From: Schaalia sp. HMT-172
GTDB taxonomy: Bacteria > Actinomycetota > Actinomycetes > Actinomycetales > Actinomycetaceae
Assembly (NCBI RefSeq): GCF_030644365.1
Contig: NZ_CP130058.1
Span: 1,302,001 to 1,366,000 of the forward strand
Direction of reading: 5' to 3'
Length of the DNA: 64,000 bases
Each line of letters begins with the position of its first letter. Within the stretch, counting starts at the first letter, position 1. Of the stretch, positions 1-64,000 are shown in pieces. The notes beneath the pieces are model-generated. The model was not told where the DNA came from. It did not search any database and saw only the letters and a list, made by a program, of their open reading frames with translations. The translations under genes were made by a program, and so were the position numbers.

Positions 1-1
1 C

Positions 2-508
2 GTCCTGTCGATCGAGGCGTGGCAGCTGGCCGCCGATTCGTCGACGCGCTTCGGCTGCGACGTCTCCGCGGTTCTGTCGTGCTCGACGGTCGCCCAGACG
101 TGGCAGGCCCGTATTCTGGGATTCCCCAACGCCTTCCTCGGCATTTTCTTCGAGGCGGTGGTCTTGGCTATCTCCGTCGCGATTGCCTCCGGCGTGCGAT
201 TCCCGCGCTGGTACATGGCCTGCACGAATCTCCTGTACACGGTCGCGCTGTTTTTCGCGTTCTGGCTCTTCAGCCAGTCCTACTTCGTCATTCAGGTTCT
301 GTGCCCGTGGTGCCTCCTCATCACGCTCACGACGACGCTCGTGTTCGGCGGTATTACGCGCATCAATATTCGTGACGGCGTGATTCCGGCGCCGGAGTCT
401 GTGCGTCGCATTGTTGGCCAGGGCCTGGATTGGGCGTTGTGGGGGCTCATCGTCTTTGGTGTGCTCGCGATGGTGGTCGCCAAGTATGGGCTTAAGCTCT
501 TGGGCTGA
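2..508 (+). CDS. Vitamin K epoxide reductase (VKOR) family protein, 5' partial
   Basis: The gene enters from the left edge of the window, so only the last 168 residues are visible. It is a multi-spanning membrane protein. A CDxSxxLSC-type motif (cysteines near visible residues 19 and 27) and a CPWC motif (residues 101-104) are the two cysteine pairs of bacterial VKOR homologues. In actinobacteria these enzymes re-oxidise DsbA-like thiol oxidases using quinone, driving disulfide formation in secreted proteins. At least three hydrophobic helices are visible, including one that ends the protein. A DsbA-like partner, if linked, lies outside the window. The family is assigned from motifs; the partner is an inference. 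Confidence 0.88.
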   Translation, partial: VLSIEAWQLAADSSTRFGCDVSAVLSCSTVAQTWQARILGFPNAFLGIFFEAVVLAISVAIASGVRFPRWYMACTNLLYTVALFFAFWLFSQSYFVIQVLCPWCLLITLTTTLVFGGITRINIRDGVIPAPESVRRIVGQGLDWALWGLIVFGVLAMVVAKYGLKLLG

Positions 509-549
509 GCGGTACCGCAGATGAGCCCGCGCCGTGTTTCACTAGGCTC

Positions 550-2532
550 ATGATGTCCACGCAGGGTCTGCTCGACGGTTTCGACCCGCCTGCCACACGC
601 AGCGCGGAGGTCGCCCGCGTGCTCGTCGACGTGGATCTGGCTCACATGGACCGGCCGCTCGACTACCTCGTCCCCGACGGACTCGTTGACCAGGCCACGG
701 TCGGCTCTCTCGTTCGTGTGCGCTTCTCCGGCAACCGCGTTGACGGCTGGATTATCGAGCGCACCCGCCGCGAGGTGAGCGACGGCGTCGGCCGTCTCGA
801 GGCCGTCGTGTCGGCAACGCCCGTGCTCACGCCCTCCCTGTACGAGGCCGCACGCCGCGTTGCGTCACGTTTCCTTGCCACCACCTCCCAGGTGCTCTCA
901 CTTGCGCTGCCGCCCCGGCACGCGCGCGCGGAGAAGGACGTGCTAGCCAGTGCGCCTGGCGCGTGGCCTCTCGTTGATAGCCCGGCTGCAGGGGAGGGAT
1001 GGCGCGCATATTCGGCCGGTCAGGCCCTGCTGTCGCGACTGGCGGCGGGGGAGAGCCCCCGCGCCATCGTCACCTCCCTGCACCCTCACCTGCGTTCGTG
1101 TCTGTCGGAAGCTGTGGCCGCAACTGTGTCATCGGGGCGCAGCGTCATAGTGATCACGGCGACCGGCGAGCAGGCCACGCGCGTGGCCCACGACCTCGAG
1201 CAGGATCTCGCCGTTCCCGCGGTCGTCAGCGGAGGAGAGGTGAGTGCCGAGGAGCGTTACCGCGTTCACGTCGCCGCTTCCCTGGGCCGCGTTCCCGTCG
1301 TGGTGGGTACTCGCTCGGCCGCGTGGGTTCCCTGCGCGTCCCTCGGGCTCATCATCATCCTTGACGATGGGGACGATCGTCTGCGCGAGCGTCGTTTTCC
1401 TCGCTGCGATGCCCTCGACGTGGCCGTGCAACGCTGCGCGGTTGAGGGCGCCGGCCTACTCGTCCTGTCCGCGTCCCGTTCGGTCAAGGCTCAGGCTCTC
1501 GTCCGCTACGGTTGGGCGGTGAGTGTCGATCCCACCGTGCACGCGCTGCGCGAGGCTACGCCGCGCGTGCACCTGCACGGGCAGGTTGAGGCACAACGAG
1601 AGGGAGCCGGCGGACACATGCGCATCCCGCAGGCCGCCTTACGCATGATTCGCCAGGGCCTGCGCGACGGGCCGGTCCTTATCCAGGTGGCGTCCGCAGG
1701 CTACTGGCCGACCGTCGTGTGCCGCCGCTGCGAGGAGCATGCGCGCTGCCCGCGATGCTTCGGGCCTCTGACGATGAGCGCCGACGAGGCGCTTTCGTGT
1801 GCCTGGTGCGGGCGCGAACCTAGCTCTTGGCGGTGCCCCCACTGCTCTGGGCGAGAGCTGCGCGGTGCCCGCGTGGGTTCCTCGCGCACGGCTGAGGAGA
1901 TCGCTCGAAACCTGCCTGAGGCCTCCGTGCTCGAGTCTTCGGCTGCCCATCGCATCAGTCGCACGCTTCCGTCTCGCCCCACCGTCATCGTTGCGACGGC
2001 GGGCGCCGAACCCCACGTCGACGGCGGCTACGCCTGCGGGATCGTTCTCGATGCCGCAGCCCTCGCCGGGCGGGCGGAGCTGTGGGCCCCCGAGGAGGCT
2101 GCGCGGCGCTGGCTTCGCGCCCTCTCGCTCGTGCGCCCGGGCCGCCCGGGCCTCGTCGTCGGGACGATTCCTGAGGCTTTGGGCCAGATGCTGGTTCGTT
2201 GGTCACCCACCGACTACGCGGAGCGACTTCTCGACGAGCGTGAGGCCCTCGGCTTTTTCCCCGCGTGCACGATGGTTGCCCTGGACGGCCCCGCTGCGCA
2301 GGTGCGCCAGGTCGCTGACCAGGCCGTGCGCGAGGGCGGTGCACAGCTCGTAGGTACGGTGGCTGTGCCAGCTACCCGTGAGGGTGAGGAGAACCAGGTG
2401 CGTACCCTCGTGCGTGCTCCGCTGCCGGACAGCGCGCACATGCTCGCCTCGCTTGCCGACATTCGGCGCTCGCGTAGCGCACGCAAGGCACCACTGGTGA
2501 AAATGAGCGTGAACCCACCGGAGCTCTTCTAA
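550..2532 (+). CDS. priA: Primosomal protein N' (PriA), degenerate actinobacterial form
   Basis: This 660-residue protein has the PriA layout: an N-terminal 3'-DNA-binding domain (about residues 20-110), a RecA-like core, and a zinc-binding module with eight cysteines in CxxC pairs at about residues 391-437. PriA reloads the replisome at stalled forks. The helicase core has lost its canonical motifs: no GxGKT Walker A is visible where expected, and the DEEH box is replaced by a DDGD-like sequence. The same degeneration is known in other actinobacteria, so the protein probably acts as a structural restart factor rather than an ATP-driven helicase. Two in-frame ATGs (550 and 553) are possible starts. 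fmt follows 34 bases downstream. Confidence 0.9.
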   Translation: MMSTQGLLDGFDPPATRSAEVARVLVDVDLAHMDRPLDYLVPDGLVDQATVGSLVRVRFSGNRVDGWIIERTRREVSDGVGRLEAVVSATPVLTPSLYEAARRVASRFLATTSQVLSLALPPRHARAEKDVLASAPGAWPLVDSPAAGEGWRAYSAGQALLSRLAAGESPRAIVTSLHPHLRSCLSEAVAATVSSGRSVIVITATGEQATRVAHDLEQDLAVPAVVSGGEVSAEERYRVHVAASLGRVPVVVGTRSAAWVPCASLGLIIILDDGDDRLRERRFPRCDALDVAVQRCAVEGAGLLVLSASRSVKAQALVRYGWAVSVDPTVHALREATPRVHLHGQVEAQREGAGGHMRIPQAALRMIRQGLRDGPVLIQVASAGYWPTVVCRRCEEHARCPRCFGPLTMSADEALSCAWCGREPSSWRCPHCSGRELRGARVGSSRTAEEIARNLPEASVLESSAAHRISRTLPSRPTVIVATAGAEPHVDGGYACGIVLDAAALAGRAELWAPEEAARRWLRALSLVRPGRPGLVVGTIPEALGQMLVRWSPTDYAERLLDEREALGFFPACTMVALDGPAAQVRQVADQAVREGGAQLVGTVAVPATREGEENQVRTLVRAPLPDSAHMLASLADIRRSRSARKAPLVKMSVNPPELF

Positions 2533-2553
2533 GTCCGAGGCCACGCGGTGCCG

Positions 2554-2559
2554 TAAACT
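2554..2559 (+). promoter_or_regulatory. -10 box of fmt, probable leaderless promoter
   Basis: TAAACT lies seven bases before the fmt GTG. Transcription would begin at or next to the start codon, and no Shine-Dalgarno is present. Confidence 0.5.
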
Positions 2560-2566
2560 GGCGCCC

Positions 2567-3502
2567 GTGCGCATTATTTTTGCTGGAACTCCCCACGCCG
2601 CAGTGCCCACACTGCGCGCCCTGCTTGCCTCCCCCCATGAGGTCGCCCTCGTGATCACCCGTCCGCCAGCGCGGCGCGGACGGGGTAAAACGCTGTATCC
2701 GTCTCCCGTGGCCGAGGTTGCCGCACAGGCTGGCATTGAGCTGGCGGAGACGACGACAGTGAAGACGCCGGAGATCGGCGAGCGCATCGCTGCCGTGGGA
2801 GCCGACCTCGGTGTCGTCGTGGCCTACGGGGGGCTCATCCCTCCCGCCGTCCTGGCGATGCCGACACACGGATGGGTGAACCTACACTTTTCTGACCTGC
2901 CCCGATGGCGCGGCGCAGCGCCTGTCCAGTGGGCGATACGCGAGGGTGACACTGAGACGGCCTCGTGCGTCTTCAACCTTGAAGAGGGGCTCGATACCGG
3001 CGACGTCTACTCGCGCGTCGCGGTGCCGATCGGGCGCGAGAGCGCCGGCGAGCTGCTGAGCGCGATGGCGCAGGCGGGTGCCGCCCAAGCCCTTGACGTC
3101 GTCGATAAGCTCCAGGCTGGGACCGCGGTCGCGCTCCCGCAGAGCGCGACGGGCATCACGCACGCACGCCGCCTGGAGCACGCCGACGGTTACGTCTCCT
3201 TCACGCGCAGCGCCGAGGAAGAGGATCGCATTATCCGCTCCGTCACGCCCAACCCGGGCGCCTACACGATCCTGCCCGGCGGCACGCGCATGAAGCTTGG
3301 CGTGGCGATGCCGGTGGAGCGCGATGACCTGGAGCCAGGCCAGCTGGACATCACGAAGAAGCAGGTGAGCGTCGGCTGCGCGGGCGGCGCGCTCATCCTC
3401 GGTCAGGTCGCACCCGCCGGTAAGTCCTGGATGGACGCCGCGGCGTGGGCTCGTGGCGCCAGGCCGGATGTCACGATGCGCATCGGTGGTGCGAGACGAT
3501 GA
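2567..3502 (+). CDS. fmt: Methionyl-tRNA formyltransferase
   Basis: Transfers a formyl group from 10-formyltetrahydrofolate to initiator Met-tRNA in the cytoplasm. The 311-residue length is normal. The N-terminal Rossmann fold carries the catalytic triad at N105, H107 (in an LPRWRGAAP context) and D143 (GLDTGD), matching N106/H108/D144 of the E. coli enzyme. A C-terminal OB-like tRNA-binding domain follows. The start is GTG without a Shine-Dalgarno, consistent with a leaderless mRNA. Its stop overlaps the rsmB ATG (ATGA), so both are translationally coupled, as in many bacteria. Confidence 0.97.
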   Translation: MRIIFAGTPHAAVPTLRALLASPHEVALVITRPPARRGRGKTLYPSPVAEVAAQAGIELAETTTVKTPEIGERIAAVGADLGVVVAYGGLIPPAVLAMPTHGWVNLHFSDLPRWRGAAPVQWAIREGDTETASCVFNLEEGLDTGDVYSRVAVPIGRESAGELLSAMAQAGAAQALDVVDKLQAGTAVALPQSATGITHARRLEHADGYVSFTRSAEEEDRIIRSVTPNPGAYTILPGGTRMKLGVAMPVERDDLEPGQLDITKKQVSVGCAGGALILGQVAPAGKSWMDAAAWARGARPDVTMRIGGARR

Positions 3503-4971
3503 GCGAACGCCGATACTCCGACGGCTACCGCAAGCTGCGTCGCGCCGACGAGCCCCGGCGCATCGCCTACGAGGTCCTCTACGAGGTCCAGGCCAAGGGC
3601 GCCTTCGCGAACATCCTGTTGCCCAAGGCGCTGCGTCAGGCGCGCCGGGACGGGCACTTCACCGACCGCGACGCGGCCTTCACCTCCGAGCTCGTCCACG
3701 GCACGCTGCGCGCGATTGGGCGCCTCGACTGGGTCATCGCGCGCCACGTGGATCGGCCGCTGGCCGACCTGGATCCGCGCGTTGTAGTGCTGGCGCGCAT
3801 GGGCGCCCACCAGCTCCTCGACATGCGCGTTCCCGACCATGCGGCCGTCTCAGCGACGGTGGACGTCGCCCGCGAGCACCTGTCCGACGGCCCCGTTCGA
3901 TTCGTCAACGCCGTCCTGCGCTCGATCACGCGCGAGAGTAGCGAGGAGCGCGAGGCCGCCATGGCCGCCATCTCGGACGTGGACGAGGCGCTGGGCGTGC
4001 GCTACTCGCATCCCGCGTGGATGGTGCGCGCGTTCCGCGAGGCGCTCGTCGCGCACGGCTACTCGCCGGACGAGCTTGAGGACGTCCTCGCAGCGGACAA
4101 CGAGGTGCCCACCGTGACACTCGTCGCGCGCCCGGGCCTGATGAGCGTGGACGAACTCGCCGACGAGGCGGAGGATATCCTCGATACGCGCGTGGCCCTC
4201 GGTGCCATCTCCCCGCGCGCTGTGCTGCTCGAATCGGGTGATCCAGCGCGACTTCCCTCGATTCGCGACGGCCGCGCGGGCGCCCAGGATGAGGGTTCTC
4301 AGCTCGCCGCGCTCATCGCCGCGCACGCGCCCTTGGATGGGGGAGCGGATGAGCGCTGGCTTGACCTGTGCGCGGGTCCGGGCGGTAAGGCGGCGATGCT
4401 CGCGGGGCTGGCGCAGGAGCGCGGGGCTCGCGTGATCGCCAACGAGGTCCATCGCCATCGTGCCCGTCTCATCGAACGCACGACGCGGCTCTACGACTCC
4501 ATCGAGGTGGTCAGCGGGGATGGGCGCAGCTTTGGCGGCGGGCGCAGCGCCTGGCCGCTCGCGTCCTTCGACCGCGTCGTCGTCGATGCTCCATGCTCGG
4601 GCATGGGGTCGCTGCGCAGGCGGCCCGAGTCGCGGTGGAATCGCACCCCCGCGGATGTGGAGGAGCTGACGGAGTTGCAGGCTGAGCTCCTGGACCGCGC
4701 CGTCGCACTGACGCGCCCCGGCGGCGTCCTAACCTACATCACATGCTCGCCGCACGCGGCCGAAACCCGCGACCAGGTCGCGCGTCTGCTCGAGGTCGGC
4801 GACGTCGACCTGTGTGACACTGTCGCACTCGCCGACGACTGTGCTCCATCGCCGCTTGGCGTGCCAGACGCGGCGGGCCGCCTATCCGGCGCGGCGGGCC
4901 GCACCCTGCAACTGTGGGATCACCGGTTTGGCACGGATCTTATGTTTGTGGCGTGCCTGCGCAGACGCTAG
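3499..4971 (+). CDS. rsmB: 16S rRNA (cytosine(967)-C5)-methyltransferase RsmB
   Basis: SAM-dependent m5C rRNA methyltransferase, 490 residues. An N-terminal NusB-like RNA-binding domain (about residues 15-150) precedes the Rossmann methyltransferase domain. The SAM-binding loop DLCAGPGG starts at D289; the release cysteine is C366 (APCSG) and the nucleophile is C416 (TCSPH). The ATG at 3499 is chosen because it overlaps the fmt stop as ATGA; an in-frame upstream extension from 3445 lies inside fmt and is unlikely. rpe follows 10 bases after the stop. Confidence 0.95.
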
Positions 4972-4974
4972 CAT
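4969..4974 (+). promoter_or_regulatory. -10 box of rpe, probable leaderless promoter
   Basis: TAGCAT ends seven bases before the rpe ATG and overlaps the rsmB stop codon. It would allow rpe to be transcribed independently of fmt-rsmB. Confidence 0.45.
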
Positions 4975-4981
4975 ATGCGTT

Positions 4982-5644
4982 ATGAACGCCACAATTAGCC
5001 CCTCGATCCTGAACTGCGACATCGCCGACCTGCGCGGCGAACTCGCGAAGATCGCCGGAGCCGACGTCGCCCACGTCGACGTCATGGATAACCATTTCGT
5101 GCCAAACCTGTCGTGGGGGCTCCCGGTCGCTGAGGCCGTCGTCAAGTCCGGGATCCTCCCGGTGGACGCCCATCTCATGATCGAGGATCCCGATCGCTGG
5201 GCGCCCGGCTACGCGGAGGTCGGATGCCACTCGGTGACCTTTCACGCCGAGGCTGCGGCCGCGCCGCTTCGCCTGGCGCGGGAGCTGCATCGTCTGGGGG
5301 CGCGCGCGGGGCTGGCGCTCAAGCCTGCGACTGACATCGCGCCCTTCGTGGATATCCTCAACGAGTTCGACATGATCCTGATCATGACTGTCGAGCCTGG
5401 ATTTGGCGGCCAGTCTTTCATCGAGCAGATGATTCCCAAGATCGAACGCACCCGGGCGGCCATCAACGCCGCCGGCCTGGAGGTGTCGATTCAGGTGGAC
5501 GGCGGGATCTCGCGCGCGACTATCGAGCGCGCGGCCATCGCTGGCGCCGATAACTTCGTCGCCGGCTCCGCTGTGTTCCGCGCTGAGGACGCCCACCGCG
5601 AGGTGGAGGCGCTGCGCGAGCTCGCGAACGCCCACACTCACTGA
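4982..5644 (+). CDS. rpe: Ribulose-phosphate 3-epimerase
   Basis: Interconverts ribulose 5-phosphate and xylulose 5-phosphate in the pentose phosphate pathway. The 220-residue TIM barrel is of normal size and shows the family signatures: SPSIL near the N-terminus, [12 protein letters not shown] (metal ligands H34 and D36), VDAHLMI, and QVDGGI with the second catalytic aspartate. The start at 4982 is the ATG directly before NATISPSIL; the reading frame is open further upstream only through the rsmB coding sequence. A hairpin terminator follows. The other pentose phosphate genes lie 33 kb away at 38-44 kb. Confidence 0.97.
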
Positions 5645-5663
5645 TCGCGACTACGCCAATGAG

Positions 5664-5689
5664 CGGGACGGGGCTCGGGCCTCGTCCCG
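5664..5689 (+). terminator. Terminator-like hairpin after rpe
   Basis: Ten-base arms (one G-T pair) with a six-base loop; separates rpe from the FMN-riboswitch transcript. It contains a GGCCTCGTC sequence related to the dispersed motif described in the findings. Confidence 0.6.
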
Positions 5690-5748
5690 TTCGTGCACCG
5701 CGAACTCCTCTCGCAGCCACACGCCCCGCGTGGCACAATGGCAAGCGA

Positions 5749-5872
5749 GTACTCCGGGGTCGGTGAAAGTCCGAACCGGCGGTGATAGTCCGCGACCCGC
5801 CCTCACCGAACGAGGGCGGTTGAGCCGGTGAAATTCCGGCGCCGACGGTTACAGTCCGGATGGGAGGAGTGC
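5749..5872 (+). ncRNA. FMN riboswitch (RFN element)
   Basis: All conserved RFN segments are present in order: GGGGTCGGTGAAAGTCC, ACCGGCGGTGATAGTCCGCGACCC, a variable hairpin, GAGCCGGTGAAATTCCGG, and GACGGTTACAGTCCGGATGGGAG. The closing helix P1 pairs 5749-5755 with 5866-5872 over seven base pairs. FMN binding is expected to repress the downstream importer genes. The 3' strand of P1 contains GGAGGAG, a strong anti-SD match, so control may act on translation or on transcription termination. Its presence is the main evidence that the downstream transporter carries riboflavin or a related flavin. Confidence 0.96.
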
Positions 5873-5931
5873 ATGAGGCGCATGCGTGCGTCTGCTGTGC
5901 TGCGCGTACCCCCGGTGTCGGAAAGTAAGTC

Positions 5932-6705
5932 GTGGCATCTCGGAACAAGCCTCGCGGTGTGCTCACCGTCGCGGCACCGATCATCTTCTTCGCCCTGTTG
6001 CTGGCGGGTTGGTGGCTGTCGACCACGCTGACCGGCATCGAAGCCTGGCGCCTGCCCGATCCGCTCACTGTCGCCCGCAAGGGGGCGGCGCTCTTGCAGC
6101 GCCCGACCACCTGGCGCCAGATCGCGGTCACGGGCGGCGAGGCGGTTGCTGGGTGCGCGCTCGGAACGGTCGTTGCGCTGCCGTTAGCGTATGCAATCTA
6201 CCGTTGCCGCCTGTTGGCTGCGGCGGTGGAACCCTTCCTTGGGGCAACCCAGGCGTTGCCCGCCATCGCAATCGCCCCCATTCTCGTGCTGTGGGTCGGG
6301 TACGGCATCACGCCAATCGTCGTGCTGTGCGCGCTCATGGTGTTTTTCCCGATCCTGGTGTCCACGGTCGTCGGACTGCGTCATATCGACCGCGAGCTGC
6401 TTGAGGCGGCCGCGCTCGACGGGGCGAGGGGGTGGACGATGGCCCTGCACATGGAGATTCCGCTTGCGGCCCCCGCAATTCTCGGTGGTCTGCGCAACGG
6501 TTTCGCCCTGTCGGTCACGGGCGCAGTCGTGGGGGAGATGGTCATGGGAGGGTCCGGGCTCGGGCAGGTACTCACTCAAATGAGAAGCAACGTGGACACC
6601 GCCGGCATGTTCGTCATCATCGCGATCCTGTGCGTGATGGCGACGATCCTGTACGTCATCGTGTACCAGGTCGAGCGGTCGAAACGTTACGCCATCACGC
6701 AGTGA
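5932..6705 (+). CDS. ribX: Riboflavin ABC transporter permease (RibX-like)
   Basis: A 257-residue inner-membrane permease of the BPD/SsuC-like type with about six hydrophobic helices. The EAA loop that docks the ATPase is at about residues 158-185 (EAAALDGARGW). It follows an FMN riboswitch and precedes an NMT1/THI5-like binding lipoprotein, the arrangement known for RibXY riboflavin uptake systems. The GTG at 5932 is the first start after an in-frame stop at 5926 and has GGAAAG six bases upstream. No ATP-binding subunit is encoded beside it, so the transporter must share an ATPase encoded elsewhere. Specificity is inferred from the riboswitch. Confidence 0.85.
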   Translation: MASRNKPRGVLTVAAPIIFFALLLAGWWLSTTLTGIEAWRLPDPLTVARKGAALLQRPTTWRQIAVTGGEAVAGCALGTVVALPLAYAIYRCRLLAAAVEPFLGATQALPAIAIAPILVLWVGYGITPIVVLCALMVFFPILVSTVVGLRHIDRELLEAAALDGARGWTMALHMEIPLAAPAILGGLRNGFALSVTGAVVGEMVMGGSGLGQVLTQMRSNVDTAGMFVIIAILCVMATILYVIVYQVERSKRYAITQ

Positions 6706-6717
6706 AGGAGACATCCC

Positions 6718-7767
6718 TTGAAGCTTTCCACTATTGGTCGCGGCCTCGCACTCGGTGTGTGCGCCTCGCTGGTGCTGTCCGCTTGTGTGGCTGGTTCGAA
6801 CGCAGGCCAGTCGGGCTCGTCCGCAACCGGCGACGCCGACGTCACCATCGGTCTGACCTACATTCCGAACGTGCAGTTTGCGCCCGTGTACGTCGCCGAC
6901 GCGCAGGGCCTGTATAACGACGCGGGAGTGACGGTGACGGTGCGCCACCACGGCTCCGATGAGGGGCTCTTTACGGCGCTGTTGGCCGGGCAGGAGGACG
7001 TCGTTATCGCCTCGGGCGACGAGGCTGTGGTGGCCGCCTCGCAGGGCCTGGACCTCGTCTCGATCGGGCAGTACTACGCGTCCTACCCCGGCACTGTCAT
7101 CGTTCCCGCGGATTCTCCGATCGCGACCCTCGCAGACCTGAAGGGCAAGACGATTGGCATTCCCGGCGAGTATGGCTCGAGCTACTACGCGACCCTCGCG
7201 GCGATCAAGGCCGGCGGTCTGCAGACCTCCGACGTGACTATTTCGTCGATCGGCTACACGCAGCAGGCGGCCCTGGCGGCCGGCCAGGTGGACGCGGTCG
7301 TCGGTTTCACGAACAACGACGCGGTGCAGATGCGCCTGTCGGGTCTCGACATTCGCGAGATTCCACTCGATGACGGTTCCACCCCACTGGTCGCGGCCTC
7401 GATTGTGACGACGCGCGAATGGGCGCAGTCCCACCCGGATGCGGCGCGCGCGGTCGTCTCTGCAACCACCGAGGCGATGAATGCGATCGCCGCCGATCCC
7501 CAGGTCGCGCTCGATGCGACTGCGCAGTGGGATACGACGCTGACCGATGAGACGTCGCTCGGCGCGGCGAACGCGGTGCTCGCTGCGACCGTTCCACTGT
7601 GGCTCGGCGACGACGCGCGGGCGGATGGGGTTCAGGATCTCGCGACGTGGTCGTCGATGGTGTCGTTCCTGTCCTCCATCGGCGTCCTCGAAGGGGACGT
7701 GGATCCGTCCGCTATCGTGACAAACGAGTACGCCGACGCCGGTGCCCAGGCCTCGTCTCAATCCTGA
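6718..7767 (+). CDS. ribY: Riboflavin ABC transporter substrate-binding lipoprotein (RibY-like)
   Basis: A 349-residue secreted lipoprotein. The signal peptide ends in the lipobox LSAC with C23 as the lipidation site. The mature part is an NMT1/THI5-like periplasmic-binding fold, with the typical opening VTIGLTYIPNVQFAPVYVA and a conserved GIPGEYGSSYYATL segment around residues 142-155. It starts at TTG, with GAAGGAG well placed upstream, 12 bases after the ribX stop. It should capture riboflavin or a flavin precursor outside the membrane and deliver it to RibX. The ligand is inferred from the riboswitch and gene pair. Confidence 0.85.
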   Translation: MKLSTIGRGLALGVCASLVLSACVAGSNAGQSGSSATGDADVTIGLTYIPNVQFAPVYVADAQGLYNDAGVTVTVRHHGSDEGLFTALLAGQEDVVIASGDEAVVAASQGLDLVSIGQYYASYPGTVIVPADSPIATLADLKGKTIGIPGEYGSSYYATLAAIKAGGLQTSDVTISSIGYTQQAALAAGQVDAVVGFTNNDAVQMRLSGLDIREIPLDDGSTPLVAASIVTTREWAQSHPDAARAVVSATTEAMNAIAADPQVALDATAQWDTTLTDETSLGAANAVLAATVPLWLGDDARADGVQDLATWSSMVSFLSSIGVLEGDVDPSAIVTNEYADAGAQASSQS

Positions 7768-7803
7768 CGGTGCGCCGCACGCACGGGACGCGCACGCGTC
7801 GCG

Positions 7804-7809
7804 TAGGGT
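7804..7809 (+). promoter_or_regulatory. -10 box of pafB, probable leaderless promoter
   Basis: TAGGGT ends six bases before the pafB GTG; no Shine-Dalgarno is seen. Confidence 0.45.
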
Positions 7810-7815
7810 AGGTGG

Positions 7816-8745
7816 GTGAGCACCGCCCCTACCGCCAACGTGCGCGTCCTTGAGCTTTTCGTCGAGCTCCTGGGTGCGCGGCCGGGACGCACCAAGGCGC
7901 AGTTGCGTTCCCTTCCCGGCTATCGAGGCCTGGCCGACGACGCGTTCGAGACACAGTTTCAGCGCGACAAAGACGCCCTGCGCGACGCCGGGGCACACCT
8001 GAGCATTGGGCGCGGGGAGCGTTATTCGATTGCGCGTGATTCTTTCGCCCCCGACATTGAGGTCACGAGTGTGGACCGGGTGCTGCTCTCGCTTGCTGCC
8101 CGCGCCTGGGACCGCGCGGATATCGTGGCGGATTCGATCGACGCGAAGGCGGCGGCCGCGTCGGATGAGGACATCTCCGCGCCCGCGATTCGCTTGGGGC
8201 TGCGGGGGCTGGAGGCCGCGACGTCTTTCGCGCGCGCTATTCGCGAGCGCCGCGTCGTGAGCTTCGAGTACCCGGGGTCGGGGGATCTGACAGAGCGCGC
8301 GGTGGAGCCGTGGGCCCTGAGCGTTCAGGGGCGGGCGCTGTACCTGTGGGGCTGGGATCTGGATCGGGACGCGGAGCGCACGTTCCGCGTGTCTCGCGTG
8401 CGCTCCGCGGTTGAGTTCTTGGGGGAGGAGGGTGACGCCTCTCCGGCCCCCGCGCGCGTCGCCCCGCGCGTCTCCTCGCTGGTGTCCCCGCTTGTTCGCA
8501 TCCGACGGGGCAGTACCGCGCGGAGTCTGCTCGCGGGGTACGAGGCCTTGGATGAGCGCGCAGCGAGCGTGCACACGCGTGAGGGCTGGGAGCCTGTGAG
8601 CCTGGAGGATGGTGAGATCGGCACGTGGATCGCCCGGCTCTTGCCGTTGGCAGCCGACGTGGTCGTCATCGGTCCCGACGCGCTGCGCGCAGCGATGCTC
8701 GACCGCCTACGATCGGCTGCGGCCTGGGGAGGAAACGATGCCTGA
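7816..8745 (+). CDS. pafB: WYL-domain transcriptional regulator PafB
   Basis: A 309-residue protein with an N-terminal winged helix (about residues 5-70) and a WYL domain (about residues 130-210). In mycobacteria PafB and PafC form a heterodimer that activates most DNA-damage genes independently of LexA; the WYL domain senses single-stranded nucleic acid. It overlaps pafC by eight bases. No Pup-proteasome accessory genes are next to it, although the name comes from that locus in mycobacteria. The function is transferred from the family. Confidence 0.88.
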   Translation: MSTAPTANVRVLELFVELLGARPGRTKAQLRSLPGYRGLADDAFETQFQRDKDALRDAGAHLSIGRGERYSIARDSFAPDIEVTSVDRVLLSLAARAWDRADIVADSIDAKAAAASDEDISAPAIRLGLRGLEAATSFARAIRERRVVSFEYPGSGDLTERAVEPWALSVQGRALYLWGWDLDRDAERTFRVSRVRSAVEFLGEEGDASPAPARVAPRVSSLVSPLVRIRRGSTARSLLAGYEALDERAASVHTREGWEPVSLEDGEIGTWIARLLPLAADVVVIGPDALRAAMLDRLRSAAAWGGNDA

Positions 8746-9673
8746 AACCGTGTCCTTGGCCATCGTGCGCCTGTCCTCGATGATCGCGTGGATCGCCGAG
8801 CATCCGGGGGTGCACGTGGATGAGTTGTGCGCGCACTTTGGCCGCACGCGCCGCCAGGTGCGGCGCGACATCGAGTACGTGGCCTCCGTTGGTGATTCGC
8901 TGCCCGGGCAGTCCTTCGAGGTCGACTGGGGACTGTTCGAGGAGGAGCAGCGCGTGTCGCTGCGCGCGACGCTGGGGGCGAGCGCGCCCCTGCGTTTGTC
9001 GGAGGTGGAGGCTCAGGCACTCCTGATCGGCCTGTCGGCCATCGGCCCTCTCCTGGCGCCGGATGTGGCTGCGCACCTGCCCCATGCGGCCCTCGTCGTG
9101 AGTGCCCTGGGCGGGCTAGAGGAGGCGTGCGCCCAGGGCCGCATTGACGCCTCGCCCGTCCCGGCCTCGTCCACCATCGCCGACGCTCTGCGCGAGGCCC
9201 TCGCGAAGGCTCAGCGCGTGTCTTTCGACTACGTGTCTGCCCAGGGACGCTTCTCACACCGCGTCGTCGACCCGTGGTCGTTGGAGGCGAGTTCGACCGG
9301 CTGGCTGCTGCGCGGATGGTGCACGCAGGCGCAGGGGCCTCGCACGTTTTCGCTCGCGTCGATGTCGAACGTCGGCATCGTCGGACCGCGCGTTCGCTCT
9401 CCGCGCCGGGTGCACGACGACGCACCGACCTGGACGCTCGACGTGGACCGCACCGCCCGCTGGATCGCCGACGAGTACGCGGGCAGCGTCGTCGATGAGC
9501 TCCCCGATGGGGGAGCGCGCATCCGCGTGCCCGTGTGGAACGAGGAGTGGGGGCTGAGCCTGCTCACCGACATCGCCGCGCACCTGCGCGCCGTGACGCC
9601 CGACCGTCGCGCCCTGGCAGGCACGCGTGCGCGTTCGATCATCACCGAGTGGAGTCGGGAGGAAGAATCGTGA
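8738..9673 (+). CDS. pafC: WYL-domain transcriptional regulator PafC
   Basis: The 311-residue partner of PafB, with the same winged helix plus WYL architecture. The start at 8738 lies inside the end of pafB, and GGAGGAAA just upstream provides a Shine-Dalgarno. Its stop overlaps the helicase start as GTGA, so pafB, pafC and the helicase form one coupled unit. In mycobacteria tatA and tatC lie between pafC and helY; here they are absent. The overall job is predicted to be activation of DNA-repair genes under replication stress. Confidence 0.88.
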   Translation: MPETVSLAIVRLSSMIAWIAEHPGVHVDELCAHFGRTRRQVRRDIEYVASVGDSLPGQSFEVDWGLFEEEQRVSLRATLGASAPLRLSEVEAQALLIGLSAIGPLLAPDVAAHLPHAALVVSALGGLEEACAQGRIDASPVPASSTIADALREALAKAQRVSFDYVSAQGRFSHRVVDPWSLEASSTGWLLRGWCTQAQGPRTFSLASMSNVGIVGPRVRSPRRVHDDAPTWTLDVDRTARWIADEYAGSVVDELPDGGARIRVPVWNEEWGLSLLTDIAAHLRAVTPDRRALAGTRARSIITEWSREEES

Positions 9674-12432
9674 GCCCGAAACGACGCAGGCACCGAGCGG
9701 CACACGCACGCTTAGTCGAGGTCGAGGAACGCACGAGCGTCGGAGAGGGCAGCGCCTCCCAGCGTTACGCGGCCTACAGGGAGTACGAGCGCGCCGCAGC
9801 GTCGCTGCGCGCTCGCTGGGTCGAGGGGTTGAGTTTTACCCCCGATCCCTTCCAGATCGATGCGCTCGACGCCGTCGAGGCGGGAAACTCCGTGCTCGTC
9901 GCGGCCCCGACGGGTGCGGGCAAGACGATCGTCGGCCAGTTCGGGGCATACGTGGCTGTGCAGCGCGGCATGCGGGCCTTCTACACGACGCCCATCAAGG
10001 CGCTGTCGAACCAGAAGTACCTGGAGCTGTGCAAGCTGTACGGGGCTGACAACGTCGGCCTGGCGACCGGCGACACGTCGATCAACTCCAAGGCTCCCAT
10101 CGTCGTCATGACGACCGAGGTCTGCCGCAACATGATCTACGCGGGGGCGCCGTTGGAGGACCTGGGCGTCGTCGTCCTGGACGAGGTGCACTACCTGGCG
10201 GACAAGATGCGCGGCCCCGTGTGGGAGGAGGTCATCATTCACCTGCCCGCGCACGTCGCCATCATCGCTTTGTCGGCGACGGTCTCCAACGCGGAGGAGT
10301 TCGGCGCGTGGATCCGCGAGGTGCGTTCCTCCTGCGAGATCATCGTCTCCGAAAAGCGCCCGGTGCCGCTGTACCAGCACATGATCGTCGGCGAGGAGAT
10401 TTTCGACCTGTACGCGCCGACCGGCAAGGGCAAGCTCAACCCTGAGCTGGTGGCTGCCACGGGCGACTCGGGGATGCGAGGCGGACGCGGGTCGCGCTCG
10501 TGGAACCGGTCGCCGCGCGTGCGCCGCGAGTCGCGGCCCTCGACCCTGATTTCGCTGGACCGGGCGCACCTGTTGCCCGCGATCACGTTCATTTTCTCGC
10601 GAGCGGGCTGTGAGGACGCGGTGCGTCAGGTTCTTCTGACCCGCATCACCCTGACGACTCGCTCCGAGGCGGCCGCCATCGAGCGCTACGTCGACGAGGT
10701 GATCGCGCTGATCGCCCCCGAGGACGCCGTCGTGCTCGGTGTCGACGCCTGGAAGCGCGGCCTGATGCGCGGCATCGCGGCCCACCACGCGGGGATGCTG
10801 CCGCTCATGAAGGAGACGGTTGAGCACCTCTTCTCGGAGGGCCTGGTCAAGATGGTGTACGCGACCGAGACACTGGCCTTGGGAATCAACATGCCCGCCC
10901 GTACCGTTGTCATCGAGTCCCTCACGAAGTGGAACGGCTCCGCCCACGTGTCCCTGTCGGCCGGTGAGTACACGCAGCTGTCCGGGCGCGCGGGGCGCCG
11001 CGGCATCGACACCGAGGGGCACGCGGTCGTTTCTCACCGCGGGGCAGTGGCGCCCGAGGAGGTCGCGGCCCTGGCGTCCAAGCGCACCTATCCGCTGATC
11101 TCCGCCTTCACTCCGACCTACAACATGGTCGTCAACCTGTTGGCCCGCTCGACCCGCGCCCAGACCCGCTCCGTCCTAGAGTCTTCCTTCGCCCAGTTCC
11201 AGGCAGACTCCGCGGTGGTCCAGCTGGCGACGCGCCTGAGCGAGCTTGAGGCCCTCAGGGACTCGGCGGCCGATGACCTGTCTTGCTCGCGCGGCGACGT
11301 CGGCGAGTATCTCATGATGCGCGAGCGCATCAGCCAGGCCGAGAAGGCGGGCGCGCGCGCCCGCAAGCGCGAGACTCGTGAGGAGTCGCGCCGCGTCCTT
11401 GCGGGGGTGCGCACGGGTGACGTGCTGGCCCTGTCCAGGGGCCGCAAGGTTCGTTTGTGCGTCGTCGGCGCGAAGGCGACCGCCGCCTCGGGCCGTGTCG
11501 AGGCCTCCGTCATCGGCGAGGATGCCACGTGGCGCGCGCTCGCCCCGGAGGATGTGCGCGGCGGCATCGCGATCGTGGGGCACATGTCGATCCCGGGCGG
11601 TTCGGCTCTGAGGCGCACGAAGGAACGCACGCGCATCGCCGCAGAGCTGCGCTCGGGCGCGGCCAAGGGACGATACCAGCTGCCCGCCGATGCGGCGGGG
11701 GAGGACACGATCGGCCAGATGCGCGCCGCCATGCGGGCCCACCCCGTGCACCGCTGCCCCCACCGTGAGGAGCATGCTCGCGCGGGCGCCCGGTGGGCGC
11801 GTATGGGGCGCGAGATCGAGCAACTGCGCCGCTCGATCGACTCTCAGACCGGTTCGGTGGCCGCCCAATTCGACCGCGTGTGCGCCGTCTTGGAGCGCCT
11901 CGGATTCCTCGACGGTGACCGCGTGACGGCCTCGGGGCAGCGCCTGCGCCGTATCTTCGGCGAGCGCGACCTCGTCGTCGCGATGTCCCTCAACGAGGGG
12001 GCGTGGAACGACCTGGACGAGGCGGAGCTGGCGTCGATCGTCTCGGCCCTTGTGTACGACTCGCGCAGCGACGACGAAGCGAACGAGCTGGCCCCCACGG
12101 GGGTCGGGATCCGCCTGCGCACGGCCTGGGAGGAGTGCGTGGGCACGCTCGCGCGCGTGCACCGCGTCGAGAAGCAGTGCGGCTGCGAGCCCACACCGTC
12201 CCTCGACGCTGGGCTGATGTCCTCGACGCTCGCGTGGGCGCACGGGTCGACGCTGGCGACCGCGATTGACGGGGCCGAGATTCAGGCCGGCGATTTTGTG
12301 CGGTGGATGCGCCAGGTGATGGATTGCCTCGGGCAGATCGCCTCCGCCGCGCCAACAAGCGATCTCTCGCGCACGGCCGAGGCCGCCAAGGACCGCATCG
12401 GTCGCGGTATTGTTGCGTGGTCCACCATCTAG
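9670..12432 (+). CDS. helY: DEAD/DEVH-box RNA helicase, Ski2/Mtr4 type (HelY)
   Basis: A 920-residue superfamily 2 helicase of the HelY/Ski2 group. Visible motifs are Walker A APTGAGKT (residues 79-86), DEVH (171-174), SAT (about 202), the LGINMPART segment, and QLSGRAGRRG (motif VI). A DSHCT-like C-terminal domain follows. It is predicted to unwind structured RNA in degradation or ribosome-related processing. The GTG at 9670 overlaps the pafC stop (GTGA) and has GGAGGAAG upstream; the longer frame from 9535 lies inside pafC. The link with pafBC is widely conserved in actinobacteria. Confidence 0.9.
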   Translation: MSPKRRRHRAAHARLVEVEERTSVGEGSASQRYAAYREYERAAASLRARWVEGLSFTPDPFQIDALDAVEAGNSVLVAAPTGAGKTIVGQFGAYVAVQRGMRAFYTTPIKALSNQKYLELCKLYGADNVGLATGDTSINSKAPIVVMTTEVCRNMIYAGAPLEDLGVVVLDEVHYLADKMRGPVWEEVIIHLPAHVAIIALSATVSNAEEFGAWIREVRSSCEIIVSEKRPVPLYQHMIVGEEIFDLYAPTGKGKLNPELVAATGDSGMRGGRGSRSWNRSPRVRRESRPSTLISLDRAHLLPAITFIFSRAGCEDAVRQVLLTRITLTTRSEAAAIERYVDEVIALIAPEDAVVLGVDAWKRGLMRGIAAHHAGMLPLMKETVEHLFSEGLVKMVYATETLALGINMPARTVVIESLTKWNGSAHVSLSAGEYTQLSGRAGRRGIDTEGHAVVSHRGAVAPEEVAALASKRTYPLISAFTPTYNMVVNLLARSTRAQTRSVLESSFAQFQADSAVVQLATRLSELEALRDSAADDLSCSRGDVGEYLMMRERISQAEKAGARARKRETREESRRVLAGVRTGDVLALSRGRKVRLCVVGAKATAASGRVEASVIGEDATWRALAPEDVRGGIAIVGHMSIPGGSALRRTKERTRIAAELRSGAAKGRYQLPADAAGEDTIGQMRAAMRAHPVHRCPHREEHARAGARWARMGREIEQLRRSIDSQTGSVAAQFDRVCAVLERLGFLDGDRVTASGQRLRRIFGERDLVVAMSLNEGAWNDLDEAELASIVSALVYDSRSDDEANELAPTGVGIRLRTAWEECVGTLARVHRVEKQCGCEPTPSLDAGLMSSTLAWAHGSTLATAIDGAEIQAGDFVRWMRQVMDCLGQIASAAPTSDLSRTAEAAKDRIGRGIVAWSTI

Positions 12433-12449
12433 CGTGCCGGGAGGGTAGC

Positions 12450-14063
12450 GTGAGGACTTCGCAGATACTGCGCCGCGCGTCGATTGCACAAACGTGCGCG
12501 GACGCCATGATCGGGGCGGTGGCCGGGCTGGCTCTGTACTCGTCTTTTCCGCCGCTGGGGTGGTGGTGGATGTCGATTCCGGCGCTCGCGCTGTTCATCT
12601 CCCGCATCGACGAGGCCCGGGCCCCCAGGGCGCTTGGCGTCACGCTTTCCTTCGGCATGAGCATGTGGCTGCCGCTCATCGACTGGATCCCCATGGCGGT
12701 GGGAACGCGGGCGGCGTGGTTCGTGCTCGCCTTCGTGCAGACGCTATTCCTGTGCGCCTGGGTCGTGTTCGTCCGGTGGACGAGCCTGTGGCGCGCGGCT
12801 CGCTCGCCGCTGGCGCAGGCGCTCCTGTATGCGATCAGCTGGGCGGGGGTCGATGCCGCGCGCTCGCGCTGGCCGTGGTCGGGCTTCCCGTGGGGTTCGG
12901 TGGCCCTACCTCAGGTGGATTCCCCGCTCGGGCATCTCGCGCCCGTCGGCGGGACGAGCCTCGTTGCGGCCGCCGTCGTTTTTATCGCCGTTCTCCTGCG
13001 CCGGTCGTGCGCCGGGCGAGATGGGGCGGTTGCCCCTGAGCACCGTTTCTCACGGCCACTCCTGGCGCTGAGCGCGTGCGTGCTTGTCGTTGCCCCGGCG
13101 GCGATTCCGCTGTCGAACGAGGCGGAGGCGGGCACCGTGCGCGTCGGCGTGGTTCAGGGGGACATCGCATTGCCGGGCGCGCAGGCCTACAGTCATCCGG
13201 GTGAGGTGACGGGAAACAACCTGCGAGCCTCACTCCAGCTCGCCGCAGACCCTGCCGTCCAGGAGCGGCCGATTGACGTCGCACTGTGGGGCGAAGGCTC
13301 GGTGGATCGAGACCCGGTGGCCTTTCCCGCGATCGGCGCGATGGTGGACGAGGCTGCACTGGCACTGGATGCGCCGATCATCATCGGCTACACCAACCTG
13401 AACGAGCGCGACCGCGTGAAGAACTGGCTCGCCGTGTGGGAGCCGGGGCGAGGCGTCGACGAGGAGGCTCGCTACTCCAAGCACGTGCCCGTACCCTTCG
13501 GGGAGTTCATCCCCTTCCGCGAGGTCATTTCATCTTTCGCCACCGAGGTCGCCCAGGCCAGCAAGGACATGGAGGCGGGGCAGGAGGCTCCCCTCATGAC
13601 GCTTCGTCTGCGCGACGGGCGCGACGTGCCCGTGGCCGTCGGCATCTGCTTCGAGGCGGCCTACCCCTCGGTCATCGGGCAGGGCGTGGCGCTGGGCGGG
13701 CAGATGATTGTGACGCCGTCGAACAACTATCATTTCCGTTCTTCGGGGGAGTCCGCCCAGCAGGGCCAGCTGCTGCGCATGCGCGCGATGGAGTATTCGC
13801 GCGCCGCGATCCAGTCATCGACGACGGGCAGCTCCTACGTGATCCGGCCGGATGGAAGCGTGTTGGCCTCCACAGACACGCAGAGCGTCGCCACGCTGAT
13901 CGCAGACGTTCCCCTACGTACCTCGACAACGCTCGCCACGCAGGCGGGGGAGCGGATCCCGAGTGCCTTCATGGGTGCGACGCTCCTCATCGCACTCGCA
14001 GGGCTCGTCGCGGCTCTTCGCGGGCGCGCCTCGATGCGCCCAGCAGGTGCGACCACTCGTTAA
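12450..14063 (+). CDS. lnt: Apolipoprotein N-acyltransferase
   Basis: A 537-residue membrane enzyme that N-acylates the lipidated cysteine of lipoproteins. Five or more N-terminal transmembrane helices precede a nitrilase-type domain with the catalytic triad E282 (WGEG), K344 (YSKHVPVPFGEF) and C400 (GICFE). The GTG at 12450 follows GGGAGGGTA, 17 bases after the helicase stop. In mycobacteria this function is fused to polyprenol phosphate mannose synthase; here the two domains are separate adjacent genes. Confidence 0.93.
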   Translation: MRTSQILRRASIAQTCADAMIGAVAGLALYSSFPPLGWWWMSIPALALFISRIDEARAPRALGVTLSFGMSMWLPLIDWIPMAVGTRAAWFVLAFVQTLFLCAWVVFVRWTSLWRAARSPLAQALLYAISWAGVDAARSRWPWSGFPWGSVALPQVDSPLGHLAPVGGTSLVAAAVVFIAVLLRRSCAGRDGAVAPEHRFSRPLLALSACVLVVAPAAIPLSNEAEAGTVRVGVVQGDIALPGAQAYSHPGEVTGNNLRASLQLAADPAVQERPIDVALWGEGSVDRDPVAFPAIGAMVDEAALALDAPIIIGYTNLNERDRVKNWLAVWEPGRGVDEEARYSKHVPVPFGEFIPFREVISSFATEVAQASKDMEAGQEAPLMTLRLRDGRDVPVAVGICFEAAYPSVIGQGVALGGQMIVTPSNNYHFRSSGESAQQGQLLRMRAMEYSRAAIQSSTTGSSYVIRPDGSVLASTDTQSVATLIADVPLRTSTTLATQAGERIPSAFMGATLLIALAGLVAALRGRASMRPAGATTR

Positions 14064-14082
14064 AACAGGCAGAATGTGACTC

Positions 14083-14868
14083 ATGACTAACGCGCAGCGT
14101 CTTGCCCCAACTCCTCAGGGCGACCACACCCTCGTCGTCATCCCGACCTACAACGAGATGGAGACGCTGCCGAGGCTCCTCGACGAGGTCTGGGCTCAGC
14201 TTCCCGCGGCCCACATCCTCATCGTTGACGACTCTTCGCCCGATGGCACGGGGGAGTGGGTCGACGAGCGGCGTGCGCGCGAGGAGCGGCTCTTCGTCCT
14301 GCATCGCCCCGCGAAGTCCGGTCTGGCAACCGCCTACGTGGATGGCATGGGGTGGGCCATCGCTCACGACTATCCGTTTATCCTCCAGATGGACGCGGAC
14401 GGATCGCATCGTCCGATCGATCTACCCAAACTGCTGGCGCGCATGGGAGGACCCGACCAGCCCGACCTCGTCATTGGCTCTCGTTGGGTCGCCGGCGGGC
14501 GTATCAACGGGTGGTCAACCAAGCGCGTCGCCCTGTCGAAGGCGGGCAATTATTATGTCCGTTTATGCCTCGGGACCCCCGTGCGGGACGCGACCGCGGG
14601 GCTGAGGGTTCATCGGTCCTCGTTCCTTGCGAGCCACGGCGTGTTGGAGCGCGTGGCGACCACCGGCTTCGGCTTCCAGGTCGAGATGACGGAGCTCGAA
14701 CGTTCCCTCGGAGCCGTTATCGCCGAGGTGCCCATCACCTTCGATGAGCGAGTGGCGGGGGAATCGAAGCTCGACTCGTCGATCTTCGTCGAGGAACTCG
14801 CCATGGTGACAAAAGGCGGCCTGAGCCGTCTGGCCCAGGCCGCGCGTTCGCGGTTTCGCAGGGGTTAG
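14083..14868 (+). CDS. ppm1: Polyprenol-phosphate mannosyltransferase (DPM1-like)
   Basis: A 261-residue GT2 glycosyltransferase that moves mannose from GDP-mannose to polyprenyl phosphate, the donor for extracytoplasmic mannosylation of proteins and lipoglycans. It has the nucleotide-binding start VVIPTYNE, the VDDSSPDGTG segment, and the DAD metal motif at D104/D106. It lacks C-terminal transmembrane helices, as the catalytic domain of mycobacterial Ppm1 does. It lies 19 bases after lnt. The stop codon overlaps the stop of the convergent rbpA gene (TTAG), so the two transcripts must overlap. Confidence 0.9.
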   Translation: MTNAQRLAPTPQGDHTLVVIPTYNEMETLPRLLDEVWAQLPAAHILIVDDSSPDGTGEWVDERRAREERLFVLHRPAKSGLATAYVDGMGWAIAHDYPFILQMDADGSHRPIDLPKLLARMGGPDQPDLVIGSRWVAGGRINGWSTKRVALSKAGNYYVRLCLGTPVRDATAGLRVHRSSFLASHGVLERVATTGFGFQVEMTELERSLGAVIAEVPITFDERVAGESKLDSSIFVEELAMVTKGGLSRLAQAARSRFRRG

Positions 14869-15230
14869 CCCTTGCGGTAGGAGCCTTCGGGACGCAGGCG
14901 ACCCTCGCGGTAGGCGGTGAGCTGCTCGCTCAGGACGACCTCGAGTTCCTCGATGGAGCGACGCTCGAGCAGCATGTCCCAGTGGGTGCGCTGCGGCTTG
15001 ACGGGCTTGTTATCCTCGTCTTCCTCGGTTTCGCCGATGAGCTCGGCGGTCTGACCGCACTTGCATTCCCAGGTGGCGGGAGCCGTGGCCTCGCTGGAAA
15101 GGGTCACCTCGAACTCGTGTCCATTCGGGCACGCGTACCGGACGATGAAACGGTCGGCGAAAACGACACCATCCTCGGACTCGAGGGACTTGGCGCCGAT
15201 CTGCATGCCACGCAGTGCGCGGTCAGCCAT
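14865..15230 (-). CDS. rbpA: RNA polymerase-binding protein RbpA
   Basis: A 121-residue actinobacteria-specific activator that binds RNA polymerase and the principal sigma factor and stabilises the open promoter complex. It shows the core domain with cysteines in a CPNGHEF and ECKCG context, a basic linker, and the C-terminal sigma-interaction region ending in an acidic/hydrophobic helix (DMLLERRSIEELE). The ATG at 15230 (MADRALRGMQ) has GGAGGCAG upstream and is preferred over the upstream in-frame start. It is next to ppm1, as in Mycobacterium tuberculosis. Confidence 0.95.
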   Translation of the reverse strand: MADRALRGMQIGAKSLESEDGVVFADRFIVRYACPNGHEFEVTLSSEATAPATWECKCGQTAELIGETEEDEDNKPVKPQRTHWDMLLERRSIEELEVVLSEQLTAYREGRLRPEGSYRKG

Positions 15231-15327
15231 AACTGCCTCCTGGACGTAGTGAAGAAACGGGTCCATTCTATCGGACACGTCAAGCGGAGCGCCGTGTCAC
15301 CCCTCGCGACCCCACCCCCTCGATCCG

Positions 15328-15341
15328 ATAATGTACATTAT
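15328..15341. promoter_or_regulatory. AT-rich 14-base palindrome, candidate operator
   Basis: A perfect palindrome, ATAATGTACATTAT, in otherwise GC-rich DNA between the divergent genes rbpA and the PAP2-type phosphatase. It lies 38 bases upstream of the phosphatase -10 box. It has the form of a dimeric repressor site; the regulator is unknown. Confidence 0.5.
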
Positions 15342-15379
15342 GTCCGTTTTCCTCCCCCGGGCGCGCCCCTCCCACGCGC

Positions 15380-15385
15380 TAGAGT
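15380..15385 (+). promoter_or_regulatory. -10 box of the PAP2 phosphatase gene, probable leaderless promoter
   Basis: TAGAGT ends seven bases before the ATG at 15393. Confidence 0.5.
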
Positions 15386-15392
15386 TACGACC

Positions 15393-16136
15393 ATGACAAC
15401 GGACCATCAATCACAGCAACACACCAGGCATCCCGTGCGAGAGGCGCTCACACTCGCCCTCGCCTGCCTGGCCTACTCGGTCCTCTCGTTCTTGGCGCGC
15501 GCCAGTGAGTCGCTCGCACTCAGCCACGCCCACAGCATCGTCGCCCTCGAGCGCCGCGTTGGCGTCTTTATTGAGCCGTCTGCAAACGCATGGCTGGGCG
15601 CACACTCAACCCTTGCCTCGCTCGCATCGACACAGTACGCGACCACATTCCTCCTCTTTACCGGGCTGACGCTCGTGGCGCTATGGATCAAGGCACCACA
15701 GTTTTACTCCCGGGCCAGATGGACGCTCGTCGTCATGACACTCGGCGCGCTCGCCACCTACTGGAGCTACCCGCTTGCTCCCCCGCGGCTCGTGCCAGGA
15801 CTTGGCATCGCCGACTCCGTCGCCGAGCACACCTCCTCGTATTCCCACCTCTTTGGCACCCTCGCCAATCCCTACGGAGCCATGCCGTCGATGCACACAG
15901 GCTGGTCGGTGTGGGTGGCCGTCATGCTCGGAACCTACGTCTGGCGTTCATGGTGGGCGCGTCTCACACTCGCCCTCCATCCAACTCTGACCATCGTGAC
16001 AATTGTCGCAACAGGCAACCACTATGTGATGGACGCCATTGCAGGAATCGCATATTTCCTGATCGCATGGCTCTGCGTCACACTCACCCGCCGAACCTTA
16101 CTGAGAAACGTGCGAAGCACCGGCGAGACGTCCTAG
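15393..16136 (+). CDS. PAP2-superfamily membrane phosphatase (Aur1/Ipt1-like)
   Basis: A 247-residue membrane protein with about five or six hydrophobic helices. It carries the PAP2 signatures of the inositolphosphotransferase-like group: YPLAPPRL, PSMHTGWSVW (H168) and GNHYVMDAIAG (H210, D214). These enzymes remove or transfer phosphate from lipid or sugar phosphates at the membrane surface; the substrate is not evident. The ATG at 15393 is the only good start and sits 7 bases after a TAGAGT box. An AT-rich palindrome upstream suggests specific regulation. Codon use includes more A/T than in its neighbours. Confidence 0.82.
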   Translation: MTTDHQSQQHTRHPVREALTLALACLAYSVLSFLARASESLALSHAHSIVALERRVGVFIEPSANAWLGAHSTLASLASTQYATTFLLFTGLTLVALWIKAPQFYSRARWTLVVMTLGALATYWSYPLAPPRLVPGLGIADSVAEHTSSYSHLFGTLANPYGAMPSMHTGWSVWVAVMLGTYVWRSWWARLTLALHPTLTIVTIVATGNHYVMDAIAGIAYFLIAWLCVTLTRRTLLRNVRSTGETS

Positions 16137-16156
16137 GATGCACCGAAAATGCGCGC

Positions 16157-16162
16157 TACTGT
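16157..16162 (+). promoter_or_regulatory. -10 box of the Hsp70-like gene, probable leaderless promoter
   Basis: TACTGT ends seven bases before the ATG at 16170; this supports 16170 over the upstream ATG at 16149. Confidence 0.45.
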
Positions 16163-16169
16163 TGAGGCT

Positions 16170-17684
16170 ATGAGACTTGGAGTAGATTTTGGCACCACCA
16201 CGACCGCGATCGCTATTGTTGATCGAGGAAACTATCCCATCGTCTCCTTCGTCAACAACCGAGAGGACACGGTCGACTTTATCCCCTCGGTGCTCGCACT
16301 CGACGGCGATCGCCTCGTGTTCGGCTTCGACGCCGAGGACGCCGCGCGCGAGGGCGCGCCTCACCTGCGCTCCTTCAAGCGCCTTCTGTCCGACCCCTCG
16401 GTGACCGACACCTCCACGCTGCGCCTGGGCAACCATTCCATCCCGATCCTTGATGCGCTCACCGGTTTCCTGAGCTACGTCGCCCGCCAGCTGCGCACGA
16501 ACTCGTCCGTGTCCACCGTGCCCGCCGATGAGCCCCTCGAGGCCCTCGTCGGCATCCCCGCTCACGCGTGGTCCGCCCAACGCTTCCTCACCCTGGAGGC
16601 GTTCCGCCGCGCCGGATGGAACGTCCTGGCGATGGTCAACGAACCCTCCGCAGCGGGTTTCGAGTACACGCACCGCCACGCAGGCACCCTGAACTCGAAG
16701 CGCACCGCCATTCTCGTCTACGACCTGGGCGGCGGCACCTTCGACGCCTCCATCGTGTCGGCGACCGGCACGCTCCACGAGGTGCTCGGCTCTCGCGGCC
16801 TGAACCTGGTCGGCGGCGACGATTTCGACGTTATCCTGGCAACGCGCCTGGCCGCTGCCGCGGGCACGGATTCCGGCCTGCTCGGGGACGCCGCCTGGGA
16901 GCGCCTCATCGAGGACGCTCGCTCCGCCAAGGAGGCCCTCTCCCCCTCCACGAAGTTCATCACCGTTCCCGTTGACGGCGAGCCCACTACGATCACGGTC
17001 GCGGACTTCTACGAGGACGCGACCGCGCTGGTGGAGGCGACCGTCGAGGCCATGGAGCCCCTCCTGGTCCCCGACGCGTCGGGCGTCGGCCAGCTCGGTG
17101 GCGACATCGCCGGCCTCTACGTGGTCGGCGGCGGCTCCCAGCTGCCCCTCGTCGCGCGCATCCTGCGCTCGCGCTTCGGGCGCCGCGTGCACCGCTCGCC
17201 CCACACGGCGGCCTCGACCGCGATCGGCCTGGCCATCGGCGCCGACCCGGAGGCCGCCTACACGGTGCGCGAGCAGCTCTCGCGCGGCGTCGGGGTCTTC
17301 CGTGAGCGAGACGCTGGTTCCTTCATCTCCTTCGACACGCTGCTCGAACCCAACACCGAGCTGGCGCCGGGCGAGACCCTGACGATCAAGCGCCGTTACC
17401 GCGCGGCCCACAACATCGGCTACTTCCGTTTCGTCGAATACTCCTCGCTCGACGACTCCTGGGTGCCCCGCGGCGACCTCCAGCCCTACGGGGAGGTCAT
17501 CTTCCCCTTCGATCATGCCCTGCGTCGCTCGAACGTCGACATCGCGTCGGTGCCCGTCGTGCGCACGGAGGACGGGCCCCTCATCGAGGAGTCGTACATG
17601 GTTGACGAGAACGGCATGGTGTCGGTGGAGATCACCGACGTCGAGTCCGCCTACACGGTGACCTGCCCCCTCGGACGCAAGTAG
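16170..17684 (+). CDS. Hsp70-family (DnaK-like) protein with short C-terminal domain
   Basis: The protein has 504 residues. The actin-like ATPase domain (about residues 1-370) shows phosphate-1 motif GVDFGTTTTA, phosphate-2 motif YDLGGGTFDAS and the adenosine motif VVGGGSQLP. The remaining 130 residues resemble a beta-sandwich substrate-binding domain without the alpha-helical lid. It is shorter than DnaK (about 610 residues) and is not next to grpE, dnaJ or hspR, so it is an auxiliary Hsp70 with unknown clients. The start at 16170 is chosen over 16149 because of the TACTGT box and because it begins directly at the family N-terminus. Confidence 0.85.
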   Translation: MRLGVDFGTTTTAIAIVDRGNYPIVSFVNNREDTVDFIPSVLALDGDRLVFGFDAEDAAREGAPHLRSFKRLLSDPSVTDTSTLRLGNHSIPILDALTGFLSYVARQLRTNSSVSTVPADEPLEALVGIPAHAWSAQRFLTLEAFRRAGWNVLAMVNEPSAAGFEYTHRHAGTLNSKRTAILVYDLGGGTFDASIVSATGTLHEVLGSRGLNLVGGDDFDVILATRLAAAAGTDSGLLGDAAWERLIEDARSAKEALSPSTKFITVPVDGEPTTITVADFYEDATALVEATVEAMEPLLVPDASGVGQLGGDIAGLYVVGGGSQLPLVARILRSRFGRRVHRSPHTAASTAIGLAIGADPEAAYTVREQLSRGVGVFRERDAGSFISFDTLLEPNTELAPGETLTIKRRYRAAHNIGYFRFVEYSSLDDSWVPRGDLQPYGEVIFPFDHALRRSNVDIASVPVVRTEDGPLIEESYMVDENGMVSVEITDVESAYTVTCPLGRK

Positions 17685-17706
17685 GGGTCCACTCCCCCGC
17701 GCACTG

Positions 17707-17748
17707 ATAAGGCCGTGGGCCTGGCGAATGCCAGGCCCACGGCCTTAT
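17707..17748. terminator. Bidirectional terminator between Hsp70-like gene and MerR gene
   Basis: A perfect 19-base-pair stem with a GAAT loop lies between two convergent genes. The A/T ends of the arms give short U-tracts in both directions. Confidence 0.9.
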
Positions 17749-17761
17749 ATCAATGTGTGTG

Positions 17762-18313
17762 TCAGGACGCGGATCGCTTCGCGCGGCGGCGCTCGGCCAG
17801 CTCGTCGACGAAGGTGCGTTCCGAGCGCTCGAGCGGCAGCTCCGCGAGCGACCCCTCGACTTCACGCCACACGCGCCCGACCGCGATACCGAAGACGCCC
17901 TGGCCGCCCTGCAGAAGATCAATCACCTCGTCGGTGGAGGTGCACTCGTAGACGGATGCGCCGTCGCTCATGAGCGTGATCGACGCCAGGTCATCCACTC
18001 CCCTGTTCTGCAGCGAGGCGACGGCGACGCGCACCTGCTGGAGGGACACGCCCGCGTCCAGGAGCTTCTTAACGACCTTGAGAACGAGGATGTCCCGGAA
18101 GGAGTAGAGGCGCTGCGAGCCCGAGCCGCGAGCCGCGCGTATCGAGGGCTGGAGCAGGCCGGTGCGAGCCCAGTAGTCCAGCTGACGGTAGGTGATGCCG
18201 GCGGCGTTGCACGCAATCGGCCCACGGTAGCCGACCTCGTCCGTTTCGAGGCCCTCGAGCGGGTCGCCAAAAAGCATGCCCTGCCGACTCACGGCGTTGG
18301 CTTCTGCGCTCAC
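17762..18313 (-). CDS. MerR-family transcriptional regulator (Rv1830-like)
   Basis: A 183-residue MerR-family protein. The winged helix at about residues 28-100 includes the family signature GITYRQLDYWARTGLL and a basic wing. The C-terminal part ends in a conserved VIDLLQGGQGVFGIAVG segment that matches the homologue encoded downstream of garA in mycobacteria. It starts at GTG 18313 with AAGGAG upstream. In mycobacteria a DUF151 nuclease gene separates it from the FtsR-like gene; here that gene is missing. A good sigma-70-type promoter and a palindrome lie just upstream. Its targets are unknown. Confidence 0.85.
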   Translation of the reverse strand: MSAEANAVSRQGMLFGDPLEGLETDEVGYRGPIACNAAGITYRQLDYWARTGLLQPSIRAARGSGSQRLYSFRDILVLKVVKKLLDAGVSLQQVRVAVASLQNRGVDDLASITLMSDGASVYECTSTDEVIDLLQGGQGVFGIAVGRVWREVEGSLAELPLERSERTFVDELAERRRAKRSAS

Positions 18314-18354
18314 TGTGGGGCTCCTTGGGGGTCGTATGTGATGAGAACAGGACT

Positions 18355-18383
18355 ACGGTAGAGCACCGGGCGGGGCGGGTCAA
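18355..18383 (-). promoter_or_regulatory. Promoter of the second MerR gene
   Basis: On the minus strand TTGACC (18383-18378) and TACCGT (18360-18355) are separated by 17 bases, the optimal spacing for the principal sigma factor. Confidence 0.55.
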
Positions 18384-18401
18384 TGACCGTATCGGCGAGT
18401 C

Positions 18402-18415
18402 TAACCTTCAGGTTA
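18402..18415. promoter_or_regulatory. MerR-type palindromic operator candidate
   Basis: TAACCT-TC-AGGTTA is a perfect interrupted palindrome with the ACCT/AGGT half-sites usual for MerR-family operators. It lies 18 bases upstream of the -35 box of the MerR gene and is flanked by outer arms GTCTAAC (18399-18405) and GTTAGAC (18425-18431). Confidence 0.5.
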
Positions 18416-18425
18416 AACATGAAAG

Positions 18426-19193
18426 TTAGACGCCGTCGTCACTGAGCGATGACACGGCCACCGCCAGCATGTCTCGATGCAGCTCGGCGAACAAATCACC
18501 CAACTCGATCGCTCGCGCACGCGCCCGTTCGCGGTCCGCGCCACGGCCTCGTCCCCTCTGGGAAGACACCGTCTGATCAATGATATCCGCGCTGCGCTCC
18601 GCGCCCTGGCGCACCGCGCGCAACACCCGCACATCCACGCCCGAACCCTCTAGACGCGCGATCGTCGACACCGCCTGCACGCACCGTGCCGGGAAGTATC
18701 CCGCCAGATCCGGGGTGATCAGGCCGAGACGCGAATAGCGCTCCAGCGTGTCCATATCGACACCCGTCAGGTCCGACAGGTCAGCGGCGGGGATCGCTCG
18801 GCGGCCGCCCAGCGACACCGTCTGGCCCTCCGAGGACACCACCTGCGCAACGCGACGCCGCGTCGGCGTATGTCCGGCGTCGAGGGCATCGAGCTGGGTG
18901 CGAATCACGCTGAGCGGAGTGAAAGAATCGCGCTGTTCGGACAGGACGTATCGCAGACGCTCCACGTCGGCGGCAGAGTACTTGCGGTAACCGGCGCCCG
19001 TGCGCGCGGGGCTGACGAGGCCTTCGCCCTCCAGGTAGCGCACCTTCGACAGCGAGATCGCAGGAAACTCCGTCTTGAGCTCCTCGACCACCCGGCCGAT
19101 GGAAAGCACGGGGGCGTGATCGGCATCGTGCGGCCACGAGGTCGCCCCGGGCTCGGGGTGCGAGTCGCGGATGCGTGCGACGGACGCCGACAC
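18426..19193 (-). CDS. ftsR: MerR-family regulator FtsR (Rv1828 homologue)
   Basis: A 255-residue MerR-family protein with winged-helix motif LSIGRVVEELKTEFPAIS and RYLEGEGLVSPARTGAGYR, closely resembling mycobacterial Rv1828 and corynebacterial FtsR, which activates ftsZ. A second, C-terminal effector-like domain follows (about residues 120-230). The GTG start at 19193 is one base after the garA stop, so it is co-translated with garA, the usual actinobacterial order. It is expected to control cell-division genes; no ftsZ is in the window. Confidence 0.85.
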   Translation of the reverse strand: MSASVARIRDSHPEPGATSWPHDADHAPVLSIGRVVEELKTEFPAISLSKVRYLEGEGLVSPARTGAGYRKYSAADVERLRYVLSEQRDSFTPLSVIRTQLDALDAGHTPTRRRVAQVVSSEGQTVSLGGRRAIPAADLSDLTGVDMDTLERYSRLGLITPDLAGYFPARCVQAVSTIARLEGSGVDVRVLRAVRQGAERSADIIDQTVSSQRGRGRGADRERARARAIELGDLFAELHRDMLAVAVSSLSDDGV

Positions 19194-19194
19194 G

Positions 19195-19629
19195 TCAGGC
19201 CTGCTTGGTCGACGGCTGGTAGGTCAGGCGGTACTTACCGATCTGGACCTCGTCGCCGGCGTGCAGCTCGATGGAGTCGACGCGCTCACGATTCACGTAG
19301 GTACCGTTCAGGGAGCCCGAATCGCGCACCACGTGACCGCCGTTGGAGGCGATGAACTGGCAGTGCTTACGCGAGACGGTCACGTCGTCGAGGAAGATGT
19401 CGGCCTTGGGCGAACGGCCCGCGTTCGTCACCTCGGGGTCGAGGAGGAAACGCGCGCCCGTGTTCGGACCGCGCTGGACGATCAGCAGGGCGGAGCCGGC
19501 GGGGAGCGCCTCGACGGCCTCGCGGTCGCGGGCGGACAGAGCAACCGGTGCCTCTTCGACGTCATCCGCCACGGGTGCCAGGCCGAAGATCGACGTTGCT
19601 GTGGGGTCAAAAGGCTGGTTGTCAGACAT
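19195..19629 (-). CDS. garA: FHA-domain signalling protein GarA/OdhI
   Basis: A 144-residue protein with one forkhead-associated domain (about residues 50-138), including the phosphothreonine-binding residues in GRSPKADIFLDDVTVSRKHCQF and SLNGTYVN. GarA/OdhI inhibits 2-oxoglutarate dehydrogenase and stimulates glutamate dehydrogenase until an N-terminal threonine is phosphorylated by PknB/PknG-type kinases. The N-terminus here has TATSIF, so T12 would correspond to the second threonine of the usual ETTSVF motif, while the first is alanine. The ATG at 19629 has GGAG upstream. Confidence 0.9.
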   Translation of the reverse strand: MSDNQPFDPTATSIFGLAPVADDVEEAPVALSARDREAVEALPAGSALLIVQRGPNTGARFLLDPEVTNAGRSPKADIFLDDVTVSRKHCQFIASNGGHVVRDSGSLNGTYVNRERVDSIELHAGDEVQIGKYRLTYQPSTKQA

Positions 19630-19717
19630 GGTGCGCTCCAAAAGGTCTCGTTACGGGAATGTGCTAAGTGTAAACGCTCACCATGCCTCAGGCGCGGGCA
19701 CGGCGGCTTCCGACACC

Positions 19718-19723
19718 ATTATA
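19718..19723 (-). promoter_or_regulatory. Candidate -10 box for garA-ftsR
   Basis: A perfect TATAAT on the minus strand, about 90 bases before the garA ATG; the -35 match is weak. A second candidate -10, TACACT at 19672-19667, lies closer to the gene within a TTACACTTAGCA sequence that is also found before secG. Confidence 0.45.
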
Positions 19724-19734
19724 GGCCGGGGCCT

Positions 19735-20550
19735 CTACTCGTAGGTCGCGTACTGGGGCGGGCGAGGGCTGGCGAGGGAATCAATCGTGACGTGATCGGT
19801 CGGTGTGATCGTGACAGTGGCGCCCTTGGCGCGCATCTGAGAGGCGGAGCCGGCCTGAATCTCCAGGGCGGTCGCGATCGTCTGAGACTCTCCGATGACG
19901 GTCCACGTGTAGGGCGAGGCGATGGGTGTGCCGTCCACGACAATGGACCCCGCCTGCCCCGTGAAGGCGGAGCGTGTGGTGAGCCGCACGCCGTTGAGGT
20001 CGATGGCCTCGGCCCCCGCGTTGCGCAGCTCGCCCAGCGTCATGACGAACTGCGTGGGGCTCAGGTTGGCCCCCGGGTCGAGAACCGAGACGCTCACCCC
20101 CGGCCCCTGGACGGCCACGGTTCCCGCGGCGATCTGCGCCTGGAGCGCGGCCTTCGCGGAGGCCTGTTCGCGCGCTTGGGCCTCGTCGGCAGCGCTTTGC
20201 AGGTCCTCAAGCTCGCTGGTCAGCTCTGCGCGCCGCTCGCGCAGGTTCTGCTCCCGGGTACCCAGCTCATCGAGGACGGTCACCAGGTCCTGCTCCGAGA
20301 GCCCTTCGAGAGGATCGGAGCGCTGGGCACGGACCTGCGTGGCCAGGGCGAAGCCGAGGATCATGAAGATGATGAGCATGACCACGTGCAGGCCTCGCGG
20401 GAGTGCGAAGAATGCTCCCCTGGCGCGCGCCCAGAGGCGCGGCGCAGCGTGTTCCTCGCGGTGGGCGCTCCTCCTGCGGGCGCGATTGCTCCCCTCGGCG
20501 TGGCCCGCCTCGTCGGCGGTCGCGGTCTCGTCGATGATGTCGTCGCTCAT
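19735..20550 (-). CDS. DUF881 membrane protein (first copy downstream of sbp)
   Basis: A 271-residue protein with a charged cytoplasmic N-terminus, one transmembrane helix (about residues 52-72), a coiled-coil segment (about 85-135), and an extracytoplasmic DUF881 domain. Typical DUF881 features are GPGVSVSVLD, ELRNAGAEAIDLNG and ASPYTWTVIG. Function is not established; in Gram-positive bacteria such genes are linked to sporulation or division regions (YlxW/YlxX type). It begins two bases after the sbp stop codon (TGATATG), forming the operon DUF881-sbp-DUF881. Confidence 0.88.
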   Translation of the reverse strand: MSDDIIDETATADEAGHAEGSNRARRRSAHREEHAAPRLWARARGAFFALPRGLHVVMLIIFMILGFALATQVRAQRSDPLEGLSEQDLVTVLDELGTREQNLRERRAELTSELEDLQSAADEAQAREQASAKAALQAQIAAGTVAVQGPGVSVSVLDPGANLSPTQFVMTLGELRNAGAEAIDLNGVRLTTRSAFTGQAGSIVVDGTPIASPYTWTVIGESQTIATALEIQAGSASQMRAKGATVTITPTDHVTIDSLASPRPPQYATYE

Positions 20551-20551
20551 A

Positions 20552-20884
20552 TCAGGCCTTCAGCAGGAGTCGGCGGATGGATGCGGTGTTGGAGAAGATG
20601 CGGATGCCCAGGACCACGACGACGGCGGTCGTCATGGCCGAGCCGACGCCGAGCTGCGTGCCCAAGAAGACGAGCAGGCAGGCCACCACGACGTTCCAGA
20701 AGAAAGAGGTGACGAAGACGCGGTCCGCGAAGCGCCCCTCAAGCCACGCGCGCCCCGCGCCAAAGAGCGCGTCCAGGCCCGCGACGACGGCGACGGGCAG
20801 GAAGGGCGTGAGCCAGGCGGGTACGGTCGGGTCGAGCAGGACGCCCAGGACGATTCCGATGATGAGTCCGATGACGGCAATCAT
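20552..20884 (-). CDS. sbp: Small basic protein Sbp (DUF1290)
   Basis: A 110-residue membrane protein with three predicted helices, matching the DUF1290 small basic protein. Conserved features include the N-terminal GLIIGIVLG helix with DPTVP, a central GLDALFGAGRAWLEG loop and the C-terminal GIRIFSN. It always travels with DUF881 genes in actinobacteria and Firmicutes. The ATG overlaps the stop of the upstream DUF881 gene (ATGA). Function is unknown; a role with the DUF881 proteins at the division machinery is an inference from linkage. Confidence 0.9.
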   Translation of the reverse strand: MIAVIGLIIGIVLGVLLDPTVPAWLTPFLPVAVVAGLDALFGAGRAWLEGRFADRVFVTSFFWNVVVACLLVFLGTQLGVGSAMTTAVVVVLGIRIFSNTASIRRLLLKA

Positions 20885-21735
20885 GAGGTGCCTCCGTGAG
20901 TGGGGTCGGAAACGGGCGAAGCATACTGGGGGACGGAGGGCGCGAGCGCGTCCATGGTCAGGGAGGAGACGACCTTGGTGGACACGGTCATGCCAGTGAC
21001 GGACTGCGCGGCGGAGAGGTAGTCCCCCGTATTACCGCGCACGAGGGCGACGGACAGGGCGTTCGAGTCTCCGATGGCGCTAACCTCGTAGGGCGAGGAG
21101 ATGGGGGTGACGTTCACCAGGATGGCAGAGCCGGCGGTGCGCACGAATGTGGCCGGCCCAATCCTCTGCCCGTTGATGGAAATCGCTTCGGCCCCCGCTC
21201 CCCACAGGGCGTTGACGACCATCGCCAGATCCTGGTCACGCACGGCACCGCTCCCCTTCCCGGGGGCCGCCCGATCCGTGAGCGTCACGATAATGCCGGG
21301 GCCCGAGGCAGGAGTCGTCGCGACCTGGAGGGCCAGCGTCCCATCGGTCCCGGCGGCGTTAGCGGGGTCGGAGTATTGCTCGATGGCGTGCCCCAGCGAC
21401 TGTACCTCCGAGTCCAGGGCGGCCACGTTCTCGCTACGAGTCGAGGCCTGTTGCTTCAAATCCGCCTTCACGTCGCCCGCGGGAGCGCGCAGCGACGCGG
21501 TCGCCACGACCGCACCGAAGCCGAGCGCGACGGCCACCGCGAAGACGCCAACCCGCCCTATCAGGGAGGCGGGACGCGGCCCGTGCTCCGCACGGTAGTG
21601 CTCGTATCCGGCGTCGAGAGGGTTGGCCAGAAGCGAGGTGAGCAGCGACATCGAGGCCGCGGGGTCCACCGACGAGGCCTCGATGGCCTCGGGCGCCGCC
21701 CCCGCGGTCCCGCCGCGCTCCTCCGGCCTCGTCAC
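20881..21735 (-). CDS. DUF881 membrane protein (second copy, upstream of sbp)
   Basis: A 284-residue DUF881 protein with one transmembrane helix (about residues 63-83), a short coiled coil, and the extracytoplasmic domain with GPGIIVTLTD, ALWGAGAEAISINGQRI and SSPYEVSAIGD. It is a paralogue of the DUF881 gene downstream of sbp. The GTG at 21735 overlaps the TGA at 21734-21732 that ends pepN in its restored frame (GTGA). This coupling argues that the pepN 3' end is, or recently was, translated. Alternative downstream starts (for example the Met of MSLLTSLLANP) are possible. Confidence 0.87.
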   Translation of the reverse strand: MTRPEERGGTAGAAPEAIEASSVDPAASMSLLTSLLANPLDAGYEHYRAEHGPRPASLIGRVGVFAVAVALGFGAVVATASLRAPAGDVKADLKQQASTRSENVAALDSEVQSLGHAIEQYSDPANAAGTDGTLALQVATTPASGPGIIVTLTDRAAPGKGSGAVRDQDLAMVVNALWGAGAEAISINGQRIGPATFVRTAGSAILVNVTPISSPYEVSAIGDSNALSVALVRGNTGDYLSAAQSVTGMTVSTKVVSSLTMDALAPSVPQYASPVSDPTHGGTS

Positions 21736-24309
21736 TGATCGCCCTGCCAGCGACGCTGGACGCGCTCGCGGCGCTCAAAGTCGTCGAGGTGTTCGACGAC
21801 GATGCGGCGCAGCTGCGCGGGAGCATCCTCGTTGGCGCCGAGCCAGGAGCCCAGCAGCGAGACGCTGGCCTCGACGCTTCCCTCGCGGTCGATGTCGACG
21901 CTGAGGTCAAGGACGCCGCTGACGTAGCGCAGGGACATGCCGATCGTGTGGGACTCCCAATAGCCGCGCATGCGTGCCACGGCCTCGCCGATGCCGCGCT
22001 CGCCCTCCCAGGTGGAGGACTGCAGGCCCCGCGAGAGTCGCGCTCAGGTAGTCGTTGGACAGCGTGTCCGACCAGGCGGATTCCCACGCCCGAGCGCGGG
22101 CTGCCTCGTCGGGGATGGAGGCCAGGGCCTCGACGCTCATGCGGGCGGCCTCACCCGAACCGTCGGCGTCACGCCACGCAAGAATCGTCTCCTCGTCGAC
22201 GAGGCCTCGGGCTGCCAGCGCGCGGCGCGCGCGCCAGGCGATGTCGGGGTTGTCGCTGGCCGCGAAGGCGCGTACCGTCGCCTCGTATTCGTCGCCGCCG
22301 CGGGCCGCGAACTCGGCGATAAAGGCGCGCGTGTAGGCCCGCCATGCGTCGGCGTCGTCGGCCTCCTTCGCCAAGCGAATGGTGGTGGCCAGGACCTGGC
22401 CGTGGGCATCTGCGCGCGCCGCGCCGGGCAGGAAGGAGGAGAGCGCCTCCGACACGAACAGAAGCAGGCGGTCGCGAATAGCGGGCTCAGTCTCGGCGGG
22501 GACCGCGTTCAGGACGGCAACGACGAAACGCCTGGGATCGAGCAGGCCGTCGCGCACCGCGTTCCACAGCGACGCCCAGACGACCGCGCGGGTGATGGGC
22601 GCGCCGATCGTTCCCACGTAGGCCAGGGCGACGTCGGTGGAACGCTCGTCGAGGCGCGAAATCGCATACGTGAGGTCGTCGTCGTTGATGACGACCAGGT
22701 CGACGAAGGCTGCTCCGCCGGGGAGGGCAAGCACGCCGTCGGGATCGATGGGGGCGCTCTCACCGTCGATGCGAACATCGAAGACGTGCGTGCGCTCGAG
22801 CGCGCCGGAGGCGGCACGCCACGTGGAGACGGTGACGCGATGGGGACGCAGCACACCGCCGCACGCCTCCGCGCCCTGGTGAAGGGTGAAGTCCGAGATC
22901 GCTCCGACAGGATCGGTGCGCCAGGAGGCGGACAGCGTCGAGGGGCCGGACGTCTCGAGCCAGGCGCTCTTCCAGGAGCCGAGCTCCTGATGGGAGGCGG
23001 CCTCGAGGGCCTCAAGCAGGTCGGCGAGCGAGGTCGCAGCGAAGCGATGCTTGTCGAAGTAGCGGCGCGCTCCCTCATAGAAGGCGTCCTCGCCGACCCA
23101 CGCGACGAGCTGCTTGAGGACGGCTGCTCCCTTGGCGTAGGTGATGCCGTCGAAGTTTGTCTTGGCGGCGGCCACGTCGGGGATGTCGGCGGCGATGGGG
23201 TGCGTCGTGGGCATCTGGTCCTGCGTGTAGGCCCAGATCTTGCGGTTCATCGCGAAGTTGGCCCACTCCCCTGTATATTGCGTCGACGTCGCGATCGCGC
23301 TGGCGCCCTGGTTCTCGGCGAAGGATTCCTTGAGCCACAGGTCGTCCCACCACGCGGGGGTCGCCAGGTCGCCGAACCACATGTGGCACATCTCGTGCAG
23401 GGTGGTGTTCGCGCGACGCTGACGTTCCGTGAACGTCGGGGTGGAACGGGAGATGTAGCTCTCGTTAAAGGTGATGCAGCCGGGATTCTCCATGGCGCCG
23501 AGGTTGTACTCGGGCACGTAGATCTGGTCGTAGGAGCCCCACGGGAAGGTCACGCCGTAACGCTCATGGAAGAAGTCGAGGCCCGCGCGAGTGACCTCAC
23601 AGACGTCGTCCGCGTCAAGGTAGCGCGCGAGGGTACGCCGACACGCCAGGCGCAGGGGAAGCTCGACGTGTCCGCCGTCGCTCGCGCCGCCGCTCCATGT
23701 TCCCCCGTCGATGACGGCCCACGGTCCCGCCACGACCGCGGTGATGTAGCTGGACAGCGGGGGCGTGGCGGAAAAATCGTGACGCACGGCGTCGTCACCG
23801 GCTGGCGTTGCGCCGACCTCGACGCCGTTGGAGAAGACGACCCAGGACGGGGGCGCGATCACGTGGAAGGTCCACTCGGGCTTGACGTCGGGCTGGTCGA
23901 TGCACGGCCAGGCGCGGTGCGCGTCGTTGGGCTCGAACTGGGTGTACAGGTACACCTCCCCGTCCTCGGGGTCGGTGTAGCGGTGGAGGCCCTCGCCGGA
24001 GCGCGAGTAGTGGGCGAGCGCGCGCACTTCAAGCGTGAAGCTCTCCCCCACAGGCAGGCCGGATACCCAGACGCGATCCTCATCGTCCTCGAAGGGGTGC
24101 TCCGCGCCGTTGAGCAAGACGGTGCGGACTTGCCCGACGATATCGATGAAGGTGCGCTCCTCGCGAGCGGTCAGGGTCAGGACCGACGTGACGGGGTAGG
24201 TTTCCTGGGAGGAGTCTGCGGCACCCGAAACGTCAACGGTGACGTCAATGGAGGACACCTCGAGCGTGGCAGCGCGATGGGTTGCTTCGTTGCGTGTCAA
24301 AATCTGCAT
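21732..24309 (-). CDS. pepN: Aminopeptidase N (M1 metallopeptidase), frameshifted near the 3' end
   Basis: Cleaves N-terminal residues from peptides. The M1 signatures are present: GAMEN at about residue 270, HEMCH zinc motif at about 303-307 and the third ligand in KESFAE at about 326. As read, the frame ends at 21907 with an arginine-rich nonsense tail after residue about 760. Removing one C from the CCCC tract at 22027-22030 restores a continuous family-like C-terminus (for example GLQSSTWEGERGIGEAV) that ends at 21732, giving 858 residues, the usual length. Either a sequencing error or a recent inactivating insertion. The start follows a TAGGAT box with six bases spacing. Confidence 0.9.
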
Positions 24310-24315
24310 GTCTCC

Positions 24316-24321
24316 ATCCTA
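24316..24321 (-). promoter_or_regulatory. -10 box of pepN, probable leaderless promoter
   Basis: TAGGAT on the minus strand ends six bases before the pepN ATG. The intervening GGAGAC could also act weakly as a Shine-Dalgarno. Confidence 0.45.
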
Positions 24322-24368
24322 CTGTGTCACTGTCCATGCGTGTGCGACACGGGCAGCCGATGACGAAC

Positions 24369-24374
24369 TACAGT
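24369..24374 (+). promoter_or_regulatory. -10 box of the murE-like gene, probable leaderless promoter
   Basis: TACAGT ends six bases before the ATG at 24381, divergent from the pepN promoter. Confidence 0.5.
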
Positions 24375-24380
24375 AGTGCC

Positions 24381-25961
24381 ATGACATCAGTGATTGATAT
24401 TCGCCCGTCCATCGACCCGACCCCGCTCGCGCGCGTCCTCGCGGGCATCGACATCGAGGGGTTTTATGGCGTTGACGGTGCTCCCGCCTCGATCGATGCC
24501 TCCGACGTGAGCGTCACGGGCGTCACCGTTTCCTCCGACGATTGCGAGCCCGGTTGGATCTTCGTGGCGATCCCCGGCCTGACACAGCACGGCATCCGCT
24601 TCGCCCACGCCGCCATCGAGGCGGGCGCCAGCGTTATTCTCACCGACGCGGAGGGACGGGTGCAGGCACATGAACGAGGCTTGGGCGCGCCGGTCGTGCA
24701 GGTGGCCGATCCGCGTGGCGTCGTCCCCGCCCTGTGCGCAAACGTGTACTCCTCTCCCGCCACGCGCTTGACGACGATGGCCGTGACCGGCACGAACGGC
24801 AAGACGACGACCTCGTACCTGATGCGCGCCGCCATCGCTTCGCGTTTCCCCCAGGCGTCCCTGTGCGGCACCGTCGAGACGCACGTCGGACCGATCTCGT
24901 TTGAGGCGGTGCGCACGACCGCGGAGGCGCCGGTCATCGCCCGTTTCCTGTCCGCCACCGACCAGTACGGCTGCGGCGCCGGGGTCATCGAGTTGTCCGC
25001 GCACGCCCTGTCCCTGCACCGGGTGGACGGCATCGTCTTCGACGTCGCCGCCTTCACGAATCTCCAGCACGATCACCTGGACTACTACGGCGACATGGAG
25101 CACTACTTCGCCGCCAAGGCGCTGCTCTTTACACCCGAGCACTCCCGCGCCGGCGTCGTGTGCGTGGACGACGAGTGGGGCCGCCGCCTGGCCGCGCAGG
25201 CGACCGTGCCGGTGACCACCGTGTCCGCCCTGACGAGCGAGAGCGCCGACTGGCAGGTCCGCGATATTGCCCCCGACAAGGTGATCGGCCGCACGGTGTT
25301 CACGCTCGTCGACCCTGACGGCGTCGGCCACCGCGTCGCGATGCCGATCCTGGGTGAGGTCAACGTGCAGAACACGGCCGTGGCGATCGTGTCCGCCGTG
25401 ACGCTGGGCATCGACCTGCCTGACGTTATCGCCTCCATCGAGGACGCTCCCCAGATTCCGGGCCGCATGGAGAAGGTCAACCCCACCCCCGGCGCCCAGC
25501 CCCTCGTGATCGTCGACTACGCGCACACGCCGGAAGCCCTCGAATGGACTCTGCGTTCGACCCGCGAGCTCACCCCCGGCCGCGTCGTCGTTGTTTTCGG
25601 CACGGACGGTGACCGCGACGCGACCAAGCGTGAGGACCTGGCGGCAATCGCGGCGCGCGAGGCCGACGTCCTGTGGGTGACCGACGAGAACCCGCGCACC
25701 GAAGATCCCCAGTCGATCCGCGACTATCTGCTGCGCGGCATCGCCTCCGTGCGCCCCGACATGGAGGACGTCACCGAGGTCACGACGTGCCGACGCGACG
25801 CCGTGCGCCGCGCCATCTTGGCGGCCGACCCCGGCGACACCGTCATCATCACGGGCAAGGGCGCGGAGTGGTACCAGGAGATCCAGGGTATCCACCACCG
25901 CTACAACGACGTGCCCGTCGCCGCCGAGGTCCTCGCTGGCGACGTGCGCTCCCACGAGTAA
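24381..25961 (+). CDS. murE: UDP-MurNAc-tripeptide synthetase (MurE-like Mur ligase)
   Basis: A 526-residue ATP-dependent ligase that adds the third amino acid to UDP-MurNAc-L-Ala-D-Glu in peptidoglycan synthesis. The three Mur-ligase domains are visible: N-terminal UDP-binding domain with SSDDCEPGWIFVAIPG, central ATPase domain with GTNGKTTT (137-144), and a C-terminal domain with DENPR at 435-439. In DAP enzymes this last motif is DNPR; L-Lys enzymes vary. Actinomycetaceae walls contain lysine or ornithine, so the substrate cannot be settled from the motif. The gene stands alone, outside any dcw cluster. Confidence 0.85.
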   Translation: MTSVIDIRPSIDPTPLARVLAGIDIEGFYGVDGAPASIDASDVSVTGVTVSSDDCEPGWIFVAIPGLTQHGIRFAHAAIEAGASVILTDAEGRVQAHERGLGAPVVQVADPRGVVPALCANVYSSPATRLTTMAVTGTNGKTTTSYLMRAAIASRFPQASLCGTVETHVGPISFEAVRTTAEAPVIARFLSATDQYGCGAGVIELSAHALSLHRVDGIVFDVAAFTNLQHDHLDYYGDMEHYFAAKALLFTPEHSRAGVVCVDDEWGRRLAAQATVPVTTVSALTSESADWQVRDIAPDKVIGRTVFTLVDPDGVGHRVAMPILGEVNVQNTAVAIVSAVTLGIDLPDVIASIEDAPQIPGRMEKVNPTPGAQPLVIVDYAHTPEALEWTLRSTRELTPGRVVVVFGTDGDRDATKREDLAAIAAREADVLWVTDENPRTEDPQSIRDYLLRGIASVRPDMEDVTEVTTCRRDAVRRAILAADPGDTVIITGKGAEWYQEIQGIHHRYNDVPVAAEVLAGDVRSHE

Positions 25962-25980
25962 GCGCAACGAACCTGTGAAC

Positions 25981-26023
25981 TGGCGCGCCACGGGGGTCCC
26001 CATACGACCCGCGTGGCGCGCCA
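25981..26023. repeat. Inverted repeat upstream of der
   Basis: Perfect 12-base arms, TGGCGCGCCACG (25981-25992) and its complement (26012-26023), separated by 19 bases. Each arm contains the palindrome GGCGCGCC. The right arm lies just upstream of the der -10 box, so it could be an operator; it could also be a weak terminator after murE. Confidence 0.55.
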
Positions 26024-26028
26024 CACCG

Positions 26029-26034
26029 TAGACT
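26029..26034 (+). promoter_or_regulatory. -10 box of der, probable leaderless promoter
   Basis: TAGACT ends six bases before the der GTG. Confidence 0.5.
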
Positions 26035-26040
26035 GGGCGG

Positions 26041-27594
26041 GTGAACGACTTCGATACCCAGCACGGCGCGACCCCCACTCCCGGGGACGACGCGGCCGAC
26101 GCCTACACCGCGGACCTGGCCCCGGCCTCGTCTGAGATGATCGACCTGACCGACGATGACGCCGCGGCCCGCGCCCGCGTCATGCGCGCCAACCTCGACC
26201 AGTTCGACCTGGACGAGGAGGATTTGGCGCTGCTCTCCGGCGACGTCGAGCTCGACGATTCCGGCGACGTCGCGGCGGGCCTGCCGGTTCTCGCCGTCGT
26301 CGGCCGACCCAACGTCGGCAAGTCCACGCTGGTCAACCGAATCCTGGGACGCCGCGAGGCCGTCGTCCAGGACACGCCGGGTGTCACGCGCGACCGCGTC
26401 TCCTACCCCGCGGAGTGGGCTGGACGCGACTTCACGCTCGTGGACACCGGCGGCTGGGAGATCGACGTCAAGGGACTGGATCGTTCCGTCGCCGAGCAAG
26501 CGGAGATCGCCGTCGACCTGGCCGACGCCGTCGTCCTCGTCCTGGACGCAACGGTCGGCGTGACGGCATCCGACGAGCGCATCGTGGAGATGCTGCGCTC
26601 GAAGAAGAAGCCGATCATCCTGGCGGCCAACAAGGTGGATTCGCCCCTGCAAGAGGCCGACGCCGCCTACCTGTGGAGCCTCGGCCTGGGCGAGCCTCAC
26701 CCGATTTCCGCCCTCCACGGGCGAGGCACGGGTGATCTCCTCGACGTCGTCATGGATGTTCTGCCGACCGAGTCCGCGGTAGCCTCCGCGCTCCCGTCGG
26801 GCGGCCCGCGCCGCGTGGCCCTCGTCGGGCGTCCCAACGTCGGTAAGTCCTCCCTCCTGAACGCCCTGGCCGGCGGCGAGCGCGTCGTCGTCAATGAGCT
26901 GGCGGGCACGACCCGCGACCCCGTCGACGAGCTCATCGAGTTGGACGGACGTTCCTGGTGGTTCGTCGACACTGCCGGCATCCGCCGCAAGATGCACCGC
27001 ACGACAGGCGCCGACTACTACGCTTCGATCCGCACGCAGGCAGCCATCGAGAAGGCCGAAGTCGCCCTGGTCCTCATCGACGGTTCCGCCCCCCTGACCG
27101 AGCAGGACGTGCGCGTCGTCCAGCAGGTCATCGACGCGGGCCGGGCCCTCGTCGTCGTGACGAACAAGTGGGACCTGGTCGATGAGGAGCGCCAAAAGGA
27201 GATCAAGAACGAGCTCGAACGCGAGCTCGTCCAGGTTCAGTGGGCACCGCGCATCAACCTGGCGGCCAAGACCGGTTGGCACACGAACCGCATTGTGCGC
27301 GCGCTCGACACCGCCTTGGAGGGGTGGGAGACCCGCATCCCGACGGGCCAGCTCAACGCCTTCCTCGGCCAGCTCGTGGCCGCTCACCCACACCCGCTGC
27401 GCGGCGGCAAGCAGCCCCGCATCCTCTTCGGCACGCAGGTCTCCAGCAAGCCCCCGCGCTTCGTGCTCTTCACGACGGGCTTCCTCGATCCGGGCTACCG
27501 TCGTTTCATCGAACGCCGCCTGCGCGAGACCTTCGGCTTCGCCGGCACGCCGATTCAGATTTCGGTGCGCGTGCGCGAGAAGCGCCGCAGGTAA
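26041..27594 (+). CDS. der: GTPase Der (EngA), ribosome assembly
   Basis: A 517-residue tandem GTPase required for 50S subunit maturation. The first G domain has GRPNVGKST from G88 and the second from G263, each with its DTGG/DTAG and NKxD motifs. A KH-like C-terminal domain ends in a basic tail. The N-terminal 75 residues are an acidic extension seen in several actinobacteria. It normally follows cmk, but here cmk is 4.5 kb away and on the other strand. The GTG start has no Shine-Dalgarno. Confidence 0.96.
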
Positions 27595-27608
27595 GAACGC
27601 TTTGACAC

Positions 27609-27637
27609 GTGGCCCGCTTCCCCCGGAGGCGGGCCAC
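27609..27637 (+). terminator. Terminator-like hairpin after der
   Basis: Nine-base GC-rich arms (GTGGCCCGC and complement) with an eleven-base loop; no strong U-tract. Confidence 0.5.
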
Positions 27638-27662
27638 ACCCGTGCCTGCACTCCCCTGGCGT

Positions 27663-27701
27663 GTATCCACAGGCTCGTTCCAACCGGCGTCGTTATCCAC
27701 A
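27663..27701. promoter_or_regulatory. Two DnaA-box-like sequences upstream of tag
   Basis: TTATCCACA at 27693-27701 is a perfect consensus DnaA box; GTATCCACA at 27663-27671 differs by one base. Both have the same orientation and are 30 bases apart, about three helical turns. There is no dnaA or dnaN nearby, so this is not a typical origin. Confidence 0.5.
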
Positions 27702-27752
27702 AGCGTCACGGCGCCCCTTGACCGGTGACCACCACGCGCGCAGGATCGACAC

Positions 27753-28388
27753 ATGAACACTCCACTCACCCAATCTGCTGATCTCCCCCTAGCCTCCGGA
27801 CTCACCCTGTGCGATGACGGGCTCATCCGGCCCACGTGGGCCTCCCATGACGAGCTGTTACGCAGTTACTACGACACCGAATGGGGGCTACCCGTCCACG
27901 ACGAGGCGGGCGTCTTCGAGCGCCTCGTCCTCGAGGGATTCCAGGCGGGCCTGTCCTGGCGCACCGTGCTGGCCAAACGCGAGGCCTTCCGCGCGGCGTT
28001 CGAGGGCTTCTCACCGGACGCGGTCGCCGCATTCAGCACGGTCGACGTCGAGCGCCTCACTCGTGATCCCGGGATCATTCATAACCGCCGCAAGATCGAG
28101 GCGGCGATCAGCAACGCTCACGCGACGCTAGCTATGAGGAACACTTCGGAAGCGACGGACGGCCCCTCCCACCTCGGTGAGTTCGTCTGGTCGTATCGGC
28201 CGACGCGTGATCCCCGTCCGCGCTCTCACAACGAGGTGCCCACACAGCTGCCGGAGTCGGTGGCTCTCGCGGCCGACCTCAAGAGTCGCGGTTTTAAATA
28301 CGTGGGTCCCACGACGATGCTCGCGCTGATGGCGGCGATAGGCATCGTGAACACAGACATTGTGGGAACGCACCGCAGGCCCCGCTGA
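27753..28388 (+). CDS. tag: DNA-3-methyladenine glycosylase I
   Basis: Removes 3-methyladenine from alkylated DNA in base-excision repair. The 211 residues have the Tag-family features: W-YHDxEWG-like segment (YYDTEWGLPVHDE), a core FQAGLSWRTVLAKREAFR, IHNRRKIEAAI, and a C-terminal GFKYVGPTTMLALMAAIGIVNTH-type region. One zinc-type cysteine pair of E. coli Tag is not conserved here. The ATG is preceded at six bases by CAGGAT, a possible -10 box. Two DnaA-like boxes lie upstream. Confidence 0.9.
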   Translation: MNTPLTQSADLPLASGLTLCDDGLIRPTWASHDELLRSYYDTEWGLPVHDEAGVFERLVLEGFQAGLSWRTVLAKREAFRAAFEGFSPDAVAAFSTVDVERLTRDPGIIHNRRKIEAAISNAHATLAMRNTSEATDGPSHLGEFVWSYRPTRDPRPRSHNEVPTQLPESVALAADLKSRGFKYVGPTTMLALMAAIGIVNTDIVGTHRRPR

Positions 28389-28448
28389 GGCGCACTGCCA
28401 CCGTCTTAGGCGTCCTCACGCACTCGCGAAATCTGGCATGATGGTGTC

Positions 28449-28961
28449 ATGGCATTGTCACAGAAGCTCCTCAGCCAGGACGAGATCGTCGTCCGCCACA
28501 TGCACACCCACATCAAGAAGCTGCTCCCCGCGATCATCGTGGAGTCGATCCTCGTGATCGCAGCGGCTGTCGGTTCTTTCTACGTTCCGGAGAACGCGCG
28601 TTACTGGGCGCTTCCGACCATTTGGATCGCCGTCCTCCTCCTGTCGATTCCGCTCATCCTTGTTCCCTGGATCAAGTGGATAACGACGACCTACACGGTG
28701 ACGACGAAGCGAGTCATCACCCGCACGGGCATCATGAAGCGCACCGGTCACGATCTGCCGCTCACCCGCATCTCCGACATCCAGATCGAAAAGGACTTCG
28801 ATGACCGGATCTTCGGTTGCGGCACGCTCGCCCTCCAGACATCCGCTGACGATCCGTTGCTGCTGCGCGACGTGCCGAAGGTTGAGACGGTGCAGGTCGA
28901 GATTTCCAATCTGCTCTTCAACGACATCCAGGGAGCTATCGACGCGGATCCGACGAGTTAA
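28449..28961 (+). CDS. PH-domain membrane protein (YdbS/bPH2 type)
   Basis: A 170-residue protein with two transmembrane helices (about residues 26-46 and 52-76) followed by a bacterial PH domain of the YdbS type (about residues 80-160), including TTYTVTTKRVITRTGIMKR and DLPLTRISDIQIEK. These proteins are common and their function is not settled; some affect membrane stress or cell wall phenotypes. It is preceded by CATGAT six bases before ATG, a possible variant -10 box. The gene for a DUF421 membrane protein follows 46 bases downstream on the same strand. Confidence 0.82.
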   Translation: MALSQKLLSQDEIVVRHMHTHIKKLLPAIIVESILVIAAAVGSFYVPENARYWALPTIWIAVLLLSIPLILVPWIKWITTTYTVTTKRVITRTGIMKRTGHDLPLTRISDIQIEKDFDDRIFGCGTLALQTSADDPLLLRDVPKVETVQVEISNLLFNDIQGAIDADPTS

Positions 28962-28995
28962 TCACACCACGCCAAACCGCGTCCCCACATGCGAA

Positions 28996-29001
28996 TAGAC
29001 T
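28996..29001 (+). promoter_or_regulatory. -10 box of the DUF421 gene, probable leaderless promoter
   Basis: TAGACT ends six bases before the ATG at 29008. Confidence 0.5.
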
Positions 29002-29007
29002 GCTCTC

Positions 29008-29805
29008 ATGTTCGATATTCATGGTTTCGAAATGACGGTCTTTAAGCTCCTGATCGGTGTCACCCTGATCGTCCTCCACCTGCGCCTCACGGGCAAGCAG
29101 CGGACGGTCCAGCTGACACCGATCGACTTTATCGGGAACTTTATCCTCGGTGGCGTTATCGGCGGCGTCATCTACAACCACGCAATCTCGTTCGCGGAGT
29201 ACATCAGCTTCCTGCTCGTCACCTTTGGAATCATCTCCGGCCTGAACTACCTGATGTCGAAGTTCATGTCGACCCGCTCTCTCGTGATGGGAAAGGCGTA
29301 CACGATCATCGAGGGCGGGCGATTTACTCAGGACGCGCTCGACAACACGGATCACAAGCTCGACCCAGTCGAGTTTCTCGCAGAGCTACGCGGCATGGGC
29401 ATCTTTTCACTGAGCGACATCAGCCTCGTACAACGCGAAGCCAACGGCTCCCTGACGGTACGGCGCAAGGGCGAGGGCGGCATCAACTACGTCCTGGTGT
29501 CCAGTGGCCAGGTCGTGACCGACAACCTCGAGTTGGTACATCGCGACGAGGAGTGGCTACGCGGAGAGCTTTCGTCGGCGGGCGCTGGAGAACTGGAAGA
29601 CCTCTTCGTTGTCGAACTCGACGCCGACAACCGGCTCAACATCGTCGATCAGACGGGAAACACAACTGCGATGACCGTGTCTGATCCGGCCATCAACGAG
29701 GTGACGATGGTAACCGAGTTCCAGGCCCCGCACGAGCAGTCGGCGACGCTGGAGGATGTCATCCCCGAGGATGCGCGCGAGGGCGCGGCGAAGTCTGACG
29801 GCTGA
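29008..29805 (+). CDS. DUF421 (YetF-like) membrane protein
   Basis: A 265-residue protein with three N-terminal transmembrane helices and a soluble DUF421 domain. Family features include RLTGKQRTVQLTPIDFIGNFILGG-like helices, the VMGKAYTIIEGG turn and ELRGMGIFSLSDI. The C-terminal 80 residues are an acidic, less conserved extension. YetF-family proteins are linked to spore or membrane proteins in Bacillus, but no molecular function is established here. A strong terminator formed by an inverted pair of the dispersed CGGCCTCGT motif follows. Confidence 0.85.
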   Translation: MFDIHGFEMTVFKLLIGVTLIVLHLRLTGKQRTVQLTPIDFIGNFILGGVIGGVIYNHAISFAEYISFLLVTFGIISGLNYLMSKFMSTRSLVMGKAYTIIEGGRFTQDALDNTDHKLDPVEFLAELRGMGIFSLSDISLVQREANGSLTVRRKGEGGINYVLVSSGQVVTDNLELVHRDEEWLRGELSSAGAGELEDLFVVELDADNRLNIVDQTGNTTAMTVSDPAINEVTMVTEFQAPHEQSATLEDVIPEDAREGAAKSDG

Positions 29806-29837
29806 CCGTTCTCGCTCCTCATTCGCGTCTCCGGCTC

Positions 29838-29875
29838 CCCCGGCCTCGTCTCCGTTGACGAGGCCGGGGCCGTTT
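29838..29875 (+). terminator. Rho-independent terminator built from an inverted motif pair
   Basis: Perfect 13-base arms CCCCGGCCTCGTC and complement, six-base loop, followed by CCGTTTTG. Both arms are copies of the dispersed motif. Confidence 0.85.
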
Positions 29876-30195
29876 TGTGTCGGTCCGTGCACTTCGCGCT
29901 CCATCTTGGATGGCGGCGGCCGGTACCGGCTAGGTAGGTCGAAATCATCCCCGTTGACGACTTCGACCTGTGCCACAGTTTACCCCACTGAGGGGGCACC
30001 CATTGTCACGCCTCACAACGCATCACATGCGCTGCGACCTGCACGAACCCGCGGAAGATTGGTCGAAAACTAGCGTTTACCGGGGGAAATAGACCACCAC
30101 AGATGAGCATTACGTTTCGGTTACAAAGATTGACCGACAATTGATGCGGGGACGGAGGTCCCTCCAACGACTCCAGGCAACGAAGGCCCATGGAA
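29876..30195. other. Non-coding interval between DUF421 gene and tRNA-Pro
   Basis: No convincing gene. It is less GC-rich than its surroundings and contains a 12-base palindrome GCCGGTACCGGC (29919-29930) and an inverted repeat AGGTCGAA/TTCGACCT (29936-29943, 29962-29969). Open frames here are short and lack family features or start signals. Confidence 0.6.
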
Positions 30196-30204
30196 TACAA
30201 AAAG

Positions 30205-30240
30205 CGCGAGGACACAAACCTGTCCTCGCGACTCTTTTGT
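30205..30240 (-). terminator. Terminator of tRNA-Pro
   Basis: Downstream of the tRNA on the minus strand, ten-base arms (30205-30214, 30221-30230) enclose a six-base loop and are followed by a CTTTTTG tract. Confidence 0.85.
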
Positions 30241-30313
<73 letters not shown>

Positions 30314-30539
30314 TATTCAGTTCGTCGCCGTGGCGACCTGTAGAACTATAGCGCACCCCTCGATCAGGAAGCAACCCGACGGGCGTGCGCCATGACACAT
30401 TCCCCCTGTTGATCTGACAGCAGCATCCGCCGCCCTCGTGCGTTGCCTCCATATCGGCACGCAGAACAGCGGGTCGGGCGACAGATCCCAGGCTAGACTG
30501 ATGCTATCTCGTCACCAACACACCGTAGGAGCACACCAC

Positions 30540-31097
30540 ATGACCATCCGCCGCCTCCTGACATCTGCCGCGACCCTTGCCCTAGCGGTCACGGGTGTTG
30601 CACTGCCGTCTGCCAGCGCGTGGGAGGCGTCGACAGTGCAGGCGAGCGCGGTCGTTGTGAGCACGGAAAACTCCCCTGCCAGCACCGCAACCACCGGACG
30701 TGCGACGCGTGCAAGCGTGTCCGTCCCCGCACCGACACGCCGTCGTTTCCGTTCACGAAGGACGTCTCACGACCCGGTTGCCGTCGTCATCTCCTTGGTG
30801 CTTTTCGCTCTGATCGCAGGTGGCTACTACCTGTTCCGTTACCTGGCTAACCAGGGGTCGCGCCGCCAGATGCAGACCGTTAATTACAACGGCCCCAGTG
30901 GGCCTCAATACGGAGTCACGGGCAACGTCTATGGCGGTGCTCAGTACCCACAGGCGGGTGCACCCATGAATCCGCCGATGCAGCAGGGAAACGGCTACGG
31001 CACGGCAGATTACGGCAACTCCTACGGCAGCCAGCAGGGCGACTATCCGTCGTCGGGCATGAACGGTGGCTACGGTTCCTACGGCAGCGGATACTGA
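30540..31097 (+). CDS. Unrecognised secreted/membrane protein with Gly/Tyr/Gln-rich tail
   Basis: I do not recognise this 185-residue protein. It has an N-terminal signal sequence (hydrophobic core TLALAVTGVALPSASA), an extracytoplasmic Ser/Thr/Ala-rich stretch, an Arg-rich patch (RRRFRSRR), one transmembrane helix (about residues 82-102), and a cytoplasmic or external low-complexity tail rich in Gly, Tyr, Gln and Asn. The tail opens with GPQYGVTG, which recurs exactly in the next gene. A GTAGGAG Shine-Dalgarno precedes the ATG. Codon use is less GC-biased than in neighbouring housekeeping genes. It forms a pair with the following gene and sits beside tRNA-Pro. Confidence 0.72.
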   Translation: MTIRRLLTSAATLALAVTGVALPSASAWEASTVQASAVVVSTENSPASTATTGRATRASVSVPAPTRRRFRSRRTSHDPVAVVISLVLFALIAGGYYLFRYLANQGSRRQMQTVNYNGPSGPQYGVTGNVYGGAQYPQAGAPMNPPMQQGNGYGTADYGNSYGSQQGDYPSSGMNGGYGSYGSGY

Positions 31098-31250
31098 GCT
31101 TTCGCTGCGCCTGCGGGCACTGCACCACGACCGCGTGTCACGAACACACACATTCGCTGGAATTCCGTCATTGTCTCTTCGATACGAACGTTCGGCGGTC
31201 ACATGAGCAGGTCTCCCCTCACCTTTACTCGCTCTCGAAGGAAACACCAC

Positions 31251-32048
31251 ATGCTCTCTCATCGGCTTCTCGCCTGCGCAGCCACCCTCGCATGCGCGAC
31301 ACTGCCTCTCGTGGTTCCCGCGGCGCAGGCATACACGCTGATGAACACGCCGAGGGTGACCACCTCGAGCTCCGCAGCACTGCCTGCCTCCAGCGACACG
31401 CCTGAGCTGAACGCCGCGACGGCCGCGCAAGCACATCACGAAGCCTTCGCAAGCAGCTCTCTCACGCGCACACGCAGCAACACCGCTACCTCATCAGGTT
31501 CGACGATCACGACGTTTGAGGCCCTCGTTCTTATCGCAATTATCACGATCATTTTTTTGCCCGCGTCCATCATCTACGTCATCTTTTATCGGCAGGCGCG
31601 CAAGGACGTCCGCGATATGCCTAACTACACCAGCGTCAACGGCCCGCAGTACGGAGTGACAGGCTACCCTCAGGGCACCGTTCCCCCGAAGCAATCGCGC
31701 TACACCGGCTTCAACCCTCTCTGGTCGAGAAATACCTCCTACAGCGGTGGCCCGGCGATGCCAGGAACACCTGGCGCCCACGGCTACGGCACGCCGACGG
31801 GTCAGGGACCGGTGTATGGCACGCAGCCCTCTCAGGGACCCGCCTACGGTTACGGAACCCAACCCGGCCAGGCATCCGCGTACGGGTTTGGCGGCCAGCC
31901 GCCCGCCTACGGATACGGAGCTCAGGGTACCCAGGGGCCCGCCTATGGCACGCAAGGCGGTGTCCAGGGATATGGAACAGCGCGCTCCCCGCAGGACCAG
32001 AACCCACCGTTCGACCAGGCTCCCGGGCAAAACCATCCCAGCTACTAG
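31251..32048 (+). CDS. Unrecognised membrane protein, paralogue of the preceding gene
   Basis: A 265-residue protein with the same plan as its upstream neighbour: signal sequence (cleavage after PAAQA), Ser/Thr/Ala-rich segment, one transmembrane helix (about residues 84-106), then NGPQYGVTG and a long Gly/Tyr/Gln/Pro tail with repeated GYGTQP/QGPAYG units. The ATG at 31251 has GAAGGAAA upstream; a longer frame from 31203 begins before this signal sequence and lacks a ribosome site. The repeat tail is likely disordered. Function unknown. A bidirectional terminator follows. Confidence 0.72.
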   Translation: MLSHRLLACAATLACATLPLVVPAAQAYTLMNTPRVTTSSSAALPASSDTPELNAATAAQAHHEAFASSSLTRTRSNTATSSGSTITTFEALVLIAIITIIFLPASIIYVIFYRQARKDVRDMPNYTSVNGPQYGVTGYPQGTVPPKQSRYTGFNPLWSRNTSYSGGPAMPGTPGAHGYGTPTGQGPVYGTQPSQGPAYGYGTQPGQASAYGFGGQPPAYGYGAQGTQGPAYGTQGGVQGYGTARSPQDQNPPFDQAPGQNHPSY

Positions 32049-32055
32049 CCACCGT

Positions 32056-32096
32056 ATGTGTGTGCCCCGCAGCGAGGCGCTGCGGGGCACACACAT
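32056..32096. terminator. Bidirectional terminator between the paralogue pair and cmk
   Basis: Perfect 19-base-pair stem (ATGTGTGTGCCCCGCAGCG and its complement) with a three-base loop, between convergent genes. Confidence 0.85.
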
Positions 32097-32110
32097 CTAC
32101 CTGCCAGGAG

Positions 32111-32839
32111 CTATCCCTCGCGGGCGGACAGGTCCTCGTCCACGTATGCCAGGATCGCCTCGCACACGCCGGCGATATCCAGCCCTGTCGAATCCACTGT
32201 CTCCACGCCGGGGGCCGCGGTCATAAACTCCGAGACGGTCGAGTCGGCCTTGTCGCGGCCCTCCACCTGGGCGCGCACGATCTCCATGTGCTCCTCGGTC
32301 GCGTCCCCATACAGCTCCAGGGTCCGCCGACGCAGGCGCGCCTCCTGGTCCGCCAGCAGCAGGATGCGCACGTCGGCGTCCGGGCACACGACCGTCGTGA
32401 TGTCACGCCCCTCGGCGATCATGCCGGAGCCCTGCGCGCGCGCCTCCATCATGCGGCGACGCTGCTCGGCCGCCATCCACGCGCGCACCGTCAGGTTCGT
32501 CGAAATATGCTTGATCGCCAGGGCGATGCGAGGCTCGCGAATCGCCTGGGTGACCTCGGTATCCCCCACCCACACGTGCGGGTCCGCGGGATCGGAGTGC
32601 AGCCGCAGGACCATCTCGTCGGCCGCGGCTGCGACCGCCTCCGCGTCCTCCAGGTCAATGCCACGGTCGAGGGCGTACCACGTCAGCGCGCGGTACATCG
32701 CGCCCGTGTCGAGGTATCCGATGCCCAGACGCGAGGCCAGCTCCTTGGACACCGTGGACTTACCAGAACCCGCAGGACCATCGATCGCAATGGTGATGCC
32801 CACGCGCGAAATCGCATCCTGACGCATCGAGTCGTTCAT
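32111..32839 (-). CDS. cmk: Cytidylate kinase
   Basis: Phosphorylates CMP and dCMP. The 242-residue protein has the P-loop GPAGSGKST at about residues 21-29, LDTGAMYRALTWYAL, and the conserved GRDITTVVCPDA segment. It is the last gene of the xerD-parA-scpA-scpB-rluB-tyrA-cmk operon, 27 bases after tyrA, with GAGGAGA before its ATG. In most actinobacteria der follows; here the two paralogous membrane protein genes, tRNA-Pro and others intervene. Confidence 0.95.
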   Translation of the reverse strand: MNDSMRQDAISRVGITIAIDGPAGSGKSTVSKELASRLGIGYLDTGAMYRALTWYALDRGIDLEDAEAVAAAADEMVLRLHSDPADPHVWVGDTEVTQAIREPRIALAIKHISTNLTVRAWMAAEQRRRMMEARAQGSGMIAEGRDITTVVCPDADVRILLLADQEARLRRRTLELYGDATEEHMEIVRAQVEGRDKADSTVSEFMTAAPGVETVDSTGLDIAGVCEAILAYVDEDLSAREG

Positions 32840-32866
32840 CCGGTGATTCTCCTCATCGAGGTTGTT

Positions 32867-34069
32867 CTAGTGGGTAATGAGCCGCCAGCCCCGCTCCTGC
32901 AGGTCCGCGGCGCAGCGGTCAGCGACCGCCGGGTCAATCATGACGCGAGCGACGCCAGCCTGCGCGCCCGCCGAGTGCTCGAGAACCAGGTCCTCGATGT
33001 TGATGGAGGCCTCACCGAGCTCACTGAAGAGGCGCCCGAGCGCACCGGGCTCATCGGGGATCAGCACCTCGACCTCGCGGTACCGAGAAGGCGCTCCACC
33101 GTGCTTGCCGGGGATGCGCGCGACGCCCTGATTGCCAGCCGTCATCACGCGGTTGATCGCACCGACGCTGCCGCCCCGAAGCGGGCCCAGCTCGGCGGCC
33201 GCATCCAAGTGGGTCAGCAGGTCATCCAGGTCGCCCCTCAACTCGCGCAGGATGTCGGCGACAGGCCCAGCGTTGCCGGCCAGGATCGCCGTCCACAAGC
33301 GAGGATCGGAGGCCGCGATACGCGCCGTGTCACGCAGCCCCTGCCCCGCCAAACCGAGTGCCTGCGCGGGAGCATCAACGAGGCGCGCTGCCAGCATCGA
33401 CGACACGAGCTGCGGCACGTGGGACACCAGGGCCACCGCATGATCGTGCGTGCCCGCGTTCATCTCCAGGGGCACCGCGCCCACGTCCGTGGCAAGCGCA
33501 CGCGCGGCCAACACCGCACGAGGCCACGTGGACTCGTGGGCCACGATCACCCACGGCCGACCGTAGAACAGGTCGGCGTCGGCCGCGCCGGCGCCGGAGC
33601 GCTCGCGTCCAGCCATCGGGTGTGAGCCCACGTAGCGGCACGCCTCGTCCTGGAAGCCGCGCTGCGCGAGCGTGGCAAGCACGTCGGCGACGACCGCGTC
33701 CTTGACCGAGGCGACGTCCGTGACGATAGCGTTGGGGAATCGCACAAGAGAATCGACGATAACCCGGTCGGCGACGTCGGGAGGGGTCGCGACCACAACG
33801 ATGCGCGGTGCCTCGTATCCGTGCCCATCCGCGCCCACGTCCTCGTAGCCGACCCCGGCCTCGGCGATAACGTCACTGAAAGGGACGCCGGCGCCCACGT
33901 CGGAGGCCAGGCGCAGGGAGGTGGGCGAGGCATCCTCGAGGTAGACTCCCACTCCCCCGGCGCGCAGGGCGAGCCCGAGGGACGCGCCCAGCAGGCCCGA
34001 CCCGATGATGAGGACAGGACCCACCGTGGACACGACGCGCGTGGGTGCGCCACCGCCCTGGGCGCTCAC
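32867..34069 (-). CDS. tyrA: Prephenate dehydrogenase with ACT domain
   Basis: Converts prephenate to 4-hydroxyphenylpyruvate in tyrosine synthesis. The 400-residue protein has an NAD-binding Rossmann motif GSGLLGASLG (about residues 22-31), the catalytic SHPMAGRE segment, a helical dimerisation domain, and a C-terminal ACT domain from about residue 325 (EVLIPDEPGALGRLF), suggesting feedback control by an amino acid. The GTG at 34069 overlaps the rluB stop (GTGA). Confidence 0.93.
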   Translation of the reverse strand: MSAQGGGAPTRVVSTVGPVLIIGSGLLGASLGLALRAGGVGVYLEDASPTSLRLASDVGAGVPFSDVIAEAGVGYEDVGADGHGYEAPRIVVVATPPDVADRVIVDSLVRFPNAIVTDVASVKDAVVADVLATLAQRGFQDEACRYVGSHPMAGRERSGAGAADADLFYGRPWVIVAHESTWPRAVLAARALATDVGAVPLEMNAGTHDHAVALVSHVPQLVSSMLAARLVDAPAQALGLAGQGLRDTARIAASDPRLWTAILAGNAGPVADILRELRGDLDDLLTHLDAAAELGPLRGGSVGAINRVMTAGNQGVARIPGKHGGAPSRYREVEVLIPDEPGALGRLFSELGEASINIEDLVLEHSAGAQAGVARVMIDPAVADRCAADLQERGWRLITH

Positions 34070-34815
34070 AGGCCGACGGCCCCGTACAGCGCCGTCAGAG
34101 CGTTGCCCTTGACGCGGCGGGTCGTGCCCTGCTTGAGGTGGTCGAGAGAGATCGGCCCAAAGCCGGTACGCACGAGCTCGCGGACCGGGTAGCCGACGGC
34201 CTCCATCATGCGTCGCACGAGTCGATTGCGGCCCTCATGGACGACGATCTCAACGGTGGTGATGTCGCCGTAGGTGTCGACAACGCGGAAGGCATCCACC
34301 TTGATCGGGCCGTCCTCCAGCTCGATTCCGTTCATGAGAGTGCGCTTGACTCCCGGCTTGACCTCGCCGTGCAGGCGTGCAACGTATGTCTTGCGAATCT
34401 CGTAGGACGGGTGGGTCAGGCGGTTCGCCAGCTCGCCGTCGTTGGTCAGCAACAGCAGGCCCGAGGTGTCGATGTCGAGTCGACCCACGTGGTAGAGGCG
34501 CTCGGGGTAGTCAGCGATCAGGTCGGCGATGGTCGGGCGTCCCTCCGGGTCACTCATCGTGGACACGGTGCCGATCGGCTTGTTGACGGCCAGCACGATG
34601 TGCTTGGTCTCGTCCAGGATCAGGCGCTCGCCGTCGACGTGAATGACCTGGGTTGCGGGATCCACCCGCACGCCCTGGGTGCGCACGACTGTTCCGTCCA
34701 CGCTCACGCGGCCATCCGCGATCATCTGCTCGGACGCGCGCCGAGAAGCGACGCCGGCCTGGGCGAGCACCTTCTGCAGTCGCACGCCACCCTCGGTGTA
34801 AGGGTTAGCCCTCAT
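34066..34815 (-). CDS. rluB: rRNA pseudouridine synthase RluB/RsuA family
   Basis: A 249-residue enzyme that isomerises a uridine in rRNA. The N-terminal S4 RNA-binding domain (about residues 10-60, RLQKVLAQAGVASRR) precedes the catalytic domain with GRLDIDTSGLLLLTND at about residues 109-124, which holds the catalytic aspartate. Its ATG overlaps the scpB stop (ATGA). Grouping between scpB and cmk is the conserved context of RluB in Gram-positive bacteria. Confidence 0.93.
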   Translation of the reverse strand: MRANPYTEGGVRLQKVLAQAGVASRRASEQMIADGRVSVDGTVVRTQGVRVDPATQVIHVDGERLILDETKHIVLAVNKPIGTVSTMSDPEGRPTIADLIADYPERLYHVGRLDIDTSGLLLLTNDGELANRLTHPSYEIRKTYVARLHGEVKPGVKRTLMNGIELEDGPIKVDAFRVVDTYGDITTVEIVVHEGRNRLVRRMMEAVGYPVRELVRTGFGPISLDHLKQGTTRRVKGNALTALYGAVGL

Positions 34816-35372
34816 AGTTCTTCCTCCAATTCGTCCAGCGCATCGGCGTCTGGCAAGTAGGGTGCCAAGGGTACCAGCTCCGACAGGCTCGTCATCCCCA
34901 TTTTCTCAAGAAACTCCCCGGTCGTGCCGTATAGGCGCGCCCCGGATGGTGTCGCCCCCGTCTCTTCCACGAGGCCTCGAGCGAGCAGGGTGCGCACCAC
35001 GCCGTCGACGTTCACCCCGCGGATGCGAGCGATGCGGGCGCGTGAAATAGGCTGGCGGTAGGCGATGACCGCCAGGGTTTCGAGGGCGGCCTGGGACAGG
35101 CGCGCATGGGAGGAGCCCACGACGAAGCGACCGACGACGTCGGCGTAGGCGCGCGCGGAGTAGATGCGCCAGCCTCCCGCGACCTCGCGCAGCTCGAAGC
35201 CGCGCGCCGGCCCTTCCCCCTGGCCGAGGTACTCGCTCGCCAGGGAGCGCAGCGTCTCCGCCACGTCGAGCGGATCCGCCTCAAGGGCGCCCGCGAGCTC
35301 GTCGACGGACACCGGTTCGGAGGCGACCATCAGGATCGCCTCGATCGGCCCTCGCAGCTGCTCGTCAGTCAT
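34812..35372 (-). CDS. scpB: Chromosome segregation and condensation protein ScpB
   Basis: A 186-residue winged-helix protein that binds ScpA and SMC in bacterial condensin. It shows IEAILMVASEPVSVDELA near the N-terminus and ALETLAVIAYRQPISRARIARIRGVNVDGVVRTL in the second winged helix. The ATG at 35372 overlaps scpA by eight bases. An upstream extension of the open frame (to 35627) lies in scpA and is Arg-rich, so it is not real. Confidence 0.95.
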   Translation of the reverse strand: MTDEQLRGPIEAILMVASEPVSVDELAGALEADPLDVAETLRSLASEYLGQGEGPARGFELREVAGGWRIYSARAYADVVGRFVVGSSHARLSQAALETLAVIAYRQPISRARIARIRGVNVDGVVRTLLARGLVEETGATPSGARLYGTTGEFLEKMGMTSLSELVPLAPYLPDADALDELEEEL

Positions 35373-36261
35373 CGCCGCTGTCTCCTTCCATCGTCCGTGC
35401 ATTCTTCCCCGTCGACGAGGCCGTGGCGCCCACGGCGGCGGGCGTGTCCTCGGGGCGCGTGCCGCGTGGCGCCTCGTCAATGTCGATGTCGCTCGCGTCC
35501 ACCTCGGCTCTCCACTGGATCGAAAGTGTCCCCAGCGCCCCCTCCTGGATGAACTCGACGGCCCCTCGCCGGAAGAGTTCGAGGAGCGCCAAGAAACGCG
35601 ACACGATGACGGCGCGCGTGGCGGCATCGGCGATGAGCTGCCGGAAGGTCATCTCCCCTGCCGACGCGAGCTTGTCGGCGACGACGATGGCCTGCTCGCG
35701 CACAGGCACGACCGGGTCGTGCAGGTGGGTGACCTGGACGGTGGGCGCCGACTGGGAGAGGGCGTCGGCGGCGAGGCGGGCCAGGTCCTCGGGGCTGGTG
35801 AGCCAGGTGAGCTCGGGCAGGAGCGTGGCGAAGTGGGGCTCGAGGGCGACGTCGCGGGCCACGTAGGAGGCGCACGCAACCATGCGCGCGTCGATCTCCT
35901 TCGCCGCTTCTTTGAAGGCGCGGTATTGCAGGAGTCGGGAGAACAGGAGGTCCCGGGCCTCCAGGTCCGCCTCGCTCACGTCTTCCTCCTCGTCGAGGCG
36001 GGGCAAGAGGTGGGCGGCTTTCATGTCGAGAAGCGTTGCGGCGACGACCAGGAATTCGGTCGTGCGTGACAGGTCGGGCGAGGCCTTCATGAAGGCGATG
36101 AACTCGTCCGTCACCTGGGCGAGTGCCACCTCGGTAATGTCGAGCTTTTTGCGCGCGATCAGGGACAGGAGCAGGTCGAAGGGCCCCTCGAAGACGGGCA
36201 GCCTCACGGCGAAGAGCTCGAACTCCCCCTGAATCTCGATCGGTTCAGGCGGCGTCGCCAC
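35365..36261 (-). CDS. scpA: Chromosome segregation and condensation protein ScpA
   Basis: The 298-residue kleisin of the SMC complex. The N-terminal helical domain (FEGPFDLLLSLIARKKLDITEVALAQVT) binds the SMC neck and the C-terminal winged helix binds the head. The last 40 residues (after WRAEVDASDIDIDEAP) are a low-complexity tail that contains one copy of the dispersed motif. GTG start, overlapping parA by 17 bases; no other good start is present. Confidence 0.94.
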   Translation of the reverse strand: MATPPEPIEIQGEFELFAVRLPVFEGPFDLLLSLIARKKLDITEVALAQVTDEFIAFMKASPDLSRTTEFLVVAATLLDMKAAHLLPRLDEEEDVSEADLEARDLLFSRLLQYRAFKEAAKEIDARMVACASYVARDVALEPHFATLLPELTWLTSPEDLARLAADALSQSAPTVQVTHLHDPVVPVREQAIVVADKLASAGEMTFRQLIADAATRAVIVSRFLALLELFRRGAVEFIQEGALGTLSIQWRAEVDASDIDIDEAPRGTRPEDTPAAVGATASSTGKNARTMEGDSGDD

Positions 36262-37102
36262 GGGCGATGACTTCCCGCGCCAGTCGGCGATACGCGTGCG
36301 CCCCCGCGTGGTTGGGAGCGTAGGACGTGATCGGCTCGGTGGCCACCGAGGCGTCCGGGAACTTAATCGTGCGCCCGATACGAGTGTCGAAGACCAGATC
36401 CCCGAAGGCCTCCTTCAGGCGCTGGAGGACTTCGCGCGAGTGCAGGGTGCGTGAGTCGACCATCGTCGCCACGATGCCGTCGATCTTCAGGCGCGGGTTG
36501 ATGCGATCGCGCACCGTCTCGATGGTCTCGACCAGCAGGGCGACGCCACGCAGGGCGAAGAACTCGGCCTCCACGGGCACGATGACGCCGTGCGCGGCGG
36601 TCAGCGCATTCACCGCAAGCAGGCCGAGCGAGGGCTGACAGTCGATCAGGATGACGTCGTAGTCGGCCTCGACGTGGCGCAGCACGCGCGCCAGGGCGCT
36701 CTCGCGCGCGACCTCGTTGACCAGTTGAACCTCCGCGGCCGACAGGTCGATGTTTGCCGGGATGATGTCCAGGTTCTCCGTGGCCGTGTGGCACACGGTC
36801 GCACGCACGTCGGCCTTGGGGTTCATCAGCAGCGTGTAGATCGTCTGTTCCATGTCGAGGGCGTTGATCCCCAACCCGACAGACGCCGCCCCCTGCGGAT
36901 CGAAGTCAACGATCAGGACGCGGCGACCGTACTCGGCCAGGGCGGCGCCCAGGTTGATCGTGGTCGTCGTCTTGCCGACGCCTCCCTTTTGATTACACAT
37001 CGCGATCACGCGTGCGGGTCCGTGGCCCTTCAGGGGCGCGGGCACGGGGAAGTCGACCTGCTCAGTGGGCAGGTCGGGCGTCAGCGTCGGATGCGAATTC
37101 AT
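36245..37102 (-). CDS. parA: ParA-family ATPase (Soj-like)
   Basis: A 285-residue Walker-type ATPase with the deviant Walker A KGGVGKTTT (39-47), the DFDPQG switch, and IDCQPSLG. It is the ParA2-like member found beside scpA in actinobacteria; no parB is adjacent. It may help position condensin or nucleoid. The ATG at 37102 is favoured over the GTG at 37108 by the GGAGG spacing. Confidence 0.92.
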   Translation of the reverse strand: MNSHPTLTPDLPTEQVDFPVPAPLKGHGPARVIAMCNQKGGVGKTTTTINLGAALAEYGRRVLIVDFDPQGAASVGLGINALDMEQTIYTLLMNPKADVRATVCHTATENLDIIPANIDLSAAEVQLVNEVARESALARVLRHVEADYDVILIDCQPSLGLLAVNALTAAHGVIVPVEAEFFALRGVALLVETIETVRDRINPRLKIDGIVATMVDSRTLHSREVLQRLKEAFGDLVFDTRIGRTIKFPDASVATEPITSYAPNHAGAHAYRRLAREVIARGDAA

Positions 37103-37122
37103 GGTCACTCCTCCATCCTAGG

Positions 37123-38073
37123 TCATTGCCGTGCAATCTCGTCGGTGCCACGCGCCCGGGGGTGCGAGAGCGTAAAGACCTCGCGCAGGGCCGCGGCGCT
37201 CACCGCCGTGTAGATCTGGGTCGTGGCCACCGAGGCGTGTCCGAGCAGCTCCTGCACCTCGCGCACGCTCGCCCCACCCTCGAGCAGGTGAGTCGCGAAG
37301 GAGTGGCGCAGCGTGTGGGGCGACACCCTCGACCCCAGCTGCGCGGCTTCGGCGGCCCTGCGGATCGCGGTCCACGCGCTCTGGCGAGAGAGGGGGGCGC
37401 CCCGAGAGTTCAGAAAGAACGCGGTCGCGCCACGGCCTCGTGCCGCAAGGGCCGGACGCGCACGAACCCGGTACGCCCCCAGCGCCTCGACCGCGAAGGA
37501 ACCGACGGGGACGATGCGTTCCTTGCGCCCCTTCCCGAACAGGCGGACCACCGGGACGTCGCCGTCAAGGTCAAGGTCATCGGCGCTCAGGCTCACTGCC
37601 TCGGACACGCGCGCGCCCGTCGCGTACAACAGCTCCAGGAGCGCACAGTCACGCAAACCGATGGGCGAATCGTCCGCGTGGGCGACGTCGAGCAGGCGCC
37701 CCACCTCCTCGACCGTCAGGGCCTTGGGCAGATGGCGTCCCGCACGGGGGGCGCACAACTGGGCGGAGGGGTCGACCCCGACAAGCCCTTCCGTGAGCGC
37801 GTACTTGTGCAGGCCACGAATGGCAGCGGATGCGCGGGCGACCGACGAGGCCGCGGCAGGGTGGCCCGTCACCTCGCCAGAGGCGAGGCGCATCGTGTAG
37901 TCCTCGATGTCGCGCACACTCACCTCGGCGAGGCTCGCGACGCCGCGGTCGGCGAGGTCACGGACGTATCGCAGGGCATCACGCCGATAGTTGGAGACGG
38001 TGTGCGCCGATGCGCCCTTCTCGACGCGCAGATAGTCCACCCACTCATGCACGAGGGCTTCCAAGGACGTCAT
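37123..38073 (-). CDS. xerD: Tyrosine recombinase XerD
   Basis: Resolves chromosome dimers at dif with XerC. The 316-residue protein has an N-terminal SAM-like core-binding domain and the catalytic residues R155 (GARVSE), K181 (GKGRK), H253-xx-R256 (HTLRHSFATHL), H279 (LGHAS) and Y288 (QIYT). It begins the xerD-parA-scpAB-rluB-tyrA-cmk operon. The ATG lies six bases after a TACTCT box, with no Shine-Dalgarno. One copy of the dispersed motif falls in a surface loop region around 37433 (GRGAT). Confidence 0.95.
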   Translation of the reverse strand: MTSLEALVHEWVDYLRVEKGASAHTVSNYRRDALRYVRDLADRGVASLAEVSVRDIEDYTMRLASGEVTGHPAAASSVARASAAIRGLHKYALTEGLVGVDPSAQLCAPRAGRHLPKALTVEEVGRLLDVAHADDSPIGLRDCALLELLYATGARVSEAVSLSADDLDLDGDVPVVRLFGKGRKERIVPVGSFAVEALGAYRVRARPALAARGRGATAFFLNSRGAPLSRQSAWTAIRRAAEAAQLGSRVSPHTLRHSFATHLLEGGASVREVQELLGHASVATTQIYTAVSAAALREVFTLSHPRARGTDEIARQ

Positions 38074-38079
38074 GGTGTC

Positions 38080-38085
38080 AGAGTA
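38080..38085 (-). promoter_or_regulatory. -10 box of the xerD operon, probable leaderless promoter
   Basis: TACTCT on the minus strand ends six bases before the xerD ATG. Confidence 0.5.
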
Positions 38086-38204
38086 AGCGAGATTTCAACA
38101 AATGTGCGCGATACCTATGCGCGTGCGCACATTTTCGCTAATATGTGACCCGGTAACCATTTCCCTACCCCGACGCTGGGGTCCAACAACGGCTGGAGGC
38201 CGAC

Positions 38205-40289
38205 GTGACACTTCAATGGGACCATATCGATGACGACGCGGTCAAGACCGCCAAGCTCCTCGCGGCGGACGCCGTCGAGCAGGCGGGATCAGGACACCCC
38301 GGAGCCGCCATTTCCCTCGCCCCCGCAGCATACCTGCTCTACAACAAGGTCATGAACGTCGATCCGGCCGATCCTCGTTGGATCGGCCGTGACCGTTTCA
38401 TCCTGTCGGCGGGGCACTCCTCGCTGACCCAGTACGTCCAGCTCTACCTCACCGGCTTCGGCCTCGAGCTCGACGACGTCAAGAAGCTGCGCACCGCCGG
38501 CTCCCTGACCCCCGGCCACCCCGAATACGGGCACACCAAGGGCGTTGAGATCACCACCGGGCCCCTGGGCACCGGCATCGCATCGGCCGTCGGCTTCGCC
38601 ATGAACGCCCGCCGCGTCCACGGCCTGCTCGATCCGGGGACCCCGCTGGGCGAGTCCGTCTTCGACCACAACGTCTACGTCATCGCCGGCGACGGCTGCT
38701 TCCAAGAGGGCGTTTCCGCCGAGGCTTCCTCCCTGGCCGGCACCCAGGAGCTCGGCAACATCACCGTCATCTGGGACGACAACCACATCTCCATCGAGGA
38801 CAACACCTCGATCGCCTTCACCGAGGACGTCTTGGCCCGCTACGAGGCCTACGGCTGGCACGTCCAGCGCGTCGACTGGCTCGGCGAGGATGGCTCCTAC
38901 GAGGAGAACACCGCCGCCCTGAACGACGCCCTCGAGGCTGCGAAGGCCGAAACCACCAAGCCCTCGCTGATCGCGCTGCGCACCATCATCGGCTGGCCGA
39001 CCCCTGGCAAGCAGAACACCGGCGGCATCCACGGCGCCAAGCTCGGCTCCGACGCCCTCAAGGGACTCAAGGTCGCCCTGGGCGCCGACCCCGAGAAGAT
39101 GTTCGACGTCGACGCCGCCCTCGTGGACGAGGTCCGCGCCCGCGCCGCCGCCCGCGCAGCCGAGTACCGCAAGGACTGGGACGCACGCTTCGAGGCGTGG
39201 AAGGCCGCCAACCCCGAGCGCGCCGCTCTGCTCGAGCGACTGTCCGCCGGCCGCCTGCCCGACGGCTGGGAGGCCGCGCTGCCCACCTTCGAAGAGGGCA
39301 AGGCGCTGGCGACCCGCGCCGCCTCCGGCCAGGTCCTCAACGCGATTGCCCCCGTCCTGCCCGAACTGTGGGGCGGCTCGGCCGACCTGGCAGGCTCGAA
39401 CAACACGTTCGTGAAGGGAGAGCCTTCCTTCCTACCCGAGCACCGTTCCTCTGCGTCGTTCAGCGGCGACGAGTTCGGCCGCAACCTGCACTTCGGCGTG
39501 CGCGAATTCGCGATGGGTGCCGCGCTCAACGGTATCGCAGCCGACGGCTTCACCCGCGCCTACGGCGGCACGTTCTTCGTGTTCTCCGACTTCATGCGCG
39601 GCGCCGTGCGCCTGGCGGCCCTCATGGACCTGCCGGTGACCTACGTGTGGACCCACGACTCCATTGGCGTCGGCGAAGACGGCCCGACCCACCAGCCGAT
39701 CGAGCACCTGGCCTCCTACCGCGCGATCCCGAACCTCGCGGTCGTGCGCCCCGCCGACGCCGCCGAAACGGCCGCCTCCTGGAAGGCCATCCTCGAGCAG
39801 TCGCACCCGGCCGCGATCATCCTGTCGCGCCAGAACCTGCCCAACCCCGCTCGCGGCGAAGGCACCGGGCTGGCTACGACCGACAACCTCAGCCGCGGCG
39901 CCTACGTCCTGGCCGACACCGAGGGAACGCCCGACGTGATCCTCATGGCCTCAGGCTCCGAGGTCTCCGTCGCCCTCGAGGCGCGCGAGGCCCTCGCCGC
40001 CGACGGCATCGCCGCCCGCGTCGTGTCCGTCCCCTGCCTCGACTGGTTCGAGGCCCAGGACCGCGCCTACCGCGACGAGGTTCTGCCCCCGTCCGTGCGC
40101 GCCCGCGTCTCCGTCGAGGCCGGCCTGGCCCTGCCCTGGTTCCGCTGGATCGGCGACGCCGGCCGCGCGGTCTCCATCGAGCACTTCGGCGCCTCCGCGC
40201 CGGGCGATGCGCTCTTCAAGGAGTACGGCATCGACGCCGAGCACGTCGCCGCCGCCGCGAAGGAGTCCATCGCGGAAGCACGCGCGTGA
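38205..40289 (+). CDS. tkt: Transketolase
   Basis: Transfers two-carbon units between ketose and aldose phosphates using thiamine diphosphate. The 694 residues include SGHPGAAISLAP, the ThDP motif GDGCFQEGVSAEASSLAG...NITVIWDDN, the pyrimidine domain with DFMRGAVRLAALM, and a C-terminal domain. The GTG start has a GGAGG Shine-Dalgarno. A strong terminator separates it from zwf, though it heads the pentose phosphate cluster tkt-zwf-opcA-pgl. Confidence 0.97.
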   Translation: MTLQWDHIDDDAVKTAKLLAADAVEQAGSGHPGAAISLAPAAYLLYNKVMNVDPADPRWIGRDRFILSAGHSSLTQYVQLYLTGFGLELDDVKKLRTAGSLTPGHPEYGHTKGVEITTGPLGTGIASAVGFAMNARRVHGLLDPGTPLGESVFDHNVYVIAGDGCFQEGVSAEASSLAGTQELGNITVIWDDNHISIEDNTSIAFTEDVLARYEAYGWHVQRVDWLGEDGSYEENTAALNDALEAAKAETTKPSLIALRTIIGWPTPGKQNTGGIHGAKLGSDALKGLKVALGADPEKMFDVDAALVDEVRARAAARAAEYRKDWDARFEAWKAANPERAALLERLSAGRLPDGWEAALPTFEEGKALATRAASGQVLNAIAPVLPELWGGSADLAGSNNTFVKGEPSFLPEHRSSASFSGDEFGRNLHFGVREFAMGAALNGIAADGFTRAYGGTFFVFSDFMRGAVRLAALMDLPVTYVWTHDSIGVGEDGPTHQPIEHLASYRAIPNLAVVRPADAAETAASWKAILEQSHPAAIILSRQNLPNPARGEGTGLATTDNLSRGAYVLADTEGTPDVILMASGSEVSVALEAREALAADGIAARVVSVPCLDWFEAQDRAYRDEVLPPSVRARVSVEAGLALPWFRWIGDAGRAVSIEHFGASAPGDALFKEYGIDAEHVAAAAKESIAEARA

Positions 40290-40314
40290 CTTTGTAGTCA
40301 CCTAAACTAACGGA

Positions 40315-40354
40315 AGGGCTGCTGACGCGCATGTGCGCGTCAGCAGCCCTATTC
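40315..40354 (+). terminator. Rho-independent terminator after tkt
   Basis: Perfect 16-base arms with an ATGT loop followed by ATTCT. Confidence 0.85.
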
Positions 40355-40456
40355 TCATAGTCATGTGTGGGTCCTCGGTCCCGTCCCTCTCCCTCGCGGG
40401 CGAAGTGTTCGGGCCACGGCCTCGTCCCCCTCCCCGAGTGAACGGAGCGTTACCTC

Positions 40457-41983
40457 GTGACCAACGCGATTCCCACCCTGCGCGATCCGCAAGACCGCAG
40501 GCTTCCGCGCATCTCGCCGCCCTGCGGCCTCGTCATCTTCGGCATCACTGGTGACCTCGCGCGCAAGAAGCTCCTGCCCGCCATCTACGACCTGGCCAAC
40601 CGCGGTCTGCTGCACCCCGCGTTCTCCCTGACCGGCTTCGCGCGCCGAGACTGGAGCCCCCAGGACTTCGAGGAGTACGTGCGCGCGTCCATCGAGGCGC
40701 ACACCCGCACCGGCTTCAACGAGGGGACGTGGAATCAGCTCCGATCGGGCCTGCGCTTCGTCTCCGGCACCTTCGATGACCCGGAAGCATACCGTCGCCT
40801 CGCCGACACCGTCGCCGAGCTTGACCGGGTGCGCGGCACCGGCGGCAACCATGCCTTCTACCTGTCGATTCCGCCGTCGTACTTCCCCGTCGTGGCCAAG
40901 CACCTGTCCGACACGGGCCTGAACAAGCGACAGGGCCGCGAGTGGCGCCGCGTCATCATCGAGAAGCCCTTTGGCCACAACCTTGAGTCGGCGCGCGAGC
41001 TGTCCGACGTGATCTCGCAGATCTTCGATGAGCAGGATGTCTTCCGCATTGACCACTACCTGGGCAAGGAGACGGTCCAGAACATCATGGCCATGCGCTT
41101 TGCGAACGCCATGTTCGAGCCCCTGTGGAAGGCCAACTACGTCGACTCCGTGCAGATCACGATGGCCGAGGACATCGGCATCGGCACGCGCGCGGGCTAC
41201 TACGACGGCATCGGCGCGGCGCGCGACATCATTCAGAACCACCTCCTCCAGCTCATGGCACTGACCGCCATGGAGGAGCCCGTTCACTTCACGCCCGAGG
41301 AGATCCAGGCCGAGAAGGAAAAGGTACTGTCCGCCGTGAGCCTGCCCGAGGACCTGGCCGCCGACACGGCCCGCGGACAGTACGCGAGCGGCTGGCAGGG
41401 CGGCGACAAGGTGCGCGGCTACCTCGAGGAGGACGGCATTCCCTCCGACTCGACGACCGAGACCTTCGCCGCGATCAAGCTCTTCGTGGATACGCGACGC
41501 TGGGCTGGCGTGCCTTTCTACCTGCGTGCCGGCAAGCGCCTGGGCAAGCGCGTCACCGAAATCGCGGTGATCTTCAAGCGCTCCGCGCACGTGCCTTTCG
41601 GCAATTCTGCCCTCAGCGAGTCCGCCCAGAACGCGCTTGTCATCCGCGTGCAGCCTGACGAGGGCCTGACCCTCAAACTCGGCGCGAAGGTACCGGGCAC
41701 ATCGATGCAGGTGCGCGACGTGACCATGGACTTCGCCTACGGCCATGCCTTCACCGAAGATTCGCCAGAGGCCTACGAGCGCCTCATCCTCGACGCACTT
41801 GTCGGCTCCGCGCCCCTCTTCCCGCACCAGCGCGAGGTCGAGGCCTCGTGGAAGATTCTCGACCCGATCCTGTCCTTCTGGGAGACCCAGGGCCAGCCCG
41901 AGCCCTACACGCCGGGCACGTGGGGTCCCCAATCCGCGCACGACATGCTGGCCCGCGACGGCCGCTTCTGGAGGCTCCCGTGA
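40457..41983 (+). CDS. zwf: Glucose-6-phosphate 1-dehydrogenase
   Basis: First step of the oxidative pentose phosphate pathway. The 508-residue protein has the NADP motif GITGDLARKKLLPA (residues 29-42), the substrate site RIDHYLGKE at 197-205, and EKPFGHN. The GTG start has GGAGCG upstream. A copy of the dispersed motif lies at 40417-40425 in the leader. Its stop overlaps the opcA start (GTGA). Confidence 0.97.
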   Translation: MTNAIPTLRDPQDRRLPRISPPCGLVIFGITGDLARKKLLPAIYDLANRGLLHPAFSLTGFARRDWSPQDFEEYVRASIEAHTRTGFNEGTWNQLRSGLRFVSGTFDDPEAYRRLADTVAELDRVRGTGGNHAFYLSIPPSYFPVVAKHLSDTGLNKRQGREWRRVIIEKPFGHNLESARELSDVISQIFDEQDVFRIDHYLGKETVQNIMAMRFANAMFEPLWKANYVDSVQITMAEDIGIGTRAGYYDGIGAARDIIQNHLLQLMALTAMEEPVHFTPEEIQAEKEKVLSAVSLPEDLAADTARGQYASGWQGGDKVRGYLEEDGIPSDSTTETFAAIKLFVDTRRWAGVPFYLRAGKRLGKRVTEIAVIFKRSAHVPFGNSALSESAQNALVIRVQPDEGLTLKLGAKVPGTSMQVRDVTMDFAYGHAFTEDSPEAYERLILDALVGSAPLFPHQREVEASWKILDPILSFWETQGQPEPYTPGTWGPQSAHDMLARDGRFWRLP

Positions 41984-42921
41984 TCATCACCCTGAAGAAC
42001 ACCACGTCCGCCGAGGTTGCTTCCCGCATCGTGGAGCTGCGCGACGAGCGCGGTTCCGCCGCCCTGAGCCGCGTCCTGACGCTGCTGATCTGCGTTCCCG
42101 ACATGATTGACGTCGACAAGGCGATCGAGGTGTCCGACGCTGTCTCGCGCGAGCACCCGTGCCGCGTCATCGTCATCGTCGAGCCCGAGTCGACCGCGGG
42201 TAATGCTCTGCTTAACGCGCAGATCCGCGTGGGCGACGCGGCGGGCCTGTCGGACATCATCATTCTGGAGCCTCGTGGCGAGGCGGCGTCGAATATTGAC
42301 TCGCTCGTCATGCCGCTCCTGCAGTCGGACACGCCGGTCGTCACCTACTGGCCGGTCACCCCGCCCGAGAATCCGGGCGCGCACCCACTGGGCCGCCTCG
42401 CGGTCAAACGCATTACCGATTCGCGCGCCACGGAGTGCCCGATGGAGACCCTGTCGGCCCTGTCGCTCGTCTACACGCCGGGCGACATCGATCTGGCGTG
42501 GGCGGGAGTCACCCTGTGGCGCGCGCTGCTCGCAGCCGTCGCCGAGGACTTCGACCGCCTGCCCACTTCTATCCGCGTCGCGGGTAACGCCACGCATCCC
42601 TCGCCGTTCCTCGTGGCCGCGTGGCTGCACCACCAGCTGGGTGTGCCCGTCGATCGGATCGTCGATCCCGAGGCACACACGATCACCGACATCACGTTCT
42701 CCTTCGACGATGACACGACCGTGTCGCTGTCGCGCAGCGCCACCTCCTCGGTCGCACGGCTCTCGCGCCCGGGCCTGGAGGATCGCAGCGTGAACCTGGC
42801 CCGTCGCTCCGTGCAGGATTCCCTCATGGAGGACCTGCGTCGCCTCGACCCGGACGTGTACTACGGCGAGCTCCTCACGAAGGAACTCCCGCGACTGGCT
42901 GCAAGCTCTGAGGGAGAGTAA
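41980..42921 (+). CDS. opcA: Glucose-6-phosphate dehydrogenase assembly protein OpcA
   Basis: A 313-residue OpcA-family protein with the conserved VTYWPVTPPENPGAHPLGRLA and VLTLLICVP-like strands. In cyanobacteria and actinobacteria OpcA is needed for full G6PDH activity, acting on its oligomeric state. The GTG at 41980 overlaps the zwf stop, so both should be made in fixed ratio. pgl follows two bases after the stop. Confidence 0.95.
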   Translation: MIITLKNTTSAEVASRIVELRDERGSAALSRVLTLLICVPDMIDVDKAIEVSDAVSREHPCRVIVIVEPESTAGNALLNAQIRVGDAAGLSDIIILEPRGEAASNIDSLVMPLLQSDTPVVTYWPVTPPENPGAHPLGRLAVKRITDSRATECPMETLSALSLVYTPGDIDLAWAGVTLWRALLAAVAEDFDRLPTSIRVAGNATHPSPFLVAAWLHHQLGVPVDRIVDPEAHTITDITFSFDDDTTVSLSRSATSSVARLSRPGLEDRSVNLARRSVQDSLMEDLRRLDPDVYYGELLTKELPRLAASSEGE

Positions 42922-42923
42922 CG

Positions 42924-43661
42924 ATGGTGGCCGTGCACACGCTTGAGGTCCTGCCGACAGTCGAGGAACTCAACCAGGCCGTGGGCCGAGCGTTCCTCGC
43001 TCGTCTGCGCACGCTCATCAACGAGGCCGAAGCCGGTTCTCGCGTCGACCTGGCCATCTCCGGTGGCGCGATCACGACGAGCCTGTTGCCCTCGTTGCTT
43101 CCATTTGTTGGCGAGGTCGATTGGTCACGCGTGCGCGTGTGGCTGGTTGACGAGCGTTATGTGCCAGCGGGCGACGAGGATCGCAACGACGATCAGGCGT
43201 GGGAGGGGTTCTTCCGCGCGGCGTCCGGCGTCGAGTTGGTCCGCATGCCGACCTCGGATGCGTCCGCGCCAGGTGCCGGTTCTCTCGACGCAGCGACCAC
43301 GGCATTCGCCAACACGTGGCGCGAGCTTATGGGTGATCGCTCCTTCGACATTGCTTTGATCGGTATGGGGCCCGACGGGCACATCTGTTCCCTGTTCCCC
43401 GGGCGTGTTGACCTGGAGGAGCCCTCCCCCATCCTGGCGATCCGCAACTCCCCCAAGCCGCCGCCCGAGCGCATCACGGTGTCGATGCCCATCATGCGTG
43501 CGTGCGGTGAGGTGTGGCTGACGACTGCGGGTTCCGCGAAGGCGGATGCCCTCGGACGAGCCTTCGCAGGTGCGTCGCCGTTTGACCTTCCCGTCGCGGG
43601 TATCCTCTCCCCCTCGACTCGCGTTTACCTCGACGAGACTGCAGCCGCGCGGATTGCGTAG
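42924..43661 (+). CDS. pgl: 6-phosphogluconolactonase
   Basis: Hydrolyses 6-phosphogluconolactone, the product of zwf. The 245-residue protein of the DevB/NagB-like fold shows ISGG near residue 46, WLVDERYVP, and IALIGMGPDGHICSLFPG. It begins two bases after opcA with GGGAG upstream. A terminator hairpin follows. 6-phosphogluconate dehydrogenase is not in the window. Confidence 0.94.
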   Translation: MVAVHTLEVLPTVEELNQAVGRAFLARLRTLINEAEAGSRVDLAISGGAITTSLLPSLLPFVGEVDWSRVRVWLVDERYVPAGDEDRNDDQAWEGFFRAASGVELVRMPTSDASAPGAGSLDAATTAFANTWRELMGDRSFDIALIGMGPDGHICSLFPGRVDLEEPSPILAIRNSPKPPPERITVSMPIMRACGEVWLTTAGSAKADALGRAFAGASPFDLPVAGILSPSTRVYLDETAAARIA

Positions 43662-43686
43662 GACTGACGTTGATGTCTACGGCATG

Positions 43687-43722
43687 AATCGGGGGCGGCA
43701 GTTGCCGCCCCCGATTGTTCTG
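43687..43722 (+). terminator. Terminator after pgl
   Basis: Fourteen-base arms (43687-43700, 43703-43716) followed by GTTCTGTC. The two-base centre means that the innermost bases must be unpaired. Confidence 0.8.
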
Positions 43723-43773
43723 TCTTCGGTGGTTGTCACCAGCCTCGCTCAGGTCACGTGGTGTACACGCCAC

Positions 43774-44675
43774 TCAGCGAAGAACCGCTAGAGCGTAGAT
43801 GGCGACCGTCGCCAGCGCCCATAGCCCCATAATGACCGCATAGGGCCACCAGTACTTGCGGGAGATAGCGATGAATTCCCGGATAAAAGCCGTCGAGAAA
43901 TAGTAGAAGGCGGTCTTGGACCCTAAGCCATCCGCGTTGAAGCCGACTGCTCGAGCGTACATCGCAGGACGGAATACGTGGTAGTCGCTCGTGACCAGTA
44001 CCGACCGGGGACTATCCTCCTCGGTAAGGCCTGCGATCAGGTCACGCGAATTGATCAGGTTCTCCCACGTGGTCGTCGACGCGTCTTCCAAAACGATCTG
44101 CGAATCCGGGACCCCGAGCGAACGCAGGTAGCGGGCCATGGCCTCGGCCTCAGAAATCACCTCGTCGGCGCCCTGACCGCCCGATGGCACGAGGGTGGCC
44201 TGTCTGCCCTGCGCAACCCATAGGTCGTAGGCCCGATCAACGCGGGCGCGTAGAAGAGGGGTCAGCTCCTCTCCCATAAGCCCCGCACCGTGGATGACAA
44301 TGAAGTCATAGCGGCTCTTCCTGGGCAACGCACGATAGAACCAGGAGTACAACAGGAGTGCTGTGCATGAGAGGAAAACCAAACGCCGCACACCGTTAGC
44401 GCGGCCACCAAGCCCGGTACCACTGCGGGTAAGCCGGCGAGCAGCGCTGCGGGAAGCGCGACAAACCAGGCGACGATAGTGCACGCAAACAGGAGCGGAA
44501 GCGCGAGTGACAGAGAGAAGCCCTCGCGGCGAACCAACGAGATCTCATTGATAAACAAGAAGACGATCGTGATGAATGGACTCAGCATCAACACGAGAGC
44601 AATCGGCAGGGACATCCACCACTGATCCAGCTGAAGCAATGCCGCTGCGAGCGCCGACGCGCACAGGAAGAACAA
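43774..44675 (-). pseudogene. YdcF/DUF218-family membrane protein, disrupted by frameshift
   Basis: Two minus-strand frames together encode a YdcF-family protein. The upstream frame gives hydrophobic helices (LPIALVLMLSPFITIVFLFIN, then LPLLFACTIVAWFVALPAALL); the downstream frame gives the DUF218 domain (YDFIVIHGAGLMGEELTPLLRAR, VLVTSDYHVFRPAMYARAVGF). Adding one base in the AAAA tract at 44375-44378 joins them into about 300 residues, near the family size. No ATG or GTG lies in the upstream frame; TTG at 44675 is the only start, and a stop at 44714-44712 cuts what looks like further N-terminal sequence (EPRRFRHAYFL). The gene is probably inactive. Confidence 0.8.
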
Positions 44676-44729
44676 GAAATAGGCATGACGAAAACGACGT
44701 GGCTCGATGCACTACGACCACAAGAAAAT

Positions 44730-44755
44730 GGCTCCCCACACGAGGGTGGGGAGCC
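44730..44755 (-). terminator. Terminator of secG
   Basis: Ten-base arms with a six-base loop; on the minus strand it is followed by CATTTTCTTG. Confidence 0.85.
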
Positions 44756-44780
44756 CTAGGACGACGTCGATCCTGACGGA

Positions 44781-45026
44781 TCAGGAGCCGAACTTAACCA
44801 GAAGCGCGTAGCAGATGATGCAGATGACCCAGACCAGCAGGGTGCCCAGCGTGATGCGGTTCAGGTTACGCTCAGCGACGCCCGAAGAGCCCGCGGAAGA
44901 AGAGATGCCGCCACCGAACATGTCCGACAGGCCACCGCCCTGTCCCTTGTGCATCAGAATGGTCAGGGTCAGCAGGATGCTGGTCAGGTAGATCAGCACG
45001 GTCAGCACGTTGTTCAGAATCGTCAC
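44781..45026 (-). CDS. secG: Preprotein translocase subunit SecG
   Basis: An 81-residue SecG with two transmembrane helices and the conserved loop HKGQGGGLSDMFGGG followed by SGVAERNLNRIT. It assists SecYE in protein export. The GTG at 45026 matches the family N-terminus (TILNNVLTVLIYLTS). In-frame upstream starts exist (for example ATG at 45075), but a promoter with predicted start near 45073 makes them less likely. The order gap-pgk-tpi-secG is conserved. Confidence 0.93.
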   Translation of the reverse strand: MTILNNVLTVLIYLTSILLTLTILMHKGQGGGLSDMFGGGISSSAGSSGVAERNLNRITLGTLLVWVICIICYALLVKFGS

Positions 45027-45079
45027 AGTCGGTCCAGTCTCTATCACGTTCACGCCCAATGCCGGGCACATACATGCTA

Positions 45080-45108
45080 AGTGTAACGGAGAATGACGGT
45101 GGGGCCAA
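45080..45108 (-). promoter_or_regulatory. Promoter of secG
   Basis: On the minus strand TTGGCC (45108-45103) and TACACT (45085-45080) are 17 bases apart. The -35 box overlaps the tpiA terminator stem. Confidence 0.45.
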
Positions 45109-45131
45109 CCGGCACACCGGTTGGCCCCACC
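45098..45131 (-). terminator. Terminator of the pgk-tpiA transcript
   Basis: Perfect 15-base arms GGTGGGGCCAACCGG and complement with a CACA loop, between tpiA and secG. Confidence 0.75.
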
Positions 45132-45188
45132 TCGCATCCGCTCCGACCCGGCCTAAGTGGCTGGGCGGGGCTGGCGCGTGATGTCTAC

Positions 45189-45965
45189 TCAGGCGTAGAA
45201 CGTCGCCATGGCGGCGAAGGAATCGGCCTTGAGGGAGGCGCCGCCGACGAGACCGCCGTCGACGTCGGGCTGGGCCATGAGCTCCTTGATGTTGCCGGGC
45301 TTAGCGGATCCACCGTAGAGGATGCGGGTGGCCTCGGCGGTCTCGGCGCCGAAGTCCTCGGCCAGGGCGGCGCGGATGGCGCCACACACTTCCTGGGCGT
45401 CCTCAGCGGATGCGGTCTCGCCGGTGCCAATGGCCCAGATGGGCTCGTAGGCGATGACGATCTTGGCGACCTCTTCGGCCTTCCAGCCGGCCAGGGCGGC
45501 GCGGATCTGGCCAAGGACGAACTCGACGTAGGTTCCGGCCTTGCGGACCTCAAGGGCCTCACCGCAGCACAGAATCGGGGTCATGCCAGCGTCGAAGACC
45601 TTGCGGGCCTTGGCGCCGACGAGCTCGTCGGACTCGCCGTGGTACTCGCGGCGCTCGGAGTGGCCCATGACCACGTAGGTGACGCCGAGCTTGGTGAGCA
45701 TCTCGGTGGAGATTTCACCGGTGTAGGCGCCGTTGTCGTGGATGGAGACGTCCTGGGCACCGTACTTGATGCGCAGGTCGTCGGCGTCAACGATGGTCTG
45801 GACGGTGCGGATGTCGGTGAACGGCGGGATAACCAGGACCTCGCACTTGGAGTAGTCGTGTCCCGCGTCGGACAGCGCCATCGCCAGGCCCTGGACGAGG
45901 TGGTTGGCCTCGAGGTGATCGAGGTTCATCTTCCAGTTGCCGGCCATGAGGGGGGTACGTGCCAT
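45189..45965 (-). CDS. tpiA: Triosephosphate isomerase
   Basis: Interconverts dihydroxyacetone phosphate and glyceraldehyde 3-phosphate. The 258-residue TIM barrel has GNWKMN at the N-terminus, the catalytic histidine in MGHSERR and the catalytic glutamate in [11 protein letters not shown]. It starts three bases after the pgk stop, so the two are co-translated. Confidence 0.97.
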
Positions 45966-45968
45966 GAG

Positions 45969-47159
45969 TCAGTCCTCCAGAACTGCGATACCGGGCAGAA
46001 CCTTGCCCTCGAGGAGCTCGAGGGAGGCGCCGCCGCCAGTGGAAATGTGGGAGAAGGTGTTCTCGTCGAAGCCGAGCAGGCGCACGGCCGCGGCGGAGTC
46101 GCCACCGCCGATAACGGAGAACATGGAGCCCGTGGACAGGGCTTCGGCGACGGCGCGAGTGCCGCCGGCGAACGCGTCGAACTCGAAGACGCCCATGGGA
46201 CCGTTCCAGGCCACGGTCTTGGCGGTGGCCAGCTTGTCGGCGAAGAGCTTCTGCGACTCAGGGCCGATGTCGAGGCCCATCTGGTCCTCGGGGATGGCGT
46301 CGACCGTGACGACGGTCGCGGGCGCGTCGGCCGCGAACTCGGGGGCGACGATGACGTCAACGGGCAGGACCAGGTCGACGCCGCGCTCGGCGGCCTCAGC
46401 GATGTAGCCCTTAACGGTGTCGATCTGATCGACCTCGAGCAGGGACTTGCCCACGGAGTAGCCCTGAGCGGCCAGGAAAGTGAAGACCATGCCGCCGCCG
46501 ATGAACAGCATGTCGGCCTTCTTCAGCAGGTTGGCGATGACGCCGAGCTTGTCGGAGACCTTGGAGCCGCCGAGGACGACGCCGTAGGGACGCTCGGGGT
46601 CGCCGGTGACCTTGGACAGGGACTCGATCTCCTTGAGCACGAGCAGGCCGGCGGCCGAGGGCAGCACCTTGGCGATGTCGTAGACGGAGGCCTGCTTGCG
46701 GTGGACCACGCCGAAGCCGTCGGAGACGAAGGCGTCGCCGAGCTTGGCGTACTCGCGGGCGAGCTCTTCGCGCTCCTCGTCAACCTTAGAGGTCTCGCGG
46801 GGGTCGAAGCGAACGTTCTCGAGCAGGGCGATCTCGCCCTCGCCCAGGTCGGCAACGGTCTGGGCGGCGGAGGGGCCAACGACGTCGGAGGCCAGGGTGA
46901 CCTTCACGCCGGAGAGTTCAGCAAGGCGCTTGGCGACGGGGGCCAGCGAGAAGGCGGGATCGACCTTGCCCTTGGGGCGGCCGAGGTGGGCCATGATGAC
47001 AACCTTGGCACCGGCGTCGGTGAGGGTCTTGAGGGTCGGCAGCGCCGCGCGGATACGGCCGTCGTCGGTGATGACGCCGTCCTTGAGCGGAACGTTGAAG
47101 TCGGAGCGGACGAGGACGCGCTTGCCGCGCAGGTCGCCCAGGGTGGAGATGGTCCTCAC
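45969..47159 (-). CDS. pgk: Phosphoglycerate kinase
   Basis: Produces ATP from 1,3-bisphosphoglycerate. The 396-residue protein has the signature [24 protein letters not shown], and the nucleotide-binding GGGDSAAAV. The GTG start at 47159 has AAGGACT upstream. It is separated from gapA by a strong hairpin, which may reduce read-through from gapA. Confidence 0.97.
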
Positions 47160-47195
47160 GAGGAGTCCTTTCGGTCTGAAGGCGGTGATGATGTA

Positions 47196-47231
47196 CGAGA
47201 TGCCCGTGCACGCGCGTGCACGGGCATCTCG
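47196..47231 (-). terminator. Hairpin between gapA and pgk
   Basis: Perfect 15-base arms CGAGATGCCCGTGCA and complement around CGCGCG. It has no long U-tract, so it may attenuate or process rather than fully terminate. Confidence 0.6.
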
Positions 47232-47266
47232 CTGATCAGCTCATGGCTGGTGTTTCAGCTGTGTGC

Positions 47267-48376
<1,110 letters not shown>

Positions 48377-48378
48377 CT

Positions 48379-48409
48379 AATCTACACCCGAAAGCGGACT
48401 CTGTCACAA
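48379..48409 (-). promoter_or_regulatory. Candidate promoter of gapA
   Basis: On the minus strand TTGTGA (48409-48404) and TAGATT (48384-48379), spacer 19 bases, about 105 bases before the gapA start. Confidence 0.4.
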
Positions 48410-48412
48410 TCC

Positions 48413-48424
48413 AATTTCGAAATT
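48413..48424. promoter_or_regulatory. AT-rich palindrome upstream of gapA
   Basis: AATTTCGAAATT is a perfect 12-base palindrome directly upstream of the gapA -35 box, a usual position for a regulator of glycolytic genes. The regulator is not identified. Confidence 0.45.
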
Positions 48425-48477
48425 TGCACGTGGGGTAATTCTCGTTTGGACCGGGACGAACGTAACAGGGGAGGAAG

Positions 48478-49461
48478 TCAGTCCTCTTCGAGCATGTCGA
48501 GAGTGAGGGCGGATTCGGTGTCCGGTATGCCGCGTTCGTGCGCGACCTTGTCCGCCAGGGCCAGGAGTCGGCGGATGCGTCCGGCGACGGCGTCCTTCGT
48601 GAGCGGCGGATTCGTGTGTTTGCCGAGCTCTTCCAGAGATGCCTGCTTGTATTGCAGACGGAGCGTGCCGGCCTCAAGCAGGTGTGCGGGCACGTCGTCA
48701 CCGAGGATCTCGAAGGCGCGTTCGACGCGGGCACCCGCGGCGACGGCGGCGCGCGCGGAGCGCCGCAGGTTGGCATCGTCAAAGTTGGCCAACCGGTTTG
48801 CGCTGCCGCGGGCCTCGCGGCGTTCGCGGCGCTCCTGCCACGCCTCGAAGGTCTGGGGCGCGCCCATGGCGGCGATGAGGGTGCCGATGGCGTCGGAGTC
48901 ACGCACGGACACGCGGTCGGCGCCTCGCACTTCCTTGGAGCGGGCCGCCGCTCCAAGCTTGCGTGCGCAGCCGACCATGGCCAGGGCGACCTCGGGGCCG
49001 GGGCAGGTGATCTCGAGAGAGGAGGAGCGACCGGGTTCCATGAGGGAGCCGCGTGCTAAGAAGGCTCCACGCCAGATAGCGGCGGCTTCGGCGCTTCCCG
49101 ACGCGACGAGCACGGGGGGAAGCCCGCGCACGGGGCGGCGCATCGAGTCGACGAGACCGGTCAGTCGCGCGAGCTCGTCAGCCTTGTGGACGACGCGCAC
49201 GACGTAGCGCTTGCCCCGGCGCAGGGAGGAGCCGGAGACGACGACCACGGAAGATTCGGCGTTGTACAGAGCCTGAAGGTAGGTGCGCAGCCTGCGCGCG
49301 GCGACGGGCGAGTCGAGCTCGGCCTCAACGAGGATGCGCCCACCGACGAGGTGGAGTCCGCCCGCGAAGCGCAGCGTCGCGCTTACCTCGGCGGCCACCT
49401 CGGAGGGGGTGGTGATGACGGCGCGCGCGAGCTCGTCCTTCATGTCTGATGTCAGCGACAC
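48478..49461 (-). CDS. whiA: DNA-binding regulator WhiA
   Basis: A 327-residue protein with an N-terminal LAGLIDADG-homing-endonuclease-like domain lacking catalytic residues (about residues 15-210) and a C-terminal helix-turn-helix (about 235-315, with [21 protein letters not shown]). WhiA controls sporulation division in Streptomyces and cell division in other Gram-positives. GTG start; the ATG of MKDELA six codons later is an alternative. It follows yvcK on the same strand, the conserved rapZ-yvcK-whiA order. Confidence 0.94.
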
Positions 49462-49506
49462 GGATTCTCCCTATGGTGTCTGTTGTTTGTCAGCGGGCAA
49501 CAGGTT

Positions 49507-50511
49507 CTAAGGTAACCACGTTTCGGCCTGGCCGACCTCCCCGAGGAAGCCGTCGAATGCGTCACGTAGGGCTGCGGCGAGGCGCAGCGGGTCGTGGTGG
49601 GGCGCCCCGTCGCCGGTGCGCACCTGGCGCAGCAGGACGCGAGCGCCCAGCTCCTCGGCGGCGACGATCAGGTCGTCGATGTCGTCGCAGGCGGTGGGGT
49701 CGGCGACGACGACGTCGAGTTTGAGCGCGGGCGCGTACTCGCGCAGCACCCGCACGTGATCGGCCGTCGACATCGTGTCGGTTTCGCCGCGCTGGCGGGC
49801 GAGGTTGAGCACGAGAGCACGGTGGGCGTCGGTCGTGGCCAGCGCTCGGTTGATCTCGGGAACCAGCAGGTGCGGGATAACGGAGGTGTACCAGGAGCCG
49901 GGGCCCAGGACGACCCAGTCGGCCTCAGAGATGGCCTCGATGACGGCGCCGGGCACCGCGGGAGCCTCGGGGGTGATGCGCACGTGCTCGACGGTGCCGG
50001 GCGCGACCGCGACTTTGGACTGGCCGGCGACGACGTAGCGGCGCCCGCCGTCGTTCATGTCGGCTTCGATGTCGATCGGGGTGGTCGACATGGGCAGGAC
50101 GCGTCCCTGAGCCCCGAGGAGTCGGCCGACCCAGTCGAGGCCCTCGACGGGATCGTCGAGGAGCTGCCAGAGGCCGGAGATCAACAGGTTACCGAGGGCG
50201 TGCCCGTTGAGCGGGCCGGTCGTGTCCAGGCGCAGCTGCATGACGTCGCGCCATGTCAGGCCCCATTCGGATTCCTCACACAGGGACGCCAGCGCCATGC
50301 GCAGGTCGCCGGGCGGCAGGATCGGCATTTCCTGGCGGAGGCGGCCGGAGCTGCCGCCGTCGTCGGCGACTGTGACGACGGCGGTCAGGGCGCGGGTGAT
50401 GTGGCGAAGGGCCCGCAGGGTCGCGGACAGGCCGTGTCCGCCTCCGAGGGCGACGATGGACTGGCCGGATTCTCCTCGTTGGACCCAGCCAGCTGCATCA
50501 AGGTAGGGCAT
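49507..50511 (-). CDS. yvcK: Gluconeogenesis factor YvcK (CofD-like)
   Basis: A 334-residue protein of the CofD/YvcK fold, binding UDP-sugars and influencing cell shape and carbon flow. It has ALGGGHGLSATLRALR at about residues 21-36, VADDGGSSGRLR and NLLISGLWQ. The ATG at 50511 overlaps the rapZ stop by one base (TAATG). Upstream in-frame sequence (to 50592) lies within rapZ and is not used. Confidence 0.93.
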   Translation of the reverse strand: MPYLDAAGWVQRGESGQSIVALGGGHGLSATLRALRHITRALTAVVTVADDGGSSGRLRQEMPILPPGDLRMALASLCEESEWGLTWRDVMQLRLDTTGPLNGHALGNLLISGLWQLLDDPVEGLDWVGRLLGAQGRVLPMSTTPIDIEADMNDGGRRYVVAGQSKVAVAPGTVEHVRITPEAPAVPGAVIEAISEADWVVLGPGSWYTSVIPHLLVPEINRALATTDAHRALVLNLARQRGETDTMSTADHVRVLREYAPALKLDVVVADPTACDDIDDLIVAAEELGARVLLRQVRTGDGAPHHDPLRLAAALRDAFDGFLGEVGQAETWLP

Positions 50512-51506
50512 TACTCTCTCCCAATGTCGCGGTGCATGACGCGCACCGAATGTCCGTGCTCGCGCAAGCGAGCGGCGATGGCCTCGGAGCATGCGACGGA
50601 GCGGTGCTTTCCGCCCGTGCAGCCGACGGCGATCGTGACGAATGGCTTCAATTCTGCCAGATAGCCGGCGAGCATGGGGGCCAACAAGTCGGCATAGCCG
50701 AGAGCGAATTCGCGGGCACCGGGCTGGGAGAGGACGTAGTCGGCGACGGCCTGGTCTTTTCCGGTGAGGTGACGCAGTTCGTCGACCCAGTAGGGGTTCT
50801 TCAGGAAGCGGACGTCGACGACGTGATCGGCGTCGAGGGGCAGCCCGTGCTTGAAACCGAAGGACTCGACGGTGACCTGCAGGGGGCGCTTCTCCCCCGC
50901 CACGATGTCTCGGATGCGTCGGGTGAGGTCGTGCACGCTCATGGCGGAGGTGTCGATGACCTCGTCGGCGGCGCGGCGCAGCGGGGCAAGCAGACGAATC
51001 TCTGCCTTGATGCCGTCCATGAGGGTGCCCGCCCCCTGGAGGGGGTGGGGGCGCCGGTTGGACTCGTAGCGTCGCACAAGGGCCTGGGGGCTTGCCTCCA
51101 GGAAGATGATGCGGTAGGCGATGCCGGCTCCCTTGAGTTGTTCGAGGGTCGCGTCCAGCGTGCGGAAGAAGGTGCGAGAACGCACGTCGACGCCGACGGC
51201 CAGGCGGTGTACGCCGGCAGCGGGGTCGTTGGACATCATGCCGACCAGGGCGGGCAGCATCGACGGGGGCAGGTTGTCCACGACGTACCAGTCGAGGTCT
51301 TCGAGGGCTCGCGCGGCGCCCGTGCGGCCCGCTCCCGAGTAGCCGGTGATGATGAGGACTTCGTTAGAGGCGCGGGGCTCGTACTTGACACGCATCATGT
51401 CGCGCACGGGGATGCCCTCGGGGAAGGTGCGCGGGTTTTCCTCCCTCGCGGACGAGGCCGGGGCGTCCGCGGCGCGTGGCGCTTCCTGGGGTGCGTGATC
51501 GGTCAT
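50511..51506 (-). CDS. rapZ: RNase adapter RapZ / YvcJ-family nucleotide-binding protein
   Basis: A 331-residue P-loop protein. The nucleotide site is GYSGAGRTGAARALED (about residues 54-69), and the C-terminal domain has GCTGGKHRSV (about residues 300-309). In E. coli RapZ senses UDP-GlcNAc precursors and guides RNase E; in Gram-positives the role is less clear. The first 45 residues are a low-complexity extension that contains a copy of the dispersed motif (ADAPASSAR). Confidence 0.93.
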   Translation of the reverse strand: MTDHAPQEAPRAADAPASSAREENPRTFPEGIPVRDMMRVKYEPRASNEVLIITGYSGAGRTGAARALEDLDWYVVDNLPPSMLPALVGMMSNDPAAGVHRLAVGVDVRSRTFFRTLDATLEQLKGAGIAYRIIFLEASPQALVRRYESNRRPHPLQGAGTLMDGIKAEIRLLAPLRRAADEVIDTSAMSVHDLTRRIRDIVAGEKRPLQVTVESFGFKHGLPLDADHVVDVRFLKNPYWVDELRHLTGKDQAVADYVLSQPGAREFALGYADLLAPMLAGYLAELKPFVTIAVGCTGGKHRSVACSEAIAARLREHGHSVRVMHRDIGRE

Positions 51507-51548
51507 GGTGTCCTCCTTGGGGGCGGGGTAGGCGTGTGCGGGGGCGTG

Positions 51549-52772
51549 CTATGCGCTGGGGCGCGCAGCGTCGTCGATCATGATGGCGGCTGCTGCGCGT
51601 CGGGCGATGACGCGCGATTCCTTGGGGGTGGTGGCGGTGGCGGCGACCACGCCGACGCGGCGCCCAGCGCGGCTGATCGGCTTGCCGAAGAGGCGCACGA
51701 TGTCGGCGGTGGCCAACGCGGTGGCGACGCCACGGTAGGCCGGGGATGCGATGGCGCGCGCGGACTTGATGACGGCGGAGGCGCCGGGGCTGGCCAGGGC
51801 TGTGGAGGTGGGCAGGCCGAGGATGGCGCGCGCGTGGAGCTCAAACTCGGACTGGGGCTGGGTCACCATGGTGACCATGCCGGTGTCGTGGGGGCGAGGC
51901 GAGAGCTCGGAGAACCACACCTGGTCGCCACGCACGAAGAACTCGACGCCGAAGATGCCCAGGCACGGGCCGTTTCCGTGCTCGGCGAGGGCGTCGGTGA
52001 CCTCCTTGGCCATGTGCCGGGCGGAGGCGAGCGCCTCCTCGCTCATCGCCATCGGCTGCCAGGACTCGACGTAGTCGCCGTCTTCCTGGCGGTGGCCGAT
52101 GGGCTCGCAGAAGGAGGTGTGGACGCTGGAGCTTGCTGCGTCCCATGAGCGCACGGTGAGCAGGGTGATCTCGTAGTCGAAGTCGATGCCCTCCTCGACG
52201 ATGACCACGCCGGTTGTCGCGCGCGCATCCTCCTCGGCGTGGGTCCACGCCGCCCGGGCCTGCTCGGGTCTGCTCACGCGAGACTGACCGTGGCCGGAGG
52301 AGGACATCGTGGGCTTGACGAAGGCCGGGTAGCCGACCTCGTCGAGGGCCTCCTCCAGCTCGGCCTCACTGCGCGCGAAGCGGAAGGCGGAGGTGCGCAC
52401 GCCGGGCAGGGCGGCCGCCAGGGTGCGGATGCGCTGGCGGTCCATCGTGGCCTGGACGGCGAAGGCGTTAGGGACCACGCGCACGCCGCGCTCCTCCGCA
52501 GCGGACAGCTCGTCCGTGGCGATGGCCTCGACCTCGGGAACGATCAGGTCGACGTCGACGCCGTCAAGAACCTCACGCAAGGCGTTTGGGTCGCTCATGT
52601 CGAACACCAGGGAGGAATCGGCGACCTGCATCGCGGGAGCGCCCTCGTAGGAGTCTGCGGCAATCACCGTGCAGCCGTAACGCTTCAGGGCGATCGTCAC
52701 CTCCTTGCCGAGCTCGCCGGAGCCCAGGAGCAGCACCCGCGCAGGAAGCGGCATCGGAAGCATCGTGGTCAT
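51549..52772 (-). CDS. purT: Formate-dependent phosphoribosylglycinamide formyltransferase
   Basis: An ATP-grasp enzyme that makes formyl-GAR from formate in purine synthesis, 407 residues. It shows LLLGSGELGKEVTIALKRYG, the ATP-grasp loop PTMSSSGHGQS, and ELSPRPHDTGMVTM. Its ATG overlaps the uvrC stop (ATGA). It lies between uvrC and rapZ, which are adjacent in many actinobacteria, so it is an insertion into that block. Confidence 0.95.
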   Translation of the reverse strand: MTTMLPMPLPARVLLLGSGELGKEVTIALKRYGCTVIAADSYEGAPAMQVADSSLVFDMSDPNALREVLDGVDVDLIVPEVEAIATDELSAAEERGVRVVPNAFAVQATMDRQRIRTLAAALPGVRTSAFRFARSEAELEEALDEVGYPAFVKPTMSSSGHGQSRVSRPEQARAAWTHAEEDARATTGVVIVEEGIDFDYEITLLTVRSWDAASSSVHTSFCEPIGHRQEDGDYVESWQPMAMSEEALASARHMAKEVTDALAEHGNGPCLGIFGVEFFVRGDQVWFSELSPRPHDTGMVTMVTQPQSEFELHARAILGLPTSTALASPGASAVIKSARAIASPAYRGVATALATADIVRLFGKPISRAGRRVGVVAATATTPKESRVIARRAAAAIMIDDAARPSA

Positions 52773-54784
52773 GGTGTGTCCTCCCTTGACGATGCTGCAA
52801 GCCTATCGCGGATCGAAGCAGCGAGGGCGGGTCCCACGCCCTTAACCTCGGCAATCTGCTCGAGACTCGCCTCCCGAATCCGCTTCACGGAGCCGAAATG
52901 CTTGAGCAACGCCGCCTGGCGCGCGGGTCCAAGCCCCGGGATGGAGTCCAGCACCGAACGCCGCTGAGCCTTCGAGCGCCTCTTGCGATGCTTCGTGATC
53001 GCGAAGCGGTGGGACTCGTCGCGCAGATACTGGAGCAGATACAAAGCCTCCGAGGTGCGCGGCAGGATGAGGGGGAACTCGTCGCCGGGAATCCACACCT
53101 CCTCCAGGCGCTTGGCCAGGCCAACGACGGGCACGTCCGCGCCCACCGCGTCCAGGGCGGCGCGAGCGGCGTTGACCTGGGGCAGGCCGCCGTCCACAAC
53201 GACCAGGTCGGGCCTGTACGAGAAACGCTTGGGACGCCCGGTCGTCTCGTCGATCGGGCCGGAGGCGAAGGCGACGCCATCCTCGTCCTCGCCCTTGACG
53301 CCGGCCTCCTCGGCGAGGAGCCGCGAGAAGCGACGGGTGAGGACCTCGTTCATCGCGCTCGTGTCGTCGGGCGTGCCGTTTCCGTCCTCGCCGCGGATGT
53401 TGTAGGTGCGGTACGCGTCCTTACGCGGCATACCGTCCTCGAAGACCACCATTGAGGCAACCTGGTTCTCCCCGCCCGTGTGCGAGACGTCGTAGCACTC
53501 GATGCGCAGGGGCGCGCCCGGCAAATCCAGGTTTTCCGCAAGCTGCTCGAGCGCCTTCGAGCGCGCCGTAATATCTCCCGCGCGCTTCGTGCGGTGCAGG
53601 GCGAGCCCCTGACGGGCGTTCTCCGTGACTGTCTCCATGAGCTGGGCCTTCGGGCCGCGCTTGGGCACGTGGATCGACACGGACGCGCCGCGGATCTGTG
53701 CCAGCCACCGCGCGATGGTCTCCTTTTCCTCGGGTTCAACGGAGACGAGCACTTCGCGCGGGATCGCCGAGGTCGGGGTGTGCGCGACGTCGTCCACGCT
53801 CACCGCCGCCACCTTCGTCGCACTCCCCGCCCCGGCCTCGTCCATCGACGCCGAGGAATACACCTGCTCGAGGAGGCGGGACATGAGCGCCTCATCCCCC
53901 GCCCCATCCACGCGCTCAATCACCCAGCCGCGCGTACCGCGGATGCGCCCGCCGCGCACGTGGAAGACGTAAACGGCGGCATCCAGGTCGTCGCTGACGA
54001 GAGAGAACACGTCCGCGTCCGACCCGTCGTCGAGCACGACCGCGTTGCGCTCGAGCACCGTGCGCAGCGCCTTGACGTCGTCGCGCAGCTTCGCGGCGCG
54101 CTCGAAGTTCAGCTCCGCCGACGCCTGGCGCATCTGCTCCTCGAGGTCCCGGATCACCGGGCCCGTGCGCCCCTCCATGAACTGGCACAGCTCCTCAGCG
54201 AGCTCGCGATGCTCCTCCATGGAGATGCGCCCCACGCACGGCGCCGCGCACTTGTCGATGTAGCCGAGCAGGCACGGACGCCCCTGAGCCTTCGCACGCT
54301 GGAATACGCCCGCCGAGCACGAGCGCATTGGGAAGACACGAAGGAGCTGATCGATCGTGTCGCGAATCGCCCACACCTGCGTGTACGGACCGAAGTAGCG
54401 TGACCCGGCCCTCTTGCGCTCGCGCGTGACCTGCACGCGAGGGAAGCGCTCCCCCATCGACACCGCCAGGTAGGGGTAGGACTTGTCGTCCTTAAACATG
54501 ACGTTGAAGCGCGGATTGAACTCCTTAATCCACGTGAACTCCAGCGTGAGGGCCTCCACCTCGGAGCGCACGACGGTCCACTGAACGGCGCTCGCGGTCG
54601 TCACCATCTGCTGGGTGCGCGGGTGCAGGTTCGCCAGGTCTTGGAAGTAGTTGGTGAGGCGATTGCGCAGGTTCTTGGCCTTGCCGACGTAGATGACGCG
54701 CCCGTGAGGGTCGGAGAATCGGTAGACGCCCGGCGAGGTCGGAATGTCTCCCGTGCGGGGCCTGTACGTCGAAGGATCTGCCAC
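52769..54784 (-). CDS. uvrC: Excinuclease ABC subunit C
   Basis: The dual-incision nuclease of nucleotide excision repair, 671 residues. It has an N-terminal GIY-YIG domain (GVYRFSDPHGRVIYVGKAKNLRNRL), a cysteine-containing segment (CSAGVF...CLLGYIDKCAAPC), a UVR motif near residues 205-240, an RNase H-like domain with CYDVSH, and C-terminal helix-hairpin-helix motifs (IPGLGPARQAALLKHFG). The GTG start lies six bases after a TACGCT box, with no Shine-Dalgarno. Confidence 0.97.
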   Translation of the reverse strand: MADPSTYRPRTGDIPTSPGVYRFSDPHGRVIYVGKAKNLRNRLTNYFQDLANLHPRTQQMVTTASAVQWTVVRSEVEALTLEFTWIKEFNPRFNVMFKDDKSYPYLAVSMGERFPRVQVTRERKRAGSRYFGPYTQVWAIRDTIDQLLRVFPMRSCSAGVFQRAKAQGRPCLLGYIDKCAAPCVGRISMEEHRELAEELCQFMEGRTGPVIRDLEEQMRQASAELNFERAAKLRDDVKALRTVLERNAVVLDDGSDADVFSLVSDDLDAAVYVFHVRGGRIRGTRGWVIERVDGAGDEALMSRLLEQVYSSASMDEAGAGSATKVAAVSVDDVAHTPTSAIPREVLVSVEPEEKETIARWLAQIRGASVSIHVPKRGPKAQLMETVTENARQGLALHRTKRAGDITARSKALEQLAENLDLPGAPLRIECYDVSHTGGENQVASMVVFEDGMPRKDAYRTYNIRGEDGNGTPDDTSAMNEVLTRRFSRLLAEEAGVKGEDEDGVAFASGPIDETTGRPKRFSYRPDLVVVDGGLPQVNAARAALDAVGADVPVVGLAKRLEEVWIPGDEFPLILPRTSEALYLLQYLRDESHRFAITKHRKRRSKAQRRSVLDSIPGLGPARQAALLKHFGSVKRIREASLEQIAEVKGVGPALAASIRDRLAASSREDTP

Positions 54785-54790
54785 GGTCCC

Positions 54791-54796
54791 AGCGTA
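54791..54796 (-). promoter_or_regulatory. -10 box of uvrC, probable leaderless promoter
   Basis: TACGCT on the minus strand ends six bases before the uvrC GTG. Confidence 0.5.
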
Positions 54797-54847
54797 CGAG
54801 GCCGTGGCTGGGAGCGCCCGTCACCCTCTGTGGGCGTGCTCTATGTC

Positions 54848-54904
54848 ATGAAACCTTTGAATAATGAAACCAATACGCGCGGGCGCCACCTGTAGGCATA
54901 TACT
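54848..54904 (+). promoter_or_regulatory. Candidate control region of glnA
   Basis: TATACT at 54899-54904 is a good -10 candidate (leader about 60 bases). Upstream, ATGAAACC is repeated at 54848-54855 and 54864-54871, 16 bases apart, a possible nitrogen-regulator site. Confidence 0.35.
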
Positions 54905-54970
54905 GGACTTGGTTACGAATTGACCGATTCTTGACCATTGAGTACAGCTCTCCCACAAAGAAGGACGTTC

Positions 54971-56395
54971 ATGTTCACCTCCACCCAAGAGGTCGCAGAC
55001 TTTATCTCCGAGCAGAACATTGAACTCGTCGACGTCCGCTTCTGCGACGTCCCCGGGGTTCAGCAGCACTTTACGATCCCCGTGAGCGAATTCCTGGACG
55101 CCGCTTTGTCGGACGGTCTCATGTTCGACGGCTCCTCGGTGCGCGGATTCACCGCCATCCACGAGTCCGACATGAAGCTCATCCCGGATATCTCCTCCGC
55201 CTTCGTCGATCCGTTCCGCGACCGCAAGACCCTGGTCGTCAACTTCTCAATCGTCGACCCCTTTACCGACGAACCCTTCTCGCGCGACCCGCGCCAGGTG
55301 GCCGCCAAGGCCGAGGCCTACCTGCGCTCCACCGGCATCGCGGACCAGTGCTTTATCGGCGCCGAAGCCGAGTTCTATCTCTTCGACGACGTGCGCTACC
55401 AGGTCAGCCCCCACAACACCTTCTTCTCCGTCGACTCCCCCGAGGCGTACTGGAACACCGGCCGCGTCGAAGAGGGCGGCAACATGGGCTACAAGGTGGC
55501 CGTGAAGGGCGGCTACTTCCCCGTCTCCCCCGCCGACAAGTACGCGGACGTGCGTGACGAGATGAGCCGCCTCCTCGAGGAGGTCGGCCTGACGATCGAG
55601 CGCGCACACCACGAGGTCGGCTCAGGCGGCCAGCAGGAGATCAACTACCGCTTCGCGACGCTGCAGACCGCGGCCGACGACATGATGAAGTTCAAGTACG
55701 TCATCAAGAACTCCGCCCTCGAGTTCGGTCATTCCGCGACCTTCATGCCCAAGCCCCTGTTTGGGGACAACGGCTCGGGCATGCACACGCACATGTCGCT
55801 GTGGAAGAACGGCGAGCCCCTCTTCTACGACGAGCGCGGCTACGGCTCCCTGTCCGACACGGCGCGCTGGTTCATCGGCGGCCTGCTCGAGCACGCGCCC
55901 GCGCTGTTGGCCTTCACGAACCCGTCGGTGAACTCCTTCCGACGCCTGGTCCCCGGCTTCGAGGCTCCAATCAACCTCGTGTACTCGGCGCGCAACCGCT
56001 CCGCCTGTATCCGCATCCCCGTGACGGGCACGTCGCCCAAGGCCAAGCGCGTGGAATACCGCGTGCCGGATCCGAGCGCGAACCCCTACCTGGCGTTCTC
56101 CGCGTGCCTCATGGCGGGCATCGACGGCATCAAGCGCCGCATCGAGCCGGCAGCGCCGATCGACAAGGATCTCTACGAACTGCCCCCGACCGAGTACCAG
56201 GACATCGCGAAGCTACCGAGCTCCCTCGAGGCCGCCCTGGACGCGCTGCGTGAGGATCACGAGTTCCTCACCGAGGGCGACGTCTTCACGCAGGACCTCA
56301 TCGACACGTGGCTGGAGTACAAGGAGACCAACGAGGTCGCCCCGATGCGCGCCTACATACACCCCTACGAATACCAGATGTACTACGACCTGTGA
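54971..56395 (+). CDS. glnA: Glutamine synthetase, type I
   Basis: Makes glutamine from glutamate and ammonia. The 474 residues show the beta-grasp N-domain [19 protein letters not shown], the metal ligands in GAEAEFYLF, and the ATP site [21 protein letters not shown]. The sequence [10 protein letters not shown] with Y402 is the adenylylation site of the GSI-beta type, so activity is probably controlled by GlnE. The ATG at 54971 has AGAAGGA upstream; the longer frame is unlikely. Confidence 0.97.
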
Positions 56396-56411
56396 TCTAA
56401 CCGTCACTTGA

Positions 56412-56445
56412 GCGGCCCCCACCCCGATTGAGGGGCGGGGGCCGC
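56412..56445 (+). terminator. Terminator after glnA
   Basis: GC-rich hairpin: nine-base outer arms GCGGCCCCC and complement, one mismatch, and four more pairs around GATTGA. No U-tract. Confidence 0.65.
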
Positions 56446-56511
56446 GCCACAACCAGTAGACTCACATCGAACCTGTTGTTCAGTCTTTGAACCGACATCC
56501 CGGAGGACACG

Positions 56512-58377
56512 ATGAAACGCATGCGTGACGGCTCCTACACGATCAAGCCGGCCTACAAGGTCGGGGAGCACGACATCATCCCCGACATGCTCGCCAAGCG
56601 GGCCGCCACGTTCCCCAAGCAGGTCGCCCTCGAGCAGCGCTCCTCCGTTGGCTCCACGCGCTCCCTGACCGCCGGCGAACTCCAGCGCCAGGTCGACTAC
56701 ACCGCCTGTGGCCTCATCGGCCTCGGAGTCGAGCAGGGGCACGCGGTCGCGATCCTCGCCTCCACCTCGTACGAGTGGCTCCTCCTGGACCTCGCACTCC
56801 TGTCCGTCGGCGCGATCACCGTCCCGATCTACGAGTCCGATTCCGCCTCCCAGATCCAGCACATCCTCACCGACGCGCACGTCACCCGCGTCTTCACGGC
56901 CACAACCCAGCAGGCCGAGCTCGTGCGCTCGGCCGCGCCGTCCTTCACGCTCTCGGTCGACTCCTTCGACCAGGGCGCCCTGCGCAAGGTCGCGCGCGCC
57001 GCCACGAACGTCACCATCGAGGACGTCGAACGCCGACGCGCCGCCGTATCCTCATCCGACATCGCGACCATCATCTACACCTCCGGCACGACCGGCAGCC
57101 CCAAGGGCGTGGCCCTCACGCACGCGAACTTCGTCGCAACCGCGCAGGGTGCGCGCCAAGTGCTCGGCGAGGTCATCGACTCCCCCGAGACCCGCCTCCT
57201 GCTCTTCCTGCCCGTCGCCCACGTGCTCGCCCGACTCGTCATGCACGTCATCCTCTCCGGCCAGGGCGTCCTCGGCTTCTCCCCCTCCATCAAGAATCTG
57301 CTGCCCGACATCCAGGCCTTCAAGCCTTCCGTGCTCCTCGTCGTGCCCCGCGTCCTCGAGAAGGTCTACAACGCCGCCTCCTCCAAGGCGGGCGGTGGCA
57401 TCAAGGGTCGCATGTTCGCGTGGAGTGCCAAGCAGGCCCGCACCTACTCCCTCGCGTCCGAGAAGACTTTCGGTCCCGGCCCCTTCAAGAAGATCCGCCA
57501 CGGCATCGCCGACGCCCTCGTTTTGAAGAAGATCCGCACGGTGCTCGGCCCCAACCTGCGCTACATCGTCTCCGGCGGCGCTCCCCTGGCCACCGACCTC
57601 GCCCACTTCTACGCGGGCATGGGCATTACCCTCATCCAGGGCTACGGCCTGTCCGAGACGACCGGCCCGATCGCCGTCCAGCACATCGGCAAGAACCCGA
57701 TCGGCGGCGTCGGCCTGCCCCTGCCCGGCAACTTCATCAAGATCGCCAAGGACGGCGAGATCCTCGTGCGCGGCCAGTCCGTCATGCCCGGCTACTACCA
57801 CCTGCCCGAGCAGACCGCCGAGGTCATGCCCGACGGCACCTGGTTCCACACGGGCGACCTGGGCTCAATCGACCGCAAGGGCCAGCTCACCATCACCGGG
57901 CGCAAGAAGGAACTGATCGTCACCGCGGGCGGCAAGAACGTCTCCCCCGAGGTCCTCGAGGACTCCCTGGCCACGCACCCGCTCATCGCCAACGTCATCG
58001 TGGTGGGCGACCAGCGCCCCTACGTCGGCGCGCTCTTCACTCTCGACGCCGACATGCTGCCGGATTGGCTCTCCAAGCACGGCCTGGCGCAGTGCTCGCC
58101 CACCGAGGCGGCCGAGCTGCCCGCCGTGCGCGAGTCCCTCGAAAAGGCAGTCGAACGCGCCAACAAGGCCGTCTCCCGCGCCGAGTCGATCCGTAAGTTC
58201 CGCATCATCGACGCCACCTTCACCGTCGAAAACGGCTACGTGACGCCGTCGATGAAGCTGCGCCGCCGCAAGGTCCTGACCGACTACGCCTACGAGGTCG
58301 ACGCCCTGTACGGCGGCCCCGTCTCCGCGGAGCCGGCAAAGAAGCACGGCTTCTTCCGCCGCGCCAAGAAGAACTGA
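56512..58377 (+). CDS. fadD: Long-chain acyl-CoA synthetase (first of two)
   Basis: A 621-residue AMP-binding enzyme of the FACL group that activates fatty acids to acyl-CoA. The P-loop is YTSGTTGSPKG at residues 189-199; GYGLSETTGPIAV, the A8 hinge TGRKKELIVTAGGKNVSPE and a C-terminal lysine region are visible. A basic tail (KKHGFFRRAKKN) may aid membrane contact. GGAGGACAC precedes the ATG. It is followed 46 bases later by a close paralogue. Confidence 0.9.
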   Translation: MKRMRDGSYTIKPAYKVGEHDIIPDMLAKRAATFPKQVALEQRSSVGSTRSLTAGELQRQVDYTACGLIGLGVEQGHAVAILASTSYEWLLLDLALLSVGAITVPIYESDSASQIQHILTDAHVTRVFTATTQQAELVRSAAPSFTLSVDSFDQGALRKVARAATNVTIEDVERRRAAVSSSDIATIIYTSGTTGSPKGVALTHANFVATAQGARQVLGEVIDSPETRLLLFLPVAHVLARLVMHVILSGQGVLGFSPSIKNLLPDIQAFKPSVLLVVPRVLEKVYNAASSKAGGGIKGRMFAWSAKQARTYSLASEKTFGPGPFKKIRHGIADALVLKKIRTVLGPNLRYIVSGGAPLATDLAHFYAGMGITLIQGYGLSETTGPIAVQHIGKNPIGGVGLPLPGNFIKIAKDGEILVRGQSVMPGYYHLPEQTAEVMPDGTWFHTGDLGSIDRKGQLTITGRKKELIVTAGGKNVSPEVLEDSLATHPLIANVIVVGDQRPYVGALFTLDADMLPDWLSKHGLAQCSPTEAAELPAVRESLEKAVERANKAVSRAESIRKFRIIDATFTVENGYVTPSMKLRRRKVLTDYAYEVDALYGGPVSAEPAKKHGFFRRAKKN

Positions 58378-58423
58378 TCTCACCACGCACGGCGCACAGC
58401 GCCCACCCCACGAAAGGACCGCA

Positions 58424-60340
58424 ATGACGGTACGCAGGCTCGCCGACGGCTCATGGGAGTCGATCGCCACGCGCGAGGCCACCGAGGACATGAACCTACC
58501 CAAGATGCTCCATCAGCGCGTCGAGCGCCACCCCGGGCAGGTCGCGATCGAGCGCCGATCCAACGTCGGCGCATGGCGCCGCGTGACCATGGAGACGTTC
58601 CTCGGCGAAGCCGACTCTATCGCGCGTGGCCTCATCGGCATCGGCCTCGAGGCGGGCGACCACCTGGCGATCCTGGCCCCGACCTCGTATGAGTGGGCCC
58701 TCATCGACGTGGCCGCCCTGTCCTGCGGCGCGATCACCGTGCCCATCTACGAGACGGATTCCGCGCAGCAGATCGCCCATATCCTCGCAGACGCCGACGT
58801 GCGCATCGTCATCACGGCCACCACGCAGCAGGCCGAGTTGGTCGAGTCCGTGCGCACCGACGGCGTGCGCCATATCCTCTCCCTCGACCGCGGCGCCGAG
58901 CGCGTCCTGACCGGCGCCGCCCAGGGGGTCACGGTCGAGCAGGTTCGCGAGCGCACCGACGCCGTGACGCTTCACGACGAGGCGACGGTCATCTACACTT
59001 CCGGCACGACCGGTATGCCCAAGGGCGTCGTACTCACGCACGGCAACTTCATCTCGCCGATGCTGCAGGCCTACGACTTCCTGCCCGTCCTCATCAACGA
59101 CCCGAAGTCGCGCTCGTTGCTCTTCCTGCCGGTCGCCCACGTCCTGGCGCGCTTCGTCATGTACTGCCTGCTCGCCGGTCAGGGAGTCACCGCTTTCTCC
59201 CCGGACACCCGTAACCTCGTCAACGACATCGCGACCTTTAAGCCGACGATGCTCCTCGTGGTTCCGCGCGTCATGGAGAAGGTCTACAACGCTGCCGCCG
59301 CGAAGGCCGGTGGAGGCGTGAAGGGGCGCATGTTCTCCTGGGCCGCCAAGCAGGCGCGCGCCCTGTCCAAGGCCACCGCCTACGTGGACTCTCCCCTGCC
59401 CGAGTCCGCGGTCGCTGGTCCCGGCCCCGACACGACGCCCGTCCCCGATGCCTCGGCGATGCCCTCCCCTGGCCCGTCGTCCGCGCTGAAGCTGCGCGCC
59501 CGCGTCGCCGACGCGCTCGTCCTGTCGAAGGTCCGCGCGATCCTGGGCCCGAACCTGCACACGATCATCTCTGGTGGAGCTCCCCTGGCCCTCGACCTGG
59601 CAAACTTCTATCGGGGCTTGGGCATCACGCTCCTCCAGGGCTACGGCCTGTCCGAGACGACCGGCCCTATCTCCGTGGAGACGCCGCAGGACTTCCCCCC
59701 GGACTCGGTGGGCTTCCCCTGGCCAGGCAACCGGATGACGATCGCCCCCGACGGCGAGCTGCTCGTGCGCGGTATCTCCGTGTCGAAGGGCTACCACAAC
59801 CTGCCCGAGGCCACGGCCGAGGCCTACGTCGACGGCTGGTTCAAGACGGGTGACCTCGCCTCGATTGACGATCGCGGGCACCTGCGTATCACGGGCCGTA
59901 AGAAGGAACTTATCGTCACCGCGGGCGGCAAGAACGTGTCCCCCGAGATCCTCGAAGAATCCCTGTCGACGCACCCGCTCATCGCGAACATCATCGTGGT
60001 CGGCGACAACCGCCCCTACATTGGCGCGCTCATCGCCCTGGACACGGAGATGCTGCCCGAGTGGCTCTCGACCCACGGCCTGCCCGTCGTGGATGCGGCG
60101 CAGGCCGCGAACCTGCCCGAGGTGCGCGAGTCTCTCGAGAAGGCGATCGCCCGCGCCAACAAGGCCGTCTCGCGCGCCGAGTCGATCCGCCGCTACCGCA
60201 TCGTGAACGCGGCCTTCACCGTGGAGAACGGCTACATGACGCCCTCCCTCAAGCTGAAGCGCCGCCGCGTCCTGGCCGACTACGCCGACGAGGTCGACGC
60301 CCTGTACGCGTCGGGCGAGGCCGCGAAGAAGCAGGAGTAA
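58424..60340 (+). CDS. fadD: Long-chain acyl-CoA synthetase (second of two)
   Basis: A 638-residue paralogue of the preceding gene, with P-loop YTSGTTGMPKG (191-201), the same QGYGLSETTGPIS and TGRKKELIVTAGGKNVSPE segments. It differs by a Pro/Ser/Ala-rich insertion of about 30 residues between the KQARALSK helix and LVLSKVR (around 59390-59500), probably a flexible loop. A GAAAGGA Shine-Dalgarno precedes the ATG. The two enzymes probably differ in substrate range; gene duplication is evident. Confidence 0.9.
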   Translation: MTVRRLADGSWESIATREATEDMNLPKMLHQRVERHPGQVAIERRSNVGAWRRVTMETFLGEADSIARGLIGIGLEAGDHLAILAPTSYEWALIDVAALSCGAITVPIYETDSAQQIAHILADADVRIVITATTQQAELVESVRTDGVRHILSLDRGAERVLTGAAQGVTVEQVRERTDAVTLHDEATVIYTSGTTGMPKGVVLTHGNFISPMLQAYDFLPVLINDPKSRSLLFLPVAHVLARFVMYCLLAGQGVTAFSPDTRNLVNDIATFKPTMLLVVPRVMEKVYNAAAAKAGGGVKGRMFSWAAKQARALSKATAYVDSPLPESAVAGPGPDTTPVPDASAMPSPGPSSALKLRARVADALVLSKVRAILGPNLHTIISGGAPLALDLANFYRGLGITLLQGYGLSETTGPISVETPQDFPPDSVGFPWPGNRMTIAPDGELLVRGISVSKGYHNLPEATAEAYVDGWFKTGDLASIDDRGHLRITGRKKELIVTAGGKNVSPEILEESLSTHPLIANIIVVGDNRPYIGALIALDTEMLPEWLSTHGLPVVDAAQAANLPEVRESLEKAIARANKAVSRAESIRRYRIVNAAFTVENGYMTPSLKLKRRRVLADYADEVDALYASGEAAKKQE

Positions 60341-60377
60341 CCCGGCAAGGCACGCGGACCCTCCGTCAACACGAAGC

Positions 60378-60411
60378 GGCCCCGGCCTCGTTCATCGACG
60401 AGGTCGGGGCC
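60378..60411. terminator. Bidirectional terminator built from an inverted motif pair
   Basis: Fourteen-base arms (one G-T pair) with loop TCATCG. The left arm is an exact CCCCGGCCTCGT copy of the dispersed motif. It lies between convergent genes. Confidence 0.8.
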
Positions 60412-60432
60412 GAGTCGTATGCGCAGGCGCGG

Positions 60433-60935
60433 TTAGTCGGCGGTGTTGCGCCCGACGACGAAAGCGGCGAAGAGCGCGAGGAGGACTGCCACGCCGATGA
60501 CCGGAAGCGGAATCCACATCAGCGTGCGCCGGGTAATCTCCAGCGCAGCCGAGGCGACGACGCCGACAAGAAGGAATGTATGGAAGGCGCGGGACCACAA
60601 GAAGCCGTCACTGTCGCTGCTCCACAACATAAAGAGCGACATGATCACAAGCACAGCGACGACCGCGTAGATCGCGATAACCGTGCCCAGGTGCCACACG
60701 TGGCGAGCCTCCGCTTGGGCCGTCACGCTCAGGCACAGGTTGCCCAGCCCGGCGACGAAACCGCAGCCCAGCCCGTAGACGCGGCTGCGCCCGGCCGAGC
60801 GGGCCGCGAGGGCCTTGAGCGTGAGTGCGCCGGACACCACCATGAGCGCCACCACGATGAGGTGGACCCATGCGGGCCAGAAATAGGAGAAGCCGTAGAG
60901 GCCGTATGCGGGGTTCATGAGCTCCATACTAACCA

Positions 60936-60936
<1 letters not shown>
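60433..60936 (-). CDS. Hypothetical small membrane protein coupled to uvrA
   Basis: I do not recognise this 167-residue protein. It has about four transmembrane helices (for example WVHLIVVALMVVSGALTL and VIAIYAVVAVLVIMSLFML). Its ATG at 60936 overlaps the uvrA stop by one base (TAATG), indicating translation after uvrA; starts at 60927 or 60918 are also possible. No catalytic motif is visible. A role in DNA repair cannot be claimed from the linkage alone. Confidence 0.75.
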
Positions 60937-63806
<2,870 letters not shown>

Positions 63807-63812
63807 CCTTCG

Positions 63813-63818
63813 ATCCTA
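63813..63818 (-). promoter_or_regulatory. -10 box of uvrA, probable leaderless promoter
   Basis: TAGGAT on the minus strand ends six bases before the uvrA GTG. Confidence 0.5.
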
Positions 63819-63850
63819 TCCGCCCCCTAGGCAAAAGCGCGGATCAGGGC

Positions 63851-63856
63851 TAGTGT
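63851..63856 (+). promoter_or_regulatory. -10 box of the YciI-family gene, probable leaderless promoter
   Basis: TAGTGT ends seven bases before the ATG at 63864. Confidence 0.45.
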
Positions 63857-63863
63857 TATGCGT

Positions 63864-64000
63864 ATGGCTTACTATGCAGTTGAATACGTGTACAACCCCT
63901 CGATGACGCAGACCATGGACGAGGTTCGCCCGACGCACCGCGCGTTCCTGTCCGGCCTGCTCGAGCAGGGAATCAACATTGCGTCCGGGCCACTCGTTGG
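63864..64000 (+). CDS. YciI-family protein, 3' partial
   Basis: Only 45 residues are inside the window. The start (YYAVEYVYNP), the RPTHRAFLSGLLEQG helix and the ASGPL turn fit the YCII/dimeric alpha-beta barrel family. Function of this family is mostly unknown. The ATG at 63864 is preferred to 63858 because of the TAGTGT box. Confidence 0.8.
   Translation, partial: MAYYAVEYVYNPSMTQTMDEVRPTHRAFLSGLLEQGINIASGPLV

What the first reader, a model, noticed from the sequence alone, without database searches (positions are those of the whole stretch)
842..60411. Over-represented dispersed motif CGGCCTCGT, with inverted pairs acting as terminators
The 9-mer CGGCCTCGT or its complement occurs at about 17 places: 842, 2958, 9162, 18544, 21724, 26123, 29841, 29858, 35415, 37433, 40417, 40525, 43021, 51452, 53833, 54796 and 60383. 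From base composition I would expect only one or two. At about ten sites the match extends to CC(A/C)CGGCCTCGT(C). In genes it falls in linkers and tails (PASS, GRGRG, ATASS); between genes it appears as inverted pairs forming terminators (29838-29869; 60378-60411, second arm imperfect). This pattern resembles DNA uptake sequences of Neisseria and Pasteurellaceae, which are not established in actinobacteria. A codon-driven word or a nucleoid-organising motif is an alternative.
Basis: partly seen in the sequence, partly recalled or inferred. Interest (0 to 1): 0.7.

Follow-up and report, generated by a model that had tools for sequence, protein, structure and literature searches.

The report
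Possible self-DNA tag in Schaalia bacteria
A short DNA word is scattered hundreds of times through the genomes of a group of actinobacteria (Schaalia), with different spellings in different branches of the group, in the way that two other bacterial families mark their own DNA for uptake; nobody has yet tested that it does this here.

Summary
The window holds 19 copies of CGGCCTCGT (2.2 expected); 11 extend to CCMCGGCCTCGT. The whole genome (2.53 Mb, genus with Schaalia) holds 673 copies of that 12-mer, 341 and 332 per strand; the reversed pattern occurs once. Codon usage does not explain it: 71 in sampled genes against 5.5 after synonymous shuffling. It is 3.2 times denser between genes, where inverted pairs form hairpins. 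In a relative at 83% identity 20 of 33 sites are kept (background 18%). The key new result: relatives poor in this word are rich in close variants (CGCCCTCGT, CGTCCTCGT, CGGCCTCGG), like the DUS dialects of Neisseriaceae. Pooled Actinomyces loci show no excess of the first three words. ComEA, ComEC and Tad loci (machinery of competent Micrococcus luteus) are present; type IVa prepilins were not found. Best explanation: a DNA uptake sequence of independent origin, read by a Flp/Tad or Com protein. No uptake data exist: function and reader are inferred. A 2025 paper calls Neisseriaceae and Pasteurellaceae the only families known to do this.

The parts
842..850 (-). core 9-mer only, in CDS 550-2532; not kept in G148, G155, G160
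2958..2966 (+). core 9-mer only, in CDS 2708-3502; not kept in G148, G155, G160
9162..9170 (+). core 9-mer (PASS), in CDS 8738-9673; CCCCGGCCTCGT in relative G155, lost in G148 and G160
18541..18552 (+). full 12-mer in CDS 18426-19193 (-), MerR-type regulator, residues GRGRG outside the HTH domain; 12-mer kept in G148 and G155, 9-mer in G160
21724..21732 (+). core 9-mer only, at the start of CDS 20881-21735 (-); not kept in the three relatives
26120..26131 (+). full 12-mer in the N-terminal extension of Der/EngA (CDS 26041-27594), residues PASS before the first GTPase domain; not kept in the three relatives
29838..29869 (+). two full 12-mers in inverted orientation, 13-pair stem with T-rich tail, about 33 bp after CDS 29008-29805: intrinsic-terminator-like; unaligned in the three relatives
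35415..35426 (-). full 12-mer in the C-terminal tail (ATASS) of ScpA, CDS 35365-36261; kept in G148 only
37430..37441 (+). full 12-mer in CDS 37123-38073 (-); CCCCGGCCTCGT in G148 (A to C at the M position), lost in G155 and G160
40414..40425 (+). full 12-mer between genes, upstream of CDS 40457-41983; full motif in G148 and G155 (A to C in G155)
40525..40533 (+). core 9-mer in CDS 40457-41983; kept in G155 and G160
43021..43029 (-). core 9-mer in CDS 42924-43661; not kept in the three relatives
51452..51463 (-). full 12-mer in the N-terminal extension (PASS) of RapZ-like CDS 50511-51506; not kept in the three relatives
53830..53841 (+). full 12-mer in uvrC (CDS 52769-54784, -), residues DEAGAG near aa 315; full motif in G148, 9-mer in G155
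54796..54807 (-). full 12-mer just upstream of uvrC; CCCCGGCCTCGT in G148, lost in G155 and G160
60377..60412 (.). full 12-mer (60380-60391 +) with an imperfect inverted copy (one mismatch in the core): 16-pair hairpin between convergent CDS 58424-60340 (+) and 60433-60927 (-); no T-rich tail; 12-mer kept in G148, 9-mer in G160

Best explanation
The word is a DNA uptake sequence: a self-DNA tag, consensus gCCMCGGCCTCGTc, present about once per 3.8 kb. SHOWN: it is dispersed, strand-balanced, far beyond codon usage, conserved at orthologous sites, denser between genes where inverted pairs make hairpins just after genes, and replaced in other members of the genus by variants of the same core, roughly CGNCCTCG. 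SHOWN: these genomes encode ComEA, ComEC and Tad pilus ATPases (two Tad loci read in the own genome), and no type IVa prepilins were found. INFERRED: a surface protein of that machinery binds the word on free DNA, so that DNA of the same clade is taken up through ComEA and ComEC in preference to foreign DNA. The likeliest reader is a TadE/TadF-type minor pilin or ComEA.
For: Own genome: 341+332 copies of the 12-mer, reversed control 1+0. In a 464-kb sample: 71 in CDS against 5.5 by synonymous shuffle (maximum 8 of 20), 48 between genes, 0.599 against 0.188 per kb, with/against gene strand 39/32. Strand by half-chromosome Fisher p 0.36. Exact inverted pairs within 50 bp: 11, of which 10 between genes, 1 at a gene edge, 0 inside genes; the 17 intergenic or edge pairs with 0-1 mismatch all lie within 47 bp of a gene's 3' end. 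20 of 33 aligned full sites kept in G148 against 0.18 background, binomial p 6e-8. Dialects: in a test over all 9-mers against synonymous shuffling, a variant of this motif ranks first in 8 of 13 genus genomes sampled (G000, G155, G146, G166, G169, G153, G158, G175) and within the first four in 3 more (G159, G157, G151); CGGCCTCGGCA has 100-127 copies in G152, G158, G161, G163 against 1-35 in the other 31; the G dialect is one clade (100/99) and the GG dialect another (100/100) on a ComEC tree. Same method, 16 pooled Actinomyces loci: CGGCCTCGT 29 against 29.4. ComEC in 33 of 35 genomes, ComEA in 33 of 35, T2SSE/Tad ATPases, Tad loci in the own genome, N_methyl prepilins 0 of 35 with the control ringing in 8 of 14. 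Precedent: tad genes required for transformation of M. luteus (PMC4322843, passages).
Against: No uptake, binding or transformation data for Schaalia were found. Codon usage alone gives about a third of the 9-mers in genes (47.6 of 133), and in the C-dialect genomes the excess in genes is only 2-4 fold; the G151 words (-log10 p 5.7) would not survive correction for all 9-mers. Of 13 genus genomes, G170 shows no motif although it has ComEA, ComEC and a Tad ATPase, and in G152 the nine listed words are unrelated repeats. S. georgiae (G149) and G144 show little. C and T words do not form single clades, and the Actinomyces outgroup fell inside the genus beside long-branched G144. In Actinomyces CGGCCTCGG is itself in mild excess (113 against 71). 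Depletion in foreign DNA was not shown. No reader identified. ComEA and ComEC also occur in Actinomyces, which lacks the word.
Confidence: 0.75

Rival explanations
1. The word is a chromosome-wide binding site of a cytoplasmic protein (nucleoid organiser, segregation or recombination factor such as a Chi-like or KOPS-like site), and dialects track changes in that protein.
For: High copy number, dispersal and conservation at sites; dialects could equally follow a coevolving intracellular protein.
Against: No strand or replichore polarity (Fisher p 0.36), which Chi and KOPS sites show (recalled); no significant ori-ter gradient (0.290 against 0.235 per kb, p 0.27), unlike matS or parS (recalled); exact inverted pairs only between genes or at an edge, next to gene 3' ends, and dialect change within one genus fit uptake sequences better.
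Confidence: 0.14
2. A context-dependent codon or mutational bias makes the word frequent in GC-rich genes, without a recognition function.
For: Synonymous shuffling accounts for about a third of the 9-mers in genes; frames are restricted, mostly xPAS/xTAS and DEAG/DEAV; C-dialect excesses in genes are 2-4 fold.
Against: The 12-mer is 13 times the shuffled level in genes (71 against 5.5) and 3.2 times denser outside genes; 9 of 12 intergenic full sites are conserved against 0.18; pooled Actinomyces loci of similar or higher GC show no excess of CGGCCTCGT.
Confidence: 0.06
3. The word is a repetitive extragenic palindrome or terminator stem that spread as a mobile or converted element.
For: Intergenic inverted pairs form strong hairpins just after genes, one of the two in the window with a T-rich tail.
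Against: 71 of 120 sampled 12-mers lie inside genes; flanks carry little beyond about 14 bp.
Confidence: 0.03

Closest known systems
DNA uptake sequence (DUS) of Neisseriaceae, with dialects (PMC3630211, passages seen)
   Same: Short word, many copies, in tolerated gene positions and as inverted pairs associated with terminators; dialects around a conserved core, congruent with phylogeny; a few relatives without it.
   Different: Unrelated sequence (core near CCTCG, not CTG); an actinobacterium; no type IVa prepilin found, so no ComP; copy number lower (673, against 2245-5918 in the passages seen); function untested.
Uptake signal sequence (USS) of Pasteurellaceae (PMC12616744, passages seen; PMC5031613, passages seen)
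   Same: 9-bp core, two dialects, genome-wide dispersal.
Flp/Tad-pilus transformation of Micrococcus luteus (PMC4322843, passages seen)
   Same: Same kind of machinery in an actinobacterium: tad genes in two loci and comEC required, comEA ortholog present, no other T4P genes.
   Different: 'Uptake sequence' and 'uptake signal' occur 0 times in the main text of that paper; no uptake word is described there.

Membership tests
DNA uptake sequence (DUS/USS) in the general sense | short word at hundreds or more copies, far above chance and codon usage | tested here: met
   673 copies, control 1; CDS 71 against 5.5
DNA uptake sequence (DUS/USS) in the general sense | both strands equally, no replication polarity | tested here: met
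   341/332; Fisher p 0.36
DNA uptake sequence (DUS/USS) in the general sense | enriched between genes and as inverted pairs in terminators | tested here: met
   0.599 against 0.188 per kb; 11 exact pairs, 0 inside genes; 17 intergenic/edge pairs with 0-1 mismatch within 47 bp of a gene 3' end. Terminator function itself untested; of two window hairpins one is terminator-like by scan
DNA uptake sequence (DUS/USS) in the general sense | dialects around a shared core in relatives | tested here: met
   G and GG dialects each one clade, C and T words not
DNA uptake sequence (DUS/USS) in the general sense | competence machinery encoded | tested here: met
   ComEC 33 of 35, ComEA 33 of 35, T2SSE ATPases 35 of 35 at E 1e-3, 34 over the cut-off; DprA not tested
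DNA uptake sequence (DUS/USS) in the general sense | under-represented in mobile or accessory genes | tested here: inconclusive
   genes of least typical codon use are not poorer in sites; 0 sites in 12 kb of low-GC genes, too little to judge
DNA uptake sequence (DUS/USS) in the general sense | DNA with the word is bound or taken up preferentially | not testable with these tools
   needs an uptake assay
Neisseriaceae DUS proper | 12-mer of the ATGCCGTCTGAA type with CTG core, read by minor pilin ComP | tested here: not met
   sequence differs; N_methyl prepilins found in 0 of 35 genomes at E 0.1, control rings in 8 of 14 (a short profile)
Chi or KOPS-like polar sites | strand bias with replication direction (recalled) | tested here: not met
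REP/BIME extragenic palindromes | confined to intergenic DNA, longer conserved unit (recalled) | tested here: not met
   71 of 120 12-mers in genes; flanks carry little

The most novel reading that the evidence does not exclude
An independently evolved self-DNA uptake signal outside the Proteobacteria, in Gram-positive Actinobacteria, read not by a type IVa minor pilin but by a protein of a Flp/Tad pilus or by ComEA, with dialects that act as barriers to genetic exchange between Schaalia species; the unrelated, strand-balanced CGGCATCCG word with about 1800-2900 copies per genome in 7 of 8 Microbacteriaceae genomes tested would then be a further independent origin.
Probability: 0.6. Interest if true: 0.92.

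Novelty: new variant of a known kind. Interest (0 to 1): 0.85.

Why it matters
[quoted passage not shown] A further origin, in a different phylum and with a different pilus type, would show that the strategy is more general. It predicts that Schaalia species are naturally transformable with DNA bearing the word, a practical route to genetics in bacteria that include a host of Saccharibacteria (PMC10633639, passages), and it offers several dialects within one genus for finding the reader protein by coevolution.

Tried and rejected
Rejected: codon-driven word, polar Chi/KOPS-type site, ori- or ter-localised site, extragenic palindrome. Tried without clear result: depletion in foreign genes; a dialect in G170 (a weak word CTCATCACC, 10 copies); isoelectric points of six Tad pilin-like proteins as a hint to the DNA reader (only the Tad1 TadF-like protein is basic, pI 8.6; not decisive). 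The CGNCCTCGT words in Actinomyces: of the four, CGGCCTCGT, CGCCCTCGT and CGTCCTCGT show no excess, CGACCTCGT 41 against 28; a short word GCTCATCG is in excess but is not the top word in the pool. Structure prediction and fold search were not used.
Full report
OBSERVATION. CGGCCTCGT occurs 19 times in the window (11 on +, 8 on -), against 2.19 expected from dinucleotide shuffles with a maximum of 7 in 100. 11 of 19 extend to CCMCGGCCTCGT: CCCC form 6, CCAC form 5, each expected 0.05-0.14 times under Markov models of order 2 to 5. Because the word is GC-rich and fits common codons, I also shuffled synonymous codons within genes called by a simple script of mine: window genes hold 14 9-mers against 5.15 (0 of 100 shuffles reach 14) and 6 12-mers against 0.45 (maximum 3).

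WHOLE GENOME. The window is 1302001-1366000 of a 2,533,704-bp single-contig genome. The 12-mer occurs 341 times on one strand and 332 on the other; the pattern read backwards occurs once. In a sample of 464 kb (the window and 20 stretches of 20 kb) there are 120 12-mers: 71 inside genes, 1 at an edge, 48 between genes; 0.188 per kb in genes (edge included) and 0.599 between them. Synonymous shuffling gives 5.5 in genes (maximum 8 of 20). For the 9-mer the figures are 133 against 47.6, so codon usage explains about a third of those. Orientation to the gene is 39 with and 32 against. Strand by half-chromosome gives Fisher p 0.36, and the ori-near half is not significantly richer (0.290 against 0.235 per kb, p 0.27; ori taken to be at the contig start, an assumption). 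The surroundings of the 9-mer give gCCMCGGCCTCGTc; further out the flanks carry little.

HAIRPINS. In the same sample, a core 9-mer has an inverted partner within 50 bp and at most 2 mismatches at 83 places. With 0 mismatch: 10 between genes, 1 at an edge, 0 inside genes. With 1: 6 between genes, 17 inside. With 2: 6 between genes, 3 at edges, 40 inside. So the exact pairs are confined to spacers although these are only about a sixth of the sample, while the imperfect ones inside genes look like chance. The 17 intergenic or edge pairs with 0-1 mismatch all lie within 47 bp of a predicted gene 3' end. The two window hairpins fold at -33.7 and -34.9 kcal/mol; the first is terminator-like by scan, the second is not.

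CONSERVATION. Own 244 kb were aligned to the relative G148 (82.8% identity over 213 kb). Of 37 full sites 33 align; 20 are CCMCGGCCTCGT there too (11 of 21 in genes, 9 of 12 between genes). Background 12-mers of like GC content are conserved at the corresponding 11 positions in 17.6% (genes) and 17.9% (not wholly in genes); 9-mers of permuted composition in 23.2%. Binomial p for 20 of 33 is 6e-8. Core-only 9-mers in genes: 17 of 38 aligned are kept as the 9-mer or better, against 22.4% (p 0.002). Four full sites differ from G148 only or also by an A/C exchange at the M position (3 A to C, 1 C to A). For the window alone, 9-mer sites kept are 8 of 17 in G148, 6 of 17 in G155, 4 of 17 in G160, against 0.219, 0.180, 0.146.

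RELATIVES AND DIALECTS. Among 213 genomes of the family, more than 150 copies of the 12-mer occur only in the own genus, in 12 of 35 (G000, G143, G146, G147, G148, G155, G160, G162, G164, G165, G168, G173); the 178 genomes of other genera have 0-31. In low-copy genus members a k-mer search returned variants of the same word. The stricter test, all 9-mers against synonymous shuffling in genes and a Markov model between genes, was run on 80-464 kb from each of 13 genus genomes and one of another genus. A variant of the motif ranks first in 8 of 13: CGGCCTCGT in G000 and G155; CGCCCTCGT in G146, G169 and G153; TCGTCCTCG/CGTCCTCGT in G166; CGGCCTCGG in G158; TGACGAGGC in G175. CGCCCTCGT is within the first four in G159, G157 and G151 (in G151 at -log10 p 5.7, not enough after correction for all 9-mers). 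In G152 the nine listed words are all unrelated repeats (its dialect rests); G170 shows none; G006, of another genus, shows none. Genome-wide: CGCCCTCGTC 508-1245 copies in G146, G151, G153, G154, G156, G157, G169, G171, G172, G173 against 132 in the own genome (this 10-mer has a codon background, up to 418 in other genera, so the shuffling test is the better evidence); CGTCCTCGTC 593 in G166 and 785 in G146; CGGCCTCGGCA 127, 100, 108, 114 in G152, G158, G161, G163 and 1-35 in the other 31. On a ComEC tree (30 genus rows with dialect labels set by hand from these counts, 3 Actinomyces rows) the G dialect is one clade (9 rows, 100/99) and the GG dialect another (3 rows, 100/100); C and T words are spread over the remaining branches, 10 of 30 inner branches are weak, and the Actinomyces rows fell beside long-branched G144, so the root is unsure. 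With the same shuffling method, 16 pooled Actinomyces loci give CGGCCTCGT 29 against 29.4, CGCCCTCGT 21 against 28.9, CGTCCTCGT 37 against 35.2, CGACCTCGT 41 against 28.1, and CGGCCTCGG 113 against 71, a mild excess; 20 pooled loci of other Actinobacteria, mainly Microbacteriaceae, give CGGCCTCGT 23 against 26.3.

MACHINERY. ComEC (PF03772) is found in 33 of 35 genus genomes and in 32 of 32 good ones; ComEA likewise 33 of 35 and 32 of 32; the two misses, G150 and G172, are incomplete. In the own genome comEA (245 aa; SLBB and helix-hairpin-helix domains; TIGR01259 below its cut-off) lies directly before comEC (comEA 990061-990795). Type IVa prepilins (PF07963) were found in 0 of 35 while the control rings in 8 of 14. 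Two Tad loci occur in the own genome: Tad1 (Ssd/CpaE-like protein, TadA, T2SSF protein, DUF4244 protein taken as the Flp pilin, TadE-like, Rv3654c-type TadE-like) and Tad2 (TadA, two T2SSF proteins, a 56-aa protein taken as the Flp pilin, TadE/F-like proteins). In Micrococcus luteus tad genes in two loci and comEC are required for transformation and a comEA ortholog is present (PMC4322843, passages).

MECHANISM. Most likely a surface protein of the Flp/Tad pilus or ComEA recognises the word, biasing uptake toward kin DNA; biased import and recombination then maintain the word in tolerated places. In the window these include terminal extensions of Der, ScpA and RapZ-like proteins, a site in uvrC, and spacers. 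The fifth of genes with the strongest codon bias has the fewest sites (0.075 per kb against 0.190-0.256 in the three least biased fifths). Steps shown: distribution, conservation, dialects, presence of machinery.

LITERATURE. Searches for uptake sequences together with Actinobacteria, Actinomyces, Schaalia, Actinomycetaceae, Microbacteriaceae or Gram-positive, and for the words themselves, showed no report of this: 0 papers; 20 of 49 listed; 20 of 525; 1 of 1; 12 of 94; 10 of 119; 8 of 124; 0. I saw only listings and starts of abstracts there, and only open-licence PMC papers are held, so absence is not proof. PMC12616744 (passage) calls Neisseriaceae and Pasteurellaceae the only families known to do this. 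PMC3630211 (passages) describes dialects, the CTG core and inverted pairs associated with terminators. PMC5031613 (passages) describes general DUS/USS features used in the membership test.

LIMITS. Gene calls are from my own codon-score script and will miss or misplace some genes, so 'between genes' contains some unannotated coding DNA. About a quarter of the own genome was read base by base; whole-genome counts come from the pattern search. Chi, KOPS, matS, parS and REP properties are recalled.

Noticed in passing
L167, L173, L184, L189, L203, L205, L210 and other Microbacteriaceae loci; whole genomes G213-G220: A second, unrelated word, CGGCATCCG, has 1825-2929 copies per genome, strand-balanced, in 7 of 8 Microbacteriaceae genomes tested (family membership recalled; reversed control 80-170; Leifsonia CL147 only 357, control 95); Sanguibacter, Promicromonospora and Georgenia have 183-241. 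In 20 pooled loci it is 195 against 35 by synonymous shuffling. Of 11 inverted pairs 1 is wholly intergenic. Possibly another uptake-like word or a context-dependent bias; worth its own study.
   Followed up: partly
L147-L150 (G006) and 16 Actinomyces loci: Actinomyces shows an excess of GCTCATCG (G006 34 against 10.9; pooled 92 against 36, not the top word there), resembling the Schaalia core with A for G; may be a distant or decayed dialect.
   Followed up: partly
G152, G158, G161, G163, G170, G156 whole genomes: A second Tad ATPase has no hit in the four genomes with the CGGCCTCGG dialect and in G170 without a motif, but also none in the fragmented G156, which has the C word, nor in incomplete G150.
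   Followed up: partly
own genome sample L061-L080 and window: Other repeats with about 12-21 copies (for example AGGTTATTCAACGA, TGGCTGAGGCTTCC, GCATGCAATTCCC) appear in the sample; ATGCAATTCC-type words lie mostly between genes.
   Followed up: no
L143-L146 (G152): An intergenic repeat containing TATCAAGAG and CAAGAGGAT, with about 47 copies in 80 kb, possibly a CRISPR array.
   Followed up: no
window 5746-5875: FMN riboswitch (Rfam RF00050, 102 bits).
   Followed up: no
window 30239-30313: tRNA-Pro (GGG) on the - strand, shortly after the motif hairpin.
   Followed up: no
   Followed up: no
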